Shown: positions 1 to 64,000 of the stretch, in pieces
How positions within the stretch are numbered: the first letter of the stretch is position 1
How the letters are laid out: each line of letters opens with the position of its first letter
Assembly (NCBI GenBank): GCA_021773355.1
Contig: JAJFKE010000002.1
Location: forward strand, 1 to 64,000
Length of the DNA stretch: 64,000 bases
Direction of reading: 5' to 3'
DNA from: Gammaproteobacteria bacterium
GTDB lineage: Bacteria > Pseudomonadota > Gammaproteobacteria > Pseudomonadales > Pseudohongiellaceae
Notes under the pieces: generated by a model
What the model was told of the DNA's origin: nothing
Seen by the model: only the letters and a program-made list of their open reading frames with translations
The model's database searches: none
Translations under genes and position numbers: made by a program

Positions 1-201
1 AGACGTCGCAATGGTAATACCGCGCTCTCTTTCTTCAGGCGCATTATCGATTTGGGAGAAATCACGCACTTCACCTGTGCCATAAACCTCTGCACAAACC
101 TTCGTCAATGCCGCTGTCAACGTCGTCTTACCATGGTCAACATGACCAATCGTACCCACGTTTACGTGTGTTTTAACTCGTTCGAATTTTTCCTTCGCCA
201 T
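1..201 (-). CDS. tuf: Elongation factor Tu, N-terminal part (cut by window edge)
   Basis: The reverse strand from the ATG at 201 reads [20 protein letters not shown] and continues into the G1 P-loop ([10 protein letters not shown]) and the RGITI switch region before leaving the window. This is the GTPase start of EF-Tu, which brings aminoacyl-tRNA to the ribosome. Only 67 codons are present and no defect is visible. It lies just downstream of three tRNA genes on the same strand, the arrangement of the classical tRNA-tufB operon of gammaproteobacteria, so it is probably co-transcribed with them. A second tuf copy elsewhere is usual in this group but cannot be seen here. Confidence 0.98.
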
Positions 202-334
202 TTTCGACTGCCCCTATCTATTCTAAGCATCATCAATTAATTTCGAATCATGTGATCTTTCTACTTTTAAACCTTAGAAATTACATCTGATTCTAATCTG
301 TTTACACTGTTGTCTTACTGCCTTACCAAATGAA

Positions 335-410
335 TGGTGCTCACACCCGGAGTTGAACCGGGGACCTCTTCATTACCAATGAAGTGCTCTACCGCCTGAG
401 CTATGCGAGC
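335..410 (-). tRNA. tRNA-Thr (GGT)
   Basis: The reverse strand folds as a complete cloverleaf: acceptor GCTCGCA/TGTGAGC, D-loop AGCTCAGGCGGTAGAGC, anticodon stem-loop with GGT, T-arm GGTTCAACTCC, discriminator A and an encoded CCA. It is the last tRNA before tuf, as in the thrT-tufB arrangement. Confidence 0.97.
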
Positions 411-532
411 CGCACACTAGTAATCTCAGCCCCTGTACTGCAACCGCCTGTAAAGCCGGCTTTTTCACGCTTCTAAACAAGCCACTCAGGTAGCCTGATA
501 GCATTCTGAAGTTCCAATTTCCGTGGCTAAAT

Positions 533-606
533 TGGAGCGGGTAGCGGGAATCGAACCCGCGTGACCAGCTTGGAAGGCTGGAGTTCTACCGCTGAACTAT
601 ACCCGC
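533..606 (-). tRNA. tRNA-Gly (TCC)
   Basis: The reverse strand begins GCGGGTATAGTTCAGCGG and has an anticodon loop CTTCCAA (anticodon TCC), T-loop GGTTCGATTCC, and acceptor pairing GCGGGTA/TACCCGC followed by an encoded CCA. It is the middle gene of the Tyr-Gly-Thr-tuf series. Confidence 0.97.
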
Positions 607-637
607 CTACAAGAACTACTCCCCTAAAGCATCGAGA

Positions 638-721
638 TGGTGGAGGGGGGTGGATTTGAACCACCGAAGCTTGCGCGTCAGATTTACAGTCTGATCCCTT
701 TGGCCACTCGGGAACCCCTCC
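638..721 (-). tRNA. tRNA-Tyr (GTA)
   Basis: This is a class II tRNA with a long variable arm. The reverse strand starts GGAGGGGTTCCCGAG, carries anticodon GTA in the loop CTGTAAA, has a variable arm around GACGCGCAAGCTTC and a T-loop GGTTCAAATCC, and ends with CCA. It is the promoter-proximal tRNA of the cluster. Confidence 0.97.
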
Positions 722-772
722 CACGTGAACTTCCAAGGGTCAAAATCCCTGGCACTCTCACTCAGGAGCGGC

Positions 773-801
773 ATTTTATGGGAATTGAGTCCCTTGTGCA
801 A
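773..801 (-). promoter_or_regulatory. Sigma-70 promoter of the tRNA-tuf operon
   Basis: On the reverse strand TTGCAC (801-796) is followed after exactly 17 bases by TAAAAT (778-773) and then by a GC-rich stretch, GCCGCTCC. A GC-rich discriminator is typical of stringently controlled tRNA promoters. The -35 and spacer lie inside the last codons of the upstream SPOR gene. The start of transcription would be near 766, about 45 bases before tRNA-Tyr. The match is by eye and has not been tested. Confidence 0.7.
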
Positions 802-1453
802 TCGTTTCACAGAGATTTTCTGTAACGATCAAATCAGGTCTATCCACCGTCAATTCTAGCCATTCCGGGTTTTCTAACAGATCTGACTCAAGTGCGCGCA
901 ACTGCACCTGAATCTCACCGGTAGAGCGCGGTAATTCCTCAATTTCGGGTTTATAGCCCAGCGCTGTCACGCCCTGCAGCACATCTTGCGCATTTTCATA
1001 TTCAGAGAAAACGCCCAGGGCAATGCCATTTTCTAGTAAACCACGAGTAATAAGGTAGGTTTCGACCTGCATCGCCGCTGCAGAGAGGCTATCGCTGAGA
1101 TCATCCAGGGTAATCGTGGCAATTCCGCGAGAGGAGAAGGGTGGCAAGTAAACGCGGTACTGAGAAGGCAAAGGGCCACCGCTTAGTTTTAGCTCAGTTT
1201 CGAACCCGCTCTCATCGATTGCAGAGATAAAACCGCTCGCATCATCTATGCTATCGAAGCTGGCAATACTGTAGCAGCGGTTTTTGGCCTGTGCTGCCAA
1301 CTGCTCCTGATATTCACTGACCAGGATGAGACCGCTATTTATCAAGGGTCGCGATACGTTGCGCGCAGGCTGTGGGCCTTGCGCAGAACCGAAACGCGTC
1401 CAGCCAAAGTAGCCAATATTTATTAAAAGTAGAAAAATCGCTATGTAGCGCAT
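776..1453 (-). CDS. Membrane-anchored SPOR-like protein
   Basis: A 225-residue protein with one N-terminal membrane segment (about residues 3-20, hydrophobic after MRY) and a periplasmic body. Residues about 58-110 (CYSIASF... YRVYLPPF) and about 140-190 (IALGVFSEYENA... ) each resemble a SPOR-type peptidoglycan-binding fold, with the usual aromatic/glycine pattern and ExA helix. SPOR proteins bind denuded glycan strands at division sites. It follows coaX by 27 bases on the same strand, completing the birA-coaX-SPOR run common in gammaproteobacteria. The domain call rests on pattern and context; the second repeat is weak. Confidence 0.7.
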   Translation of the reverse strand: MRYIAIFLLLINIGYFGWTRFGSAQGPQPARNVSRPLINSGLILVSEYQEQLAAQAKNRCYSIASFDSIDDASGFISAIDESGFETELKLSGGPLPSQYRVYLPPFSSRGIATITLDDLSDSLSAAAMQVETYLITRGLLENGIALGVFSEYENAQDVLQGVTALGYKPEIEELPRSTGEIQVQLRALESDLLENPEWLELTVDRPDLIVTENLCETIAQGTQFP

Positions 1454-1480
1454 CAGTTATTCCGCAAATCGAAGATCTCT

Positions 1481-2224
1481 CTAGGACTCCTCGATGTAGG
1501 GGCAGGCTACTGCCAATCCTTCAAAAACCAACGACGACACTATTTCACTGCCTGCAATTGCCGCATGTTTATGCAACAGTTCAGCATCGCCTCCTGCAAA
1601 GTACAACCGGATATCAGACTGCTCGCTATTCATACTACTTATTAATTGCGTAATAGTTGCAAGCAGGGCGGCAAGGGTTCCATTGAACACTGCCTCGTCG
1701 GTGGATTGTCCCAATTTCTGGGTAATCGAAGAATAGTCAGTGGCCAATCGAATCGCGGTATTGGATTCAAGACTATCGCGCATCAATTTCAGGCCCGGAA
1801 TAATATATCCTCCCAGATGCAAACCACCGGCGTCTACCACATCGATGGTGAAAGCAGTTCCGGCATCGACCACCATGCAAGTCCCATTAGCGCGATTATA
1901 AGCAGCAAGCATAGCCAGCCACCTGTCGATACCTAGCCTACTTAGGTCAGCATACTGATTACGCACTCCCCCACAACGTTGGCTTACTCTGGCCTGTTGT
2001 AGTTCCAAACCGAAACTCTCATCTACCCACTGCCTAAGCCGGTCATTCACTTCCCCTGAACGCACACTACACATGCGAACCATGTTCACGGAGTGCTTCA
2101 ATTCCGGCACTAAACGCAATTCAGAAAAACCAGACACGTTGCCTTCGCAAATCAAGGCAGATGTATGGCGCTGAATCTGACGCCACTTTATTCGGGAATT
2201 GCCTACATCGAGTTCTAATATCAT
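1481..2224 (-). CDS. coaX: Type III pantothenate kinase
   Basis: Phosphorylates pantothenate in the first step of coenzyme A synthesis. The 247-residue protein has the ASKHA phosphate motif at the N-terminus (LDVGNSRIKW), the GIDRW motif near residue 98, the VDAGTAFTIDVVD nucleotide/metal motif near 118, and GGYIIPG near 137, all typical of CoaX rather than of type I CoaA. Length fits the family. It starts 22 bases after the birA stop, so the two are probably one operon. CoaX activity classically needs a monovalent cation and is not inhibited by CoA, which is family knowledge and not seen here. Confidence 0.95.
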   Translation of the reverse strand: MILELDVGNSRIKWRQIQRHTSALICEGNVSGFSELRLVPELKHSVNMVRMCSVRSGEVNDRLRQWVDESFGLELQQARVSQRCGGVRNQYADLSRLGIDRWLAMLAAYNRANGTCMVVDAGTAFTIDVVDAGGLHLGGYIIPGLKLMRDSLESNTAIRLATDYSSITQKLGQSTDEAVFNGTLAALLATITQLISSMNSEQSDIRLYFAGGDAELLHKHAAIAGSEIVSSLVFEGLAVACPYIEES

Positions 2225-2246
2225 AGCCTAACTTTATAGTTCGAAA

Positions 2247-3056
2247 TCACTGGCCTAACTCTCGCAAAGAAGGAAAAACTTCTCCTCCATTAATAGATTG
2301 AACACCACTGGCCGTTTGTATCAACAAAGCACCCTTGGAATCTACGCCCAAGGATTTACCTATAATACAACTTTCACCATTTTGAATCACGATATCGCTC
2401 AATCGATAGCAATCCAGGACATTCCATTTTTCTTCAAATACCGGGAAGCCCTTGTTCTCATAGACGACTAAATTCGCACAGAGTCGATTAACAACAGCAG
2501 ACACGAGAACGCTTTTGGTTGGCAGCTCAGACATGATGTTGATTAAGTCAATTACCGGTCGGTCAATGCTGGCAATCGAATCGGACGGCAGTTCAATATT
2601 GACACCTACTCCGAAAACCACATAGCGTGAACTTTCTCTTTGTTGTAACTCTAACAAAATACCCGCTAGCTTCTTCTTTTCAAATAGCACATCGTTGGGC
2701 CACTTCAACTGAAGGCCAATAGCGCCAAGCTCTTTCAATGCTTCAACCACACTAATTGCCGTTACCAGGCTAAGGCCTTGCAAAGCACTAGTCTCCAAAG
2801 AAAAGCAGCGACTAAGGGAAAGGTAAATCCCAGCATTTTTCGGGCTAAGCCATTGACGTCCTCTACGACCCTTACCGGCAGTTTGCGAGTTGGCCACAAT
2901 TAAGTGATTTTCAGAATTACCTGATCGAATCTGACGAATTGATTCTGAATTGGTGGAATCTATTTCGTCAAAAATCTGAACCTTGTCGATTGATTGTTCA
3001 GACTCAAGGCTCAATAAATTTCGAAGCGCTTGCACGTCCATAGATTTGACAGCCAT
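2247..3056 (-). CDS. birA: Biotin-protein ligase without the DNA-binding domain
   Basis: Makes biotinyl-AMP and transfers biotin to carrier proteins such as acetyl-CoA carboxylase. The 269-residue protein has the adenylate-binding loop GKGRRGRQW near residue 62, KWPNDV near 118 and the KKLAGILLE motif near 127, then the C-terminal SH3-like domain. Only about 27 residues precede the catalytic domain, and a TAA stop stands directly before the ATG in frame, so the winged-helix DNA-binding domain of E. coli-type BirA is absent. It should therefore be a ligase only and not the biotin-operon repressor. It heads a birA-coaX-SPOR operon. Confidence 0.94.
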   Translation of the reverse strand: MAVKSMDVQALRNLLSLESEQSIDKVQIFDEIDSTNSESIRQIRSGNSENHLIVANSQTAGKGRRGRQWLSPKNAGIYLSLSRCFSLETSALQGLSLVTAISVVEALKELGAIGLQLKWPNDVLFEKKKLAGILLELQQRESSRYVVFGVGVNIELPSDSIASIDRPVIDLINIMSELPTKSVLVSAVVNRLCANLVVYENKGFPVFEEKWNVLDCYRLSDIVIQNGESCIIGKSLGVDSKGALLIQTASGVQSINGGEVFPSLRELGQ

Positions 3057-3130
3057 TTAGAACCAGTACGCAATTCATTACTAAAGAGTGCGATCTGACT
3101 CTTGTTATTAAAACGCTAACCATGAGCACT

Positions 3131-3181
3131 CAATAAAAAAGGAGCGAGGACATTGTGCGAGACAGTATCCGATCGCTCCTT
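3131..3181 (-). terminator. Rho-independent terminator after cstA
   Basis: On the reverse strand AAGGAGCGA and TCGCTCCTT pair across a loop of about 25 bases, followed by TTTTTTATTG. It lies 38 bases beyond the stop of the CstA gene and before birA, so it separates the two transcripts. Confidence 0.8.
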
Positions 3182-3218
3182 CTTCACTCGGAGATTTACT
3201 GGACAAAATCCAGCGTTA

Positions 3219-4952
3219 TTATTCTCCCGTGCTTACAGCGTCATCAGCAACAGAATCGGCATCCGCCGATTCCACAGGAATCTCGCCACTCCTAATTTTA
3301 GAAATTATACCCAGCGCCTCTAGCATAACCATGATGCTAGTAATCATGACTAGTATCTCAATGACGACCAACACCCACTGCGAAGTCTGGTAATGCTGCA
3401 CGATGTACCAGCAAGATGCCCAGAATGCCATCACAAAGATAAAGATCATTGGTGCCAGAATAAATTTTGGCGAGCGACCTATTCTCATTAAATAAACGGA
3501 AATGAGAAGCAAGGTCATTGAGGCTAGAATTTGATTGGTTCCACCGAATACAGGCCAGATCAATGCACCACCGTCTCCGGGGTATCCGCCCGCCGATACA
3601 CCGAAGGCCAACATAAGGCAGGCCGCTATTGCTACCAGTGTAGAGATGATGTTGTTCTTAAACACAGCAATGTTATAAATGCTTCCCCATTCTTGAATAA
3701 TATAACGCTGCAAGCGTAGGCCCGCATCCATTGTCGTGCCTGCGAAAAGTACCACCATTACCGCAAGCATGGTTTGCGCAAAGGCGATGGGAATTCCCCA
3801 GCCAGTGGAAATCAGGATCGCACCACCATCAATGAATCCAGCCTGTCCAGGTCCGCTAGAGTAGCCGGAGTATAGAGCATTCCAATCGGCGCTGGTGGCA
3901 GCGTACAGAGAGCCAGTCACAGCAACAATCGTTATTAATGCTAATGATCCCTCACCCAAGGCACCGAGATAGCCGACAAAGCGCGCATCTTTTTCATTAC
4001 TCAGTTGTTTAGAGCTGGTTCCAGAAGATACGATTCCGTGGAATCCGGAAAGCGCCCCACAAGCAATTGTCACAAACAGAATTGGTAAAATTGGTGGAGT
4101 ACCTTCGGCCAGATTTGGATTGAACGCTGGTGCTGTTACATCTGGCATTGCGATAAATACAGCGGTGTAAAGGACGAGAAGACCTAATACCAACTGAGCG
4201 CCATTGATATAATCGCGTGGTTGCAACAAGAGCCATACCGGCAACATCGATGCTATGCCAGCGTAAACAAATAACAGAATAATCCAGTTGCCATTGGCGC
4301 CAAGACCAAAAATATCTGCGGGCAATTCGAGAGGCATTACACTACCAATATATATGGTGAAATACAGGATCGCCACGCCGATTACCGAGATAAGCAGCAA
4401 ATTGAAATTTTTGCGAATCAATACTCCAATTACCACGGCCACCGGAATGGCAGCCCAGGCTGGGAATACCGAAGACGGGAAGATAACCATATCCGTTGCA
4501 ATAATGGTTGCGAACATCGCGTTCACCAGCACCAACAACAGAAAGATGATGACCATGAACAGAGCCGAGGCCCGCTTGCCAATTACATCTGAGGATAGAG
4601 CACCGATAGATTTTGCACCGTGTCGTGTACTGGCCCACAACGCACCCATATCGTGGACGCCGGCAAAAAATACGGAACCGAATGTTACCCACAACAAGGC
4701 GGGTACCCATCCCCAATACACGGCGATCGCTGGACCTACTATAGGCGCTGCTCCGGCAACCGCAGTAAAGTGTGCGCCCCAGAGTACAAACTTGTTAGTA
4801 GGCACATAATCGACACCATCATTTATACGATGGGCTGGAGTTACATAGTTCGGGTCTAAGCGATAGATTTTCTCTGCGATAAATTTGGAATAGACGAACC
4901 AACCGAATGAAAAACCAACCAGACCAAAAATGACGATAAAGATCGAGGACAT
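3219..4952 (-). CDS. cstA: CstA-family carbon starvation transporter
   Basis: A 577-residue polytopic membrane protein with about 16 hydrophobic segments. It shows the CstA hallmarks: YVPTNKFVLWGAHFTAVAG near residue 50, the PIVGPAIAVYWGW segment, HDMGALWAS, and GFHGIVSSGTSSKQL in the middle. CstA relatives import peptides or pyruvate when carbon is short. A longer reading from 5024 is possible, but the ATG at 4952 is preferred because CTGGAGAACG lies just before it and the first membrane helix begins at once. The substrate cannot be told from sequence; a peptide substrate would fit the many peptidases in this window. It has its own terminator. Confidence 0.88.
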   Translation of the reverse strand: MSSIFIVIFGLVGFSFGWFVYSKFIAEKIYRLDPNYVTPAHRINDGVDYVPTNKFVLWGAHFTAVAGAAPIVGPAIAVYWGWVPALLWVTFGSVFFAGVHDMGALWASTRHGAKSIGALSSDVIGKRASALFMVIIFLLLVLVNAMFATIIATDMVIFPSSVFPAWAAIPVAVVIGVLIRKNFNLLLISVIGVAILYFTIYIGSVMPLELPADIFGLGANGNWIILLFVYAGIASMLPVWLLLQPRDYINGAQLVLGLLVLYTAVFIAMPDVTAPAFNPNLAEGTPPILPILFVTIACGALSGFHGIVSSGTSSKQLSNEKDARFVGYLGALGEGSLALITIVAVTGSLYAATSADWNALYSGYSSGPGQAGFIDGGAILISTGWGIPIAFAQTMLAVMVVLFAGTTMDAGLRLQRYIIQEWGSIYNIAVFKNNIISTLVAIAACLMLAFGVSAGGYPGDGGALIWPVFGGTNQILASMTLLLISVYLMRIGRSPKFILAPMIFIFVMAFWASCWYIVQHYQTSQWVLVVIEILVMITSIMVMLEALGIISKIRSGEIPVESADADSVADDAVSTGE

Positions 4953-5183
4953 AAAGCGTTCTCCAGGATTATTATTATGAATTCTACGTCCCGCATCATA
5001 GCAAGTTACCAAGGCCAGACACAACGAAAGTCGCGTATTTGCTGGCTTGCTTTAGGGTGTTGCCTGTCTGTGGAATTCCATACGTCGTTATTGCTGTTAA
5101 GCATTGCCGTCAGAGTTTGAAACTCTGGAATTTAAGTGTTCGCTATTCACGGTAACCGAATCAACAGCAATTTTAAGCACGCG

Positions 5184-5249
5184 GTGGCGAGGCGGTTTCT
5201 CTCGAACAATCAGCGCCAACGGCGCGTGAGAGAGGAATTGCCTCGCCAC
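5184..5249. repeat. Imperfect inverted repeat, three-tier hairpin
   Basis: The outer arms GTGGCGAGGC (5184-5193) and GCCTCGCCAC (5240-5249) pair perfectly. Inside them TCTCTC (5198-5203) pairs with GAGAGA (5228-5233), and at the centre GCGCC and GGCGC (5213-5225) flank AAC. The symmetry suggests a structured RNA or a small palindromic repeat of the kind dispersed between genes. No second copy was noticed in the window and there is no U-tract, so it is not a simple terminator. Confidence 0.6.
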
Positions 5250-5291
5250 TGTTTGCGAAAAAGTACACCGATCTTCCTCTTACTCAGAACG

Positions 5292-5328
5292 AAAAAAAAC
5301 CCGATCAATTCAATGACCGGGTTTTTTA
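5292..5328 (-). terminator. Terminator after the first redoxin-heme-copper gene
   Basis: AACCCGATC and GACCGGGTT form a stem with one mismatch, flanked by A8 on one side and T6 on the other, so it could act in both directions. It lies 17 bases beyond the stop of the 5345-7048 gene. Confidence 0.8.
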
Positions 5329-5344
5329 TCAAACTAAAGAAGGG

Positions 5345-7048
5345 CTAGTTTGATGGCGTGGCTGAATGGTAAGTCCAGTAGCCAATAAACATCTCATCCC
5401 AGCTCTGCAGTCCAAAAGTAAGTTCCTGACTCGGATCCGGATTAGCGGGATTGTACTGCGAATTATCAAAAGCTCCAGTCACGTGAACCTTGGTGCCTGC
5501 CTTAACTGTAACTGGCTGTTCCAGTTCATAAGTAGGCTGCCAAGCATAGCTGTAATTCGGCACGCTAAGCAGATCGGTCATGCTGCCATCTTCATTTTCC
5601 ATGGAAAACTTCATGTCCTTGCCACGGAAGTGCATATGAGCTCGCAATCCAGTTACCACTACGTCCTCATCGAACACATACTGTGCATGGGATTCATGAT
5701 CCTGCGCGTAGGCAGGAATCTTAAACTGTGAAGCCACTGAACGAGTGAAATTCTCATACTTCGGAGGCTCATCGTACATATACAAACCGAGAATGGTTTC
5801 GTCAGTAGTAGCCTTACCGTTGGTAGTGAAGTGAAACTGCATAGACAGTTTGTGTCCTTCAGGAATATAGACACCAGTATCCTCACGGAATGTCATGGCA
5901 TCTACCTTGCCCGGTGCATAGCCCTCAAGAAAGCGGCGCGCTACAGATGTTGTATTTGCCTCGCCACCGTCGAAGTTCTCGGCAGGCGCGGTAACATAGG
6001 TCAGCAAATGGTGAAGAACGGACTCATCACCAGGAATAAACTGAACCGCTTTTACCCACTTGTCTTCGGTGAAGGGCAACTCCACATCAACATCGATGTA
6101 GTCCAGAACGCCAGTAGCAGGAATCTCCATTTTCGGTGCCTTGACTATGTAGTCAGGCTCACCGAGGGCCCATTCTTTCCAGTTTGGCATTTCGATCTCT
6201 GTCAAAGGATCAATGGCGGCAGCGCCACGAGGCGAGCCAGCATCAATCCAGTGAACCAAGGTTTGTAAATCGGCATCGGTCATATAGCGAGCGTTGTTAA
6301 AATGGCCAATATTGGGATCAACCTGAGTAGGTGGCATGCGCTTGGTCAATAGTACTTCACGAATCATCGGTGACCAACCTTGCAACATAAGATGACTGTC
6401 CATAGCGAAAGGTCCGATTCCCCCTTCTCTATGGCAAGTAGCACATTGCTCTGCAACTATAGGTGCAACTTCTGTTGCGTAATCTGGTGTGGCGCTGGCG
6501 TGAGATTCCTTAACCGGAAATTGAAGATCACAGCCGACTGCGTCAACAATCATTGTGCCATCAACAGTACCTGCTAATTCGCTGGACAGTGTTGCCGACG
6601 CGCTGGAAACCGGGCCACGATAAATAAGTGTTAAACGCTCAGGGTCGAGAACGGCAATTTCGCCAGCTTTAGTCAAAGCCAGTGTTTCTGAAACGATTTG
6701 ACCGTCATCTATGAGCAATGGAAAATCAGAACCGAGTGTAGCCTTCGCTGCACGAATCGCATCTACGTCGGATTCTGCTGACGAATTAATCAAAGCAAAC
6801 GCTATCCCCTGCTCGCCCCATTGAGCCTGCATGGCTTGCAAGCTGGAAACTGCAGAATTGATCGACGCACAGCTGTTGTCATAAGACATCAATACTAATG
6901 CCTCTTTATTGCGGTAACGACTTAATTGATGGAAGTCACCATTGCTGTCCAACAAACCAAAATCTCCGATTCTATCTGGCACAGCGAGGGCTGCAGTAGA
7001 CAGTAGCGAAACGATTAAGGCTATTCCGATCACGGATAATCTATTCAT
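5345..7048 (-). CDS. Exported redoxin - cytochrome c - PHM-like copper protein (paralogue 1)
   Basis: A 567-residue protein with a signal peptide (1-22). Residues 25-150 are a redoxin fold with Cys60 in the NSCASI loop, and Cys173 lies in a VGCDLQFP linker. A c-type heme site CATCH is at 202-206 with likely axial Met238 (KRMPP). Residues about 300-560 match copper type II, ascorbate-dependent monooxygenases: HH at 346-347 and His406 for CuH; HMH at 471-473 and Met553 (DEM) for CuM. All ligands of the PHM/DBM two-copper site are present. Function is inferred as periplasmic hydroxylation or redox chemistry; the substrate is unknown. GGAG stands before the ATG. It is followed by paralogue 2 in tandem and has its own terminator. 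Confidence 0.85.
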   Translation of the reverse strand: MNRLSVIGIALIVSLLSTAALAVPDRIGDFGLLDSNGDFHQLSRYRNKEALVLMSYDNSCASINSAVSSLQAMQAQWGEQGIAFALINSSAESDVDAIRAAKATLGSDFPLLIDDGQIVSETLALTKAGEIAVLDPERLTLIYRGPVSSASATLSSELAGTVDGTMIVDAVGCDLQFPVKESHASATPDYATEVAPIVAEQCATCHREGGIGPFAMDSHLMLQGWSPMIREVLLTKRMPPTQVDPNIGHFNNARYMTDADLQTLVHWIDAGSPRGAAAIDPLTEIEMPNWKEWALGEPDYIVKAPKMEIPATGVLDYIDVDVELPFTEDKWVKAVQFIPGDESVLHHLLTYVTAPAENFDGGEANTTSVARRFLEGYAPGKVDAMTFREDTGVYIPEGHKLSMQFHFTTNGKATTDETILGLYMYDEPPKYENFTRSVASQFKIPAYAQDHESHAQYVFDEDVVVTGLRAHMHFRGKDMKFSMENEDGSMTDLLSVPNYSYAWQPTYELEQPVTVKAGTKVHVTGAFDNSQYNPANPDPSQELTFGLQSWDEMFIGYWTYHSATPSN

Positions 7049-7183
7049 TTTCGAGGCTCCAAAAGCTTTTTATCAACTCAGCAAGTTTAGCCGAAGCAAG
7101 CCAGAATAGGCAGCCTAAACTATTACTTTTTGTAACAAATAGAAAGTTTCGAGAAGCTTCTAGAATTCGAGTATTTCGCCCAC

Positions 7184-7207
7184 AAAAAAGGCCCCGAAAG
7201 GCCTTTT
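7184..7207 (-). terminator. Terminator after paralogue 2
   Basis: AAAAAAGGCC and GGCCTTTT pair around CCGAAA. On the reverse strand the stem ends in a T-tract. It lies about 23 bases beyond the stop of the 7230-8996 gene. Confidence 0.75.
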
Positions 7208-7229
7208 CCCTAATCTTTCAGTGCTAGTT

Positions 7230-8996
7230 CTAGTTACTCGTCTTGTTATAAGACAGATAGCCAATAAACATCTCATCCCAGCTCTGAGCGCCGCCGCGGA
7301 CCACTGCTGCAGGGTCTGGATTGCCAAGATTGTACTGAGAGTTATCGAAGGCACCTTCTATCATTACCCGAGAGCCGGCTGGCAATAGCATTGGCTCTGA
7401 AAGTCTATAGGTAGGCTGCCAGGCAAAGTTGTAGTCTGGCACGTTGATAATCTGATCCTTCGTACCATCAGGATAGATCACGCTGAAACGCATGCGCTTG
7501 CCACGATAATGCATATGAGGTCGTAAGCCATGAAGCATTACTTCGTCTTCGAATACATGAGATGCACTCATCTTATGATCGGCGACTCCCGGCTGAATCT
7601 CGATATTGCTGCCGCCATGGCTCAGTGAATAAGTTGAATACTGAAACTCGGGTTCATCATCGGCGAAGTACAATCCTAACTTGGTGCTGTCAATCGTCTC
7701 TTTGCCAAAGGTTGTGTAATGCAGAGACATTTGTACGGCGGAGCCCCTAGGCACGAACATGCCGGTATTTTCCGGATAGGTAGCTGCCTCATCCTTGCCT
7801 GGTGCATAACCTTCGAGGAACTCCCTGTAGTTATCGTTCTCGCCTTCGACTATTTCTTCGGCATAGTTAGCAGGAACAATATAGCTCAGCAAATGGTGTA
7901 GTACGCGGCGATCACCAGGTAAGTGTTGAACCGACTTTACCCAAACATCTTCTTCAAAGGGCAGATTGATAGTTACGCTCTCATAGTCCAACACGCCGGT
8001 GGCAGGGACCGTAAAAGCAGGAACATCGACTATATAATCCGGCTCGCCTAATTCCCAAACAGAATCTGGTGGCTCGATGAAAGTCAGTGGGTCTATTTCA
8101 CTTTGGCCCCGAGGTGATCCTGCATCTATCCAATGCACTAGCGTCTGCAGTTCCGCTGGGTCCATATAGCGTGCGTTAGTGAAATGATTAATGTTCGGAT
8201 CTACCTGCGCTGGCGGCATTCGCTTGGTCATCATGACTTCCTTCATCATGGGCGACCAACCCTGAATCATCATATGAGAATCCATTGCAAAGGGAGCTAT
8301 ACCCCCCTCTATGTGACAGCCTAGGCATTTTGCCTGCAAAATTGGGGCAACTTCCGTAGCGTAATCAGGAACAGCTTTAGCGTGGTTTTCTCGGGCTGGA
8401 AAGTTTAAATCACAACCAACAGCATCTGTTGTAATTGTGGAGTTTATAGAAGCCGCTTCACCGGCTACTGCCATCGCCAATACGTCTGCAAATATTGTGG
8501 TGCCTTCCCGTCCCTCGATGTCTAGTCCAGGCCTGGCTCGAATAGGGTCAATATCGAGTCCGCCGCGATACAAAACCTGACTGCGAGTGGGCTCAAGAAC
8601 TACAATTTCACCCGCCTTGCGCAGACCAAGACTTTCGGCGACGAGCTGACTGTCATCCAACAGAATAGGAAGATCAAAATTGTGTAGCTCGTCCATCAGG
8701 CGAATTTCAGCAAGACTATCGTCGTCAGCGGCGTTAATAGCCAGAAAGCTAACTCCCTGCCTTTCCCATGTAGTTCTTAGCAGTCGATACTTTGGTAGCT
8801 TCTCAATATTTTCCTGGCAATTGGCTGCAGTAGCGATAATAACCACGGCTTTGCTGTCGCCGTACTTTTGTAATTGATGATAGCTACCCTCGTGGTCAAT
8901 CAAGGCGAAATTACCGATTCGTTCAGCTCCAGCATGGGCCTGAAATGTGATTGCTGTAGAAAATGCAAACAATGCTATCGCGATAAATTTTTTCAT
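7230..8996 (-). CDS. Exported redoxin - cytochrome c - PHM-like copper protein (paralogue 2)
   Basis: A 588-residue protein with signal peptide 1-22 (ending in QAHA). The redoxin domain spans 24-150 with Cys60 (AANCQENI), then Cys195 (VGCDLNFP), the heme site CLGCH at 224-228 and Met260 (KRMPP). The copper domain has HH 367-368, His426, HMH 494-496 and Met576 (DEM), so both copper sites look complete. GAAGG stands before the ATG. It is collinear with paralogue 1, with which it forms a tandem pair 181 bases apart, each with its own terminator. The gap to HupE suggests separate control. The likely place of action is the periplasm, since heme c attachment happens there. Confidence 0.85.
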   Translation of the reverse strand: MKKFIAIALFAFSTAITFQAHAGAERIGNFALIDHEGSYHQLQKYGDSKAVVIIATAANCQENIEKLPKYRLLRTTWERQGVSFLAINAADDDSLAEIRLMDELHNFDLPILLDDSQLVAESLGLRKAGEIVVLEPTRSQVLYRGGLDIDPIRARPGLDIEGREGTTIFADVLAMAVAGEAASINSTITTDAVGCDLNFPARENHAKAVPDYATEVAPILQAKCLGCHIEGGIAPFAMDSHMMIQGWSPMMKEVMMTKRMPPAQVDPNINHFTNARYMDPAELQTLVHWIDAGSPRGQSEIDPLTFIEPPDSVWELGEPDYIVDVPAFTVPATGVLDYESVTINLPFEEDVWVKSVQHLPGDRRVLHHLLSYIVPANYAEEIVEGENDNYREFLEGYAPGKDEAATYPENTGMFVPRGSAVQMSLHYTTFGKETIDSTKLGLYFADDEPEFQYSTYSLSHGGSNIEIQPGVADHKMSASHVFEDEVMLHGLRPHMHYRGKRMRFSVIYPDGTKDQIINVPDYNFAWQPTYRLSEPMLLPAGSRVMIEGAFDNSQYNLGNPDPAAVVRGGAQSWDEMFIGYLSYNKTSN

Positions 8997-9320
8997 CTTG
9001 TTAACCTTCAGTAAAGAACACTACGACAGAGAATAGGAGGTGCAGCTAGGCCCTAAATTGCCAAGCTCGGACATACTCCCCCGCCAGCATTTGTATACTG
9101 GCAATACTGTTCAAAAATTGATTGACTCTATAATAGTAAGCTTAGCGCAAAGCCTTTGTCAGAAGGTACCAAAACTCTGCCCAGCTTTGTGACAAATTGA
9201 AACTGTAGAGGCAGCTTGCAAAGGAAATATATTATTTTATATCAATAGCTTGCGTTAAAGAAAGCTAGCTCCAACTGGTATCCGCGGAGTTTGCTAAAGT
9301 GCCTATTCGACGCTCGGAAA
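8997..9320. other. Gene-free stretch upstream of paralogue 2
   Basis: Only the promoter of the 7230-8996 gene is expected here. A short inverted repeat GCCAG/CTGGC (9083-9102) encloses GTATACT, which resembles the repeated AGTATACT element at 10.8 kb. No gene was recognised. Confidence 0.5.
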
Positions 9321-10700
9321 CTAACTCTCGGTATTACGACTGGTTCCGTAGCTGGATATGTTCTCAACCAGAGCGTAGCGTCGAAAAATTTCATACATCC
9401 CCCAGAGTACCAACCCAATAAATATCAGCATCATGCTCCAACGCATCAATCCCGCGAAGAAGATCGAATCCAGAATCGGCATTTGCAGTTGAAATTGCGT
9501 CAAGCTAGTGCCCCGGTCCAACATCCAATGCCATGCACTATGTGCCAGCAGCGCGGACAACAGAATCGTCCCAATTCGTTCTTGCACGAAGTAGCGAAAC
9601 AAAATATTTAGCAACGGAATGACTAACAGCAGCACCAGAATTTGGCCCAGTTCTACTCCAACATTAAAGGCTAACAGCGATGAAAATAAATGACCCCCAG
9701 CAAACTGCAAAGTGTCACTAAACAAGAACGAAAAGCCAAAACCGTGCACCAAACCGAAACCAAATGCAGCCACCCAACGATGTTCCAACTTCGCGCCGAT
9801 TATATTCTCAAAGGCCATATACACTATTGAGAGCGCAATCAGCGTCTCAATCAACGGCGGAAACCACAGCGAGTTGGGAGCCATTCCAAAGGCGGAGCTA
9901 ATCAGGGTTATTGAGTGCGCAATGGTGAACGAAGTAACAACCGGGATAAGTGCGCGTATGCTGCGCAGCGGAATCACCAGGCAGAATAGAAACAACAGAT
10001 GGTCAAGTCCTTCTAAAATGTGCTCGAAACCCATTTGCACAAATCGAAATGCTGCTTGGTGCCAACGTGGATCCAATTGCACCAAACCTGGGTTGCCCAA
10101 ATAATTAAAAACGCGCTCGGCACCGCCGGGGACAAGGAAGCGCAATACTGTAGTGGTCTGATTGGATAAGGTACCTATCTCCGGATTAACCGAGAATTCC
10201 GACTGATCGGAATTGATCGGGTAGGTCACCATGACATCCAGTACCCCCTGCCGCCAGAACAGGTCAACAGAATCATCCAGAGCCGGACTTAGAATATTCT
10301 CAAGAGCACCCTCGTAGGTGGTAAAGGAACGATTAGACGGTAGCGATACCCTAACCGTTTCCAATTGCTTCTGTGTTAATTCTTCGCCGTTCTCATAGAA
10401 GTGAATAGATTCAGTGATATACACGCGAGCAGCATCGTTCAGCGCAAACTCCGCTTCAGCGAATTGTAAGTAACCAGGCCCTCTTAGTGGAAAGCTAATC
10501 TCGCTAAACGCCTCCATGGGAACTCGTATTAAAGCAGTGAGCTGGCTCCCTTCTGGTTTGACAAATGCATATACAGTGACACGACTGGGAATGTCATGTG
10601 CTACTGCCAGTGCGGGAAATAATATTGCTGAAACAAGCACGCAGGAAGCCAGCAAATTTCGCACTGTGAGTGACCTTAAAACTAAGCAGAATTCATTCAT
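9321..10700 (-). CDS. HupE/UreJ-type membrane protein with periplasmic N-domain
   Basis: A 459-residue protein: a signal segment (about 12-35, ending AVAHD), a periplasmic domain to about residue 225, then about six or seven membrane helices. The membrane part carries the HupE/UreJ_2 signature GFEHILEGLDHLLFLFCL near 230, a TIAHSITLI helix, and GLVHGFGFSFLF. These conserved histidines are thought to handle metal in the family, classically nickel or cobalt; copper is a guess from context. The ATG at 10700 lacks a ribosome site. A GTG at 10664 has AAGGT before it and gives a cleaner signal peptide, so it may be the true start. It is divergent from the PAL-like gene across a repeat-bearing promoter region. 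Confidence 0.75.
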   Translation of the reverse strand: MNEFCLVLRSLTVRNLLASCVLVSAILFPALAVAHDIPSRVTVYAFVKPEGSQLTALIRVPMEAFSEISFPLRGPGYLQFAEAEFALNDAARVYITESIHFYENGEELTQKQLETVRVSLPSNRSFTTYEGALENILSPALDDSVDLFWRQGVLDVMVTYPINSDQSEFSVNPEIGTLSNQTTTVLRFLVPGGAERVFNYLGNPGLVQLDPRWHQAAFRFVQMGFEHILEGLDHLLFLFCLVIPLRSIRALIPVVTSFTIAHSITLISSAFGMAPNSLWFPPLIETLIALSIVYMAFENIIGAKLEHRWVAAFGFGLVHGFGFSFLFSDTLQFAGGHLFSSLLAFNVGVELGQILVLLLVIPLLNILFRYFVQERIGTILLSALLAHSAWHWMLDRGTSLTQFQLQMPILDSIFFAGLMRWSMMLIFIGLVLWGMYEIFRRYALVENISSYGTSRNTES

Positions 10701-10840
10701 AATTTCTTATTAATAGTTAATACTTTCAATTAGATAGCCAGCGAGCTACGGGAGTAGAAAACGGGCTTGACGGAGACCTTAAAAGTGCCGCCTTAGGCCT
10801 GTTACAAATACTTACACCAAGCCTCCTGGAAATTTGGCCT

Positions 10841-10897
10841 GTGAGTATACTGTCTCCAAAGAAGTGAGTATACTCGGCCTTGCTCTGAGAGTATAAA
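10841..10897. promoter_or_regulatory. Three direct repeats spaced exactly 23 bp, putative operator
   Basis: GTGAGTATACT occurs at 10841 and 10864, and a weaker copy GAGAGTATAAA starts at 10887. All three are 23 bases apart. The core AGTATACT is its own reverse complement. The array lies in the divergent region between the HupE-like and PAL-like genes, 36 bases before the latter's ATG, and looks like iterated binding sites for a dimeric regulator. No regulator gene is adjacent. Confidence 0.55.
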
Positions 10898-10932
10898 CCC
10901 CCCGCTATTCGGGCATTTGGAGGAAAATAAGA

Positions 10933-12126
10933 ATGACAAAGATGAAATTGATTATAGGTGCAGCACTTGTCGTTGCATTGGTTGTCCTTGGAGTAGGGCA
11001 ATCAAAATTACAAGAGCCGAGCATCGCCGCCAATAACGATGTAATGGCACCACATTTTCTGGTGGACCCATTCTGGCCGAAGCCACTACCTAACCATTGG
11101 GCAATGGGTAACACCATCGGTGTTGATGTAGACGAGAGAGATCACATCTTCATCGTTCACAGAAACGACGCGTCTCAATTCGGTGGCAACACCGAAATTG
11201 GCCTACAGGGCGGCGTCGCAGAATGCTGTACGCCAGCACCACCAATTATTGAATTAGACATTGAAGGCAATATCATCAATGCATGGGGTGGACCTGTTGA
11301 AGGCGCTCCTTATACATGGCCTGCATCTAACCACGGCATCGAAATTGCACCTAACGGTGATGTTTGGATCGGTGGTAACGGCGGCGGCGACTCTCACGTT
11401 CTCGTGTTCACACGCGACGGCGAGTACATCCGTACTATCGGTATGCAAGGCGAAGAGCGTGACAGTAACAGCACGACTCATTACGGCCGTGTCGCTGAAA
11501 TCGCCATCGACGTTGCAGCCAATGAAGCCTATTTCGCAGATGGCTATCAGAACAAACGTGTTGCAGTTGTTGACGTAGCCACTGGCGCCTTCAAGCGCTA
11601 CTGGGGTGCTTATGGTAATCGCCCTGACGACACTGCTGATGTCACTTATACACCTGGCCAGCCTGGTCCTCAGCAATTCCGCGGTCCGGTTCACTGTGCC
11701 GAGCCTTCAAATGACGGACTCGTGTATGTCTGTGACCGGGGTGCAGACCGTGTTCAGGTATTCCGCAAAGACGGCACTTACGTAAGAGAAGTGGTTTATA
11801 ACCCAGCTACGTTGAACCAGGGTTCAACTTGGGATATCGCTTTCTCCAGAGATCCAGAACAGGAATTCATCTATCTTGCCGATGGTCAGAATTTCAAGAT
11901 TTCTGTAATCGATCGTGAGTCAATGGAAGTGCTTTACACCTTCGGTCAAGGCGGACGTCAGCCAGGCACATTCTATGCGCCTCACAGCATCGCCACAGAT
12001 TCTCAGAATAACGTCTACACTACTGAGACTTATGAAGGCAGCCGTGTACAGAAGTTCCTCTACCAGGGAATTCGCCCGGTTACAGTTCGAGACCGCGCGC
12101 CAACCTGGCCTGCAGACGAATTGTAA
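10933..12126 (+). CDS. PAL-like NHL beta-propeller protein with three candidate zinc histidines
   Basis: A 397-residue protein with an N-terminal hydrophobic export or anchor segment (about 4-22), then NHL-type repeats forming a six-bladed propeller. The blades include SNHGIEIAPNGDVWIGG (His134), PVHCAEPSNDGLVYVCDRG (His254) and PHSIATDSQNNVYTTE (His351). Each His sits where peptidyl-alpha-hydroxyglycine amidating lyase (PAL) places its zinc ligands in PHG-type blade motifs. PAL splits peptidyl-alpha-hydroxyglycine to a peptide amide and glyoxylate. Cys98-Cys99, Cys255 and Cys267 may form disulfides. GGAGG stands before the ATG, and a strong terminator follows. Lyase activity is an inference; many NHL proteins of this family have no known function. 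Confidence 0.7.
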   Translation: MTKMKLIIGAALVVALVVLGVGQSKLQEPSIAANNDVMAPHFLVDPFWPKPLPNHWAMGNTIGVDVDERDHIFIVHRNDASQFGGNTEIGLQGGVAECCTPAPPIIELDIEGNIINAWGGPVEGAPYTWPASNHGIEIAPNGDVWIGGNGGGDSHVLVFTRDGEYIRTIGMQGEERDSNSTTHYGRVAEIAIDVAANEAYFADGYQNKRVAVVDVATGAFKRYWGAYGNRPDDTADVTYTPGQPGPQQFRGPVHCAEPSNDGLVYVCDRGADRVQVFRKDGTYVREVVYNPATLNQGSTWDIAFSRDPEQEFIYLADGQNFKISVIDRESMEVLYTFGQGGRQPGTFYAPHSIATDSQNNVYTTETYEGSRVQKFLYQGIRPVTVRDRAPTWPADEL

Positions 12127-12150
12127 AAACTCTTTAGAGCGAAACAAACT

Positions 12151-12186
12151 AAGCCGTATCGAAGTAATTCGATACGGCTTTTTTGT
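12151..12186 (+). terminator. Terminator of the PAL-like gene
   Basis: AAGCCGTATCGAA and TTCGATACGGCTT form a perfect 13-bp stem with a GTAA loop, followed by TTTT. It lies 25 bases after the stop. Confidence 0.92.
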
Positions 12187-12432
12187 GTCATACGATCACA
12201 ACCGATTGGTCTGAGGGTAGGGTTTATACACTTTCAAATAGATAGTTTGAGATACTTTCAGTAAAACTTCAATGCTGAATATCCAGTATTAAGTTCTGGT
12301 TCATACGCCATGCTTGATCATGTATTGCAGGTCAATTATGCTCAGACTCCGAAACCGCAATGTGGCTGTTTGACAGTAAATAGCAATTTGAAATAACCGT
12401 GATTTATTTAGCGATAAGAGATTAAGACTTCT
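12187..12432. other. Gene-free leader of the 12433 gene
   Basis: No gene seen. A perfect -35-like TTGACA occurs at 12370-12375, but the hexamers at the expected distance (ATAACC, TAACCG) match a -10 poorly, so no promoter is claimed. Confidence 0.4.
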
Positions 12433-13008
12433 ATGAAAATCCGATATTTGTTTTCACTAAGCATTGCCTGCATTAGTTTGTTTGCCGTCCCTGCAATCGC
12501 CGTAGAGGACATAGTAGTCAGTTACAAGGCCGAAGGCAGCCCGCGCGCAAATCTCAGCAACATGAAAATCGATTTGCGAATCGCCGAGTTTACAGATGGC
12601 CGGTCCGTAGATAACCCACGCCTAATTACAGACGCGATGCTGCTTGGTGCAGATGGCGGCTTTCAGGCTGAGAAAGCGCTTTCTGAAATAATTCGGGAGG
12701 CCATGAAGGAGGGTTTTGCCAACGCGAACGCAAAGTTGGTAGAGACGGGTGGCGACATGTATTTGCAAGGCAATCTACTCTCCACTGAAGCGCAGATAAT
12801 TGACCGTGCCGGTGTAGAAACCATTCAGCTTACGCTACGTACTTCGGTGCAACTCATGAGCGGAAGTCGAACCATATGGCAGACCACATTGTTTGGACGA
12901 GGCAGAACAGCTGCCAGTGAAGGCATGGCTGTCACGGTTCGTGCAGCACTGACTAGACTCATCAACGAGCTTATTGGGGATGATTATTTCCTCGCTGAAA
13001 TTCGTTAG
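12433..13008 (+). CDS. Periplasmic protein of unknown function
   Basis: A 191-residue protein with a signal peptide (1-23, ending PAIAVE). The mature part has a pattern of alternating strands and a long helix (KALSEIIREAMKEGFANANAK), then LYLQGNLLSTEAQI-like strands. The layout resembles YajG-type or other small periplasmic lipoprotein-like folds, but there is no lipobox cysteine and no motif that settles the family. It is transcribed convergently with the nuclease-fold gene, the two stops being about 20 bases apart. I do not recognise it with confidence. Confidence 0.55.
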   Translation: MKIRYLFSLSIACISLFAVPAIAVEDIVVSYKAEGSPRANLSNMKIDLRIAEFTDGRSVDNPRLITDAMLLGADGGFQAEKALSEIIREAMKEGFANANAKLVETGGDMYLQGNLLSTEAQIIDRAGVETIQLTLRTSVQLMSGSRTIWQTTLFGRGRTAASEGMAVTVRAALTRLINELIGDDYFLAEIR

Positions 13009-13027
13009 AGCATTTCCACGATACCCA

Positions 13028-13861
13028 TCAGGGACAACCCAGGCTGGCATCTAAGGATGCCGAATCTCGCCGCGCTTGTTGCGGAAAGAATTGCAAACCG
13101 GTAACTCTTTCTATTTCTTCGATACTGGTTCTCAGCTCACAGTGATGGACATGTACCGCAAGATCTTGCTCGAAGATAAATGCCGTGGTCCTATTATCAA
13201 GCGAAGAAATAATCTTAAAAAATGCATCTGGCACTCTATGCTCAGTCTCGGTGGCCAACGGCGAGACCACTGGAACATCCCTAAAGATTGGTCCGGTAAT
13301 CACATACACCTCACTTTCTCTATTCACCAGATTTCTAATTGACCATTCCAATCCATACCAGGCACCCTGGCTGAGATTTCTGCTTCTGGCTGCCACATTG
13401 CTCAGGAAGTTCACGTCATTCCAATACGGTGTGCCCGCAAAATTGACCAGGGGTACAAATTGAGATTGAGTAAGCCCCGAATCTTCAGCATTCATAAAAT
13501 CGGAGACGTTCAAGGTATCGGTGACAAAGTCATCAACCATAGCCTGACGGGACAGGCTGGAGGCAATGCCAATTGAGTCGGCAGTAATACGGTAGGCGGC
13601 CCAATCGGCGACCTTGTTGTGAGTGTTGTAAGACAGTGCGTAAATGGGCCGTAGAATTAGATGGTTATCGCTGCTTGCACCTAGGGGGCAGCCATGAAGA
13701 CAGTGGGCAATTCTGTATTCTACCGCCTGGCTGACTGTGCTCGGTGCTAGCAGCAAAATAGCCAGAACGGCCATCTCAAGTAGTGCTATAGCTGTCCCAT
13801 CACTCTGATTGCCTGCTCTGCGCCGATAAATGCGGTTCATCATTTCTAGAACGTTTTTCAC
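13028..13861 (-). CDS. DNA/RNA non-specific endonuclease-fold protein lacking the DRGH motif
   Basis: A 277-residue protein with an N-terminal hydrophobic segment (about 24-46). Residues about 80-220 follow the NucA/Serratia nuclease family: NKVADWAAYRI, then LSQGAWYGLEWSIRNLV and VYVITGPIF. Between these, the active-site stretch that normally reads SGYDRGHMAPAADF reads SGLTQSQFVPLVNF, so the catalytic His and the flanking D-R-G are all replaced. This was checked on the DNA, and the frame is open. It is therefore probably inactive as a nuclease, or a binding protein. The annotated start is GTG at 13861; ATG at 13843 is an alternative, and neither has a good ribosome site. Confidence 0.65.
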   Translation of the reverse strand: MKNVLEMMNRIYRRRAGNQSDGTAIALLEMAVLAILLLAPSTVSQAVEYRIAHCLHGCPLGASSDNHLILRPIYALSYNTHNKVADWAAYRITADSIGIASSLSRQAMVDDFVTDTLNVSDFMNAEDSGLTQSQFVPLVNFAGTPYWNDVNFLSNVAARSRNLSQGAWYGLEWSIRNLVNRESEVYVITGPIFRDVPVVSPLATETEHRVPDAFFKIISSLDNRTTAFIFEQDLAVHVHHCELRTSIEEIERVTGLQFFPQQARRDSASLDASLGCP

Positions 13862-14269
13862 TCACGAGTCTTGTTAATCAGCCTCGATAACTAGAGACCG
13901 AGATTTATTATTGAAGAACACGGATTCTAACGTCTGCGTCCCCCTGAACTCCAGCGCCCACCAAGATTTCTCCGTGGTTCAACAATTCTCTAAATACCTG
14001 GCTGCTTGCATTAAAAAATAGTAATTAGTCATTATTTTACGTCACGATGTTAACCCTTATTGATTCCTGGCGTCTAAATTCAGGAACACTCTGTTGAGCA
14101 TATACCGCTTATTTTGTGCGTTACAGCCAGCTTACTGGATAAACAGCTATTCGATTATTGAAATTCAGCACTTTTTTAATTATCAGGAAGCATTCTGTGG
14201 ATTTGCCCTCTAGTATGCCTCCTAAGTTAGAAGCAGTACCCGTCATTTATGAAGTTTTAGGAGAGCAAC
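13862..14269. other. Gene-free divergent region
   Basis: This stretch separates the nuclease-fold gene from redoxin-heme-copper paralogue 3 and must hold both promoters. The ribosome site AGGAGAG (about 14259) of the 14270 gene is clear. I see no small gene and no convincing operator. Confidence 0.5.
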
Positions 14270-16015
14270 ATGCTTAAATTTTCAAAGATAGCCAAGATTG
14301 CAACTGCATCATTGATGACAGTATTTTTTGGCCTGTCTGCCAATGCCGCGGATCGGATCAGCGATTTCTCACTGATAGATTCTGATGGGCGATTTTTCCA
14401 ACTCAGTCGCCACACCGATGCGCAGGCAGTCGTGCTGTTTGCTTACGATCCAGACAGCAGAGACGCCAAGCGTGCTGCAGCGGATCTTGCCAAAGTGGTG
14501 GAGCAGTTTGATGGTCAGGAAGTTGAATTCCTGATGATCAACTCAACCGGTTCGGCAGACAAGATCGCGATGCGCGAAGAATCAGAAAAAGAAGACATCA
14601 CGCTTCGCATTTTAATGGATGACACGCAATTGGTGGCAGAAGAGCTTGGTCTCGGCCGCGCTGCCGAAGTGGTCATACTTGATCCAGCTGCAAAAGAAGT
14701 CGTCTATCGTGGCGCTCTGAACGATCGCTTTGCCGAAGGCAGCCGCGCGCGACGTGCCAAGGAGCATTACGTGGCAGATGCATTAAACGCCATTTTGAGT
14801 GATCAAGAGATTACTATTGCGCAACTGGCCAGCAAGGGTGACGAAATCGATTTCTCTGTTAGCGCAGGTCACAGCGGTGCCATTTCCTATGCCAACGACA
14901 TCGCTCCTATTCTTAAAGAGCGTTGTGTTAGCTGTCACATGGAAGGCGGTATTGCCCCCTTCGCCATGAGCAGCCATCAAATGGTGCAGGGCTGGTCACC
15001 GATGATTCGTGAAACGCTTTACACCAAGCGTATGCCACCGGGTCAAATTGACAACGAATTCGTGGACAGTTTCCACGGCGTCAATCACATTACCGTTGAG
15101 GAAACTCAGAAGCTGGTTAGCTGGATAAACAACGGCTCACAAAACAACGACAACACAGATCCTCTTGCCGAGTATCGCCCTGAAGTCGTTAAGTGGACCA
15201 ATGGCACGCCTGACATTATTATCCCAATCCCTGAGCAGCGAATTCCTGCTACAGGCGTTCAGGATTACCGCAATCTCATGGTTCCCCTGAATCTTGAAGA
15301 AGATGTCTGGGTTAAGGCTGTAGAATTTTCTGCCGGCGACACCACCGTACTTCATCACATCATTGCCTTCTCTTATGGCCCTGATGGCATGAATGAATTT
15401 GAAATATTGAATCAGGGTATTGGTCTTGGTGCGTACGCTCCGGGTAATTCACTCAATACTTATCCTGAAGATGCAGGATACCCTCTTAAAGCTGGCGGTG
15501 GATTGATGCTGCAAATGCATTACACCACGTCTGGTAAAGAAGCGGTTGATGCTTCGGAGATTGGTTTGTATCTGTGGGATGAAGAGCCTACTCGTCCGAT
15601 CCTTGGCGGTTCCGCTGCCGATCTTGAAATCAATATCGAGCCATTCGAAGCTGATCATGAAATGGTCGCTACCAAGAAGTTTCGTAAAGATTCCTACCTC
15701 ACTATGGTAGGACCGCATATGCACTACCGTGGTTACGATGCTAATTTCAAGCTTGTCTATCCTGATGGCAGAGTAGAGGAAGTACTAAACGTACCTAACT
15801 ATCAGTTTAACTGGCAAAAGACTTATGACTTCAAAGAGCCTAAGTATTTACCTGCCGGCACAGAGATGGTGTTCAGGGCTACATTCGACAATTCAGCGAA
15901 TAACCCGTTCAATCCTGACCCATCGTCAACGATCTCGTGGGGGGAACAGACCTGGCAAGAAATGTTCTTCGGCTTCTTCCGCTATGTGGAAGCAGATGAA
16001 GGTGAAGGTGAATAA
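14270..16015 (+). CDS. Exported redoxin-like - cytochrome c - PHM-like copper protein without the cysteine pair (paralogue 3)
   Basis: A 581-residue protein with signal peptide 1-26 (SANA). The redoxin-like fold spans 28-150, but the catalytic loop reads AYDPDSRDAK and has no cysteine. The linker that in the paralogues has VGC reads DEIDFSVS, so the second cysteine is missing too. The heme site CVSCH is at 219-223, with Met255 (KRMPP). The copper ligands HH 362-363, His417, HMH 483-485 and Met565 (QEM) are complete. AGGAGAG stands before the ATG, and a strong terminator follows. The redoxin part is probably structural here, while the heme-copper part should be intact. Confidence 0.84.
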   Translation: MLKFSKIAKIATASLMTVFFGLSANAADRISDFSLIDSDGRFFQLSRHTDAQAVVLFAYDPDSRDAKRAAADLAKVVEQFDGQEVEFLMINSTGSADKIAMREESEKEDITLRILMDDTQLVAEELGLGRAAEVVILDPAAKEVVYRGALNDRFAEGSRARRAKEHYVADALNAILSDQEITIAQLASKGDEIDFSVSAGHSGAISYANDIAPILKERCVSCHMEGGIAPFAMSSHQMVQGWSPMIRETLYTKRMPPGQIDNEFVDSFHGVNHITVEETQKLVSWINNGSQNNDNTDPLAEYRPEVVKWTNGTPDIIIPIPEQRIPATGVQDYRNLMVPLNLEEDVWVKAVEFSAGDTTVLHHIIAFSYGPDGMNEFEILNQGIGLGAYAPGNSLNTYPEDAGYPLKAGGGLMLQMHYTTSGKEAVDASEIGLYLWDEEPTRPILGGSAADLEINIEPFEADHEMVATKKFRKDSYLTMVGPHMHYRGYDANFKLVYPDGRVEEVLNVPNYQFNWQKTYDFKEPKYLPAGTEMVFRATFDNSANNPFNPDPSSTISWGEQTWQEMFFGFFRYVEADEGEGE

Positions 16016-16036
16016 TCTTAGCTAGAGTTTTGTATA

Positions 16037-16071
16037 AAACCCGATCACTTCGGAGTGATCGGGTTTTTTTT
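16037..16071 (+). terminator. Terminator of paralogue 3
   Basis: AAAACCCGATCACT and AGTGATCGGGTTTT pair around a TCGG loop, followed by more T. It lies about 22 bases after the stop. Confidence 0.93.
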
Positions 16072-16154
16072 GGACTGTATTTTTTACTCCGGAATATTCT
16101 TGCTCTCCACTGTCCACCCTTCTCTGTTCTACCGCTTTGTTAGCCTGCGCTGTG

Positions 16155-16169
16155 TGACGCCAGGCGTCA
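16155..16169. promoter_or_regulatory. Perfect 15-bp palindrome upstream of the amidohydrolase
   Basis: TGACGCC-A-GGCGTCA is fully symmetric and lies 70 bases before the ATG at 16239. It has the form of a dimeric operator, but no regulator is assigned. Confidence 0.35.
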
Positions 16170-16238
16170 TGACAGATAAGGCGGAAATTGCTAGTATCAA
16201 TGCTCTCATTTAAACCACCGAGAACGAATTACAAGCCG

Positions 16239-17894
16239 ATGAAAAAAATACTACTGAATGCTTTAGCGTTACTCCTGAGTAATTTATCTAGCCAAGTTCT
16301 GCTTGCAGACAGCACTCTGTATACCAATGTGAATGGCTACACCCTCAACAGTTCGCGAGAGCTGCAGCAATTTACCGCGATTCAGTTTACCGATGACAAA
16401 GTTGATAGAGTCTACGCCAGGAATGAAGCCTTGCCGGGAAATGTGGATGTCACTATAGACGGCAATGGCCGCACCCTGATTCCTGGCCTCATAGACGCTC
16501 ACGGCCATGTACTCAGTTATGGACTTAGTCTGCTGCGGGTAGATCTGACTGGCACCGAAACAGAGATCGAAGCTGCACAGAGAGTCGCTGACTTTTTGGA
16601 AAACAATGAGCAGCTCGATTGGATTCAGGGACGGGGTTGGAATCAGGTACTGTGGGATAGCAATGAATTCCCCAGCACGACGAGCTTGGATGCCATCGTT
16701 TCCGACAAACCGATATGGCTGAGTCGAGTAGATGGTCACGCGGGCTGGGCCAATAGTAAGGCGATGGAGTTAGCAGCTGTAGACCGAAGAACCGAAGATC
16801 CCGCTGGTGGACAGATTTTACGTGATGAAAGTGGCAACCCCACTGGCGTCTTTGTCGACAACGCCATGGCATTGATTCAGTCTCAAATTCCGGCATCGAG
16901 TCTGGCAGAGCAGAAATTTGCTCTCAACACTGCAATGCTTGAGTTAGCCAAACAAGGGCTTACCAGTGTGCATGATGCCGGTGTGGGCAGCAACACAATC
17001 GGGGCCTATAAGCAGCTATTGGATGACGGACCACTGCCAATCCGAATCAACCTAATGCTGTCTGCGAGCGATAGTTTTTTTGAGCAAAGGCTGGCCGAGG
17101 GACATTATCGAAGTGACGACGATACCCTCGCCATGAACAGCGTAAAAATTGCTGCCGACGGCGCCTTGGGTAGTCGAGGGGCCGCTTTGATCGACGATTA
17201 TTCCGACCTTGCAGGTCACACAGGACTTTTACTGCACAATCCTGAACGCTTGGAATATTTTATGCGTGCGGCTATGAACGCCGGCTTTCAGGTCAACACC
17301 CATGCCATAGGTGATAATGCTAATAAGATTGTGTTGGATAATTATGAACAGCTGATAGCTGAGACAAATTCTAGCAACATGCGACACCGAGTTGAGCACG
17401 CTCAAATTCTGCGCTATGAAGATATACTTCGATTTGCGGAACTAGGAGTAATACCCTCCATGCAAGCAACGCATGCCACCAGCGACAAAAACATGGCACA
17501 GGACAGACTGGGGGAAGTTCGCATTCAGGGAGCCTATGCCTGGCGCAAGCTTATGGACGCAGGAGCATTGATTGCTAATGGGTCGGACTTTCCAGTTGAA
17601 TCCCCAAATCCATTCTTTGGATTGCACGCTGCGATAACTCGGCAAGATAGAAACAATGAACCTGCAGGCGGTTGGTTTCCGGAAGAAAAAATGACTAGCA
17701 TCGAGGCGTTTGCAAGCTTTACTATCGACGCGGCGTATTCGGGACATCAGGAAAACCTTCTGGGTACATTAGAGCCTGGCAAGAAGGCAGATTTCATACT
17801 TCTGGACAGAGATATTTTTACCATAGCCCAGAGTGAAATTTGGCAGACCCAGGTACAGGAAACATGGGTTAATGGTCGAAGAGTTACCGATTAG
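16239..17894 (+). CDS. Exported amidohydrolase, YtcJ-like (Amidohydro_3)
   Basis: A 551-residue metal-dependent hydrolase with a signal peptide (MKKILLNALALLLS... LLAD). Metal-site motifs are DAHGH near residue 88, a VNTHAIGDNAN segment, RVEHAQI, and GSDFPVESPNPFFGL near the end. GRGWNQVLWDSNEFP is typical of the YtcJ branch, which includes N-substituted formamide deformylase and other amide-bond hydrolases. An upstream TTG at 16188 is possible, but the ATG at 16239 begins directly with the signal peptide. The next gene starts 43 bases later on the same strand, so the pair is probably an operon for exported amide hydrolysis. Substrate unknown. Confidence 0.85.
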   Translation: MKKILLNALALLLSNLSSQVLLADSTLYTNVNGYTLNSSRELQQFTAIQFTDDKVDRVYARNEALPGNVDVTIDGNGRTLIPGLIDAHGHVLSYGLSLLRVDLTGTETEIEAAQRVADFLENNEQLDWIQGRGWNQVLWDSNEFPSTTSLDAIVSDKPIWLSRVDGHAGWANSKAMELAAVDRRTEDPAGGQILRDESGNPTGVFVDNAMALIQSQIPASSLAEQKFALNTAMLELAKQGLTSVHDAGVGSNTIGAYKQLLDDGPLPIRINLMLSASDSFFEQRLAEGHYRSDDDTLAMNSVKIAADGALGSRGAALIDDYSDLAGHTGLLLHNPERLEYFMRAAMNAGFQVNTHAIGDNANKIVLDNYEQLIAETNSSNMRHRVEHAQILRYEDILRFAELGVIPSMQATHATSDKNMAQDRLGEVRIQGAYAWRKLMDAGALIANGSDFPVESPNPFFGLHAAITRQDRNNEPAGGWFPEEKMTSIEAFASFTIDAAYSGHQENLLGTLEPGKKADFILLDRDIFTIAQSEIWQTQVQETWVNGRRVTD

Positions 17895-17937
17895 TTTAAA
17901 TTATTAACTAGGGAGCCATACCTTAGAGGTAAGCCTT

Positions 17938-20169
17938 ATGAGTAGAACTACTTTTTCCATTGCCCTGTTACTGGCGCTGTTTCTCGCGGCCTGTTCACCT
18001 CCATCCCAAGAGCCTGCTGCGGTTGCAGAGCAAGTCAGCGCTATTGTTCAAGTAGACCCAGCCGAATTACAGCGCTGGGAAGAACAGGCAAGCAAAGTCA
18101 CCATAAGTCGAGACAAATGGGGCATAGCACATATCTACGGCGTGACAGATGCCAACACAGTGTTCGGCACTTTGTACGCACAGGCCGAGGATGACTTTAA
18201 TAGGGTTGAGACCAACTATATAAATGCAATGGGCCGCTTGGCGGAGGCCGAAGGTGAAGCAGAGCTATTTCGAGATCTGCGCATGAAATTGTTCATAGAT
18301 CCATCTGATATACAGGCTCAATATGAGGAAAGCCCAGACTGGCTGAAGTCTCTCATGGATGCCTTTGCAGATGGCCTCAACTATTACCTGCACACCCATC
18401 CTGAAGTTACACCACGGGTTATAACGCGGTTCGAGCCTTGGATGGCGTTAACGTTTTCTGAAGGAAGTATCGGCGGCGACATAGAGCGAGTTAATCTGCG
18501 CAGCCTGCAAGAATTCTATGGCGATGGAACCCTGGTCGCCCAGGCTGAATCAGTTTCTGATGGAGAGCCACGAGGGTCTAACGGTTTCGCTATCGCACCT
18601 TCCAATTCAGAAAGCGGTAATGCACTGCTATGGATAAATCCCCACACATCATTCTTCTTTCGTTCTGAATTACACATGGTTAGTGAAGAAGGGTTAAATG
18701 CCTATGGCGCCGTTACCTGGGGACAGTTTTTTATCTATCAGGGCTTTAACGAAAACGCCGGATGGATGCATACCTCCAGTCGCGCCGATGCCATCGATGA
18801 ATATCTTGAAACTATCATCCAGAAAGACGATGGTTACTACTATAGCTATGGCAGTGAAGAAAGAAAACTGAGAGAAACTGAACTAAACCTTCCATATAAG
18901 AATGGTGATGGACTATCGAGCAGGACTTTCACTGTCTATCACAGCCATCATGGACCGATAATACGTGAGCTGGATGGCAAATGGGTGAGCATTAAGCTCA
19001 TGCAGGAACCGGTGAAGGCTCTGACCCAGTCATATACCCGCACTAAGGCACAAAATCATGAGGAGTTTTATGCCAGCATGGAATTATTAACTAATTCCTC
19101 CAATAACACCGTGTATGCCGACTCAGACGGGAATATTGCCTACTATCACGGCAACTTTATTCCGATTCGTGATACCTCATTCGATTGGAATAGCCCGCTT
19201 GATGGCAGCAACGCCGCAACCGAATGGCAGGGTCTGCATACTGTGGATGAAATTATTCACCTGCTCAACCCGCCGAACGGATGGATTCAAAACACGAATA
19301 ACTGGCCGTTTACTGCAGCTGGCGCGTACAGTCCGAAAGCAGAAGACTACCCCATCTATATGGCGAATAACCCTGAGAACCCTCGTGGCATCCATGCCGT
19401 TCGTGTGTTACAGGATAAAACTGATTTCAATATCGAGAGCATGATCGAAGCAGCCTATGATCCCACGCTAACCGCTTTTGAAGATTTAATACCAAACCTG
19501 CTTCTTATTACAGCGGTCGATAGCCAAGCGGAGCGACAGGTTTCAATCCAGTCTGAAACATTGGAATATATCGACCTATTACGAGATTGGGATTACAAGT
19601 TTTCACTAGACTCAACGGCTACTTCTCTCGCCGTGTACTGGGGTCAAACCCTAATGGACATGGTAGCAGCGGACGCGGCTGCAGCGGGCATCAATATCTA
19701 CGAGTACATGGCCAACAACGCCAGCAGTGCAGAAAAATTAAGTTCCTTACGTCAGGCAGCGGAAAAATTGCAGGCTGACTTCGGTAGCTGGCAGGTGCCA
19801 TGGGGAGAAATTAACCGCTACCAGCGCTTGAATGGTGACATCGTTCAAGACTTTGACGATGAGCAGGAAAGTCTACCGGTAGCGTTTGCATCAGCACGCT
19901 GGGGATCTCTCGCTTCCTTCGGTAGTCGCAGCTATCCCGGCACCAAACGCATGTATGGCACCAGTGGTAATAGTTTTGTCGCCGCGGTTGAATTTGGCGA
20001 ACGTGTTTCGGCTAAGGCCATCACCGTGGGTGGACTAAGTAGTGACCCGGCCTCACCACATTTCGACGATCAGGCTGTCATGTATACCCAAGGTGAATTT
20101 CGAGATGTTTTGTTTTATCGGGAAGATATAGAGGCGAATCTGGAAAGAGAATATTCGCCGGGAAACTAG
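17938..20169 (+). CDS. Lipoprotein penicillin-acylase family Ntn hydrolase
   Basis: A 743-residue protein with a lipoprotein signal (LFLAAC, Cys19). The order fits the acylase precursor: an alpha region with KWGIAHIYG near 60 and AQAEDDFNRVE near 83, a spacer, then PRGSNGFAIAP near residue 217, where the Ser after Gly would become the N-terminal nucleophile of the beta subunit after self-cleavage. Members hydrolyse amide bonds of penicillins, acyl-homoserine lactones or cyclic lipopeptides. GAGGT stands before the ATG. It follows the amidohydrolase by 43 bases. Which acyl amide it cleaves cannot be read from sequence. Confidence 0.86.
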   Translation: MSRTTFSIALLLALFLAACSPPSQEPAAVAEQVSAIVQVDPAELQRWEEQASKVTISRDKWGIAHIYGVTDANTVFGTLYAQAEDDFNRVETNYINAMGRLAEAEGEAELFRDLRMKLFIDPSDIQAQYEESPDWLKSLMDAFADGLNYYLHTHPEVTPRVITRFEPWMALTFSEGSIGGDIERVNLRSLQEFYGDGTLVAQAESVSDGEPRGSNGFAIAPSNSESGNALLWINPHTSFFFRSELHMVSEEGLNAYGAVTWGQFFIYQGFNENAGWMHTSSRADAIDEYLETIIQKDDGYYYSYGSEERKLRETELNLPYKNGDGLSSRTFTVYHSHHGPIIRELDGKWVSIKLMQEPVKALTQSYTRTKAQNHEEFYASMELLTNSSNNTVYADSDGNIAYYHGNFIPIRDTSFDWNSPLDGSNAATEWQGLHTVDEIIHLLNPPNGWIQNTNNWPFTAAGAYSPKAEDYPIYMANNPENPRGIHAVRVLQDKTDFNIESMIEAAYDPTLTAFEDLIPNLLLITAVDSQAERQVSIQSETLEYIDLLRDWDYKFSLDSTATSLAVYWGQTLMDMVAADAAAAGINIYEYMANNASSAEKLSSLRQAAEKLQADFGSWQVPWGEINRYQRLNGDIVQDFDDEQESLPVAFASARWGSLASFGSRSYPGTKRMYGTSGNSFVAAVEFGERVSAKAITVGGLSSDPASPHFDDQAVMYTQGEFRDVLFYREDIEANLEREYSPGN

Positions 20170-20203
20170 AATGCCTCGGGAAATATTCGCTTCGAGGCAT
20201 TCT
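20168..20203 (+). terminator. Stem-loop overlapping the acylase stop codon
   Basis: AGAATGCCTCG and CGAGGCATTCT pair perfectly around a 14-base loop. The stem includes the TAG stop. There is no T-tract, so it may act as an mRNA 3' end stabiliser or weak terminator between converging genes. Confidence 0.45.
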
Positions 20204-20221
20204 GAAGAGTTAGCTTACTAA

Positions 20222-21940
20222 CTAATAACCTATCGCAGCACCGTCTCCGCGACGAGAATCAGCAGCCCCCTCGAACAAGCCGTTCACTCGATCATGGTAG
20301 ACGGCCATAGCAGCTCCCTGCCCTCCACGCGTCGTCAAGCGATGGCCCTTTTCCTCGTAGAGCCGAATGGTATCCGGTGATAGAGCCCTGGTTTCCATGC
20401 TGGTTACATTCGGCAACCACTGATGATGAATGCGCCCCGCCTCCACAGATTCAGCAATATTCATTTCATGATCGATGACATTCAATATTAGTTGCATCGT
20501 GGTATTAATAATAGTCTTACCACCCGGACTGCCGGCGGTGAAAACAGGCTTGCCGTCTTTGGCAACGATGGTGGGCGTCATGCTAGACAGTGGGCGCTTC
20601 TCTGGCGCCACTAAATTTGGCACGGTGCCTATAAGTCCGCGTGAATTAGTGACACCTGGCACGGCATTAAAATCGCCCATCTCGTTGTTCAGCAAATAAC
20701 CGCCGCCATCAACAACGATACCGGAGCCGTAGCCAAATTCCAGAGTATAAGTCATGCTTACCATGTTACCGTCTTTGTCCACCACCGAGAAATGCGTGGT
20801 TTCCTCACTTTCGTAAATTTGTGCAAAGTCTTCAGGACTGCTGGGGGAGGCCGCGTCCATGTCGATTGAAGCGCCTAAGGTGGCCGCATACTCTTTGTCC
20901 ATCAAGCGCTGCAAAGGCATACCTTCATTGAAGTCAGGGTCGCCTAGATGTTGTGCGCGATCGGCGTAGGCTCTACGCATAGTCTCTGTGAGCACATGTA
21001 AGTAGTCGGCAGAATTATGCCCCATATCCGCCAGATCGAAACCTTCAAGAATATTTAACATTTCCACCAGGGCGACACCGCCCGAACTAGGCGGCGGCAT
21101 GCTGACAATGTCATAGCCTCTATAAGTACCACGAATGGGCTCCCGTTCCTGCGCTTCATACTTCAGCAAATCTTCTTCGGTTATAAGTCCGCCAATATCC
21201 GCCATAAAACCGGCTAGGCGCTCGGCATTCTCACCTTTATAGAAACCATCCTGCCCATGATTTTGGATCAGTTCCAGAGTACGGGCCAAATCAGGTTGGC
21301 GCCAAGTTTCACCTAATTCATACAGTGAGCCGTCGGCCTTGTAAAATTTCGCGGCCGAAGACGGATACTGATCGAAACGAGACTTACTACGGGCAAAACC
21401 GGTATACAGCGAGTAACTGATTGGTATTCCGTCCCTGGCAAGCTTTACCGCGGGCGCCACCAGATCAGCCCAGGGCAGACTTCCAAGTTCCTGATGAGCC
21501 TTCCATAATCCGGCAACAGTTCCGGGGACACCTACAGCCAGAGGACCGATGTGGTTCGAGTTATTGACCACATTTCCATCTAAGCCCAAATACATACGCT
21601 CAGTCGCAGCCAACGGCGCTTTCTCCCTGAAATCGTAAGTGGTCGCGTGGCCATCGTCACCGTGATAAACCATGAAGCCACCACCACCGATATTGCCAGC
21701 TGACGGCCAGGTAACGGCCAGAGCAAACGCTGTGGCCACAGCCGCATCTACAGCATTTCCACCCTGTTTAAGTGCGCCAACTCCTGCTTCCGAGGCCAAT
21801 TTAGATGCACTGGTCACGATGCCATTCTTTACACGTAAAGGAGTTCTGCCACCCTCAGAGAAAGAGGTGGAGAGCAGCATCAAACTCAGGAAAAAGAGAA
21901 AGCACTTGGTAGTCTTGCTAACAAACGGTTGGTGACTCAT
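20222..21940 (-). CDS. ggt: Gamma-glutamyltransferase
   Basis: An exported self-processing Ntn hydrolase of about 572 residues that removes gamma-glutamyl groups from glutathione and other peptides in the periplasm. Seen are GGNAVDAAVATAFALAVTWP near the N-terminus, GNIGGGGFMVY, PPPSSGGVALVEMLN, and the processing site ETTHFSVVDKDGNMVS, where the first Thr of TTHFS becomes the nucleophile, then the C-terminal GSPGGKTIINT. The ATG at 21940 is chosen over 21985 because GAGAG precedes it and the signal peptide follows. It converges with the acylase gene. It fits the peptide-scavenging neighbours. Confidence 0.93.
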   Translation of the reverse strand: MSHQPFVSKTTKCFLFFLSLMLLSTSFSEGGRTPLRVKNGIVTSASKLASEAGVGALKQGGNAVDAAVATAFALAVTWPSAGNIGGGGFMVYHGDDGHATTYDFREKAPLAATERMYLGLDGNVVNNSNHIGPLAVGVPGTVAGLWKAHQELGSLPWADLVAPAVKLARDGIPISYSLYTGFARSKSRFDQYPSSAAKFYKADGSLYELGETWRQPDLARTLELIQNHGQDGFYKGENAERLAGFMADIGGLITEEDLLKYEAQEREPIRGTYRGYDIVSMPPPSSGGVALVEMLNILEGFDLADMGHNSADYLHVLTETMRRAYADRAQHLGDPDFNEGMPLQRLMDKEYAATLGASIDMDAASPSSPEDFAQIYESEETTHFSVVDKDGNMVSMTYTLEFGYGSGIVVDGGGYLLNNEMGDFNAVPGVTNSRGLIGTVPNLVAPEKRPLSSMTPTIVAKDGKPVFTAGSPGGKTIINTTMQLILNVIDHEMNIAESVEAGRIHHQWLPNVTSMETRALSPDTIRLYEEKGHRLTTRGGQGAAMAVYHDRVNGLFEGAADSRRGDGAAIGY

Positions 21941-22331
21941 TACGTTACTCTCAAATAGTGCGTTAGACGGATTAGCCCAAAGCATCCAGAAAACTATTAT
22001 CTAGACCTCATAGCCCGTATTTTAGTTCATCAAGGCAGCTCGTTCACCCCCATAATAGCCTGCCTCACAGCGAGAAAACATGGCTTTCGCAGACAAAAAG
22101 CTCCTCATTGTCTGATTAAATCCTCCCCGCATCTGGAATTTCCAGCTAAATACTCTTCAAAAAGCATGCTAATACATTGTCATCCAGCGATTCGAAGTGC
22201 TAATTTGACTGTTTCATTCATATGCACGTACATGGGACTCAGCTAGGTCTAAATTCGCTGAGTCCAATGCACTGCATCAACCAAAGCTACCAATAATCAG
22301 TCATTTATTGTTAATTCGAAACAGAGACATT
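21941..22331. other. Gene-free divergent region between ggt and the dipeptidase
   Basis: Promoters of both flanking genes must lie here. A perfect inverted repeat GGACTCAGC/GCTGAGTCC (22235-22265, 13-base loop) stands 67 bases before the dipeptidase start and could be an operator or leader hairpin. TTGACT at 22205 could be a -35, but no good -10 was found. No small gene seen. Confidence 0.5.
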
Positions 22332-23699
22332 ATGCCTATGTATTCCCGCTGCAGATCGCTAAAACACTTCACCTTCATCGCCCTTTTGGCTTCTTTCCTC
22401 GCTGCTTGCAGCGACGATTCGGCGCAACCCCAAGGTAGTACACCCGCTGCTACCGGCAGCAGCGTCGTTGAGACCGAACAACAATTGCTGGAACGAGCCC
22501 GTGACATTCACCAGCGAGTGATAACTCTGGATACCCATGCCGACATCAACACCAATAATTTTACAGCGGAGAATAACTACACCGCGGATTTGGACACCCA
22601 AGTGAATCTGCCGAAGATGGAGCAAGGTGGCCTGGACGTGGCCTGGTTTATAGTCTACACCGGCCAATCGACATTAGACTCTGCCGGCTATGCGGCTGCT
22701 TATGCCAACGCCATCGACAAATTTGATGCTATCCATCGCCTTGCTGAAAATCTCGCTCCCGATCGAATCGAAATAGCCTATAGCTCAGACGACGTAAGAC
22801 GCATTAGTGCCGCCGGTAAGAAAGTAGCCATGATAGGGATAGAGAACGCTTATCCGGTTGGTTTGGATATAGCCAATATCAAAGATTTTCAGGAGCGTGG
22901 TGGGCGTTACATGTCGCTGGCTCATAATGGCCATAGTCAATTCGCCGATTCCAACACCGGAGAGCGAGATAATGACTGGCTGCACAATGGTCTCAGCGAC
23001 ATGGGTAGAGAAGCCATCGCGGAAATGAATAAGTGGGGAATTATGATCGATGTTTCTCACCCTTCAAAGCCCGCGATAATGGAAATGTTGGACCTAACGC
23101 GCGCTCCTCTTATTGCTTCGCATTCGTCGGCAAGGGCCTTGAACGAGCACAGTCGCAACCTGGACGATGAGCAGCTACTTGGAATCAAAGAAAATGGTGG
23201 TGTGGTGCAGACAGTTGCATTCAGTAGTTACCTCGATGGGGAAAAGAACGCCAAGCATCGCGAAGCTCTGAGCCAATTAACCTCCAGCATAGCCGCCGAT
23301 CTTGGTTATGAAATGCTGAGCTTTCCTGAAATTAATGCGCTCAGTGAGGTCGAGCAAGCCGCCTACAGGACGCGCATGTCAGAAATCAACGCATTGGCCG
23401 CACCTCGAATTGAAGCGGAGGTGAATGCCGTTGCACCTCCGGTTGATGTTGCTGACTTCGTTGACCACATTGATTATATGGTTGAGTTGATTGGTCTGGA
23501 GCATGTTGGAATCAGCTCTGACTTCGACGGCGGTGGCGGTATTAGCGGATGGAACAACGCATCGGAAACGTTCAACGTAACTATTGAACTGGTACGTAGA
23601 GGTTATACGGAAGAGCAGATCGGCATGCTGTGGAGTGGCAATCTGCTTCGGGTGTTAGATGATGTGCAACGAGTCGCGGCTGAAATTCAAGCCGAATGA
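22332..23699 (+). CDS. Lipoprotein membrane dipeptidase (M19, renal dipeptidase type)
   Basis: A 455-residue zinc peptidase with a lipoprotein signal (ASFLAAC). Zinc-site motifs are DTHADI near residue 65, GIENAYPVG, DVSHPSKPA, SHSSARAL and GISSDFDGGGGI, all in M19 order. The family hydrolyses dipeptides, including D-residue or dehydro forms, and some beta-lactams. The upstream TTG at 22308 adds eight residues without a signal function, so ATG at 22332 is preferred. It is divergent from ggt; together they could degrade glutathione-like peptides to amino acids outside the cytoplasm. Confidence 0.88.
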   Translation: MPMYSRCRSLKHFTFIALLASFLAACSDDSAQPQGSTPAATGSSVVETEQQLLERARDIHQRVITLDTHADINTNNFTAENNYTADLDTQVNLPKMEQGGLDVAWFIVYTGQSTLDSAGYAAAYANAIDKFDAIHRLAENLAPDRIEIAYSSDDVRRISAAGKKVAMIGIENAYPVGLDIANIKDFQERGGRYMSLAHNGHSQFADSNTGERDNDWLHNGLSDMGREAIAEMNKWGIMIDVSHPSKPAIMEMLDLTRAPLIASHSSARALNEHSRNLDDEQLLGIKENGGVVQTVAFSSYLDGEKNAKHREALSQLTSSIAADLGYEMLSFPEINALSEVEQAAYRTRMSEINALAAPRIEAEVNAVAPPVDVADFVDHIDYMVELIGLEHVGISSDFDGGGGISGWNNASETFNVTIELVRRGYTEEQIGMLWSGNLLRVLDDVQRVAAEIQAE

Positions 23700-23789
23700 A
23701 ATGTCGAAAGATAGGGAAATATTAATATTGTGATTCCACTTGGCAAAGTAATTACCAGTTCGGCACAGGCCTAAGAATCGGGAGTAAAT

Positions 23790-24338
23790 ATGAAACACTT
23801 TTCAAAACTACTAGTCACGGCTTGTCTTGGCTGCTGTTATATCAATACCATCTTTGCCGCTGAGGATGGTGCGACCCTAATGAGCAAGGAAGAGGTAGAT
23901 GCCACCCTGAAACAGGGCTTAGCAAACCTGGCTGAAGGCAGGACTGTGAGTGACATCGTGATGCGTCATATTGGCGTCGGCGAGGAGAACATGGGGGTGT
24001 CGGTAGTACAGCGCAGCAAGGTGGAAGACAATGGCGTCGAGACAGGCATCGCCCACGTTAATCTCGATGAGATTTACTATATTGTGGCGGGCGAAGGCAC
24101 CATGGTTACGGGAGGCGAATTTGTCGATATGCAAACCAGCAACAGCGCACTGCTGGGAGCCATGGAGCGTGGCGAGATCCGCGGCGGAATTCTGCAGAAA
24201 GTAAAGCCGGGCGATATTGCCATCATCCCAAAGGGGATGCCCCACGGCTGGCATGAAATGACCACCGACACCATTAGCTATATTATCTTCCGTGGCGATC
24301 CGGATAAGGTCATGGAAATTAAAACGTCTGCAGAGTAA
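23790..24338 (+). CDS. Exported cupin-domain protein
   Basis: A 182-residue protein with a signal peptide (1-23, IFAAEDG). Residues about 85-165 form one cupin barrel: LDEIYYIVAGEGTMVTGG for motif 1 and PGDIAIIPKGMPHGWHEM for motif 2. Motif 1 has Glu but lacks the usual His pair of metal-binding cupins, so the metal site may be incomplete. GGGAG precedes the ATG. It follows the dipeptidase by 90 bases. Function unknown; a second exported cupin lies at 51297-51755. Confidence 0.75.
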   Translation: MKHFSKLLVTACLGCCYINTIFAAEDGATLMSKEEVDATLKQGLANLAEGRTVSDIVMRHIGVGEENMGVSVVQRSKVEDNGVETGIAHVNLDEIYYIVAGEGTMVTGGEFVDMQTSNSALLGAMERGEIRGGILQKVKPGDIAIIPKGMPHGWHEMTTDTISYIIFRGDPDKVMEIKTSAE

Positions 24339-24530
24339 AAACTCAGTACGCTAAAAAGGCGGCGTTGCTAAGTAGCAGCCCTCCTTCCGTCTTAGAATAC
24401 ACAACCACTGCTGGTTGATTTAAATGTAATCAATACTGAGTTAATCCCTAACTTTGGCTTAATCAGCAATTCCATTGATGCAAATCTTGGCGGAGTCTTT
24501 ATCCGTCATGCTTCTAAATCAAAAACTGAG

Positions 24531-27221
24531 CTATCGTGCCGGTCTCGCATGGGCCGAGCCACGAAAGATTGCATTCATAAGTAGCACATTGAGGCCATCC
24601 AAATAAGCCCTTACCGTCGGGTCCTGAGTAAAGGCAATAACCTGACCTGCTCCGCGAACCTGGGAAATCACGAATGGTTTATAGGCCAACTGCCTTCGAT
24701 TCTCATCCCATATATAACCGCTGGCAAGCAAGTCATCGGGACCCTGAAAGCGCGCTACGTTAAAACCATCACTCAAACGAATTGGCGTATAAACATCACT
24801 TCCTCTGACCAAGACATTAACCACCGGTGCGACGCCAGCACTCAACCAGTGTTCCTGATCAACATCGGCCCTTACTAATACGCCGGCCACAGGATCAGGG
24901 TAATTCTCAAGAGCGTGTATCTGCGCCTCATATTGCTCTAGCTCGGTTAGGTACTGGCCGTCTACAGCGGCCTCCTCCTCTTCATTTTCCGTGGCCTCAA
25001 CCTCTGTCTCGAGAACAGCGCGTTCCCGGCGAACAGAGAGAAGATCAACATCCGGATCGGCCAGGAATCGGGTTGCATTACCCAAGCTTATTACTACACC
25101 ACCACGGCTCACCCAATCTTTCAGATTTTCAATTCCAGGCTCACCCAAGGCTAACTTATAACCAGCACCACTCATCAAAGGCAGTATTAACACCTGATAG
25201 CGATTCAAGTTTGCCGAGCGCAGATTATCGACACGAATCGGCGTCACCGGAAAATCAAATTGTCGTTCGATAACGAAGCGCGTATTTCCCGCACTGTAGG
25301 CGAGAGTAGGTTCGTCCCAGGCCATGGCAATCTTTGGTGCGTTGAAACGAGCAACATTCGCGCTACCAAAACTTGGGCCATCGGTTACCCAGCTATCGTC
25401 AACGGCTACCACGTTGGCACCGGTCTCATTTGCCAGGGTGCTAACAATTTCGTGAATTGAAGCGGGATTATCAGCAATATCGAGAATCAGTGTTCCCGCA
25501 GCATATTGATTGCCAAGGTTCGTGAATGTCTTGTCATTACTTTTTACAGTCAAACCTTCACGCAGCGCTCTAGCCAGAAATCTAACTGCCGGTGCCGAAC
25601 CCCATGGAACCAAATATGAAACTGCAGCGCGGCCGCCAGCGACCGTTCCTGGCTGAACCAATTCAGAGCCAACCAGTTCAAAATCGCCATTCGGGATGCG
25701 CCCACAGGTATGGGTATCAACATTCATCATCAGCGGCAGGGACCAGGCTGTCACATCATAGATTTCATCGGGTAGGTTACGCGCCCTGCGGCGCTCTTGC
25801 TCGCCCAGAAAATCTTCCTCCATATTTACCTCAACGTCCATCAAGGTACGGATGAATCTCTTCGCCGGCTGATCGCTTCGAATTAGATAGGAGCCGGCAG
25901 CATAAGATTCCCCACATGCGTTGAATGAAGACAATGCACGCTGCACTTCTACATCTTGCCGGCTAAGCAAACCTGCCATCTTATTTGCTGCCGCCTGGTC
26001 TTGCTGCAGGGGCAATATATAGGCACGTATGTCTTCTTTCTCGCCTTCTTCTATGGCGCTAACACGATACTCGTAAAAGTCCCGTAAAAATTTCTCACGA
26101 TTAGCCGCTACAGTTTCCGCAGTTGAGAGCGAGGTAACGAAATGATTTCTAACCGTGTATCTATAATGCAAATCGTTGCCATCATATTGCCTGACGACCA
26201 AACCCCGTGCCGACGCTTGCTCGTAAGTCATGGCGATACTGCCGAAGTAAGAGGGCCAGCTGGCACCATAACCAGGATAGAAGGCGTCATAGACTTCACG
26301 CGTAAAGTAGTCGAAACCAAACATGTCGAAATAGCGGGCATTGTTGCGACCAAACAATTGCAGGCTGGCACGCTGCGCCTCTGCCAGGTGTGGGTTGTAA
26401 GGTATTGCCTCCGGTGCAAAAAAGTAAGTCCCGTCTGAACCCATTTCATGGGCATCCACGTAAGCCACTGGATACCACTGTAACATTGCCTCGGTGCGAC
26501 CCTGTGTTTCCGGTTGTGTCTGAATGAACCAATCCCGGTTCATATCGAACAGATAATGATTCGTTCTCCCGCCCGGCCAGGGCTCATCATGTTCTGCCGA
26601 CAGCCGATCCGAATCAGGAACCAGGCCCTCTGCAGTCACGTAATTGTGAATAAAGCGGTCACGCCCATCGGGGTTCTGCATGGGATCTATCACCACGATG
26701 GTGTTTTGCAGAATTGAATCGACCTGGTCATCGCCTTGAGATGCGAGAAGATGGTAAGCGGTCAACATGGCCGCATCGGTAGAAGATATTTCATTGCCGT
26801 GCACACCGTAGGACAGCCAGGTAACCGCCGGCTGCTGGGCAATGATTGCGTTGGCGGCGTCCTCGTCGGTGACGCGCGGGTCGGCCAGCGCCTGCATATT
26901 GGCCTTCGCTTGTTCCAGGTTTGCGCTGTTTTGCGCATTTGATATTACCGCGTAAATCAATTCGCGATTTTGCCATGTGCGTGCATATTCAATTAGCTCC
27001 ACGCGATCCGGCGCTGCCTCTGCCAAGGCTTGAAAATACCGAATTACATCACGGTGCCAGGTAATTCGATCACCGGGCTGGTATCCCAACACCTGAAGGA
27101 CTGTCGGTATGGCCGGGTCATAGTTTGTATCGGGCCAGAACAGGAAATCATCCTGTGCGCAAAGAGGTAGGCTAAACGTGATGGCGAGTAAGCTTGTAAG
27201 GCAAAGTGATCGAAGATGCAT
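24531..27221 (-). CDS. Exported M14 zinc carboxypeptidase-like protein
   Basis: A protein of about 896 residues with a signal peptide (MHLRSLCLTSLLAITFS... LCAQ). The M14 zinc site is seen as HGNEISST (HxxE) near residue 143, with the third ligand His in the DAHEMGSDG region, and the substrate motif NPDGRDRF. The C-terminal half carries a large extension with a ThuA/GATase-like section (VLILPLMSGAGYKLA, VSRGGVVISLGNATRF). The M14-plus-extension layout is common in large exported peptidases of marine bacteria. The ATG at 27221 is chosen over 27293 because the signal peptide starts there. Confidence 0.85.
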   Translation of the reverse strand: MHLRSLCLTSLLAITFSLPLCAQDDFLFWPDTNYDPAIPTVLQVLGYQPGDRITWHRDVIRYFQALAEAAPDRVELIEYARTWQNRELIYAVISNAQNSANLEQAKANMQALADPRVTDEDAANAIIAQQPAVTWLSYGVHGNEISSTDAAMLTAYHLLASQGDDQVDSILQNTIVVIDPMQNPDGRDRFIHNYVTAEGLVPDSDRLSAEHDEPWPGGRTNHYLFDMNRDWFIQTQPETQGRTEAMLQWYPVAYVDAHEMGSDGTYFFAPEAIPYNPHLAEAQRASLQLFGRNNARYFDMFGFDYFTREVYDAFYPGYGASWPSYFGSIAMTYEQASARGLVVRQYDGNDLHYRYTVRNHFVTSLSTAETVAANREKFLRDFYEYRVSAIEEGEKEDIRAYILPLQQDQAAANKMAGLLSRQDVEVQRALSSFNACGESYAAGSYLIRSDQPAKRFIRTLMDVEVNMEEDFLGEQERRRARNLPDEIYDVTAWSLPLMMNVDTHTCGRIPNGDFELVGSELVQPGTVAGGRAAVSYLVPWGSAPAVRFLARALREGLTVKSNDKTFTNLGNQYAAGTLILDIADNPASIHEIVSTLANETGANVVAVDDSWVTDGPSFGSANVARFNAPKIAMAWDEPTLAYSAGNTRFVIERQFDFPVTPIRVDNLRSANLNRYQVLILPLMSGAGYKLALGEPGIENLKDWVSRGGVVISLGNATRFLADPDVDLLSVRRERAVLETEVEATENEEEEAAVDGQYLTELEQYEAQIHALENYPDPVAGVLVRADVDQEHWLSAGVAPVVNVLVRGSDVYTPIRLSDGFNVARFQGPDDLLASGYIWDENRRQLAYKPFVISQVRGAGQVIAFTQDPTVRAYLDGLNVLLMNAIFRGSAHARPAR

Positions 27222-27421
27222 TTTTTTATCTCTGGAAACTGAATTCAATTGGTTGCTAATTACTAAGCGGCTTTCGCGGATTTCAGCACACAATTTTCAG
27301 CACACAATCCGCATCGGTAGACTAGCGTTTTTTCGGCAGTCCATCTACTGAATCTGCGTGGTAGGTCAGGCAACTCTGGAGTTGTGTCACTCCGCCGCAG
27401 CAGGTATAAACAAAGCTAGAG

Positions 27422-28126
27422 ATGCAAACCATCATTATCGGAAACATTATGAAGTCGGAAACAGCGAACACGATAACACTGGCTTTCGAAGAATTTTCAG
27501 AAGCAGATATGAGAGCGCGCGCCTTGGATTTTAATACCCTGATGCAAAAGCGCAGGACAGTGCGTGATTTTTCCTCAAGGGCCATCCCCAGGGATGTTAT
27601 CGACTCCTGTCTAAGTGCAGCGGGCAGCGCCCCTAGCGGTGCGAACAGGCAGCCCTGGCACTTTGCTCTGATAAGCGATGCGGCCATAAAGCGTCAGATT
27701 AGATCGGCTGCGGAATTAGAGGAAGAGGAGTTCTATCGCAATCGTGCGCCGCAGGACTGGTTAGATGCGCTGGCACCGCTTGGCACGGACTCTGACAAGC
27801 CCTTTCTTGAACATGCACCCTACCTGATTGTGGTGTTCGCTCAGAAGTTCATCATCGACAAACAAGGCAAGAAACAGAAGAACTACTATGTAACCGAGTC
27901 AGCAAGTATTGCAACCGGACTGTTGATTGCTGCCTTGCACAATGCAGGCCTGGCTACACTGACCCATACACCCAGCCCAATGAAATTCTTAAACAAGATA
28001 CTGGGCAGACCCAGCACCGAAAAGCCGCTAATGGTCATCGTCACAGGTTATCCAGAAGCGGGAGCCAGAGTGCCCGACATTAAACGCAAGGCACTTGACG
28101 AAATTGTGAGTGTACATGGGGACTGA
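27422..28126 (+). CDS. Nitroreductase-fold flavoprotein of iodotyrosine deiodinase type
   Basis: A 234-residue FMN protein. [13 protein letters not shown] (44-56) and [12 protein letters not shown] (70-81) are the FMN-binding start; [20 protein letters not shown] and the [20 protein letters not shown] end follow iodotyrosine deiodinase (IYD) closely. Most telling, Glu101, Tyr105 and Lys126 have the same spacing (4 and 21) as the IYD residues that clamp the zwitterion of halotyrosine. IYD reductively removes halide from halotyrosines with NADPH or another donor. No signal peptide is seen, so it should be cytoplasmic. The start may be 27422 or the ATG at 27449. It is divergent from the M14 peptidase. 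Confidence 0.82.
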
Positions 28127-28209
28127 AACCTTGAGGTCTATGGCTCGATTTCACAGCTATACACCCTTTCCCTGGACATAGTCACTCGAAGCCCGACCAT
28201 TTAATACTG

Positions 28210-28246
28210 AAACCCGCTGCTTTGTATTTTTTACAAAGCGAGTTTT
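28210..28246 (+). terminator. Terminator after the deiodinase-like gene
   Basis: GCTTTGTA (28219-28226) and TACAAAGC (28232-28239) pair around five T. Weaker flanking AACCCGC/GAGTTTT pairing and a trailing TTTTCTCT extend it. Confidence 0.6.
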
Positions 28247-28252
28247 CTCTAT

Positions 28253-28292
28253 ATATAAATATTATGTGCTTCATATAAATATTATGTGCTTC
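28253..28292. repeat. Perfect 20-bp tandem duplication
   Basis: Two identical head-to-tail copies of a 20-mer that begins ATATAAAT and ends GTGCTTC occupy 28253-28272 and 28273-28292. They lie just before the ribosome site of the next gene and contain TATAAAT, so the duplication may have copied a promoter element. Confidence 0.8.
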
Positions 28293-28324
28293 GTCGCATC
28301 GACTACTAGCGAAACGGAGACTGG

Positions 28325-28734
28325 ATGGAATTTAGCCAGCAAACTGTAGACAGTTTCTCTGTATTCGCGTCTGGTATAACGATTGCAATATTTCTATTTG
28401 GCCTTATTGCATTCTTCGTGAATAATCGAAGGCTATGCTCGAAGAACAGAAGAAAAATGAGATACATCCTTACTTCTTTCAATAATAATATTTGGGGGGG
28501 CTGGTAGAGAAAGGATACGCAAGTGGTAATATTCAAGAAAATGATGTGAAACACTTTCTCACTACTCTGGAAAGAAATGTCCCCGATTTTGAATCCAAAG
28601 ATGGCATTTTTAAGCCTCTTGAAAAATATCTGTCACTACAGGAAGAAGCTCAGTATTTTGAATGGTTGGAGGAAACGGCCATAGCAATATCCGCATATGG
28701 CCTATGGCTAATATTAATTGTTCTAGTTGAGTAA
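28325..28734 (+). pseudogene. Small two-helix membrane protein split by a G7 frameshift
   Basis: The ATG at 28325 follows a good ribosome site (GGAG) and opens a frame of 60 codons with a membrane helix (about residues 15-33). It stops at TAG 28505, directly after a run of seven G (28494-28500). A second frame runs from inside that run to 28734 and ends with a second membrane helix (AISAYGLWLILIVLVE). One more G would join them into a single protein of about 136 residues. It is either a true frameshift, a slippage-controlled gene, or a base-call error. The family is not recognised. Confidence 0.55.
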
Positions 28735-28854
28735 AGTGCTGTGTCAAACAATCAGAATCAACTAGTCGAGCGACTATGTATTAGATGCATATAAGGACAC
28801 GCTAAAGCGCGACTATTATCAAAGGCGTTATGTAGCCAGTAGGCTGAGGTTTCA

Positions 28855-29304
28855 ATGCTAACTCATCAAGAAGCAGCCAAGATGCAATTGGAAAGGGCTA
28901 TAAAATTGTTTTTAGATGAACGGGACTATATCTCATGCATAACTCTAGCTGGGGCAGCTGAGGGTATGATCGGCGAGAAACTTACCAAATTAGGCCTAGA
29001 TCATGCCGTAAAAAGTCAAGCCAAAGGATATGGACAATTACTTTCTGAAGAAGAAAGGGAAGCATTACGTGACGGCAATAAGTCGTTCGAAAGAACTATG
29101 ATAGACGACTGGAATTTAGTTAGAAATTGGCTCAAACATCACCGATCTGAAGCGGAACATCTTGATATTAATATCTCTACTGACTTCAAATTTGTTGCGT
29201 ACGACATGGTTGAGCGTGCAGCCACAAATTACATGCAGTTATTCGGAGACATTACGGCTCAAATACAAAGATTTTTTGACTATCAAAGCCAAGAAAACAG
29301 TTAG
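28855..29304 (+). CDS. Small HEPN-like helical protein, unknown function
   Basis: A 149-residue, almost all-helical protein. GAGG stands at the right distance before the ATG. The motif RNWLKHH (residues 90-96) fits the R-x4-H signature of HEPN domains, and the pattern ERAIKLFLDERDYISCITLAGAAEGMIGEKL-type helix followed by a conserved Lys-His resembles HEPN-like orphan proteins; only parts are quoted. HEPN proteins are often RNases of toxin or defence systems or simple helical partners. No MNT antitoxin partner is adjacent. The surrounding 1.2 kb is AT-rich and contains only orphans, so it may be acquired. Confidence 0.5.
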   Translation: MLTHQEAAKMQLERAIKLFLDERDYISCITLAGAAEGMIGEKLTKLGLDHAVKSQAKGYGQLLSEEEREALRDGNKSFERTMIDDWNLVRNWLKHHRSEAEHLDINISTDFKFVAYDMVERAATNYMQLFGDITAQIQRFFDYQSQENS

Positions 29305-29365
29305 ACTACATAACAGTCAGTTCAATCAAGGGGCAGGGCTGGTGCCTTGCCCGATATTTTGAGCA

Positions 29366-31234
29366 CTAGTGCCGAAATAAAAGCAACTGATCCACAACCT
29401 CATCGATCCCTGTAATATCCAAATCCCCATCATTATCTCGATCATGCAGAATCGCACAGGAGGCAGCCTCCAACGCGAACAATTGATTGGGAAGCCTCAC
29501 CAGAGAACCATCCCCCTGGTTCTCATGAATCAAAAATAGCTTGGTGCGAAAATCTGAGGTCACGATATCCAGATCACCATCTCCGTCGAGATCTCCAAGA
29601 TCAACCGCAAGGGGAAAGCCCTCATCGTTTTCCGCAAGAGAATAACTGACAGGACTGCTCAGTTCTCCAGTTCCTGATCCCATGGCTACTGTCAGTGACT
29701 TGGCATTGGCATTGGCGGCAGCTATATCAACATTGCCATCACGATTGATATCCCCTGCTGCAAGCATCCACGGGTCTCCATTCGCTGCAATGCGACTGGA
29801 CTCGGTGAATGTGCCATCGCCATTGGATAGCAACACAGTAAGCTCATTGTCGGTACGAGTGCCTATGGTTACATCCATTAGTCCGTCGGCATTCATATCG
29901 CCGGAGGCACAGGACCACTCGCCATCGCCTGCATCGATGGTTGCGGGTAGCAGGCCAAATTTGCCAGTGCCATCGTTAGTGAACAATGCCACGCGATTGG
30001 CTGCGAAACTGGTTGCGATTATGTCGGGGTCACCGTCGTTTTCGAAATCTGCCAGACAGACTCCTCTAACTCTTTCTCCTGCTACCAGGTTCTGGGTTTG
30101 CGTTAATCCACCCGCGCCATCTCCCTTGAACACATGTACGTTAGATCCATTGGCACTGCCGACGATAAAATCTATGTCGCCATCGCCATCGATATCGGCA
30201 CCCTCATTCGGACTCGGGCGGTCGCCCTGGATAATCGGAACGATGGAGAAATCTTCATAATTTCCAGCACCGTCGTTGAGGAAGATTCTCAGGTCATTAC
30301 TTATCTCATTGGGTACCACGAAATCAGACCATCCATCTTGATTCAAATCTCCTGCGTAGGCGCCGTAGGTTTGAATCTGCTCAGTTGAACCTTGCTCTCG
30401 TACGGATACGGCAGAGATTTGCTCGAAGCTAAGACCAGCGCTGACAGATTCGACCCAGAAGGACCAGTTGTAACCGTCTTGCAGAAGACCCCCATCTAAA
30501 GCGACTATGTTGTCAGCGGCCAGGCTTACATTTACCCATTCGCCAGCCGACAGATTTCTGCTCGGCAAAAAACGCAAAGACCTATTGTTGTCTTCAAGTA
30601 AAACCTCTCCATTCAAAACTCCTGACCAACGCCCAAACACCTTGATCTTTTCGTTATCGATCTGCGATGGATCCAAAGCACGATCAAAACTAATTCTGAT
30701 CTCGCCGTTTGCCGCTGCCGTCGTTGTATCCTTCACTGGAAATACCGACAGGGCAGTCAACTTGGCTGGCGTTACCACTGAAAAGTTTAACGGTTGTTGA
30801 TCGTAGTGAAAAACTCCATCGAGTGTATAGCCAACATAGAGGTTTGCAGATTCGATAGTCGCACCGATGACACCGCTGAAAATACTTTGCGGCAGTACAT
30901 TTTGTAAAGTAACTGCTTGCCGGTAGGGGCTTAGATTATCTTCCTGCAATTGAATCAGTTGGTCGCTGTTGTTTAGAAAATAAATTTCCCCTGCGATCTC
31001 GAACGCCACATACAGATCCGCAAGCTGACCAAGATGCTCCTGCTGCGGGCAAATCTGTCCACCTATAAATACAGTGGCAGCAGAACTCACTTGCTGAGAA
31101 TAGCTAACACCGGCATCGGAAGATGCGCCGCCTTCAAAAATTCTCTCACTCTCACATAGAGTTTGCGCAAATGAAGGAGTGACGATTAGCGTCGTGAGTG
31201 TCAGGCTTGTGAATAATGCAGGAATGCTCTTCAT
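29366..31234 (-). CDS. Secreted FG-GAP/VCBS-repeat protein with Ig-like domain
   Basis: A 622-residue protein with a signal peptide (1-23, PSFAQ). Residues about 160-260 look like a bacterial Ig-like SbsA-type domain (AANGEIRISFDRALDPSQI, WSFWVES). Residues about 285-615 hold repeated calcium-type motifs such as DLNQDGWSDFVV, DIDGDGDIDFIVG, DFENDGDPDII, DMNADGLMDVTIG, DINRDGNVDIAAA and DLDGDGDLDIVTS. These form an integrin-alpha-like propeller that needs Ca2+. It is likely a surface or secreted adhesion/binding protein. Monocistronic, with the small orphan patch downstream. Confidence 0.88.
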   Translation of the reverse strand: MKSIPALFTSLTLTTLIVTPSFAQTLCESERIFEGGASSDAGVSYSQQVSSAATVFIGGQICPQQEHLGQLADLYVAFEIAGEIYFLNNSDQLIQLQEDNLSPYRQAVTLQNVLPQSIFSGVIGATIESANLYVGYTLDGVFHYDQQPLNFSVVTPAKLTALSVFPVKDTTTAAANGEIRISFDRALDPSQIDNEKIKVFGRWSGVLNGEVLLEDNNRSLRFLPSRNLSAGEWVNVSLAADNIVALDGGLLQDGYNWSFWVESVSAGLSFEQISAVSVREQGSTEQIQTYGAYAGDLNQDGWSDFVVPNEISNDLRIFLNDGAGNYEDFSIVPIIQGDRPSPNEGADIDGDGDIDFIVGSANGSNVHVFKGDGAGGLTQTQNLVAGERVRGVCLADFENDGDPDIIATSFAANRVALFTNDGTGKFGLLPATIDAGDGEWSCASGDMNADGLMDVTIGTRTDNELTVLLSNGDGTFTESSRIAANGDPWMLAAGDINRDGNVDIAAANANAKSLTVAMGSGTGELSSPVSYSLAENDEGFPLAVDLGDLDGDGDLDIVTSDFRTKLFLIHENQGDGSLVRLPNQLFALEAASCAILHDRDNDGDLDITGIDEVVDQLLLFRH

Positions 31235-31325
31235 GATCTACTTCCGCCACCGCTGCAAACATGAATACTAAGCTGGAGACTAGGGTATAAAGCTACCACG
31301 AATTCGTTTAAAAACAACAGCACAC

Positions 31326-31360
31326 AAAAAAGGCCTGAGACTTTCGTCACAGACCTTTTT
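31326..31360 (-). terminator. Terminator after the first PDLSGIW gene
   Basis: On the reverse strand AAAAAGGTCTGTGA and TCTCAGGCCTTTTT pair imperfectly around CGAAAG, followed by TTGTG. It lies 15 bases beyond the stop of 31375-32211. Confidence 0.75.
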
Positions 31361-31374
31361 CGAAATCTATACCT

Positions 31375-32211
31375 CTACTGCGGTGGGTTACCGCGAGGTG
31401 TGCCAGGCTTACGCCACTCACCGTAGAGATACTCTTCTGCAAACTCCGCACACTTGAATTCAAGCAATTGCATATTTTCATCTACGTGTCGGTAAAGTGG
31501 AAAACTTATCTTCCATGGACTGGTGAAGGTATTTGGATCGGTAATGGTGGCTTCATAATTAATATGATTAGCGCCAGTAGCAGTCCAACGCTCTTCAACT
31601 ACCATTTCATAGCTATGGTGATTGCCAGAACGGTCAAACCAGGTATCTGGCATCTGACCGGAAACACGCACCACCAAAGTATCACCCTCCCAATGTGCAT
31701 TGGAATGACCCATCCAGGCATCAACTTGCGACTCAAGCTCTGGCTGATCTACGTACAAAATTCGATTTGATTCAGCCATTTCGTAGGCAATAAGAATCAC
31801 ACTCTGGGATTGAACGATCTGAAACGGGAATGGCAGATAGTTAGCGCGAGGAACACCAGGCATATAGCATTTAGCCAATGGATCACTTTCTATTGCGTTG
31901 GCCTTATTCGTATCTCGCACTCGTCGTGCTTGTTCGTTGTAAGGAATTCGCCCACCATCAACAATACCCAAGCCTGCCGGTGTGGCAGACAAGGCGCCGA
32001 ATAAGCCCGGATGTGGACCTTCCGACGCTGCATGAGGCTCGACATTATAGTGCGCAGATGTCATGGCTTGCCATATGCCGCTGAGATCGGGTTTCCCACT
32101 GGGTGTGCGAACTATTTCGCCACTCTGCGCTACCGCCTGCGTAATCACAAAAAAGCCTGCCAATATTACCAGCACAGTTCTTGCTATGGTTTTTTCAATT
32201 TTAGTTTTCAT
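31375..32211 (-). CDS. Secreted PDLSGIW-type protein, unknown function (copy A)
   Basis: A 278-residue protein with a signal peptide (about 1-28, TQAVAQS). After it come GKPDLSGIWQ and then KCYMPGVPRANYLPFPFQI, an ILIAYEMAESNRILYVD strand, and HWEGDTLVVRVSG / DRSGNHHSYEMVVEERW. This architecture is widespread in secreted proteins of marine gammaproteobacteria and acidobacteria, but I know no assigned function. GAAGGG precedes the ATG. It is a divergent tandem paralogue of copy B 90 bases upstream and has a terminator. A lipocalin-like beta fold is likely from the strand pattern, though this is a guess. Confidence 0.7.
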   Translation of the reverse strand: MKTKIEKTIARTVLVILAGFFVITQAVAQSGEIVRTPSGKPDLSGIWQAMTSAHYNVEPHAASEGPHPGLFGALSATPAGLGIVDGGRIPYNEQARRVRDTNKANAIESDPLAKCYMPGVPRANYLPFPFQIVQSQSVILIAYEMAESNRILYVDQPELESQVDAWMGHSNAHWEGDTLVVRVSGQMPDTWFDRSGNHHSYEMVVEERWTATGANHINYEATITDPNTFTSPWKISFPLYRHVDENMQLLEFKCAEFAEEYLYGEWRKPGTPRGNPPQ

Positions 32212-32301
32212 TTACTGCCCTTCAATTATTTTGCTATCTAACAACTAAGTTTACTCATGCAAAGAACATTGCGATCAAAGCGTGTCCCTCGCCTTCATTT
32301 T

Positions 32302-33336
32302 TTATTGAGCGCCGCTTTCGCCTTCCCTGCGTTCTTCTACACGCATACCACGCAGAATGTTAAACATTCCGTAGTTTCCTTCATGGCATGCATATTCATA
32401 AAGCTGACCAGCAACTTTAGTCATGGGCACGACAGCGGTAATCTTGTCGGTAAAGGTAGAAGGGTCATCGATAGTGAACTCATAGTCCACAGTATCAAAC
32501 GCAGTTCGTGTGAATTTTTCTGTCAAGACCATATCTGTGTTTTCGCCCGTGCTACTAAATGTCTGGCGCAGTCCGTTAAAATTCTTGGTTTCGACGATTA
32601 AGCTATCACCTTCGTACCAACCACGTGAATCACCAGACCAGAGTCTAATATCTTCAGTTAACGCAGGCTTATCACCAAGTGTAACTATGCGAGCATCATG
32701 GATCATTTCTGTCAGGATTACCGCTGTATCTTTACCTTGAAAGATTTGAACATTATTGTTGTAGAGACTGGGTGTGAACGGCGGCCCTGAGTTAAAACCG
32801 ACCAAGCAACGTTCCGATAATCCCCTATCTTCGGGGCCATCTTTTGCGATGCCACCCACTACATAGCGCACTGGCCTAGTACCAGGAATATCTGGACCTA
32901 ATCCACCGAATTGTCGCTGAGCACCTTCCACTGCTGCAGGAATACGACCATTGGGTGGGTACACTATATGGGATGTTCTGACAGTATCGCCAATACCAGC
33001 GCTTTCGAACCAGAAGTCATTGTATCCACCTGGATTGTCGGTAGCTTCAGGCGCGTCCGGGTCTATCACTAACTGCGCTGCTGCGGCATCCGCTGCAGCT
33101 GCGGCCGCTTGCTGTCGCGCAACTGCGGCCCGAATCTGTTCCTGGGTAAGGAATTCTTGTTCGCCGTATCGCTCGGCCCGTTGCATCGGCGTATTCGAGC
33201 TAAAGTTCCATACACCTTGCAAATCTGGCTGGCCGTACTCAGTTTTAGGCACCTGATAAACGTCATTGCCCTGGGCTGCCGCAAACCCGCAAAATCCAGC
33301 AAACAATGAGAAAACTATTAGTAGTCGAGATTTCAT
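32302..33336 (-). CDS. Secreted PDLSGIW-type protein, unknown function (copy B)
   Basis: A 344-residue protein with a signal peptide (MKSRLLIVFSLFAGFCGFAAAQ). It shares with copy A the start GQPDLQGVWNFSS, the CLVGFNSGPPFTPS stretch followed by VQIFQGKDTAVILTEMIHDARIV, and WYEGDSLIVETKNF. It has an additional alanine-rich helix (about 90-108, RQQAAAAAADAAAAQLV) absent in A. The start at 33336 is chosen because GGGGGG precedes it and the signal peptide follows; 33393 would add a poor N-terminus. The same strand and 90-base spacing suggest a joint transcript with copy A. Confidence 0.7.
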   Translation of the reverse strand: MKSRLLIVFSLFAGFCGFAAAQGNDVYQVPKTEYGQPDLQGVWNFSSNTPMQRAERYGEQEFLTQEQIRAAVARQQAAAAAADAAAAQLVIDPDAPEATDNPGGYNDFWFESAGIGDTVRTSHIVYPPNGRIPAAVEGAQRQFGGLGPDIPGTRPVRYVVGGIAKDGPEDRGLSERCLVGFNSGPPFTPSLYNNNVQIFQGKDTAVILTEMIHDARIVTLGDKPALTEDIRLWSGDSRGWYEGDSLIVETKNFNGLRQTFSSTGENTDMVLTEKFTRTAFDTVDYEFTIDDPSTFTDKITAVVPMTKVAGQLYEYACHEGNYGMFNILRGMRVEERREGESGAQ

Positions 33337-33542
33337 TTCGCCCCCCTTAGGGTTAATCCTGCTGAGGTCGTAACTTAGAGGTTTCACGCCCAAGAATCAA
33401 TAGATATGCGGCCAATTCCTGCGCTTTTCAGTTAACAGGACCGCTTATTTAGCGACATTGATAGCGCGGTTAAAATCCTGTACGAGACTCTATATATCTG
33501 GCTAATAGCACACTAAAGTGACATTGGTGATAGGCTCGCTTG

Positions 33543-34409
33543 CTATTTCCTGGTGAAGCGAGCAAGCAGGCTGGAGGTATCCCAACGTCCACCCCCCATT
33601 TCCTGAATTTCTGCGTAGAAGCTATCAACCAACTCGGCTACGGGTAGTTGTGATCCATTATTTTTCGCTTCTTCTATGGCAATGCCCAAGTCCTTGCGCA
33701 TCCAATCGACGGCGAAACCAAATTCATATTGATCAGCCAGCATAGTCTTATAGCGATTCTCCATTTGCCATGAACCAGCTGCCCCTTTCGATATGGTTTC
33801 TATCAGCGCCTCACCATCCAAGCCTGCCTTCCGGGCAAAATTAAGACCTTCCGCCAATCCCTGAACCACACCGGCAATACATATCTGATTAACCATTTTT
33901 GCTAACTGCCCGCTGCCCGCAGGGCCCAGCAACTTACTAAACTTTGAATAGGCTTCGAAGACGGGCTTCGCTATCGCGTAATCTTGCTCCTCGCCACCCA
34001 CCATTACAGTCAAAGCGCCGTTTTCTGCTCCAGCTTGTCCGCCAGAAACCGGAGCGTCCAGAAAGCCTACTCCATTGCTGCTCGCCAAGCCGTGTAATTC
34101 CCGAGCCAAGCTGGCCGAAGCAGTCGTATGATCGACCAGCAAACAGCCTGAGTGCATAGCCGAGAGTGCGCCATCGGAGCCCAACAGAACTTCGCGAACA
34201 TCGTTGTCATTACCCACACAGCTCAATACAACATCACAGCCATTCGCCGCAGCCGCAGGTGAAAGCGCCATGCCTCCCTTATATTCCTCACACCAGCGTT
34301 CAGCTTTTTCAGCGCTACGATTAAAAACACAGACATCCATTCCGGCATTTTTTAAGTGGCCCGCCATGGGATAGCCCATCACTCCCAAGCCTATAAACGC
34401 TACTTTCAT
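33543..34409 (-). CDS. Beta-hydroxyacid dehydrogenase (3-hydroxyisobutyrate / tartronate semialdehyde reductase type)
   Basis: A 288-residue cytoplasmic NAD(P)-dependent enzyme. FIGLGVMGYPMAGHL at the N-terminus is the Rossmann dinucleotide site. VDHTTASASLAREL and DAPVSGGQAGAENG are the substrate-side family motifs, and Lys in GSGQLAKMVNQI is the catalytic lysine. Length is normal. GGAGCTGGAA precedes the ATG. It lies 21 bases before the second amidohydrolase reading frame's end on the same strand: that gene (34431-36128) is upstream and this one downstream, so the two are probably an operon. Substrate not resolved. Confidence 0.88.
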   Translation of the reverse strand: MKVAFIGLGVMGYPMAGHLKNAGMDVCVFNRSAEKAERWCEEYKGGMALSPAAAANGCDVVLSCVGNDNDVREVLLGSDGALSAMHSGCLLVDHTTASASLARELHGLASSNGVGFLDAPVSGGQAGAENGALTVMVGGEEQDYAIAKPVFEAYSKFSKLLGPAGSGQLAKMVNQICIAGVVQGLAEGLNFARKAGLDGEALIETISKGAAGSWQMENRYKTMLADQYEFGFAVDWMRKDLGIAIEEAKNNGSQLPVAELVDSFYAEIQEMGGGRWDTSSLLARFTRK

Positions 34410-34430
34410 TTCCAGCTCCTGTTCGAACGG

Positions 34431-36128
34431 TTATCTTTGATAAACAGTTTCGCCGCGCGAAAATGTCTCTACTATAGCGATGTTTTCCAATTCTTCAGGA
34501 TCTCCAGTCAATGGATTACTAGCAAGAATAACCAAATCTGCCCGCTTCCCCGGAGTAATTGAACCTTTTTCCTGTTCTTCAAAATACTGATAGGCCGCGC
34601 CTTGTGTTACGGCATAAAGCGCATCCATTACACTCGCTCTTTGATCCGGCCCCAGCACATAGCCGCTGCGTGTTTGACGATTAACAGTAATAGAAATAAG
34701 GCGCATCATATTCGGTGGTACAACCGGGGAATCATTGTGAATGGTAAAGGGGATATCACGCTCTACCGTGGCCTTTACCGGACTTATAAAACTCGCTCGC
34801 TGTTCACCAAAGCTCAATCTGTGCCAATCTCCCCAGAAGTAGGGATGAACAGAATAATAGGAGGGAATTATTCCCAGCTGTTTAATTCTGTCAAGTTGGT
34901 CGGGTCTCACCAATTGAGCATGAATGGCTACGGATCGATGATCGGGAATCGGCTTGCCTGCGACAGCCTCGGCGATGCCGTCGATCATCAATTGAATGGC
35001 CTGATCACCGTTGGCATGGGCTAGCACCGGCACACCTCGGGCAAGCAAGCCCGGCATACGTGCCTTGTAGGTCTCAGGATCGTAACTGGGATAGGCAACA
35101 TAATCGCTATCTTGACCAGGTGGACCCTCATCATAGGGCCTGGACATCCAGGCAGTTCGACCCTGAGGAGACCCATCCAGAACGAATTTTACGCCACCAA
35201 CACGAAAACCACCGGTGTAGTTCAGATCATGTGTTACCCCATCAAGCTCCTGGTCGCTTAATGGATTAGCCATAATATAGGCGACAATGTCCACGGCGAA
35301 TGATCGCACTTTAGCTTCGGATCTGAGCTGGTCAGCGTATTCCGCACTGACGTTTGCATCTTGTATGGTGGTGATGCCGTATCCGGCATAAATATCGATG
35401 GCCTCTCGACGCAGCCGACTTAGCGTTTCGTTACTCATATTGCCAGTGGAGCCAGGAAAGGCCCCCATGGCAGTTTCCTCCATGACCCCGTCAGGCTCAC
35501 TGCTGCCTTCTCGGCGACGTATGATTCCACCTTGGGGATTTTGACTAGCACTGGAAATTCCCGCCTGCGCCAGCGCCATGGAATTTGCAGCCAACAAATG
35601 CCCTGAGACGTGCCGAACAACGATTGGATGATTGGTCGAAGCTCGATCCAAGTCATCACGATTCGGATGTCGTCCCTCCAGCAGTAGAGAATCGTCGTAA
35701 CCAAAGCCAAACACCAGCTCCCCCGCCGGAATCTGCTGCTGCTCTATGCGCAGACGAAGTAAGCGCACGATATCGTCTATTCCCGTTACTCCGCCAACCG
35801 GTGGCGACGAAAGGTCGAGTAGAGCGGCATAGCGGGAGACACCTGAAAAATGGCCATGAGCATCGATGAAACCTGGCAATAGTGCCCGCTCACCCAGTTC
35901 TACTACCCGCGTGGATGGATTTCTCAATTCAAGAATTTCAGCTGCTGATCCAGTCGCGATAATGCGATCGCCCAACACGGCAACAGCGGCTACCTGAGAG
36001 TCATCCATGGTAATAATATTGTCGCCTAAAAAAATAAGATCGGCCTGCTGGGCAAGCAAAGTCTCATGGCAGGCAAACAACATACTCAGGCAAATAGAAG
36101 TTATTTTTAATCGATTATGAAGTGGCAC
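34431..36128 (-). CDS. Exported amidohydrolase, YtcJ-like (second copy)
   Basis: A 565-residue protein beginning with a GTG start and a signal peptide (to about LLAQQ). Family motifs are GFIDAHGHFSGVSRYA near residue 87, GFGYDDSLLLEGRHP near 141, VLAHANGDQAIQLMIDG, SVAIHAQLVRPDQL and a late HNDSPVVPPN. Compared with the copy at 16239, the late metal motif is HNDSP rather than GSDFP, which is a normal variant. GGGG precedes the start. It is upstream of the dehydrogenase. Both copies being exported amide or cyclic-amide hydrolases fits a scavenging theme; the substrate is unknown. Confidence 0.84.
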   Translation of the reverse strand: MPLHNRLKITSICLSMLFACHETLLAQQADLIFLGDNIITMDDSQVAAVAVLGDRIIATGSAAEILELRNPSTRVVELGERALLPGFIDAHGHFSGVSRYAALLDLSSPPVGGVTGIDDIVRLLRLRIEQQQIPAGELVFGFGYDDSLLLEGRHPNRDDLDRASTNHPIVVRHVSGHLLAANSMALAQAGISSASQNPQGGIIRRREGSSEPDGVMEETAMGAFPGSTGNMSNETLSRLRREAIDIYAGYGITTIQDANVSAEYADQLRSEAKVRSFAVDIVAYIMANPLSDQELDGVTHDLNYTGGFRVGGVKFVLDGSPQGRTAWMSRPYDEGPPGQDSDYVAYPSYDPETYKARMPGLLARGVPVLAHANGDQAIQLMIDGIAEAVAGKPIPDHRSVAIHAQLVRPDQLDRIKQLGIIPSYYSVHPYFWGDWHRLSFGEQRASFISPVKATVERDIPFTIHNDSPVVPPNMMRLISITVNRQTRSGYVLGPDQRASVMDALYAVTQGAAYQYFEEQEKGSITPGKRADLVILASNPLTGDPEELENIAIVETFSRGETVYQR

Positions 36129-36330
36129 ATTAATCCCCAGTGGTTTGCATCGAAACAGGAGTCAGCTTGACTGTAGTCCGGTGATACGGCGAATTAATTT
36201 ATTCACGGACAACAAAATCACTACAGGACAGAAGTCATTCCAACAATGACAAATAGTGCAGGTAATCACTAGTTTGTGCAATAAGAGAAGGAACCCCAAT
36301 TACAGTACAAGCAGGAATTCGATTATTTTT

Positions 36331-37293
36331 TTAGGGAGATGCCAGGCTGGCCCACCAGTCTTGTTGCAGCATCAATAACAACTCGTCAATGGAGGTAAAT
36401 CTATCGTCTGGAATCTTCTGCAGGCAACGCATGGCAACCTGTTCCAACAACGGAGGCACGCGTTGTTTGCTGATTTCCGAGGGCGGCGGTGGTATGTCAT
36501 TGAGCACACTGTCGATCACATGATGAAGTTTTTCTCCGCTGGCGGGACACTTGCCACAGAGTATCTCGTACAATACCGCGCCCAAGCTGAATATATCGGT
36601 TCGATGATCGATTGCCGGATCTCGATTTATTTGCTCCGGAGACATGTAGTGCGCGGTCCCCTGTGCCTTTCCCTGCCCGGTAATAGTGATGTCCTTGATA
36701 TCCGAAGGCGCAGCCTCTTCATCATCGACAGCCGTGCCATCGGGGTGCCAGACTTTTGCCAGCCCCCAATCCAACAGCAAAACTTCCCCGTAAGGTCCGG
36801 CCAAAATGTTTTCAGGCTTGATGTCTCTATGAGCCACGCCATGGCCATGAGCATATTTCAGCGCGTAGGCAACCTGTAATAAGACCTTCATCAATTGAGT
36901 TAGATCGTAGCGCTCTCTGTAGTCCAAAATTTCACGAAGCGTGTAACCATGGACCAACTTCATTGTGAAGTAAGGATTTCCTTTAGCATCGCGGCCAAGC
37001 TCATAGGTTGGAACGGTATTTGGATGCTGTAACATCGCCGTCACCCGCGCCTCACGAATTAGTCTTTTTTGTTCAATTTCATCATTCGCAAATTCAGGCT
37101 TGAGAGTCTTGTAGCAAATGAAACGAGATAGATGCAAATCCTTACAAGATTTAATCAAGGATTTCCCGCCAGTCGCAATGGTGCTAAAGAACGCGTAGCG
37201 AGTTCTTGGGTCAATTTTCTGTGGAAGCGGCTTATCAGTTTCTTCAAGAAAAACTGAAGCATAGCTTTTGGGGGGTTCCGGAAATTCTAACAT
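36331..37293 (-). CDS. Eukaryotic-type Ser/Thr protein kinase
   Basis: A 320-residue kinase with no membrane segment. Seen in order: the ATP lysine in CYKTLKPEFA, the alpha-C glutamate region LIREARVTAMLQHPN, HRDIKPENIL as catalytic loop, DWG in place of DFG (LLLDWGLAKVW), an activation loop, and HYMSPEQI in place of APE. These variants also occur in active bacterial kinases such as the PknB-like group. The N-terminal glycine loop is weak. It is divergent from a thioesterase gene. The target is unknown and no phosphatase is adjacent. Confidence 0.88.
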   Translation of the reverse strand: MLEFPEPPKSYASVFLEETDKPLPQKIDPRTRYAFFSTIATGGKSLIKSCKDLHLSRFICYKTLKPEFANDEIEQKRLIREARVTAMLQHPNTVPTYELGRDAKGNPYFTMKLVHGYTLREILDYRERYDLTQLMKVLLQVAYALKYAHGHGVAHRDIKPENILAGPYGEVLLLDWGLAKVWHPDGTAVDDEEAAPSDIKDITITGQGKAQGTAHYMSPEQINRDPAIDHRTDIFSLGAVLYEILCGKCPASGEKLHHVIDSVLNDIPPPPSEISKQRVPPLLEQVAMRCLQKIPDDRFTSIDELLLMLQQDWWASLASP

Positions 37294-37498
37294 AAGCTGT
37301 ATTCTGTTCCTTGGTAGCCCAATCCGCTGGAGCGAAGTCTTCAGTTTCGCACTAGCCGCATGCGCTTAGGAAAATTAACAGATAATACAAGTAAAACACA
37401 GCGACATGGGTCTATCTTAGGAACGATTCTAATGAGATATTGCGTTCACCTATCGTTATAATATCTTCTTCATTGGCAAGCAGGTTGAAAATTGAATC

Positions 37499-37921
37499 AT
37501 GTCTAACACACAGACCCCTGTGATAATTGAAACTGAATTTCCCGTTCGTTACGCTGAAACCGACGCCATGGGCGTTGTCCACCATGCTGCCTATCTGGTC
37601 TATTTCGAAGAAGGACGCAGCCAATTCATGCGCGAGCTTGGCAATGACTATGCAAACATAGAAAACCAAGGCTACAGACTACCTGTTACCGAAGTTGGTA
37701 TGCGCTACCTTGGTAGTCTTCGCTATGGAGACCGCGTCAAGATTCGTACCTGGATTGAAGAGAACAGAAGCAGACGAATACGTTTCGCCTATCAAGTAGT
37801 TGATTACAATAATGCAACGAACTTGGTAAGCGGTTTTACGCAGCATGTGTGGACCGATCACAGCGGCAAAGTAACCAGAGCACCGAAGCAGTGGGTGGAT
37901 ATGCTGAGCAAAGAAAATTGA
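37499..37921 (+). CDS. Acyl-CoA thioesterase, YbgC/4-hydroxybenzoyl-CoA type
   Basis: A 140-residue hot-dog fold protein. RYAETDAMGVVHHAAYLVYFEEGR (partly quoted; Asp in ETDAMG is the catalytic acid) is the 4HBT active site, and LPVTEVGMRYLGSLRYGD is the beta region that follows. It hydrolyses short acyl-CoA or acyl-ACP thioesters in the cytoplasm. Length matches the family. It is not beside tol-pal genes, where ybgC usually sits, so a different role is possible. Confidence 0.88.
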   Translation: MSNTQTPVIIETEFPVRYAETDAMGVVHHAAYLVYFEEGRSQFMRELGNDYANIENQGYRLPVTEVGMRYLGSLRYGDRVKIRTWIEENRSRRIRFAYQVVDYNNATNLVSGFTQHVWTDHSGKVTRAPKQWVDMLSKEN

Positions 37922-38309
37922 GTATAAAACTGAAAAAATACCTGCCGCAGAGACCTCCCAATAATAATCGTTAGGCTATTCTCACTTGCATTCAGCACAA
38001 GCTAACAGACGGAAAATTCTTACAAAGACTATTTTTCAGATTCATCTCTCTGTAGAACAAGCCGATCTATTCCAGTCAAGATCGGCCCTGCAGAGACAAA
38101 AAGTTCAATTTAGTCGATTTATCCTCGCTTAGTTCCCAACTTTTCTGGGCCAAAACACAGTAATTGTGGCCCGAGGCCACTGACTAGTGGAGCGAATTCA
38201 TGGGCCTGAAGACATACCCAGGACATTGTTTCCTCTGTACTGAAAGTCGCGTTACCGCTAATATCGAACCTAATACGGTTAATCGCCCGAATAAAAGCAG
38301 ACACTAGTA
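37922..38309. other. Gene-free stretch with stem-loops
   Basis: GCCGATCT and AGATCGGC pair perfectly at 38061-38086, with outer TCTCTG/CAGAGA extending the stem across bulges. GTGGCC-CGA-GGCCAC forms a second small hairpin near 38168. Neither has a T-tract. A minus-strand frame at 38119-38304 has no ribosome site or recognisable product. The promoter of the DUF1631 gene is expected here. Confidence 0.5.
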
Positions 38310-40574
38310 ATGAAAGAAGTGGTCAACAAAATCAGACAAGCAACGGTGAGGTCCCTCACACGCCACGTGGCGGCCGCCTTGGAAAATTCAACATTGCAGA
38401 TTGAGGCCCAGGCGATGCAGTTCACGAATGTGCAACTGCCTCCCATCCGCGAAGAATCCCGCGCCATTGCCGAGCGATTCATGGCAAATCTGAATGAGTA
38501 TTTTGACGCCCTGACCACGCTGAAGACCAAAGATGCAGACCTTGCAGACTACGGCAAGCTGTCCTTAGTGGATCATGACTACTTAGAAGCCATCATTGCG
38601 ATGGAAGGCATGGTCAATCACGCCCGAAACAGTGACATCCAGCAGTATATTAGCTTCACTACCAGACTTGACTCTATCTTCCCCAATCTTCGAATTGATG
38701 AGGCCAACAATCCTCTCGATCCGGAACAAATAGGCGACTGCTTCAATGAAGCCATTCGCCCACTTGGACTGAAAGCCCATTACCTGCTGACCATTTATCG
38801 CGAATTCAATAAAGCGGTATTTCATAATCTTGAAGAAGTTTTGGCTGAGGCCAATGAAGTACTGATTGAACTTGGTGTCCTGCCCAAGCTTGATATAATG
38901 GCGAGAAACAAGGAACTGCAGAAGGCCAAGCGAGTTGCCAATAGGCCAACCACTGACGCCGAGACTCGGGCTTTTTCCGAAGTTGTAGAACCCGCACCGA
39001 TTGCAGAGAGGCCTGCCGAAGTTGAAGTAGAGGTTGATACAAGGCAGGAACACTCGAATGCCGAGATGTTCGCCATGATGCAAACTTTGGTTAAAGGGCT
39101 GGCCGAGCAAGGAAAAAATCGCGAGGCATTACCACTTAGCGTACCAATATCAGATACACAGAGCACAGAACAGGCTGAGGATGTCCTCGCCCAACAACAG
39201 AATCTGCAACAGCAACAAGCACAATTAATGGTGGCGTTGAACGATATTCAGAATCGCCTGAACTTAAGCGATACATCGGTGAGTTCAATCACTGCCAATA
39301 GTATCGATGATAGTAGTGTTAGTGATTCTATAGCTAGAACGCTAGAACAGAGCAGCAACCAGGGCGGAATAGAAGCCATAGATGTACAGTCGTCTGATGT
39401 TATGAATCTCGTTACTTTGTTGTACAAGGCGATCTGGAATGACGATTCATTGCCGCTGGTAATGAAGGAATTAATCGGACGAACGCAGATATCCATCATG
39501 AAAATTGCGCTCAGTGATACCAGCTTCTTCGACGATGAACAACACCCCGGCCGAGTAATTCTTAATGAGTTTGCTATGGCCGGCATAGCCTGGACAGAAA
39601 AAGAGCTGCTGGATAGTGACCCTGTGTTTTCTAAAGTCCGAGAGCTAGTCGAGCGCCTGCTCGGGAAAGAGAATGCTGATAAAAACTTCCTGCAAAATTT
39701 AATAAGCGAGCTAAGAGAATTCAAGAATAAACATAGTCGCACCGACGCCGCCTTGGAACAACGTATACGAGAGACAGACGATCACAGCGAACGTTTGGAT
39801 GACGTGCATGAGTTTGTCCGGCAAAAGGTTAATGAAAGAATTCTTCGCGAAGATCTAGACCCCTCGCTAAGACAGTTATTGGATACACACTTCCACGACT
39901 TTCTGGTCAAATTGGTTCTGAAAGAAGGACCGGGAGGAAGCTCATGGAAGCCAGTCATGAGCACTATTGATGTTTTATTATGGACTGTCAAAGCGGATAA
40001 ATTGCCTGGGGACAGAAGCAGATTTGAAAAGATCAATCCTCGGCTATTGGACAATCTTGAGAAAGCTCTGGAAATTGGCGGTGCCTCGAAGTCAAAAATT
40101 ACCAAGATAGTCCGCCAGCTAAAACAGGTCCAGCAATACAGTTTTCACATGGCGGAAGTTCGCAGTCCAGATCGACTTGTTCAATCTGGCGGCACGGCTA
40201 GCGACGGCGACGCTTCAGTGTCTGAGGCGCGGCGTCAGCGCAGAGAGCCTCCCCCATTGCCGCGCGATGACCCTCACTTACGTCAAGTCGATAAATTACC
40301 CATTGGTATTTGGTTGGAATTCAAGGGAGCGGCTGGGGTTCCAATTCGCTGCACTCTGGCCGCCAAGATCGAGAGCATCGACAAACTATTTTTCGTCAAC
40401 AGCAAAGGCGTGAAGGTTGTCGAGCTCACCCGCATGCGACTTGCTCGTGAGTTAAAAGCAGGGTCTGTCAGGATAATCAGCGAAGGCTCATTAGTGGATC
40501 GGGCCATGGAATCTGTCATCAGTAATCTGCGTGATATCATTCCTTACGATCAAGCTGATTCCGCTACAAATTAA
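38310..40574 (+). CDS. DUF1631-family protein with PilZ-like C-terminus
   Basis: A 754-residue cytoplasmic protein. The N-terminal half is long and helical, residues about 225-345 are low-complexity and acidic with a glutamine-rich coil (LAQQQNLQQQQAQLMVAL), and the middle has LWNDDSLP-like helices. Residues about 655-754 (IGIWLEFKGAAGVPIRCTLAAKI... VVELTRMRLARELKAG) look like the PilZ-like tail of DUF1631 proteins. A c-di-GMP link is plausible given three EAL-type proteins in this window but is not shown by an RxxxR motif here. No good ribosome site precedes the ATG. Role unknown. Confidence 0.75.
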   Translation: MKEVVNKIRQATVRSLTRHVAAALENSTLQIEAQAMQFTNVQLPPIREESRAIAERFMANLNEYFDALTTLKTKDADLADYGKLSLVDHDYLEAIIAMEGMVNHARNSDIQQYISFTTRLDSIFPNLRIDEANNPLDPEQIGDCFNEAIRPLGLKAHYLLTIYREFNKAVFHNLEEVLAEANEVLIELGVLPKLDIMARNKELQKAKRVANRPTTDAETRAFSEVVEPAPIAERPAEVEVEVDTRQEHSNAEMFAMMQTLVKGLAEQGKNREALPLSVPISDTQSTEQAEDVLAQQQNLQQQQAQLMVALNDIQNRLNLSDTSVSSITANSIDDSSVSDSIARTLEQSSNQGGIEAIDVQSSDVMNLVTLLYKAIWNDDSLPLVMKELIGRTQISIMKIALSDTSFFDDEQHPGRVILNEFAMAGIAWTEKELLDSDPVFSKVRELVERLLGKENADKNFLQNLISELREFKNKHSRTDAALEQRIRETDDHSERLDDVHEFVRQKVNERILREDLDPSLRQLLDTHFHDFLVKLVLKEGPGGSSWKPVMSTIDVLLWTVKADKLPGDRSRFEKINPRLLDNLEKALEIGGASKSKITKIVRQLKQVQQYSFHMAEVRSPDRLVQSGGTASDGDASVSEARRQRREPPPLPRDDPHLRQVDKLPIGIWLEFKGAAGVPIRCTLAAKIESIDKLFFVNSKGVKVVELTRMRLARELKAGSVRIISEGSLVDRAMESVISNLRDIIPYDQADSATN

Positions 40575-40651
40575 TATCCACCTCGAGACAAAATAGTATT
40601 TAAGGCAGCATCCTGTGTCGGTCATACTTAACTTGTAGTAATTAAAAATAG

Positions 40652-42199
40652 TCAAAGCTGGTTGATGATCTCAGCAAAACGTTGGTTTACCGGATAGCTA
40701 CCTGCGGTCCAACCAAGGCGCACAATTATTAGGGAGCCTCTGAACAAGTCTATGGCCACTCTGCGGGAGTCTGGTGCACACTGCTGCAGCGTCGTGCACC
40801 AGGCCTCGCCCGAAGGGGCCTACAGCCAATCCCGCTCTCTGCGTTGCACTTTCTTGACAGGCCCGGCGAAAGTACGTCTTGATAGCAGAATTGGCTGTAG
40901 GCCAGAGAGATCATAGACTTGTTCAGAGGCTCCTAAATCCATTGAGGGAATCACCATCAGATATTGCTGCCTGTTCCCCTGTGCAGAATAGGCATCCTCG
41001 GGCAGGTCTTGCCAGCGCAGATTTTCATCTCCTCGATTTAACCACCACTGATATCCATAGGCCTTTTCGTTATCGGAAGTATTCGGTGTAGTTGCCCGTC
41101 GCACCCAGTCTTCACTCATTATTCGCTGCCCGTTTAAGCTGCCTCCATTCAGCATCAACTGACCAATACGGCCGCAGTCTCTGGCTGAAGCGTAGAGATA
41201 GGAACTACCTATGAACACAGCACTGGCATCAACTTCAAACACCGCGTTTTGAAAACCCAATGAACGATGGATGTTATTCATAAAAGCATCATAGCCCGCT
41301 TGATAGCCGCCGTTGCTCTAAACGTATAGCCATGAAAGTAAATTGGCCGTGCCCGAACTGTAATTGAAACGGCTGCCCGGGCTATGCAATGCAGCCTTGC
41401 CCGACACATATTCAGAGGAAGAAGGCTCAGTAAACAACATGGCTGTGGCATCGTCCCCTGGATTGTATTCTTCTGAAAAGGCTAGGCCGTCAGCCATAGT
41501 TAACATGTCGCTAATACGAATTTTAGATCGCTCATCACTCTCCCACGCAGCGAAACCCGGAGTTTCATTCAGATTCAATCGCCCCTGAAATTCAAGATTT
41601 GCCAACATAATTGAGTTTAAGCTTTTCGCCATTGACCAGCCAAGCAGCGGGGTATGAGCATCGGCACCCTGACCATAAGCTTCTGCCAGCACATTGCCAT
41701 CTTGCACCACCAGCAAGGCACGGGTATTCAACCCCAAGCTATTATCGGTGCTCAGTTGTTCCTGCAGCAGACTATCTATTTTTGCATGACTTGCAAAGAC
41801 AGTATCCCCGGCGGGCCAAGCCTGCTCAGAAGAGGCTACTTGTATTGTTTGCAGAGAAGCGCGCTGTGTGTATCCGTCATAGTCAATCGCGCAGCCTATA
41901 CCTGGTAAATAATTTGCAGTTTTCTCACTTAATCCGAACAAGGAAGTGGTTACCGTCTTCTGGTTTTCGTCATACTCGACTGTGAGTTCCCGCAATATTC
42001 CAGAATATTGCAGCAGATCATCGAAGGCCTGTTGCTGGGAAAACCCGGACACATAACGCGCACTGCAGAGTAATTTCGAATCAATACCGGTGGCCACACC
42101 CGGAGCACTAATCAGGTAAGAAGGAGGAAACCCAGAAAATGAAGCCAGGCCTAATGCGAGCCCTAAAACCATTAACAGAATTAGAAGAAGTTTTTTCAT
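40652..42199 (-). pseudogene. Serine hydrolase (beta-lactamase class C family), broken by an amber codon and a MITE
   Basis: The ATG at 42199 opens with a signal anchor and continues to the SxxK nucleophile motif (SMAKS). In-frame TAG at 41318-41320 stops it after SWLYV, yet the same frame continues SNGGYQAGYDAFMNNIH through YGYQWW to PSMDL at 40936. There a 202-bp element interrupts it, and the tail IIVRLGWTAGSYPVNQRF... ends in TGA at 40652. Removing the element with one TA restores MDLIIVRLG in frame. The two lesions make a functional full-length product unlikely; a shorter product from 41281 could still be made. The original enzyme was probably an exported esterase, peptidase or beta-lactamase-like hydrolase. 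Confidence 0.85.
40732..40933. mobile_element. 202-bp MITE-like element with 22-bp terminal inverted repeats
   Basis: The ends at 40733-40754 and 40912-40933 are perfect 22-bp inverted repeats beginning GGAGCCTCTGAACAAG. The element is flanked by TA on both sides (40730-40731, 40934-40935), consistent with a 2-bp target duplication. Inside, a second 14-bp inverted repeat (40817-40830 with 40890-40903) and GGTGCAC/GTGCACC hairpins add fold-back structure. There is no transposase gene; the ends resemble IS5-group or Tc/mariner-like termini, but the mobilising family is not determined. It interrupts the serine hydrolase gene. Confidence 0.85.
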
Positions 42200-42253
42200 G
42201 ACTAACTTTCCCATTTTTAGGAATAGCAAAGAGTTAGTTCTTCATAAAATTTA

Positions 42254-43573
42254 CTATGATGAGGCTGCCTCGAAAGAACTCTCTCTTGTTCTGTGAATTT
42301 TCCCACCCAGCGAGAACAGCAGCAAACCCGCTGCGCCTGCTGATGCTGCAATCGCGTAGGGAAGGTTATATAAGTTTGCATTTGCCGCATAAGCAAAACC
42401 GAGCAAGGCTGGCCCTGCTGCGGTTCCCCAGGAGGACATAAGGTTAGCTACCGCAAATATTCTGGCGTACTCGCGAATCCCAAATGCTTCGGCTATCAAC
42501 AAAGGTTGCAGCATAAGTAAATTTCCAACCGTGGCCCCAAACAGAGCAAGGCCCAGGCAAAGAGTAAATACATTAACCCCTACTGCCAATAAACTCAGGG
42601 AAGCTGCTTGTAGAATCATCATGCAGATAGCGAACAAGCGAATCGACATTTGATCCACCAACCATCCACCGATCAGCCGACCTACGATACTCGCTATCGG
42701 TAGTATCGCTACGGCAATTGCCGTCTGCGATTCGCTCAACATTTCCCTTGCCAGTCCGTACTGATGCGCGATACCGCCTACCTGAGCCATCATCAGGAAA
42801 ATATAGGAAATACTTATTCCCCAGAAAAATCGAGTAGCTCTGGCTTGCTTAAAAGAAATTCCATCCATCGCAGTTTGTTGAAGGTCTAGTGGCGCCGCAT
42901 TCTTTGTCTCCGCAGCGGTCGTCACTGTGCTGATTTCTGAGGTGTCGGGCTGATCCGTCGCTCCATCAATTTGTAAACCCATTAGTTCTGGACTCGCCCG
43001 CAGCCAAATCCACGCAATCGGTATAACCGCAAGAATATACAGAATGCCCATCAGCGGAGCGGCCACTTCGAAACTTAGAGATTCAACCAGCAGCACACAC
43101 AGCGGTGTTAGCACTACTCCGCCCAGGGATAAACCGGTTGAGGCTATGGACAATGCCATGGCCCTTCTTCTGCGAAACCATCGCGTTACTAGCGTGGTGG
43201 CAGGAATGAGTGACGAGGCTGAAAAACCAACTCCAAAAAAAATGTAGGCAATGTACAGTTGCCATACCTGCTGCACAAAGGCGAGAGAGCTTAAGGAAAA
43301 ACATGAAATTACCGCACCAATACTAATGCAAATACGCGGGTCGTACTCCTGCACCCATTTTGCAACCCACAGGCCAGCAATTCCACCTGACAAAAAAAAC
43401 AGGGAAACTGCTAAAGACGCGGTTTGTACGTTGAAATTTGGTTTTGCTGCCAGGGCATTTAAATAGATTGCGTGATTATAAAAACTCAAACCACTGGTAA
43501 AAGTCAGCAAGGCCATTATGGCGATGACAATCTTCCAGCCATAATAAAGTGTGTTGTTATTACTGTCAGACAT
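42254..43573 (-). CDS. Major facilitator superfamily transporter
   Basis: A 439-residue inner-membrane carrier with 12 predicted helices and a longer cytoplasmic loop in the middle (about 200-240, acidic). The first half has the MFS loop motif region (GGIAGLWVAKWVQEYDPR) and TTLVTRWFRRRRAMALSIASTG, typical of the monocarboxylate/oxalate-formate branch. It is preceded by no clear operon partner; the 43778 gene lies upstream on the same strand after a 205-base gap. A monocarboxylate substrate is plausible from the branch only. Confidence 0.85.
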   Translation of the reverse strand: MSDSNNNTLYYGWKIVIAIMALLTFTSGLSFYNHAIYLNALAAKPNFNVQTASLAVSLFFLSGGIAGLWVAKWVQEYDPRICISIGAVISCFSLSSLAFVQQVWQLYIAYIFFGVGFSASSLIPATTLVTRWFRRRRAMALSIASTGLSLGGVVLTPLCVLLVESLSFEVAAPLMGILYILAVIPIAWIWLRASPELMGLQIDGATDQPDTSEISTVTTAAETKNAAPLDLQQTAMDGISFKQARATRFFWGISISYIFLMMAQVGGIAHQYGLAREMLSESQTAIAVAILPIASIVGRLIGGWLVDQMSIRLFAICMMILQAASLSLLAVGVNVFTLCLGLALFGATVGNLLMLQPLLIAEAFGIREYARIFAVANLMSSWGTAAGPALLGFAYAANANLYNLPYAIAASAGAAGLLLFSLGGKIHRTRESSFEAASS

Positions 43574-43777
43574 TATTAGCTTAATTCGACTTCACAGAGG
43601 GTTTCTTATTCTTGGCTGGGCCAATGGTTCGCCTGCCTGGGCTGTGGCCGTTAAGACCAAGCACGAAAGCGCAGCGCGGTTACAGTATAAGAACCTCAAG
43701 CACATAGCAAACCGTGCCTGCGGCAATGAATAAATTAGATTTAGCGTGGCAAAGATTAATGCAGCAAATGAGTAGGA

Positions 43778-44818
43778 TTAAGCTGATATATCCGAAAATT
43801 TCCAAACAATGTGATCACCGAATATCTCGGCGCTGGTTCGCTTCAATAGTCGGTACGATGACAGGGCTCCAATCCAAAGCTGGACCCAACAGCTCAAAAC
43901 AAGCTCCCGCTCCTCAGCTGCAAGGCCTTTCACTATTCGCAGATCATACTGATGCAGTTCGATTTCACTGCTTTCCGGTTTCGACTTAAACTCCACAGCG
44001 TCTCCCATGCCTTGAAACATTTGCTGCAAATACTGCCCGGCTGAACCTGCATCAGCATCCTCTAAATCGAGCAATTCTCGTGTCTGAGACAAATACTGAA
44101 GGCCAATCAACCTAGCCGCCTTTCCTGCCAACTGCCGAGTCTCTTCGGAGCCGATTACCTGCGCTAATTCGGTAATGCCATTGCGTATATAGCCCATCGC
44201 ATAGTTGCGATTGGCCTTCTGCAAGCGTTCTGAACTCCATTGCTGGCTGATTAATTGCGGCTGGTCCTGGGGTTTGAACAATGGCGGCAATTCGCCGGGC
44301 GCGAATTGCAGTCTCTGCTCATCGGCAAGGTCAAAATCATATTCTTTAAAATAACCACAAAAACCGAATTCGCCGGTCATGTCTTCAGATACACAGACGA
44401 AACCCAGACGAGGATTGTTCAACGACACGCCGTTGTGGGCATACCAACCTTTCAGAAAACCCCGACTTACCTCCACCGGTACACCACATATAGTTGGACC
44501 CGCATACATCCAACGGGGATAGCGAAAGCGTACCCAAGCTTTGCGCTCGTTCTCATAAATATATTCCACCGGCACACCACCGATGTTATTGGACATTACG
44601 TGGTATTTCGCACAGGCAACTGCATCTGACATACCCACCAGGCCCAACTTTTCAAAGCTCGAAAGGAATTTTTCCTGATGCTGGCGTCTAAATAATCTAA
44701 ACATCCAATCACCAACAATGGCGGACTCCTTGTTAGTAGCTACCATCAATTGCAAACCCAGCAAGTAGCTGTGATGCATTAGCGCCTGGGCGGCGATATT
44801 ATTGCTTTTCTGCGACAT
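43778..44818 (-). CDS. Cytoplasmic protein of unknown function
   Basis: A 346-residue soluble protein with no signal. The C-terminal end ELVLSCWVQLWIGALSSYRLLK is hydrophobic. The central part (VEYIYENERKAWVRFRYPRWMY, GFLKGWYAHNGVSLNNPRLGFVC, TGEFGFCGYFKEYDFD) has a regular beta pattern with conserved aromatic residues. It vaguely recalls 2-amino-thiazoline-carboxylate hydrolase-type or V4R-like ligand-binding families, but I cannot assign it. It lies between the MFS carrier and the fourth redoxin-heme-copper gene on the same strand. Confidence 0.5.
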   Translation of the reverse strand: MSQKSNNIAAQALMHHSYLLGLQLMVATNKESAIVGDWMFRLFRRQHQEKFLSSFEKLGLVGMSDAVACAKYHVMSNNIGGVPVEYIYENERKAWVRFRYPRWMYAGPTICGVPVEVSRGFLKGWYAHNGVSLNNPRLGFVCVSEDMTGEFGFCGYFKEYDFDLADEQRLQFAPGELPPLFKPQDQPQLISQQWSSERLQKANRNYAMGYIRNGITELAQVIGSEETRQLAGKAARLIGLQYLSQTRELLDLEDADAGSAGQYLQQMFQGMGDAVEFKSKPESSEIELHQYDLRIVKGLAAEERELVLSCWVQLWIGALSSYRLLKRTSAEIFGDHIVWKFSDISA

Positions 44819-44912
44819 GAAATTCTGTTATCTCGACCACCAGGAACAGCCACCACATAACGAATCTCATATGGGTGGCAGAGTTCTCATCGATCGCAGG
44901 CGAATTATCTGG

Positions 44913-46679
44913 CTACCTGGAATCACTGTAAAAGGTAAAATAGCCGGTAAACATTTCTTCCCAGCTTTCCAATCCAAAGCTTACTTCTTTGGAAGCATCT
45001 GGATTCGAGGGGTTTGATAGTGAGTTATCGAAGGCTCCGATTACGCGCAGAATACTGCCAGCTGGAACAGATTCTGCCCGGTCTAACAAATAGTGTGGCT
45101 GCCAGCCATAATTGTAGGCAGGAATGCTGAACAGTTCTTTAACAGTGCCGTCCGCATACTCCACCGCAAATTTCATTCGCTTGCCACGAAAATTCATTCT
45201 GGCCCTGACACCGGTTATTACTACATCCTGATCTAATTTATGTTCTGCCTGAAGATCAAAATCATGCGCATTAGGCGGCAGCAGGAAACGCGATGCAACA
45301 GCCTGGGTTAGCTTTTCCTTGAGCTCAGGCTCATTGCTGAAGTACAAACCAAACTGTGTTTCATCTACGGCAGCCTGACCATTGGTCACATAATGAAACT
45401 GCATAGAAAGCTTGTGACCTTTAGGGATTAATACTCCTGTGCCCGGATCAAATTCAACGGCGTTACTTTTGCCGGGCAGGTAACCCTCCACAAAGCGGCG
45501 GGTTACAGAGATGCTTTCTCTCTCGAATCCCCAAAAATCTTCATCGGGCCCTGTCACGAATGTCATTAAATGGTGCAGCACCGACTCGTCACCGGCTTTG
45601 TACTGCACCGCTCTGATCCATTTGTCCTCAGTAAAAGGTAATTCAACATCATCGTAGACATAATCCATGACGCCGATAGCAGGCACTTCATTTTTTGGAC
45701 CCGTTACTATGAAGTCGGGTTCACCGAAAGCCCATGCTGAGTTGTCCGCCACCTGAAAAGTTTCCAAGGGATCCGTTTCGCCACCTCCCCTAGGTGCGCC
45801 TCCATTTATCCAATGGATCAAAGTTTGTAATTGCTGCGTCTGCAGATACCGAGCTCCATCAGAATGTCCAATATAAGGATCTACCTGGGTCGGAGGCATG
45901 CGTTTATTCAGCAACACCTCCTTAATCATAGGAGACCAGCCCAGCACCATGATGTAGCTGTCCAAGGCGAAAGGCCCGACACCACCCTGTCGATGACACT
46001 GAGCACAGTTTTCAATAATTATAGGCGCTACCTCAGTGGCGTAATCGGGAGCAGATTGCGCATGCCTCTCTTTAACAGGGAATTCGATAGGGCAATCAGA
46101 ACCAGCCAGACGCAGGGTATCGCTAACACCCTCGCCTTTTATAGAGGCCAATATAGAGTCGAGCTCTTGCGAGGCTTGTCCTTTAAAGAACAGGGAGAGT
46201 CGTGCGGGATTTAACACCAACACATCACCGGCGCTGGCAATGTTTAGAGTTTCGGATACCAATTGGCCATCGTCCTCGAGAATCGGGAAGCCGGTCTGCA
46301 GCCTATTTAAATCAGATCGGCTCTGATCTTGGGTATCGATTAATAAAAACTCAAAATCTTCCCCTGAATATTTTTTAGCGATGTCATTATATGCAGCAAG
46401 CAAAGAGTTCATCGCACTGCATTCTTGTGCATAGGCCATAATGACCACTGCTTTTCGATGCTGGTAGCGGCTTAGTTGATGGAAGGTTCCGCTATTATCG
46501 AGCAAGGCAAAATCGCCAACGCGATCGAGTGCCGCCGAAGCAGCGAAGGAGAAAACACAAAGCACTAATCCGCAGACAAACTTCAAGCCCGGGTTTCTTA
46601 TTTGGCGCTTGACTGATTTTGCGCAACTGCCTATTAAACGATATTGATTAAGTTCCACTGCAAAACATCCCGATTTCAT
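44913..46679 (-). CDS. Exported redoxin - cytochrome c - PHM-like protein with lost CuM histidines (paralogue 4)
   Basis: A 588-residue protein. The redoxin domain has Cys87 (AQECSAMN), and the linker Cys196 (GSDCPIEF) is present. The heme site CAQCH is at 225-229 with Met261. CuH ligands HH 369-370 and His429 are kept, as is Met576 (EEM). At the CuM position, however, the usual HMH reads RMN (Arg494, Asn496), checked on the DNA (AGA ATG AAT). It is the only one of six PHM-like proteins here with this loss. The signal peptide begins late: an ATG start gives a 32-residue basic region first. An internal TTG near 46583 would give a cleaner signal but lacks a ribosome site. Confidence 0.82.
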   Translation of the reverse strand: MKSGCFAVELNQYRLIGSCAKSVKRQIRNPGLKFVCGLVLCVFSFAASAALDRVGDFALLDNSGTFHQLSRYQHRKAVVIMAYAQECSAMNSLLAAYNDIAKKYSGEDFEFLLIDTQDQSRSDLNRLQTGFPILEDDGQLVSETLNIASAGDVLVLNPARLSLFFKGQASQELDSILASIKGEGVSDTLRLAGSDCPIEFPVKERHAQSAPDYATEVAPIIIENCAQCHRQGGVGPFALDSYIMVLGWSPMIKEVLLNKRMPPTQVDPYIGHSDGARYLQTQQLQTLIHWINGGAPRGGGETDPLETFQVADNSAWAFGEPDFIVTGPKNEVPAIGVMDYVYDDVELPFTEDKWIRAVQYKAGDESVLHHLMTFVTGPDEDFWGFERESISVTRRFVEGYLPGKSNAVEFDPGTGVLIPKGHKLSMQFHYVTNGQAAVDETQFGLYFSNEPELKEKLTQAVASRFLLPPNAHDFDLQAEHKLDQDVVITGVRARMNFRGKRMKFAVEYADGTVKELFSIPAYNYGWQPHYLLDRAESVPAGSILRVIGAFDNSLSNPSNPDASKEVSFGLESWEEMFTGYFTFYSDSR

Positions 46680-47050
46680 GCCTGAATCAACTCAGGCCTA
46701 ATTTTCAGCCAATACTATAGCACTTAGATATTTTCGACTTGCATGACATGTAAACGACATCTAAATCAGTCTGCCATAACCCACCCCCCGAAAAACTTCG
46801 GGAATCCTCTCATACAAGTGACGATGCTGACAATTGGGATACTTGTTACATTTTGTTTAAATCAAGCCCTCTAGCCTGCGGTTTTCCGGCTGCTTGGAAC
46901 TAGACTCGAAGAACAATGAAGTTTATCCTAGCGTCCCTGTTTGAATGGATTCAACAATCTAGAATAAACTTCTTTCTTCGCTTTGCAGATATCTAAAAAG
47001 CAAGAGAGAAAAATCGAATTTATCGAACCTGATTTTTGGAGAGAACATCG
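46680..47050. other. Gene-free divergent region with possible FNR-like box
   Basis: Between paralogue 4 and the secreted Ig-like gene. TTTGTTTAAATCAA (46852-46865) has one perfect FNR/Anr half-site (ATCAA) and one poor half, so it is a weak candidate. A structured element at 46918-46972 is listed separately. No gene seen. Confidence 0.45.
46918..46972 (+). other. Nested stem-loop in the leader of the 47051 gene
   Basis: GAAGTTTATCCTAG (46918-46931) pairs with CTAGAATAAACTTC (46959-46972) with one mismatch. Inside, TTGAAT-GG-ATTCAA (46941-46954) forms a second hairpin. The T-rich TTTCTTCGCTTT follows, so on the plus strand it could work as an attenuator or early terminator 79 bases before the start codon. 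Confidence 0.5.
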
Positions 47051-47989
47051 ATGCGACAGTTTCACAGAACAATTGCGCTATTAGCCTTCGGCCTAACAGC
47101 GGTTTTTAGCCTTCAGGCACAAGCCCAATCTGCAGACAATGGCCGATTTCTAAGCCTTGCGCCACCAACTGGTCTGCCCCTTATCCCCGTCATGGAAGGC
47201 TGGATAGCTAATCCGGACGGTACCACCAGTTTTTCTTTTGGTTTTATCAATAGAAACGAAGAGGCGTTAGACATCCCGCTGGGCAGCAACAACTACATCG
47301 AGCCAGCCAAATACAGTGGCATGCAGCCCACACACTTCCCCGCAGGTCGTAGCACTGGCATGTTCACCGTGACTGTTCCTGCTGATGAGGCGGGTAATGA
47401 TGTATGGTGGTATGTCAAAACCGGTACGGCGGAAACATTGAAGGTACCTGGTCGACGCGGAGCCTCTGCTTATGAGTTGGATTTTATCCTTCCGCGGCCA
47501 CAGGGTTCTTTGCAGCCCCTCGCCGGTTTTGGTGAAAACGGTGCCAGATCTGCCGGCCTATTGGCCCAGGTAGGTGAATTCTCAGGCCGTGTAACTGCGG
47601 GTGAGCCGGTAGTGCTTACGGTCAATGTAGAAGACATCTCTGATCGCGATCCTGCCGATCCGCGCTTTGGTGAGCCTCTAGCACTCGGCGTGCACTTCTC
47701 CAAATATCAGGGTCCTGGCGACGTTACATTTGAACATCACGAGACTACTGTTATCCCAGAAAATCCTTATGATGAAGATGACCGCCGTTTCCGTTTTTTC
47801 CAAGCTATTGAGCCCGGTGACGTACAAGTTGAAGGCGGTAGCGGTATAGCCCATGTTATCGCGACATTTTCAGAGCTTGGTGAATACATGATTCACACCA
47901 AGATTGAAAATTTCAAAGCTCCTGACAGCTCAAACGGCGATCAGTGCTGCTGGAGCAACATCATCCAAAAAGTCACGGTTTCTCCCTAG
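47051..47989 (+). CDS. Secreted two-domain Ig-like protein, unknown function
   Basis: A protein of about 312 residues with a signal peptide (ending LQAQAQS). Residues about 35-140 (GWIANPDGTTSFSFGFINRN...) and about 175-290 (SGRVTAGEPVVLTVNVEDIS...) form two beta-sandwich, fibronectin- or Ig-like domains. Asp-rich stretches and a C-terminal QCCWSNIIQKV with a Cys pair are notable. The ATG at 47051 is chosen because GGAGAG precedes it; a TTG at 47036 is also in frame but lies within that site. It lies beside redoxin-heme-copper and compact heme-copper genes and may be a partner of them. The family is not recognised. A strong terminator follows. Confidence 0.65.
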   Translation: MRQFHRTIALLAFGLTAVFSLQAQAQSADNGRFLSLAPPTGLPLIPVMEGWIANPDGTTSFSFGFINRNEEALDIPLGSNNYIEPAKYSGMQPTHFPAGRSTGMFTVTVPADEAGNDVWWYVKTGTAETLKVPGRRGASAYELDFILPRPQGSLQPLAGFGENGARSAGLLAQVGEFSGRVTAGEPVVLTVNVEDISDRDPADPRFGEPLALGVHFSKYQGPGDVTFEHHETTVIPENPYDEDDRRFRFFQAIEPGDVQVEGGSGIAHVIATFSELGEYMIHTKIENFKAPDSSNGDQCCWSNIIQKVTVSP

Positions 47990-48043
47990 AGACCCCGATT
48001 TTACTGACTCCGCGGCCTGATTGAGAAGTTTGATCGCAGCACT

Positions 48044-48076
48044 AAAAGGGGAATTCATGATGAATTCCCCTTTTTT
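48044..48076 (+). terminator. Terminator of the Ig-like gene
   Basis: AAAAGGGGAATTCAT and ATGAATTCCCCTTTT pair almost end to end, followed by TT. It lies about 55 bases after the stop. Confidence 0.93.
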
Positions 48077-48202
48077 GTAGATAGCCCCACCAGAATTGTC
48101 TAATTTTAAGCCGAGTCAGTGTTTCAATTTGTTGCAATGATTACCCGAAATGAACCGTAATAGATGGACTTTTGGGGTGGTCCCCATTACCATTTTGGAA
48201 TA

Positions 48203-48221
48203 ACTAAAAGTACCTTTTAGT
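48203..48221. promoter_or_regulatory. Perfect palindrome upstream of compact heme-copper gene A
   Basis: ACTAAAAG-TAC-CTTTTAGT is fully symmetric and lies just before a GATTTAyTGATCCAA stretch (48225-48239) that recurs upstream of gene B. CTGATCCAAATCAT (48231-48244) is a weak FNR-like match. The palindrome differs from the FNR box of gene B at about the same place. Confidence 0.5.
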
Positions 48222-48282
48222 ATAGATTTACTGATCCAAATCATAAAAATAGTACTTATGACTCTCAATTGAGGAGAAAAGC

Positions 48283-49653
48283 ATGAAAACAGTGCAAGGT
48301 TGGAGTAAGAAAGTCCGTGTTTGGACTGCTCTGGTAGGCGGCGCGGTACTCGCGTTTGGTCTGCAAGCAAATGCTCAAGACGACCAAATCACCTACAACA
48401 GCCACGTCGCTAAGATCATCAACGAGAACTGTGTTGTATGTCATACAGAAGGTGGCATTGGACCCATGCAGCTCTCTAACTACGATCAGGTCCGTCCTTG
48501 GGCGCCATTGATCCAACTGCGAGTTGCAAATCGTGAAATGCCTCCTTATGCCTATGACCATGGTATTGGTATCCAGGACCTTCAAGGTGACTGGCGTCTT
48601 GATCAGGACGAGATCGATACCGTAGTAGCCTGGGTAAATCAGGGCTCACCTCTGGGTGATGCCGATATCGTTCCCCCGGCTGCAGATATACGTGATCCGA
48701 ACGAATGGAATTTTGCTGCCCAGTACGGTCAGCCAGATTTGATCGTTCCTTCCACGCCTATCGATATTCCTGCGAATGGCAATGACCTGTGGCATAAGCA
48801 CTATGTAGACACTGGTGTAACTTCTGACCGCTGTATTAAAGCTGTTCAGGTTAAGCCTCGTGGCGACGCCAAGGCAGTTGTGCATCACGCCAACTCTGAT
48901 GTTGAGTCTATGGACGAGAATGGCGAATATCAGCCTTTCGGCCAGTTAACTGAGTATGCGATGGGTAAATGGGGCGAAATCGTTCCTGAAGGCGTATGTC
49001 GCACATTACCAGCTAATTCGCGCGTATCTTGGGATATCCACATGTTCCCAGGTGGTGTAGGTGCAACTGCTCCTGGCACTATGATCAAAGACAACGTTGT
49101 TGAAATTGGCCTTTGGTTTCACGATGAAGACTTTATCGCGACTACCCAGCCTTATAAGCAAGACTTGAAACTGTATCAACTACGAGGTGGTTACGAGAGT
49201 GGTCAGCTTATCGTTCCCCCTAATGGCTACACCATGACTCAGGGTTTTCATTCTTTCGATCACCCGGTTCGTATTGACAGCTTTCAACCACATGGTCACC
49301 TGCGCATGAATGCTGCGTCTCTGGAGGTTTTCTACCCAGAAACAGGCCGCACTGAGCAAATTAGCCAGATTTCTAAGTGGAGCGCTACTTGGCACCATAG
49401 CCACCTGTATCAGCCAGATGCTGCACCTCTGCTACCTACAGGCGCTGTTCTAGTTATCAAACAGTGGTACGACAACACAGCGAACAACCCCAATAATCCT
49501 GATCCTGATCAGTGGGTTGTGGGCGGAAGCCGCACCGGTGACGAAATGTCACATGCCTGGATCGCGGTCACTCACCTGGATGACGATGGTTACGAGAAAA
49601 TCGTTGCCGATCGCAAAGAGAAAGAAGAACGCTCTATAGCCGGTAACGACTGA
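48283..49653 (+). CDS. Compact exported cytochrome c - PHM-like copper protein A
   Basis: A 456-residue protein with a signal peptide (about 1-32). There is no redoxin domain. The heme site CVVCH is at 50-54 (GGIGPMQL follows), with Met86 (REMPP) as likely axial ligand. Copper ligands are HH 201-202, His253 (IHMF), HGH 337-339 and Met422 (DEM), a complete PHM-type pair. A WHHSH cluster near 370 replaces the WQPTY of the larger paralogues and adds histidines. Cys184 and Cys239 may pair. GAGGAG is before the ATG, and a strong terminator follows. It is a tandem duplicate of gene B. Confidence 0.86.
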   Translation: MKTVQGWSKKVRVWTALVGGAVLAFGLQANAQDDQITYNSHVAKIINENCVVCHTEGGIGPMQLSNYDQVRPWAPLIQLRVANREMPPYAYDHGIGIQDLQGDWRLDQDEIDTVVAWVNQGSPLGDADIVPPAADIRDPNEWNFAAQYGQPDLIVPSTPIDIPANGNDLWHKHYVDTGVTSDRCIKAVQVKPRGDAKAVVHHANSDVESMDENGEYQPFGQLTEYAMGKWGEIVPEGVCRTLPANSRVSWDIHMFPGGVGATAPGTMIKDNVVEIGLWFHDEDFIATTQPYKQDLKLYQLRGGYESGQLIVPPNGYTMTQGFHSFDHPVRIDSFQPHGHLRMNAASLEVFYPETGRTEQISQISKWSATWHHSHLYQPDAAPLLPTGAVLVIKQWYDNTANNPNNPDPDQWVVGGSRTGDEMSHAWIAVTHLDDDGYEKIVADRKEKEERSIAGND

Positions 49654-49689
49654 TAGCCTAATCTGACTTTTCTCCAGAAGGACAGAGGG

Positions 49690-49722
49690 CCGGTAAATCT
49701 TGGATTTACCGGTCTTTTTTTT
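49690..49722 (+). terminator. Terminator of compact gene A
   Basis: CCGGTAAATC and GATTTACCGG pair around TTG, followed by TCTTTTTTTT. It lies 37 bases after the stop and separates the tandem copies. Confidence 0.95.
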
Positions 49723-49791
49723 GTTACAAAATGCCATACATTAGCCCTTTTTCTGCTTTTTCCATGAAGCAAAAAGAGGTAGACTTTGAAG

Positions 49792-49805
49792 TTGATTTAA
49801 ATCAA
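49792..49805. promoter_or_regulatory. Perfect FNR/Anr box before compact gene B
   Basis: TTGATTTAAATCAA matches the consensus TTGAT-N4-ATCAA exactly. Its centre lies 63 bases before the ATG at 49862. A class II FNR promoter would place the -10 near 49828 (TACCTA), which is weak but usable. This suggests control by oxygen limitation. The box is established for FNR-family regulators; its use here is inferred. Confidence 0.65.
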
Positions 49806-49861
49806 TTTTTGGGATTTATTGATCCAATACCTAGCAAAGCACGATCCAACAGGAGAGATTT

Positions 49862-51208
49862 ATGAGTATTTCAAAAGGCTGGTTAAGCCTCGCAGCGCTT
49901 GCCGCAGCTGGGTTTCAGGCTCAGGCTCTGGCTCAATCAGATGCCAACCACGAAGTCACCTATAACGGTGAAGTCGGGAAGATCATCAATGAGAACTGCG
50001 TAGTTTGCCATCGTGAAGGTGGAATCGGCCCTATGCAACTCACCAATTATGATCAGGTTCGCCCTTGGGCACCCCTGATTCAACTTAAGGTAGCATCTAG
50101 AGAAATGCCTCCTTATGCCTATGACCACGGTATTGGCATTCAAGATCTCGAAGGCGACTGGCGTTTAGAACAATCTGAAATCGACGCTATCGTAGTGTGG
50201 GTAAATCAGGGCTCACCCATGGGTGATGCCGATGTGGTCGTGCCAATGCCTGAATTAAATGATCCTAGCGAATGGAACTTCGTGAGCCAATTTGGCGAGC
50301 CAGATCTAATCGTTCCTTCGATTTCCATGGACATTCCTGCCAATGGTAACGACTTGTGGAGTAACCACTACGTTCCAACAGGATTAACTGGTGATCGCTG
50401 CATCAAGGCGGTTCAAGTGAAGCCAAGAGGCGATGCAAGAGCCGTTGTACACCATGCTAACTCATCTCTGGTATTGCCTCAGGACGATGGCGATATGGAA
50501 CGCTATGGCATGCTGACCGAATATGCCATGGGCAAGTGGGGCGAGATTGTTCCTGAAGGTGTATGTCGAACTATCCCAGCCGGATCTCAAGTGAGTTGGA
50601 GTATCCACATGTTTCCTGGCGGTGTTGGCGCAACAGCTGAAGGCCAGATGATTAAAGACAACGTAGTTGAAATTGGTCTTTGGTTACACCCTGAAGATTT
50701 TGTAGAAACGGCTAGCTACAAGCAGGATCTCAAGCTGTACCAAATCAGCCCACAAGCAGATATAGCCATTCCACCAAATGGCTATTCAATGACTCAGGGG
50801 TTTCACTCTTTTGATCACCCAGTGCGTATCGATAGTTTTCAACCGCACGGCCATCTGCGCATGAATGCTGCCTCACTAGAGATTTTCTATCCCGAAACAG
50901 GCCGTACTGAACAGATCAGCCAAATCTCCAAGTGGAGTGCTACCTGGCATCACAGCCACATCTATGATCCTGATGTAGCACCTCTATTGCCTGCAGGTGC
51001 TGTGCTGGTATTGAAGCAGTGGTACGACAACACAGCTGACAATCCCAATAATCCTGATCCTGATATGTGGGTAATGGGCGGCAGCCGCACTGGTGATGAA
51101 ATGACTCACGCCTGGCTTGCTGTAACTCACCTTGATGATGAAGGTTTTGATAAACTGGTTGCTGAACGCAAAGAAAAGGAAGAGCGTTCATTAGCGGGTA
51201 ACGACTAA
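49862..51208 (+). CDS. Compact exported cytochrome c - PHM-like copper protein B
   Basis: A 448-residue protein with a signal peptide (1-24, ALAQS). The heme site CVVCH is at 46-50, Met82 (REMPP); copper ligands HH 197-198, His249, HGH 329-331 and Met414 (DEM). Nearly every motif of gene A recurs, often at DNA level (for example the PPYAYDHGIGIQDL segment), showing a recent tandem duplication with mild divergence. GGAG precedes the ATG. An FNR box sits upstream, and a shared bidirectional terminator lies downstream. Periplasmic oxidation with a heme-to-copper electron path is a reasonable inference. Confidence 0.86.
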   Translation: MSISKGWLSLAALAAAGFQAQALAQSDANHEVTYNGEVGKIINENCVVCHREGGIGPMQLTNYDQVRPWAPLIQLKVASREMPPYAYDHGIGIQDLEGDWRLEQSEIDAIVVWVNQGSPMGDADVVVPMPELNDPSEWNFVSQFGEPDLIVPSISMDIPANGNDLWSNHYVPTGLTGDRCIKAVQVKPRGDARAVVHHANSSLVLPQDDGDMERYGMLTEYAMGKWGEIVPEGVCRTIPAGSQVSWSIHMFPGGVGATAEGQMIKDNVVEIGLWLHPEDFVETASYKQDLKLYQISPQADIAIPPNGYSMTQGFHSFDHPVRIDSFQPHGHLRMNAASLEIFYPETGRTEQISQISKWSATWHHSHIYDPDVAPLLPAGAVLVLKQWYDNTADNPNNPDPDMWVMGGSRTGDEMTHAWLAVTHLDDEGFDKLVAERKEKEERSLAGND

Positions 51209-51228
51209 AACAAGATCGTTCCAAGAAT

Positions 51229-51262
51229 AAAAAAGCCGAGAGTTCGCACTCTCGGCTTTTTT
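51229..51262. terminator. Bidirectional terminator between gene B and the cupin gene
   Basis: AAAAAAGCCGAGAG and CTCTCGGCTTTTTT pair around TTCGCA with A- and T-tracts on the two sides, so it can end both convergent transcripts. Confidence 0.92.
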
Positions 51263-51296
51263 ATGGCCTATTTCAGGGTCGCGCTGACTAGGTAGC

Positions 51297-51755
51297 CTAG
51301 TGTTCGACGAAGTTGAAGTCTGCGGGGCCGCCTCTGCGAACTACTATCACGGCGTCTTCGCCAGCGGGCACATCCCAGGAATGATTTAGTTTACCGGGAA
51401 TCACCACATAACTTCCGGTGGAAACTAAATGACTCTCATTACCTAACACAATCGTTACTGAGCCCTGAACAACCACCACGAACTCATCGTGCGTGTGCCA
51501 GTGCAGATCAAAATGCGATCCTGCTGGAAACTTTGCGTAGTAAGTAATGCCTCCGGTAACTGGATCAATTCCTTGCCTGGCTGAACGCACTCCTATGGGG
51601 AATCCGTTTCCGCCGCCAGCCGGTCCCCATTCAATTTCGGACAAGTCAATAGCCAGTGCTTCGTACTTACTACCTTGGGATTCTTGCGCCTGCAATGCGG
51701 ATTGGAGAAAAAATGCCGAACTCAAAGCTACGGCAAGATTCAACTTTTTACTCAT
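51297..51755 (-). CDS. Exported cupin protein (second)
   Basis: A 152-residue protein with a signal peptide (to about QALQAQE). HWHTHDEFVVVVQGSVTIVLG is a complete metal-binding cupin motif 1 with His, His and Glu, and PGKLNHSWDVPAG is motif 2 with the third His. It should bind a metal ion in the periplasm. It converges with compact gene B. Unlike the cupin at 23790, the metal ligands are intact. Confidence 0.82.
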   Translation of the reverse strand: MSKKLNLAVALSSAFFLQSALQAQESQGSKYEALAIDLSEIEWGPAGGGNGFPIGVRSARQGIDPVTGGITYYAKFPAGSHFDLHWHTHDEFVVVVQGSVTIVLGNESHLVSTGSYVVIPGKLNHSWDVPAGEDAVIVVRRGGPADFNFVEH

Positions 51756-51861
51756 GGAATATCTCTCTCTAAAAATATGGAATTTTTCTCGAGTCAGTAA
51801 CTCGATTTAGACTTGTCACACAGACACCATAGCATGTAATCGTCAAGCACTGAGTAGACCT

Positions 51862-54498
51862 TCAATGTCTGCAAATACTCACGTCGCCCTTGTCTGGAAA
51901 AAGCCGACGTTCTAGAACTATTAGTTCGTCAGCACGATGTCGATAGGAGTTTATGCCCTCTATCGCCATTGCGCGCATAAAGTAGTCCTGGCCCTGGCGA
52001 AGATCTGCTACCTCCAGGCTCAACTCAGCCAAGGCGATATAGGCTTCCCATTCGCTAAATTGCGCTGCGGTTTTTTGCGCTATGGCCAGAGCTTCTTCAA
52101 TATCCTGTCGCGCCAGCGAAAATTGCGAGGTTCTGAGATAAAGCTGTGCACGGGCAATGAGGCCAGATGGTAGATACAGCCACTCATTTGCGGCCTTGAG
52201 CAACTCAACTTGACGGTTCAAATACTGTGCGGCTTGCTGGATGTCTCCCAAGTCCAGATAGATCAAGCCCAAAACAAATAAGTCGCTAGCATACAGTGAT
52301 GTAGTATCAACAGCGACTTGCCAAGACTTCGACTCACGCCATCCGATGGTTTTAAGAGATCTTTGAAGTGCCTTCTCACTTTCGCCTGAATCCAACAAGT
52401 ATTTGCAATAGTAGGAACTAATTGTAGGACAAGCTATCACACAGCCTGGGTCAGTCTCATTCAGACAGAGCTCGGCCTGTTCGAATAGCTGCCTGGCAGA
52501 TTCCCGGTCGCCTTCCAGGAAATATAAATACGCTTCAACGCTGGCAGCGACTGCTGTCAAAACAGCGTTGTCTGCTTTTCTCACGCTTTCACGAACCAAG
52601 TCCACCTGTTGCCTCGCGTCCTGCAAACGCCCTCCAGCAATTAGCATTGATACCAAGGGACCTGCTGTCGCTGCAGCCTCAAACCAGCGTTCATTCTTTT
52701 GAAACCATTGAATACTTCTCATAGACGGACCAATTGCCTCGTCAATTTTACCCAGGTAAATCAGGTTCGCAGCTGCGCAAGAAAGTAAATAAAAACTCGC
52801 CGTCTCCGGTAGTTGAGAAACGGGATCAGTCCAGGGCCTAAGGAAAAAACAACGAATGCAACTTTGATCGGCGTGATGAGAACCTTCTGTGAACATCGAA
52901 AATTGCTCGCGTTTGATTCTCTTGAAATACAATTGAAACGCCTCTTCATAGAGTCCAGCGCGGGTGCCATGAATTACCGCCCGGAATAATGGCTCCAGTT
53001 GCACCATGGTGCTGGGACTCTCGGCTGCATGACTCTGTAGATAGCGAAAGATCAGACTATTTCCCTTAGTCCAAATATCTGGTGTTTCTGTCTTAATATG
53101 TTCATTCAAAAAATCACGCACTAAAGGATGACAGTCAATCATGCAGCGACTGCCTCTGTTATCAACCGAGATTAGATTGGCATCATCCAGTTTCTTAACT
53201 GCATAGCCCCACTGCGCCACTGACAGCCCCAAGAGTTCTTCGGTTAAACCTGAAATAGACTCTGTACTCGCCAGCTTCTTCACATCGCTTAGGGAAATCC
53301 CTCTATCGAATAGACCTAGCAAATTTAACAAGGAGCGTTCAAAAGAACCTTCAAACCAATTCAAGTAGGCTAGTACGATCTTATTTGCATGGATATCGTA
53401 TGGCTGTACATCTACAAGGGAATTAAGTTTTGTGTATTTGGAAACGTTGCCGCCATGTACTACCGAAAGGTATCCGCCTAACAGAGAGAGACACAGAGGA
53501 TGTCCGGCGTACTCACTTACTGCGGCCTCCATATCCGCATTATCGCCTTTAATGCCCATGTTTCTCAGGAATTGCACACCATCGGCGGTCGAGAGATGAT
53601 TCAGCTGCAGCGACTGAATCCGCCCATCGTCAAAAGGCGAGAAATCACTAATCGCCATACGTGAAGTGATAACACAGAGTCCATTATTGTTTGCTGCAAG
53701 TTCTCTTATTAGCAAGGCCACAGCTGGGTTTTCTATAGCGCCTTGTTTCGGCCCGGGAGGGTATTGCAGCGGCTCCAGGCCATCGAGTATCAACAATGTT
53801 TTAGATTTTCTGACCAAATTTGCTAAGCGATTGGCTTTTGCCCAGGGTGTTCCCTCATTCGGTGTCTCATCGCCAAACCAATGTAATGCTTGCTCCATAA
53901 ATAAGTCGCCAGCGGAGGTAACTTCGGATCCTGTCCCCTGCCAATAAAAAGACCAGCCATAGACTCTTTCAGCTCCGAAATAGTTGTTCCTATCCAGTTG
54001 TGAGAGCCAACTGTTAACTAGACTACTCTTACCCACTCCACCAAAGGCGACTATCTGCAGGCAATTTGTTTTCGATCTATGCCATGACTCATTTAATAAG
54101 TCGATCTCGCTACTGCGTCCAATTAATTGCAGGTCGGTGATGGGTAGCAGCGATAATGAAAGCTTCCCCGGCGGTGAAGGATATTGATCTGTGTCTGGTT
54201 CTAACTTGCTTTGCAACTTCTGCCGAAATTCATCGAGCTCCAAAGTAAACAGATGAGGCTCCAAGCCAAATACTGCAGCTACGTTTTGGATCTGACTGTT
54301 AGGAATACAGTCACCAACACTGGTTTCGGAGCCATTGGTCCATTTGCTGATGGCTTGCCTGGATATGCCTAAGTGCTTTGCTAAGGCTGAGTTGCTGTTA
54401 ACTGAAGAATTGATACACGAGGAATATAGCTGGGACAATTTTTTGGCCAGATGGGGATGCTTTTTCATGGCAATAAGCCCGCCCTCTCGATTCTTCAT
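51862..54498 (-). CDS. STAND-type NTPase with N-terminal HTH and C-terminal TPR-like repeats
   Basis: An 878-residue protein. Residues about 37-55 (ALAKHLGISRQAISKWTNG) are an XRE-like helix-turn-helix. A P-loop GGVGKSS is at 153-159, Walker B LLILDG at 235-240, CVITSR near 275 as sensor, and GHPLCLSLLGG (the GxP motif of STAND/NB-ARC proteins) near 330. From about 500 on, helical TPR-like repeats follow (YLLSCAAANLIYLGKIDEAI, LFVLGLIYLDLGDIQQAAQ). STAND proteins sense a ligand through the repeats and oligomerise; some act in antiphage defence, others as transcription regulators. Here the HTH suggests a regulator. Start 54498 or 54468. No effector gene is adjacent. Confidence 0.85.
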   Translation of the reverse strand: MKNREGGLIAMKKHPHLAKKLSQLYSSCINSSVNSNSALAKHLGISRQAISKWTNGSETSVGDCIPNSQIQNVAAVFGLEPHLFTLELDEFRQKLQSKLEPDTDQYPSPPGKLSLSLLPITDLQLIGRSSEIDLLNESWHRSKTNCLQIVAFGGVGKSSLVNSWLSQLDRNNYFGAERVYGWSFYWQGTGSEVTSAGDLFMEQALHWFGDETPNEGTPWAKANRLANLVRKSKTLLILDGLEPLQYPPGPKQGAIENPAVALLIRELAANNNGLCVITSRMAISDFSPFDDGRIQSLQLNHLSTADGVQFLRNMGIKGDNADMEAAVSEYAGHPLCLSLLGGYLSVVHGGNVSKYTKLNSLVDVQPYDIHANKIVLAYLNWFEGSFERSLLNLLGLFDRGISLSDVKKLASTESISGLTEELLGLSVAQWGYAVKKLDDANLISVDNRGSRCMIDCHPLVRDFLNEHIKTETPDIWTKGNSLIFRYLQSHAAESPSTMVQLEPLFRAVIHGTRAGLYEEAFQLYFKRIKREQFSMFTEGSHHADQSCIRCFFLRPWTDPVSQLPETASFYLLSCAAANLIYLGKIDEAIGPSMRSIQWFQKNERWFEAAATAGPLVSMLIAGGRLQDARQQVDLVRESVRKADNAVLTAVAASVEAYLYFLEGDRESARQLFEQAELCLNETDPGCVIACPTISSYYCKYLLDSGESEKALQRSLKTIGWRESKSWQVAVDTTSLYASDLFVLGLIYLDLGDIQQAAQYLNRQVELLKAANEWLYLPSGLIARAQLYLRTSQFSLARQDIEEALAIAQKTAAQFSEWEAYIALAELSLEVADLRQGQDYFMRAMAIEGINSYRHRADELIVLERRLFPDKGDVSICRH

Positions 54499-54875
54499 AG
54501 TTATTATTAGTTTAGATACCGAATATTTTTACCAACGCTTAGTTTCAGTCAGCATTGCCTAACGGGCAGATAGTAGACTGAAGTTCAAATTCGAGATTAC
54601 CCCACCAAAATTCTTGGTTCAAGCAAATGCTTGTACCTGGTTCACTCGAAATAGTCTCAGACAGCTGTAGATAATTGAAGACGCTTCTCCATTTGAATTT
54701 AATGAAGTCTTAAAAACCATCTGTTACAAGCTATTGATATGGAACACTAATGTGAATACATGAGTGAATATGTGAACTGCGTCACGCAGTTGCTTCGCCT
54801 ATCAAAAGCTTGATTCAGGGCACATATCTACTACTATCTTGAGTTACAATTAAGCCTGAATTCGGAGCAGGCAAC
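54499..54875. other. Gene-free divergent region with palindrome
   Basis: AACTGCGT-C-ACGCAGTT (54775-54791) is a perfect 17-bp palindrome 84 bases before the pilin start. Three GTGAA units precede it (54752, 54764, 54772). No sigma-54 promoter could be fitted. No small gene is visible. Confidence 0.5.
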
Positions 54876-55295
54876 ATGACAAAAGAGCGCGCAGAAGACG
54901 GTTTTACCCTGATTGAGTTAATGATCGTTGTAGCCATAATCGATATTCTAGCCTCTGTAGCGCTACCGGCTTATACCTTGTACCAAAATGGCGCCCGTTT
55001 TTCTGAAGCAATTCTGGCTATAGGCTCGAATCGATCAGCTATGGCGGTAGCTGCAGCGGCGGGGCGAGTAACTTCCGTGAACGACTTCGATTCCAGTACT
55101 AACGGCCTCCCTCCTGCCCAAGTTAGAGCGGCCTCTACTCATGGGATCAGCGTTACCGATGGCGTAATTACCATTACCTGGCGATCTGACAGTACCAGTC
55201 TTGATGGAATGACCTACACACTGGCCGCTCAAGGATATTTACCACCAATTCAATGGGTTAGCGGCGGAACTTGCATAAGCGGCGGTTATTGCTAA
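54876..55295 (+). CDS. Type IV pilin-like protein 1
   Basis: A 139-residue prepilin. A short basic leader ends in Gly, followed by [24 protein letters not shown], in which prepilin peptidase would cut before Phe; Glu5 of the mature protein is present. The C-terminal [10 protein letters not shown] pair would close the D-region disulfide. GGAG stands before the ATG. It is one of two tandem pilins; the second has the same length and end pattern. It may be a major or minor pilin of a DNA-uptake or adhesion pilus, and assembly genes are not in the window. Confidence 0.88.
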
Positions 55296-55504
55296 AAGGC
55301 CATAAGAATTTTCCCTACCCTTCCAATAGACCTATCACAGGGCCAATCTACGAGCAATTTGATAACAATTGCTGGTGAAATGAGTGATGCATCGGCTATT
55401 CACCATATATTCGCCTCAACCTACCCAGATTGATCCCGTAAGCCCATGAAACATATAGTATTAGTCGTTTATAATTTGAGCCTCATTAGTACTGGCTAGT
55501 CGCG

Positions 55505-55924
55505 ATGAAAAGTCACAATAGACAACGGGGTTTTACTCTGATCGAGCTGATGCTCATCACTGCAATTATTGGCGTGCTGATGTCTGTCGCCTTGCCCGCC
55601 TATCAGCAGTACCGTAGCCGAGCACAATTCTCTGAGGCGATATTGGCGACCACAACCTACAAGTCTGCAATCGAATTAGCCGTCTTTAGAGGTCTTGTCA
55701 ATTCAACATTTGATATGCAGTCAGGCACTAACGGTATCCCTGGCTGGCAGTGGTTTGATGATGATTCCCATTTCATCGGCGTATTTGAAGGGATCATATT
55801 CGTCATGTGGAAACTCGATGGATCTCCATTGTCAGGTACCAGCTACATCCTGTCAGCACAAAATGTTACACCTCCCATACAGTGGGTCGAAGGTGGCAGC
55901 TGTTTACAATCTGGTTATTGTTAG
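55505..55924 (+). CDS. Type IV pilin-like protein 2
   Basis: A 139-residue prepilin with leader MKSHNRQRG and [24 protein letters not shown], keeping the Gly/Phe cleavage and Glu5. The end [16 protein letters not shown] mirrors pilin 1 with the Cys pair. Middle parts diverge. The two share FSEAILA after the first helix, so they are paralogues, probably from a tandem duplication. No ribosome site is evident before the ATG. The zinc-finger membrane protein gene follows after 47 bases. Confidence 0.87.
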
Positions 55925-55971
55925 AAACAATCGCCCGTGATTTACTAGACAACATAGCAACGGCTACGTAG

Positions 55972-56586
55972 ATGTCAGAAAAGCTCCTCTGTAATAATCA
56001 TCCAAACGCAGACGCTATCGCGAGCTGCGATAAGTGCGATATTGCTCTGTGCGGGCTTTGTGGAAACTACATAGACGATTCTGTGTTCTGCGAACGATGT
56101 ACAGAGATTTATGAAACAAAACAGTTTATTTCTGCGCAGTCAGAAAAATTGAAACATTCCCGTAGTACTCTTATAGTCGATAATTCATCAGCAGGAGAAT
56201 TATCAGATTCAAAATCGAAAAAATCGAACTACAAATCATTACAATTGATAGTGATTGTCGCTAGTGTCTCCGTTATCGCTGTTCGTTTGTATTTTTTCAG
56301 CAATCCAATTTCCATTCAACGAGATCCGGAATTGCTGGCTAGAGAACAAGCGCTAACCTCGGTAGTACAGTGCTTGTTAATTTTCAGAGAGATTGGGCTG
56401 CGATTAGAGAGAGAGGGCGACCAAACTGCTGTCGCCGAGCTGCGTTGCGCCGACTCTGATGTTCCCAATATCATAACCATAGACGGAGACAATATTCGAA
56501 TCTCACATCCTAACCCAGCGATCTACGGTTATAGTGAAATATTTGTAACTAATCATGACGCCGAACCAAAATTGACAGCGCTATAG
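55972..56586 (+). CDS. B-box-like zinc-finger membrane protein
   Basis: A 204-residue protein. Residues 7-48 (CNNHPNADAIASCDKCDIAL... CGLCG... CERC) form a cysteine/histidine cluster like B-box or zinc-ribbon sites. A membrane helix follows at about residues 88-108 (LQLIVIVASVSVIAVRLYFF). The C-terminal part (TSVVQCLLIFREIGLRLEREG) lies across the membrane. Such proteins appear next to pilin genes in some gammaproteobacteria. The role is not known. It ends 56 bases before the stop of the convergent RR-EAL gene. Confidence 0.7.
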   Translation: MSEKLLCNNHPNADAIASCDKCDIALCGLCGNYIDDSVFCERCTEIYETKQFISAQSEKLKHSRSTLIVDNSSAGELSDSKSKKSNYKSLQLIVIVASVSVIAVRLYFFSNPISIQRDPELLAREQALTSVVQCLLIFREIGLRLEREGDQTAVAELRCADSDVPNIITIDGDNIRISHPNPAIYGYSEIFVTNHDAEPKLTAL

Positions 56587-56641
56587 AAATACGAAAAGAA
56601 CTCGGGACCGGGACCCTCTGATTACCGCAATGTGTCTGATT

Positions 56642-57859
56642 TCAGTCCCCATTTGGGCCTTTCCAACTATCCAAGAATTCAAGCAGCTCTTCATTGCGCA
56701 TGGGTTTCGCCCAATAAAATCCTTGAACATAGTCCACCCCTAATTCTTGAACCAATTCCCAATCTTCATTGGTCTCTATACCTTCAGCCACAATCTCCAT
56801 ATTGAGCTTCTTTGCGAGCTTAACACTAGATTCAAGAATTGCCTGGGAACCCAAATCCTTAGAGGCGCCTGTCACAAATGACCTATCAATTTTCAACTCG
56901 GTAAAAGGAATGTTTTTAAGTTGGGTTAGAGAAGAATTACCAGTACCAAAATCATCAATCGACAGGCTATAGCCTTTAAGTCGCATACCAATAAGCGCCT
57001 CCAAACAATCCACCTCTATAGTCATAGCTTGCGTTTCGGTTATTTCCAAGACTATTTGTTGAGTGTTAACACCATAATTCGCGGCTGTCTCTACAAGAAA
57101 GCTGCAAAATGCCGGATCGGAAAAAGAATTAACTGAAAAATTAATGGCCATCTTAAGTTTTCGACCCTGTTCTTCCCACTCGGAGGCTTGCATCATCGCT
57201 TTCTTGTATATCAGATTCGTAAGCGGGTCGATCAATTTTGATGATTCTGCCAATGGGATAAACGTGCCTGGCCCTAAAACTCCTCTTTTCTCATTCCACC
57301 ATCGTGCTAATGTCTCTACAGCAACTATCTGGCCGGAACCAACATGTATCATTGGTTGATACACCAGCATCAATTGGTTCTCGGAAGAACCCTTAATACC
57401 ATTTCTTAGATCAGCCTCTGATATGGATTTAGGCGGTAGATACTGCCCCATTTCTCTAGAGGCTGGCTCAAACTTATTCACTAATTGGTCAAGCACTTCA
57501 GGAACCAGTGGCTTATTCAACGCACCGAGCACATTCAATTTATGCAATTTCGCTAGACCCATTGTTGTTTCCAGCATTCGCTTGTCTTCGCCACTGAGCA
57601 AGATAACCCCACCATTAAAATCAGTGTCACCCGCGTGTCGCATAAATTCGGCGCCGTCCATCTCCGGCATATTGAGGTCACAAATAATTATGTCGAATGG
57701 CTTTTCGCAAGTTATCAGTTTGCCTAGCGCGGCGTTGCCATTGCTGGCAGTCTCAATTTTCTCGTGACCAAGATTACTCAGAGCTTTAGCTGTAACCGAA
57801 AGAACAAAAGGGTCATCATCGACCAACAATATGGAAAGACAGTTCGTACCAGTCGTCAT
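56642..57859 (-). CDS. Response regulator with apparently intact EAL domain
   Basis: A 405-residue protein. The receiver domain (1-125) has DDD near 14-16, phosphoacceptor Asp61 (IICDLNMPEMDG) and Lys117. The EAL domain (from about 160) keeps the main catalytic residues: ETL at 182 (variant of EAL), Asn240 in NFSVNSF, TETQ near 274, DDFGTG at 302, KIDRSF at 323, and AEGIET near 358. It should hydrolyse c-di-GMP in the cytoplasm under phosphorelay control. The ATG at 57859 is chosen for GGAGGTG before it; the longer frame to 57979 has no sensible start. It is divergent from the degenerate RR-EAL genes. Confidence 0.88.
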   Translation of the reverse strand: MTTGTNCLSILLVDDDPFVLSVTAKALSNLGHEKIETASNGNAALGKLITCEKPFDIIICDLNMPEMDGAEFMRHAGDTDFNGGVILLSGEDKRMLETTMGLAKLHKLNVLGALNKPLVPEVLDQLVNKFEPASREMGQYLPPKSISEADLRNGIKGSSENQLMLVYQPMIHVGSGQIVAVETLARWWNEKRGVLGPGTFIPLAESSKLIDPLTNLIYKKAMMQASEWEEQGRKLKMAINFSVNSFSDPAFCSFLVETAANYGVNTQQIVLEITETQAMTIEVDCLEALIGMRLKGYSLSIDDFGTGNSSLTQLKNIPFTELKIDRSFVTGASKDLGSQAILESSVKLAKKLNMEIVAEGIETNEDWELVQELGVDYVQGFYWAKPMRNEELLEFLDSWKGPNGD

Positions 57860-58381
57860 TCTAGAACACCTCCAAAATTTAACCCAAATAATTACATCTA
57901 CAAGCACGCAGCACTCTGACTGACAGCACCTTGACTGATAGTCCAGAGACGTGAGGATTGAAACTGTTTCACAAGCCATGTGCCTCTTGTCTCAATTTGT
58001 AACGAACAATAGTACATTACGACAGGCAGCCTCAAAATATTTAGCTTTTTGAACATCATTTGACATTTTCCCATGATTCTTATTGAACCTGAGTTTCAAA
58101 CAACGGGCTGACAAACCAATAAATACGACTTCACACATTGTGATTGAATAAAACTTAAGTTTTTTAGCGCTTCTGTCGTCGTATCTATAGATTTCCGGCC
58201 CGGGATGTATCAAAACCAGATGACGCATTCAATTGTATGGTAGATGAGAGCTTTCACCTGACTATGTGTTAAACGACGTTAAATGTGCTGTAGCAGATTA
58301 GCAATCTCTGGACCGGGCTATAAGCTTCGTACTAGAGAAAGCTGTCAGCAGAGCATAATATGAATTCAAAGGTCAAATGAC
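57860..58381. other. Gene-free divergent region of 520 bases
   Basis: The longest stretch without a confident gene. TGACTGACAG and TGACTGATAG (57917, 57932) are direct repeats 15 bases apart near the RR-EAL gene start and may bind a regulator. A minus-strand 78-codon frame at 57992-58228 has no ribosome site and was not accepted. Both flanking promoters must be here. Confidence 0.5.
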
Positions 58382-59575
58382 GTGAACTCAATTGAAAATC
58401 CACAACCAGCTCTAAAGGTACTAATCGTCGATGATGATACTTTCATAGCCGATGTGCTAAAAAGCGTTGCTGAAAGATTAGCCTGCAGCGTCATTTGTAT
58501 TCACGATGGAAAAGATGTGGGAACTGCGTTACTCGCTTACAAACCAGATGTAATATTTCTCGACTTGGTATTACCCGGATTCGATGGAGTTGAGATCATT
58601 CAGCTGCTCGCCGGAGCAGGGTGCAAAGCGAAAATAGTCCTGATGAGTGGACTAGACAAGAGAACACTATCGTCAGTTAGTGAATTCGCACGAAAATGCG
58701 GACTAGATTTTATGGAGGCAGTCACCAAGCCATTTGCTGCCGGTCAGGTTGAAAGTATTCTGCAGCCTCTACAAGCAGCACAAAAGAGTTCGGTAGAAAT
58801 AGCTGCAATTGGTCAGACCGCAACAAGCTTCGGGCCCCACATACTATACGAACCGGAATTGCACCTAGACGACACCCCAGCTAACTCTCTAGACTGGGTC
58901 AGAGCCAGCCTTGTATGGCAAATGGATGACAATATAGATTTAGCTATCGGCAGCATTTTTACAGACTCAGCTAAACCGAAATTGGCGAAAGGGCTTATCG
59001 AGTTTACTCTCAGAGCAATACTTGCCGACAAACCCATCCTCAATAAAGAAGGTAAGATAGTCGGAATTAAGCTAGCCATTTCGGATACCTTATTATCAGA
59101 TCAGACAGTTCCCGACTTTTTGGAAAATATTGTTAAGCGCGCAGAATTATCGCAGCAATCGGTAATGTTTGAGATTGAAGAAAACACAATTATTGATTCT
59201 TCTGAAACCAGATTCGATGTTCTCTCTAGATTAAAGATTAAGGGTTTTAAATTAGCGGTTAGCATCAGGGAGGAAAACGATAAAGTATTGTCTATCCTTG
59301 GGAAATTACCAATTGACGAGTTGGTAATTGATATGAAGGGACGCAACTATAGTCAAAACTCAATTGGCAATGCAGAAACCGAATTCCAGGTTGGCTCTTT
59401 GGTCTCATATGCATCAAAGGCCGACCTGGTAACATCCGTAAAAAATGTTTACAACGAGCAACAACTTTCATTCGCTAAAAATTGCAGACTTGCGAAAGCC
59501 AGTGGGCACTATTTCCAAGCACCAGCAGACAGCGTTACGGTTGGCGAATTCTATAACCACAGCAAATATGCCTGA
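58382..59575 (+). CDS. Response regulator with degenerate EAL domain (1)
   Basis: A 397-residue protein starting with GTG. The receiver is normal: VDDDT near 16, Asp61 (IFLDLVLPGFDG), Lys near 116. The C-terminal part keeps the EAL fold pattern but not its active site. The EAL motif cannot be found (RASLVWQ at that place), DDFGTG reads SIREEN, KIDRSF reads VIDMKG, and EGIET is lost. It should not cleave c-di-GMP; it may bind it or act as a protein-protein module. It is followed by the second degenerate copy after 101 bases on the same strand. Confidence 0.82.
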   Translation: MNSIENPQPALKVLIVDDDTFIADVLKSVAERLACSVICIHDGKDVGTALLAYKPDVIFLDLVLPGFDGVEIIQLLAGAGCKAKIVLMSGLDKRTLSSVSEFARKCGLDFMEAVTKPFAAGQVESILQPLQAAQKSSVEIAAIGQTATSFGPHILYEPELHLDDTPANSLDWVRASLVWQMDDNIDLAIGSIFTDSAKPKLAKGLIEFTLRAILADKPILNKEGKIVGIKLAISDTLLSDQTVPDFLENIVKRAELSQQSVMFEIEENTIIDSSETRFDVLSRLKIKGFKLAVSIREENDKVLSILGKLPIDELVIDMKGRNYSQNSIGNAETEFQVGSLVSYASKADLVTSVKNVYNEQQLSFAKNCRLAKASGHYFQAPADSVTVGEFYNHSKYA

Positions 59576-59676
59576 CACCCTGAAAACCATACCTATTCAC
59601 AAGAAAGTAGGAGAAGTGGTGTGTCAACCAAAACAACCAAGCCATAGTCCTCAAATACTAAGTACGGAGGAATTTG

Positions 59677-60915
59677 ATGAATAATTCTAGACCTATGACC
59701 AATAGTAGCCAAGATATCAATTTCCTGGTGATTGACGATGAGGCTTTCGTTCTGAATGTGACAGTGAAGGCTCTACAACAACTCGGCCATGAGAGAATTG
59801 ATACCGCAAGCAACGGGCTTGAAGCGCTAAATATGCTATCTGAGTCGACGTCGCCCTACGATGTTATTATTTGCGACCTCAATATGCCGCAGATGGATGG
59901 CATTGAATTCATACACCATGCCAAACAAAGAAATTACGGTGGCGGCCTAATCCTCCTGAGCGGTGAAGACAGGCGAATTTTGGAGATGACTAGGAATTTG
60001 GCAACAACACAGGATTTGAATATTCTTGGCTCCATCACAAAACCGGTGTCACTTCCATTGCTGGAGGATATTCTTTGCCAATATACACCTAATATCTCTG
60101 ATCTACAGAACGACGAGCAACAGCAAGCGCTTGACGAAGAGGAACTGATAGCCGCTATAGAAGGAGAATGTAACGAGCTGCTGTTATTCTACCAACCCAT
60201 AGCACATATCAGATCCGGGGATATAACGGCGGTGCAGACGGTCCCTAAATGGCAACACACATCCAGAGGTACTCTTGAGCCACACACTTTCTTGCCATTA
60301 GCAGAACAATGTGGCGTTGCTGAAAAATTGACTTTAAAAATTTATGATAAGGCCATTAAGCAAGCCGCTGAATGGAAATCCAGTGGAATTTTTTTGCAAA
60401 ATTTTATTGGCGTCTCTCCGAATTCTCTAACAGATAAGCACCTGGTTGAATTCCTATTAGAAAAACCACAAGAGATGGGCATCGTTCACAAGCACATGAA
60501 TCTAGTATTCACGGAGAGACAATTAGAAAGCAACAGCATTGATATTACCGAAATTTTAATGCGATTCCATTTCAGGAAAATTGGTATAGCCATTGACGAC
60601 TTCAGCATGAGTGATGTGATCATGGAAAGTATCAAGGTCTTTCCTTACTCGAAGCTGGGTATTGACAGAAACCTACTCAATTCCCCTGATAACGAAGCAA
60701 AGCTTAAGTCAGTAATGGGAGCAAATAATGGTCTGGCTAAAAGCCTGAATACGGAAATTTCTATCCATAATATTCAGACAGCAGAAGATTGGAATTTTGC
60801 CGAAGAGTTGGGTTTCGACTATGCGCAGGGAAATTTCTGCTCAAAGCCTTTAGCAAACCGTGGTTTACTAGAATTTATCGAGAACTGGTCTCCTCCTCCG
60901 CGTCGCATACAATAA
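59677..60915 (+). CDS. Response regulator with degenerate EAL domain (2)
   Basis: A 412-residue protein. The receiver keeps VIDDE near 19 and Asp67 (IICDLNMPQMDG). The EAL-like part is closer to the intact protein at 56642 (LLFYQPIAHIRSGDI, TFLPLAEQC), but EAL reads QTV, TETQ reads TERQ, and AEGIET reads HNIQT; DDF and GIDRN are kept. The metal-binding glutamates are therefore missing, so catalysis is unlikely. ATG at 59677 is chosen with GGAGG before it rather than the TTG three bases earlier. It probably arose by duplication of the 56642 type. Confidence 0.84.
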   Translation: MNNSRPMTNSSQDINFLVIDDEAFVLNVTVKALQQLGHERIDTASNGLEALNMLSESTSPYDVIICDLNMPQMDGIEFIHHAKQRNYGGGLILLSGEDRRILEMTRNLATTQDLNILGSITKPVSLPLLEDILCQYTPNISDLQNDEQQQALDEEELIAAIEGECNELLLFYQPIAHIRSGDITAVQTVPKWQHTSRGTLEPHTFLPLAEQCGVAEKLTLKIYDKAIKQAAEWKSSGIFLQNFIGVSPNSLTDKHLVEFLLEKPQEMGIVHKHMNLVFTERQLESNSIDITEILMRFHFRKIGIAIDDFSMSDVIMESIKVFPYSKLGIDRNLLNSPDNEAKLKSVMGANNGLAKSLNTEISIHNIQTAEDWNFAEELGFDYAQGNFCSKPLANRGLLEFIENWSPPPRRIQ

Positions 60916-60959
60916 GTGAACCATTCTTGCATCGAATAGTCAGGATAAGATAGTCTGCT

Positions 60960-61955
60960 TTATTTGATGCCCAAACCATCGTGTCTATTTAGAAAGGCAT
61001 CACTGAAAATTTGCTGCGAAGAGGCCCCAGCAAGAAAAACCTGTTTCCTCATTTTCTGAACCAATCTGGGATTTCCGCACAAATAAACCTGCCAGTTGTT
61101 CAGGCGTGGCCACTCATGGGCAATTTTTTCTTCAATGTCCATATTGGAACAGGAATCATTATGATAGCTATCAGATACGATTTCGTGATAGCGAAGTTGT
61201 GGATAAGCTGCTTCCAAATTTCTTAGTGCTTTGTGCAGGTATAGTTCCTCTCGACACTTTGCACTATGCAGCAGATTGATTTCACCAAGATGCTTGCGCT
61301 CTAATGCATCGCGCAAGATACCATAAATGGGAGCTAGCCCCGTTCCTGTAGCCGCCAGTAAGATTGATTGCCGCACGTGTTCAGGCGCAAAGAAGCAATT
61401 ACCAGTTGGTTTTGTGATAACAAGCTGTTGACCTCGGCTAAGCTGCTCATGGGCCCAGGTGCTCACATAACCACCTTCCACCTTTGCAATTTGTATAATC
61501 AGTGACTCATCTTCGGTCGGCAAGCTGGACAGAGAGTAGCAGCGCCCTTCTTCCACGTCTTCTCCAGGTCGATCGCACCAGAGCGTGATGAACTGACCCG
61601 CTTGATAGTTCAGTTGAATATCAGGCACAAGATGAACTTCCAATACATTAGCAGAGCGCTGTATTAATTTTTCCACGCGCGCGCCGCAGCGATCTAGTTC
61701 GAAGTTTTCGATCACCAGATCTTGATCCGGGTAGCATCTACAAGCCAGAAAAAAGTTCTGCTGCTTAAGCGTTTCTTTTAACCCTGCCTGAGCGATATCC
61801 GGAGGTTCTCCATCAATAGCCTGGGTGATGCAACTTTGACAAACTCCAGCCCGACAACTATAAGGAACCTTAGTACCAACACTTAGCAGAGCATCAAGCA
61901 CGCTCTGGCCAGTATTAACAGCTATTCTATTATTCCCAATACTGATCGTTGCCAT
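60960..61955 (-). CDS. Ferredoxin-NAD(P)H reductase (2Fe-2S plus flavin)
   Basis: A 331-residue cytoplasmic oxidoreductase. The N-terminal plant-type ferredoxin has CRAGVCQSC (cysteines of the 2Fe-2S site) with the fourth Cys in FFLACRC. An FAD domain (GRCYSLSS) and an NAD(P) domain (LLAATGTGLAPIYGIL, YLCGNPRLV) follow. It follows the truncated hemoglobin gene by 29 bases on the same strand and is probably its reductase. Such reductases pair with many oxygenases. The window's copper proteins are periplasmic, so they are not its direct partner. Confidence 0.87.
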   Translation of the reverse strand: MATISIGNNRIAVNTGQSVLDALLSVGTKVPYSCRAGVCQSCITQAIDGEPPDIAQAGLKETLKQQNFFLACRCYPDQDLVIENFELDRCGARVEKLIQRSANVLEVHLVPDIQLNYQAGQFITLWCDRPGEDVEEGRCYSLSSLPTEDESLIIQIAKVEGGYVSTWAHEQLSRGQQLVITKPTGNCFFAPEHVRQSILLAATGTGLAPIYGILRDALERKHLGEINLLHSAKCREELYLHKALRNLEAAYPQLRYHEIVSDSYHNDSCSNMDIEEKIAHEWPRLNNWQVYLCGNPRLVQKMRKQVFLAGASSQQIFSDAFLNRHDGLGIK

Positions 61956-61984
61956 CGTCGGATTTGCTTATAGACCGCTAAGAA

Positions 61985-62350
61985 CTAGCGATTCAATACG
62001 TCTTCCCGCACCGAGTCGGCAATTTTTGCGACTTCCCCGATGTCAGAGCTTTCAACGCCTAGTTCAGACAGCGTATCTGCCAGATTTTCCACAACTGCGT
62101 TAAAGTGACGTTCAACCAGGCCACGGGCAACAAGATGTTTATGTGCTTCACGCATATCTTTTCCGGTATAGTTATTTGGACCTCCAAAGGCCATGGTTAA
62201 AAACGCTTTTTGTTTAGCAATTTGATTGTCCATATCTACACCGTCGAAGAAGTCATTAATACGATTATCGCTAAGCACCTTGCGATAAAAAATATCTACT
62301 GCAGCATCCACGGCTGGCTCGCCACCAATACGTTCAAATAAGTTAGTCAT
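61985..62350 (-). CDS. Truncated hemoglobin, group I
   Basis: A 121-residue 2-on-2 globin. The proximal His is in REAHKHLV, the distal side has FYRKVLSDNRINDFFDGVDM with Tyr22 (B10 type) and Gln/Lys nearby, and AFGGPNNYTGKDM is the family loop. It binds O2 and NO; group I members detoxify NO to nitrate when a reductase supplies electrons. The adjacent flavin/2Fe-2S reductase gene would provide this, a two-gene counterpart of flavohemoglobin. Normal length. Confidence 0.9.
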   Translation of the reverse strand: MTNLFERIGGEPAVDAAVDIFYRKVLSDNRINDFFDGVDMDNQIAKQKAFLTMAFGGPNNYTGKDMREAHKHLVARGLVERHFNAVVENLADTLSELGVESSDIGEVAKIADSVREDVLNR

Positions 62351-62461
62351 GTTTTCTTCTCCAGTGTTGGGTATAAACTCACCCGTTTTAAGTATGATTG
62401 CATCTACAACAAAGCAATATTTATGCCATGAAAATCTGTGTTGGTTCTAAATACCTTTGCC

Positions 62462-62617
62462 CTACAAAGGCAAGTTCTTGAAAAGCACAGCTGAAAAAAG
62501 CGTCAACCAGAGCAGTCCCTTGACTAAAAAAAACAAGAAGGAGATTCCAAGAATTTTTTTCACCCAGACAGGTCTTCTGGTCAATGCCGTTTTATAATGC
62601 TGTATCAGGTAACTCAA
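62462..62617 (-). CDS. Small membrane protein of 51 residues with TTG start
   Basis: Reverse-strand frame from TTG 62617 to TAG 62462, too short for the usual gene callers. GAGGAA stands five bases before the TTG. The protein reads SYLIQHYKTALTRRP at first, then a membrane helix ILGISFLFFLVKGLLWL and a short tail. The KGLLWL-type helix recurs in small unassigned membrane proteins of gammaproteobacteria, as I recall. It lies 43 bases after cheB and before the hemoglobin gene. The stop overlaps a small hairpin (CCTTTG/CAAAGG). Function unknown. Confidence 0.6.
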   Translation of the reverse strand: MSYLIQHYKTALTRRPVWVKKILGISFLFFLVKGLLWLTLFSAVLFKNLPL

Positions 62618-62660
62618 AATTGTTCCTCAGTATGTAGATCGCAATCGTGACAATTGATTT

Positions 62661-63755
62661 TCAGAATGAGTTAATTAGCTGCGATCCAATGCTTTCCAGA
62701 GAGATAACTTTCTGCGCAGCGCCCAGCTCAACAGCTGACCCTGGCATACCCCAAACGACACTGCTGGCTTCATCTTGAGCGATAGTTTTAGCCCCACTGT
62801 CCAGCATATCTTTCAAACCCTGCGCACCATCTTTACCCATGCCGGTAAGAATAACTCCAACAGAATTTGGTCCGGCACTATTCGCCACCGATCTAAACAA
62901 AACATCAACACTCGGCTTATGCCGATTTACGGGAACATCATCATTGAGTTTACATCGCCACCGCGCCCCATCTTTTACTACCAAAAGGTGTTTATTACCC
63001 GGCGAGATGTAGGCATGCCCAGGCAATATCATGTCACCGTCCTTGGCCTCACTAACGGTTATTGCGCATCTTTTATTCACGCGCTCCGCAAACGCCTTAC
63101 TAAAGGTTTCTGGAATATGCTGAGTAACCACGATTCCTGGTGTGCTGATAGGCAGAGTTTCAAGTATTTCACTAATGGCTTCGGTACCTCCAGTAGAGGC
63201 TCCTATGGCGATAATTTTGTCAGTAGTGCTGAACTGCTTCCTGCTAGAAACCTGGGGGATTATTTTGTCTACCGAATGACGTAGGTTCTGATCATCGTTG
63301 ATGGTACTCGATAGCGATGCCGCCCTTTCCTTATAACCGCGAACCCGAACCGTCGATGCTCCTTTTACTTTACGAATCAGCTCGGCTGAATATTCTTCAA
63401 GTGTGTTACTAATATCAATCTTGGGCTTACACACGAAATCTATAGCGCCATAGTCCAGCGCATCCAGTGTCACACTAGCGCCCTTCTCGGTAAGAGTTGA
63501 AACCATAATTACCGGCATAGGATGCAAGCGCATAAGATTGCGCAGAAAAGTAATCCCATCCATCTTCGGCATCTCTACATCGAGAGTCAGCACGTCAGGA
63601 TGCAGGCGTTTTATCTTCTCCCTGGCAGCATGAGCATCGACTGCTGTTCCTACAACCTCTATTTCGCTATCAGCGGAGAGAATAGTCGTCAGCAGCTTTC
63701 GTACAACAGCAGAGTCATCGACGATCAACACCCTTATTTTATTTCCATTTCTCAT
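62661..63755 (-). CDS. cheB: Chemotaxis methylesterase/glutamine deamidase CheB
   Basis: A 364-residue protein. The receiver has VDDSAVVR near 13 and phosphoacceptor Asp59 ([12 protein letters not shown]). The C-terminal methylesterase has the catalytic Ser in GASTGGTEA, the His in QHIPETF and the Asp in [10 protein letters not shown]. It removes methyl groups from chemoreceptors, with phosphorylation by CheA giving feedback adaptation. The linker is about 50 residues. It follows cheD on the same strand by 37 bases. Other che genes are presumably beyond the right edge. Confidence 0.96.
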
Positions 63756-63792
63756 TGTAAATACTTCCTATGGGCTAATTAGGTCCGTGCTT

Positions 63793-64000
63793 CTAGAACA
63801 GCTCAATCTCTCCGCTAACCTGCTCCTTACTAATAGAATCGAAATACTTTCGCTCTCTATCTTGAATTGTAGTGTTATGAAGCGTTCTCAATCTTTTGAC
63901 CATGACTTTTCCTGTCGCTGGGAAGAAATTAACTTTCCTCGGATAAATCAGCCCAAGATCTGAGCTCTCTAATGTTATTCCTTCAGCAAACAGGAAGGTT
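63793..64000 (-). CDS. cheD: Chemoreceptor deamidase CheD, C-terminal part (cut by window edge)
   Basis: The reverse strand encodes LESSDLGLIYPRKVNFFP, then ATGKVMVKRL and a charged tail ending at TAG 63793. YPRKV.FFP.TGKV is the conserved CheD end. CheD deamidates receptor glutamines and binds CheC or CheY in some species. The N-terminal part lies beyond the window. Order cheD-cheB is common. Confidence 0.88.
   Translation of the reverse strand, partial: TFLFAEGITLESSDLGLIYPRKVNFFPATGKVMVKRLRTLHNTTIQDRERKYFDSISKEQVSGEIELF

Follow-up and report, generated by a model that had tools for sequence, protein, structure and literature searches.

Does a bacterial locus rich in PHM-like copper/heme proteins, with a PAL-like protein among them, encode an oxidative C-N cleavage system, as its sequence had suggested, and which of its genes belong together? 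In animals, PHM starts peptide-hormone amidation and PAL is the second enzyme. The window, that is, the whole stretch of 64,000 nucleotides analysed here, comes from a gammaproteobacterium of the Pseudohongiellaceae. All seven predicted genes, six PHM-like and one PAL-like, were confirmed at the coordinates of Table 1, and their reading frames are open.

Table 1. Genes of the window discussed here; modules A and B are described in the text.
Feature	Coordinates	Strand	Description
CstA family transporter	3219..5024	-	Pfam CstA, 1.1e-130; module A neighbour
PHM1 (P0001)	5345..7048	-	Redoxin-like domain without CxxC, c-type heme, full dicopper PHM domain; R240/Y318-type pocket
PHM2 (P0002)	7230..8996	-	Layout of PHM1; all six copper ligands present; R/Y pocket
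HupE/UreJ-type permease	9321..10700	-	Pfam HupE_UreJ_2, 2.4e-41; head to head with the PAL-like gene; module A
PAL-like NHL beta-propeller (P0003)	10933..12126	+	R77, H134, Y205 correspond to PAL R533, H585, Y654
hyp12433, small protein	12433..13008	+	LptE-like score below cut-off; conserved after PAL
PHM3 (P0004)	14270..16015	+	Redoxin-like domain, c-type heme, dicopper PHM domain; G/F pocket
PHM4 (P0005)	44913..46679	-	Redoxin-like domain, c-type heme, PHM domain; CuH ligands, CuM HxH replaced by RxN
Orphan 47036	47036..47989	+	Matches neither Pfam nor NCBIfam; accompanies compact PHM in module B
PHM5 (P0006)	48283..49653	+	Compact: c-type heme, dicopper PHM domain; Q/W pocket
PHM6 (P0007)	49862..51208	+	Compact: c-type heme, dicopper PHM domain; Q/W pocket

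Elsewhere in the window, two adjacent ORFs of 153 and 303 aa (40820-42229) both belong to the Beta-lactamase-type serine hydrolase family. The hydrolase looks split, since a single ORF (454 or 452 aa) takes the place of the pair in loci L131 and L137. Two proteins encoded at 31375-33393 share a PDLxG(I/V)W start and lack a firm Pfam assignment; the 32302 protein has a 65% homolog next to a PAL-like gene on contig C45 (L084:7660-8661).

The original prediction gave all six PHM-like proteins the copper ligands HH, H, HxH and M, fused to a c-type heme. The heme fusion held throughout, as a CxxCH motif and a distal Met (KRMPP or REMPP) are present in six of six. HH, H and the final M, and with them the three His of CuH, are likewise found in all six, but HxH is found in five: in P0005 (44913), RMN stands where the others have HxH. 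Thus CuM (His-x-His plus Met) is present in the proteins at 5345, 7230, 14270, 48283 and 49862 and not in that at 44913. The two proteins at 48283 and 49862 are compact heme-copper proteins as described, with c-type heme and all six copper ligands. Each of the four long proteins has the predicted redoxin-heme-copper layout, but the PHM ligands are incomplete in 44913.

The six proteins belong to a larger set: a profile search of the 5.08 Mb genome returned 23 matches, which represent 20 ORFs after merging of split ones. The six copper ligands are complete in 19 of these 20 paralogs, even where identity to P0001 falls to 23%. Mean column identity among the paralogs is 31%, and 24 columns are invariant, including C202, C205, H206 and M238 of the heme and H346, H347, H406 and M553 of the copper sites; H471 and H473 are nearly invariant, the exception being P0005. 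The conservation of the ligands across the 20 paralogs exceeds chance. In the wider protein family, 163 of 169 matches were full length, and removal of 18 duplicates left 145 distinct rows. CxxCH with the distal Met was found in 145/145 and is the only metal motif present in every row.

A profile built from the six proteins matched dopamine beta-hydroxylase (DBH) in the PDB (E 7e-4) with all six ligands in matched columns; this sequence search of the PDB found DBH and no PHM chain. Pfam Cu2_monoox matched six of the 20 paralogs at E 0.01; within the window P0001 alone exceeded the cut-off, P0002 scoring 22.1 against 23 bits. The predicted structure of P0001, the sole model among the PHM-like proteins (alignment of six sequences, pLDDT 75.2), matches PHM over both subdomains of its two-subdomain fold, so that the proposed PHM fold is supported in this one model. 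Each long protein scored above the cut-off for Pfam AhpC-TSA, which marks a redoxin-like domain, with no CxxC in any of the four. A role of this domain as a thiol enzyme was rejected, since CxxC is missing and its single Cys is not conserved (retained in 41 of 71 long rows). Most N-termini of the PHM-like proteins resemble signal peptides by eye, from which a periplasmic or exported location may be inferred. The small fused heme domain probably feeds electrons to the copper domain.

Near relatives carry the names OM182, Pseudohongiella and Pseudomonadales, and also SAR86. With the window's own genome included, PHM matches at E 1e-20 occur in 23 of 39 genomes of the bacterial family, with 2 to 23 matches each. 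In the order, they occur in 8 of 116 at E 0.001 (own included; one genome with only a short and weak match), and in the phylum, with at most four candidates scored per genome, in 3 of 397 at E 1e-20 (own included). Cu2_monoox_C matched three genomes of the class besides the window's own, and a tblastn search of plasmids with P0001 gave zero matches. Five genomes outside the bacterial family supplied six homologous ORFs, all with the heme motif CxxCH; the heme fusion is therefore not peculiar to this family. In two genomes (G041 C1:371161-375691; G098 C1:148199-152616), tandem PHM-like matches start only past the heme region, and among them is a single separate match to that region, in a frame that contains a stop; these are possibly heme-less copies.

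We take R240, Y318 and N316 of rat PHM to be the anchors for the glycine carboxylate; the letters and numbers of R240 and Y318 come from the rat PHM sequence. The equivalents of R240 and Y318 are R/Y in P0001, P0002 and P0005, G/F in P0004, and Q/W in P0006 and P0007, so of the five window proteins with both copper sites, just two have the R/Y pocket. Asn is found at the N316 place in none of the six window proteins. At the R240 place, E, L, M, A, H and F are also seen elsewhere, and the PHM beside PAL differs by genus, R/Y versus A/W. Because these residues vary among paralogs, they speak for several putative substrates.

The PAL-like protein P0003 is a six-bladed NHL propeller. The zinc His of PAL are, we assume, 585, 690 and 786, and its catalytic residues R533 and Y654 (numbers counted along the 5wm0 rows). 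The three P0003 residues in Table 1 share columns with their PAL counterparts in a weak alignment (E 0.016). Judged by their order and by the range that the alignment covers, H254 and H351 probably stand where PAL has its remaining two zinc His; no residue-level alignment to the second and third zinc His was obtained. The predicted trio of PAL-like histidines (H134, H254, H351) is thus in place, but only H134 is aligned residue by residue. At the place of what we take to be M784 of PAL, P0003 appears to have Ala. The propeller fold matches PAL as expected, but non-lyase NHL propellers match it equally well (31.8). Five PAL-like proteins score at least 400 bits in the genome. Contigs named Nitrospirae or Nitrospira (L069-L078) carry propeller ORFs, mostly of about 980 aa, with 24-31% identity to the PAL-like protein.

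One other genus contributes five loci (L079, L085-L088) with the gene order hyp776-birA-PHM-CstA-HupE-PAL-hyp12433, apart from missing calls for HupE in L085 and birA in L088. We refer to this block as module A. CstA adjoins a heme-PHM gene in these five loci and in L092, a locus of the window's genus, and lies outside the PHM gene in the window and in L092; HupE adjoins PAL in L079, L086, L087, L088 and L092. The module A PHM of the other genus falls in a subclade distinct from PHM1-3 in the tree, so the linkage outlasted PHM gene turnover. An EF-Tu-like gene, recognised by eye, lies close by in L079, L087, L088 and L092; with this gene and birA in the block, slow rearrangement could keep the linkage without function. 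A second, distant PAL-like propeller (24% identity) is present in module A of the other genus (L079:14154-15356, L085:12793-13914).

Next, we consider how far PHM and PAL go together beyond this block. Among the matches listed, 20 of the 22 genomes with a PAL of at least 450 bits have a PHM within 6.1 kb; in two of the 22 (G124, G119) such a PAL sits at a contig end. Counted per gene, 24 of 33 such PALs have a PHM within 6.1 kb and nine have none among the matches listed, beyond which a PHM may still adjoin them. Four loci (L083, L084, L089, L091) contain a PAL and zero PHM in 18-19 kb. A PAL of at least 450 bits is present in 22 of 23 PHM-positive versus 0 of 16 PHM-negative genomes of the bacterial family, the best of the 16 reaching 435 bits (Fisher 4.5e-10, which is invalid as a count of independent events, with the 450-bit line set post hoc). 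The association at family level rests on few evolutionary events. In the window's own genome, two further PAL-PHM pairs (C16 and C47; gaps 1.3 and 0.5 kb) involve compact PHM subclades, zero PHM lie near the PALs at C16:456974 and on C45, and about four of the 20 PHM genes have a PAL-like gene at 3 kb or less.

Outside the bacterial family, a close PAL was found in none of five PHM genomes, two of which have weak NHL matches, and of 19 genomes of the phylum in which PAL reached E 1e-60 (same sample, again with at most four candidates per genome), one, the window's own, had a PHM match. The expected co-occurrence is therefore seen inside the bacterial family but was not found in these genomes outside it, which makes the pairing a trait of this lineage and not of the PHM family. 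The exported amide hydrolases and peptidases, originally seen as fitting neighbours, are missing from the conserved blocks of other genera; we rejected them as members, since they are absent from the five other-genus module A loci and from the module B loci. L092, which is of the window's genus, does have an amidohydrolase after PHM3. A single six-protein system over 46 kb was also rejected, as gene order in relatives resolves into two modules.

The second, module B, was looked for in 15 loci (L125-L139) chosen for PHM genes lying close together: in 11 of them, a member of the orphan 47036 family is accompanied by both a compact PHM and a CuM-less PHM, in one other genus (L125-L130) and in the window's genus (L131, L132, L134, L135, L139). 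The CuM-less gene is missing in L137, L138 and, in a third genus, L136, which has orphan and compact PHM; in L133 the compact PHM stands alone. P0005 and 29 relatives have R-x-N (29/30) or K-x-N (1/30) at the CuM pair. Among the 145 rows, 105 have all ligands and 39 have R/K-x-N/S at CuM, a count that is no frequency since many rows were fetched for resemblance to P0005; the remaining row (L141) has an alignment gap at Met, which is in fact present. The 39 CuM-less rows all retain the heme motif and the R/Y pocket; CuH ligands are changed in three and Met in two.

In a tree of 56 rows (thinned at 80% identity, motif columns removed; quick method with SH-aLRT support only), 20 CuM-less rows fall on one side of one branch (SH-aLRT 100), next to PHM1. 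The clade has a single origin. Of 21 pairs from the clade, 14 had a measurable dS and gave dN/dS values of 0.04-0.09; dS was below 1.2 and dN/dS 0.06-0.09 in seven of these, and dS exceeded 1.8 in the other seven. The remaining 7 of 21, including all six with the window's own copy, were saturated. The clade is under purifying selection, in the relatives at least. Decay of the 44913 gene was rejected, given intact ORFs, one clade and low dN/dS among relatives. The branch is old, with the heme retained and the catalytic copper site given up. With heme and R/Y pocket kept and the CuM histidines gone, P0005 is most likely no catalyst but a partner in binding or electron passing.

We lean towards a joint reading in which the five dicopper proteins are heme-fed monooxygenases of the PHM/DBH type, module A includes a PAL-like lyase and P0005 is a partner. 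It seems rather unlikely that the heme-PHM proteins act as copper monooxygenases on a variety of small organic molecules beside an unrelated propeller, such as a lactonase or binding protein, held near birA by slow rearrangement. The PHM genomes outside the bacterial family (5/5 without a close PAL), the 18 of 19 phylum genomes with PAL-like genes (E 1e-60) and no PHM, the differing pockets, the 20 PHM copies against five PAL-like proteins of at least 400 bits and the housekeeping genes in the block all agree with such an arrangement, but the further pairs on C16 and C47 and the known PAL residues retained in the propeller argue against it.

A role as copper stores or as copper/heme redox carriers in the periplasm, on a PHM fold and in place of monooxygenation, would account for a CuM-less clade that keeps the fold without its catalytic site and for the heme motif as the one retained in 145/145 rows; we consider this improbable, as 19 of 20 paralogs keep six ligands for which storage or electron carriage offers no obvious need. 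True amidation of C-terminal peptidylglycines is just as doubtful. P0001 and P0002 carry the R240 and Y318 equivalents and have the PAL-like gene beside them, but N316 is not retained, and R240 is missing in P0004, P0006, P0007 and the other-genus module A. A looser counterpart of amidation, free of ascorbate, is a serious possibility, if short of probable: a heme-wired PHM would hydroxylate N-acyl or N-alkyl amides in the periplasm and a PAL-like zinc propeller would set the amide free, with the CuM-less heme/CuH protein as an electron-passing or binding subunit. In conclusion, the proteins are most likely C-H hydroxylases that are fed by heme and serve several substrates, some of the enzymes being coupled to a PAL-like lyase.

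Under the joint reading, the fused c-type heme would draw electrons from respiratory-chain carriers in the periplasm and pass them to CuH, standing in for ascorbate. The putative CuM would then activate O2, whereupon a C-H bond is hydroxylated. In module A, the hydroxylated product would go to the PAL-like propeller, which may split a carbinolamide or similar geminal hydroxy compound into an amide and an aldehyde or keto acid; CstA is a candidate importer of a product. Module B groups the orphan protein and the CuM-less paralog with a pair of compact enzymes.

A lineage with up to about 20 heme-bearing PHM-fold proteins per genome would represent another answer to the electron supply of PHM, and would give amidation chemistry a root or branch in bacteria. 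The CuM-less clade, in which heme and mostly CuH are kept, would be a natural single-site variant, a native protein in which electron flow between the two coppers could be tested. The familiar parts (PHM fold, c-type heme, propeller) were not found in this combination in our literature search; in titles and abstract openings of the top matches, with few subscription papers, neither a heme-fused nor a bacterial PHM was found, which is a weak negative. A review of PAM names eukaryotes only, and words that start with 'bacteri', 'prokaryot' or 'archaea' are absent from its main text (PMC6529398).

The window proteins resemble PHM of animals and algae in their fold over both subdomains, in the CuH and CuM ligands of five of six, and in the R240/Y318 equivalents of two of those five. 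Unlike PHM, they are bacterial, occur in many copies per genome, carry a c-type heme in front and do not keep N316; rat PHM has disulfides, whereas the PHM domain of P0001 has zero cysteines. DBH, the PHM/DBH-type chain found by the PDB sequence search, shares the six column-matched ligands, but carries a DOMON domain and not heme c. P0003 is like PAL in its propeller fold and in the three aligned residues, but P0003-type proteins are encoded by a separate gene, without PHM in most sampled genomes. In cytochrome-fused bacterial LPMOs and fungal CDH-LPMO pairs, a heme domain likewise delivers electrons to a copper monooxygenase, although LPMOs differ in having one copper, another fold and polysaccharide substrates. 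Finally, bacterial methylguanidine demethylation by MgdH and MgdL, as its authors describe it, combines hydroxylation with a subsequent lyase step and is likened by them to PHM/PAL; according to that account, the hydroxylase is a 2-oxoglutarate iron dioxygenase, and the lyase and PAL are without sequence homology (PMC12508155).
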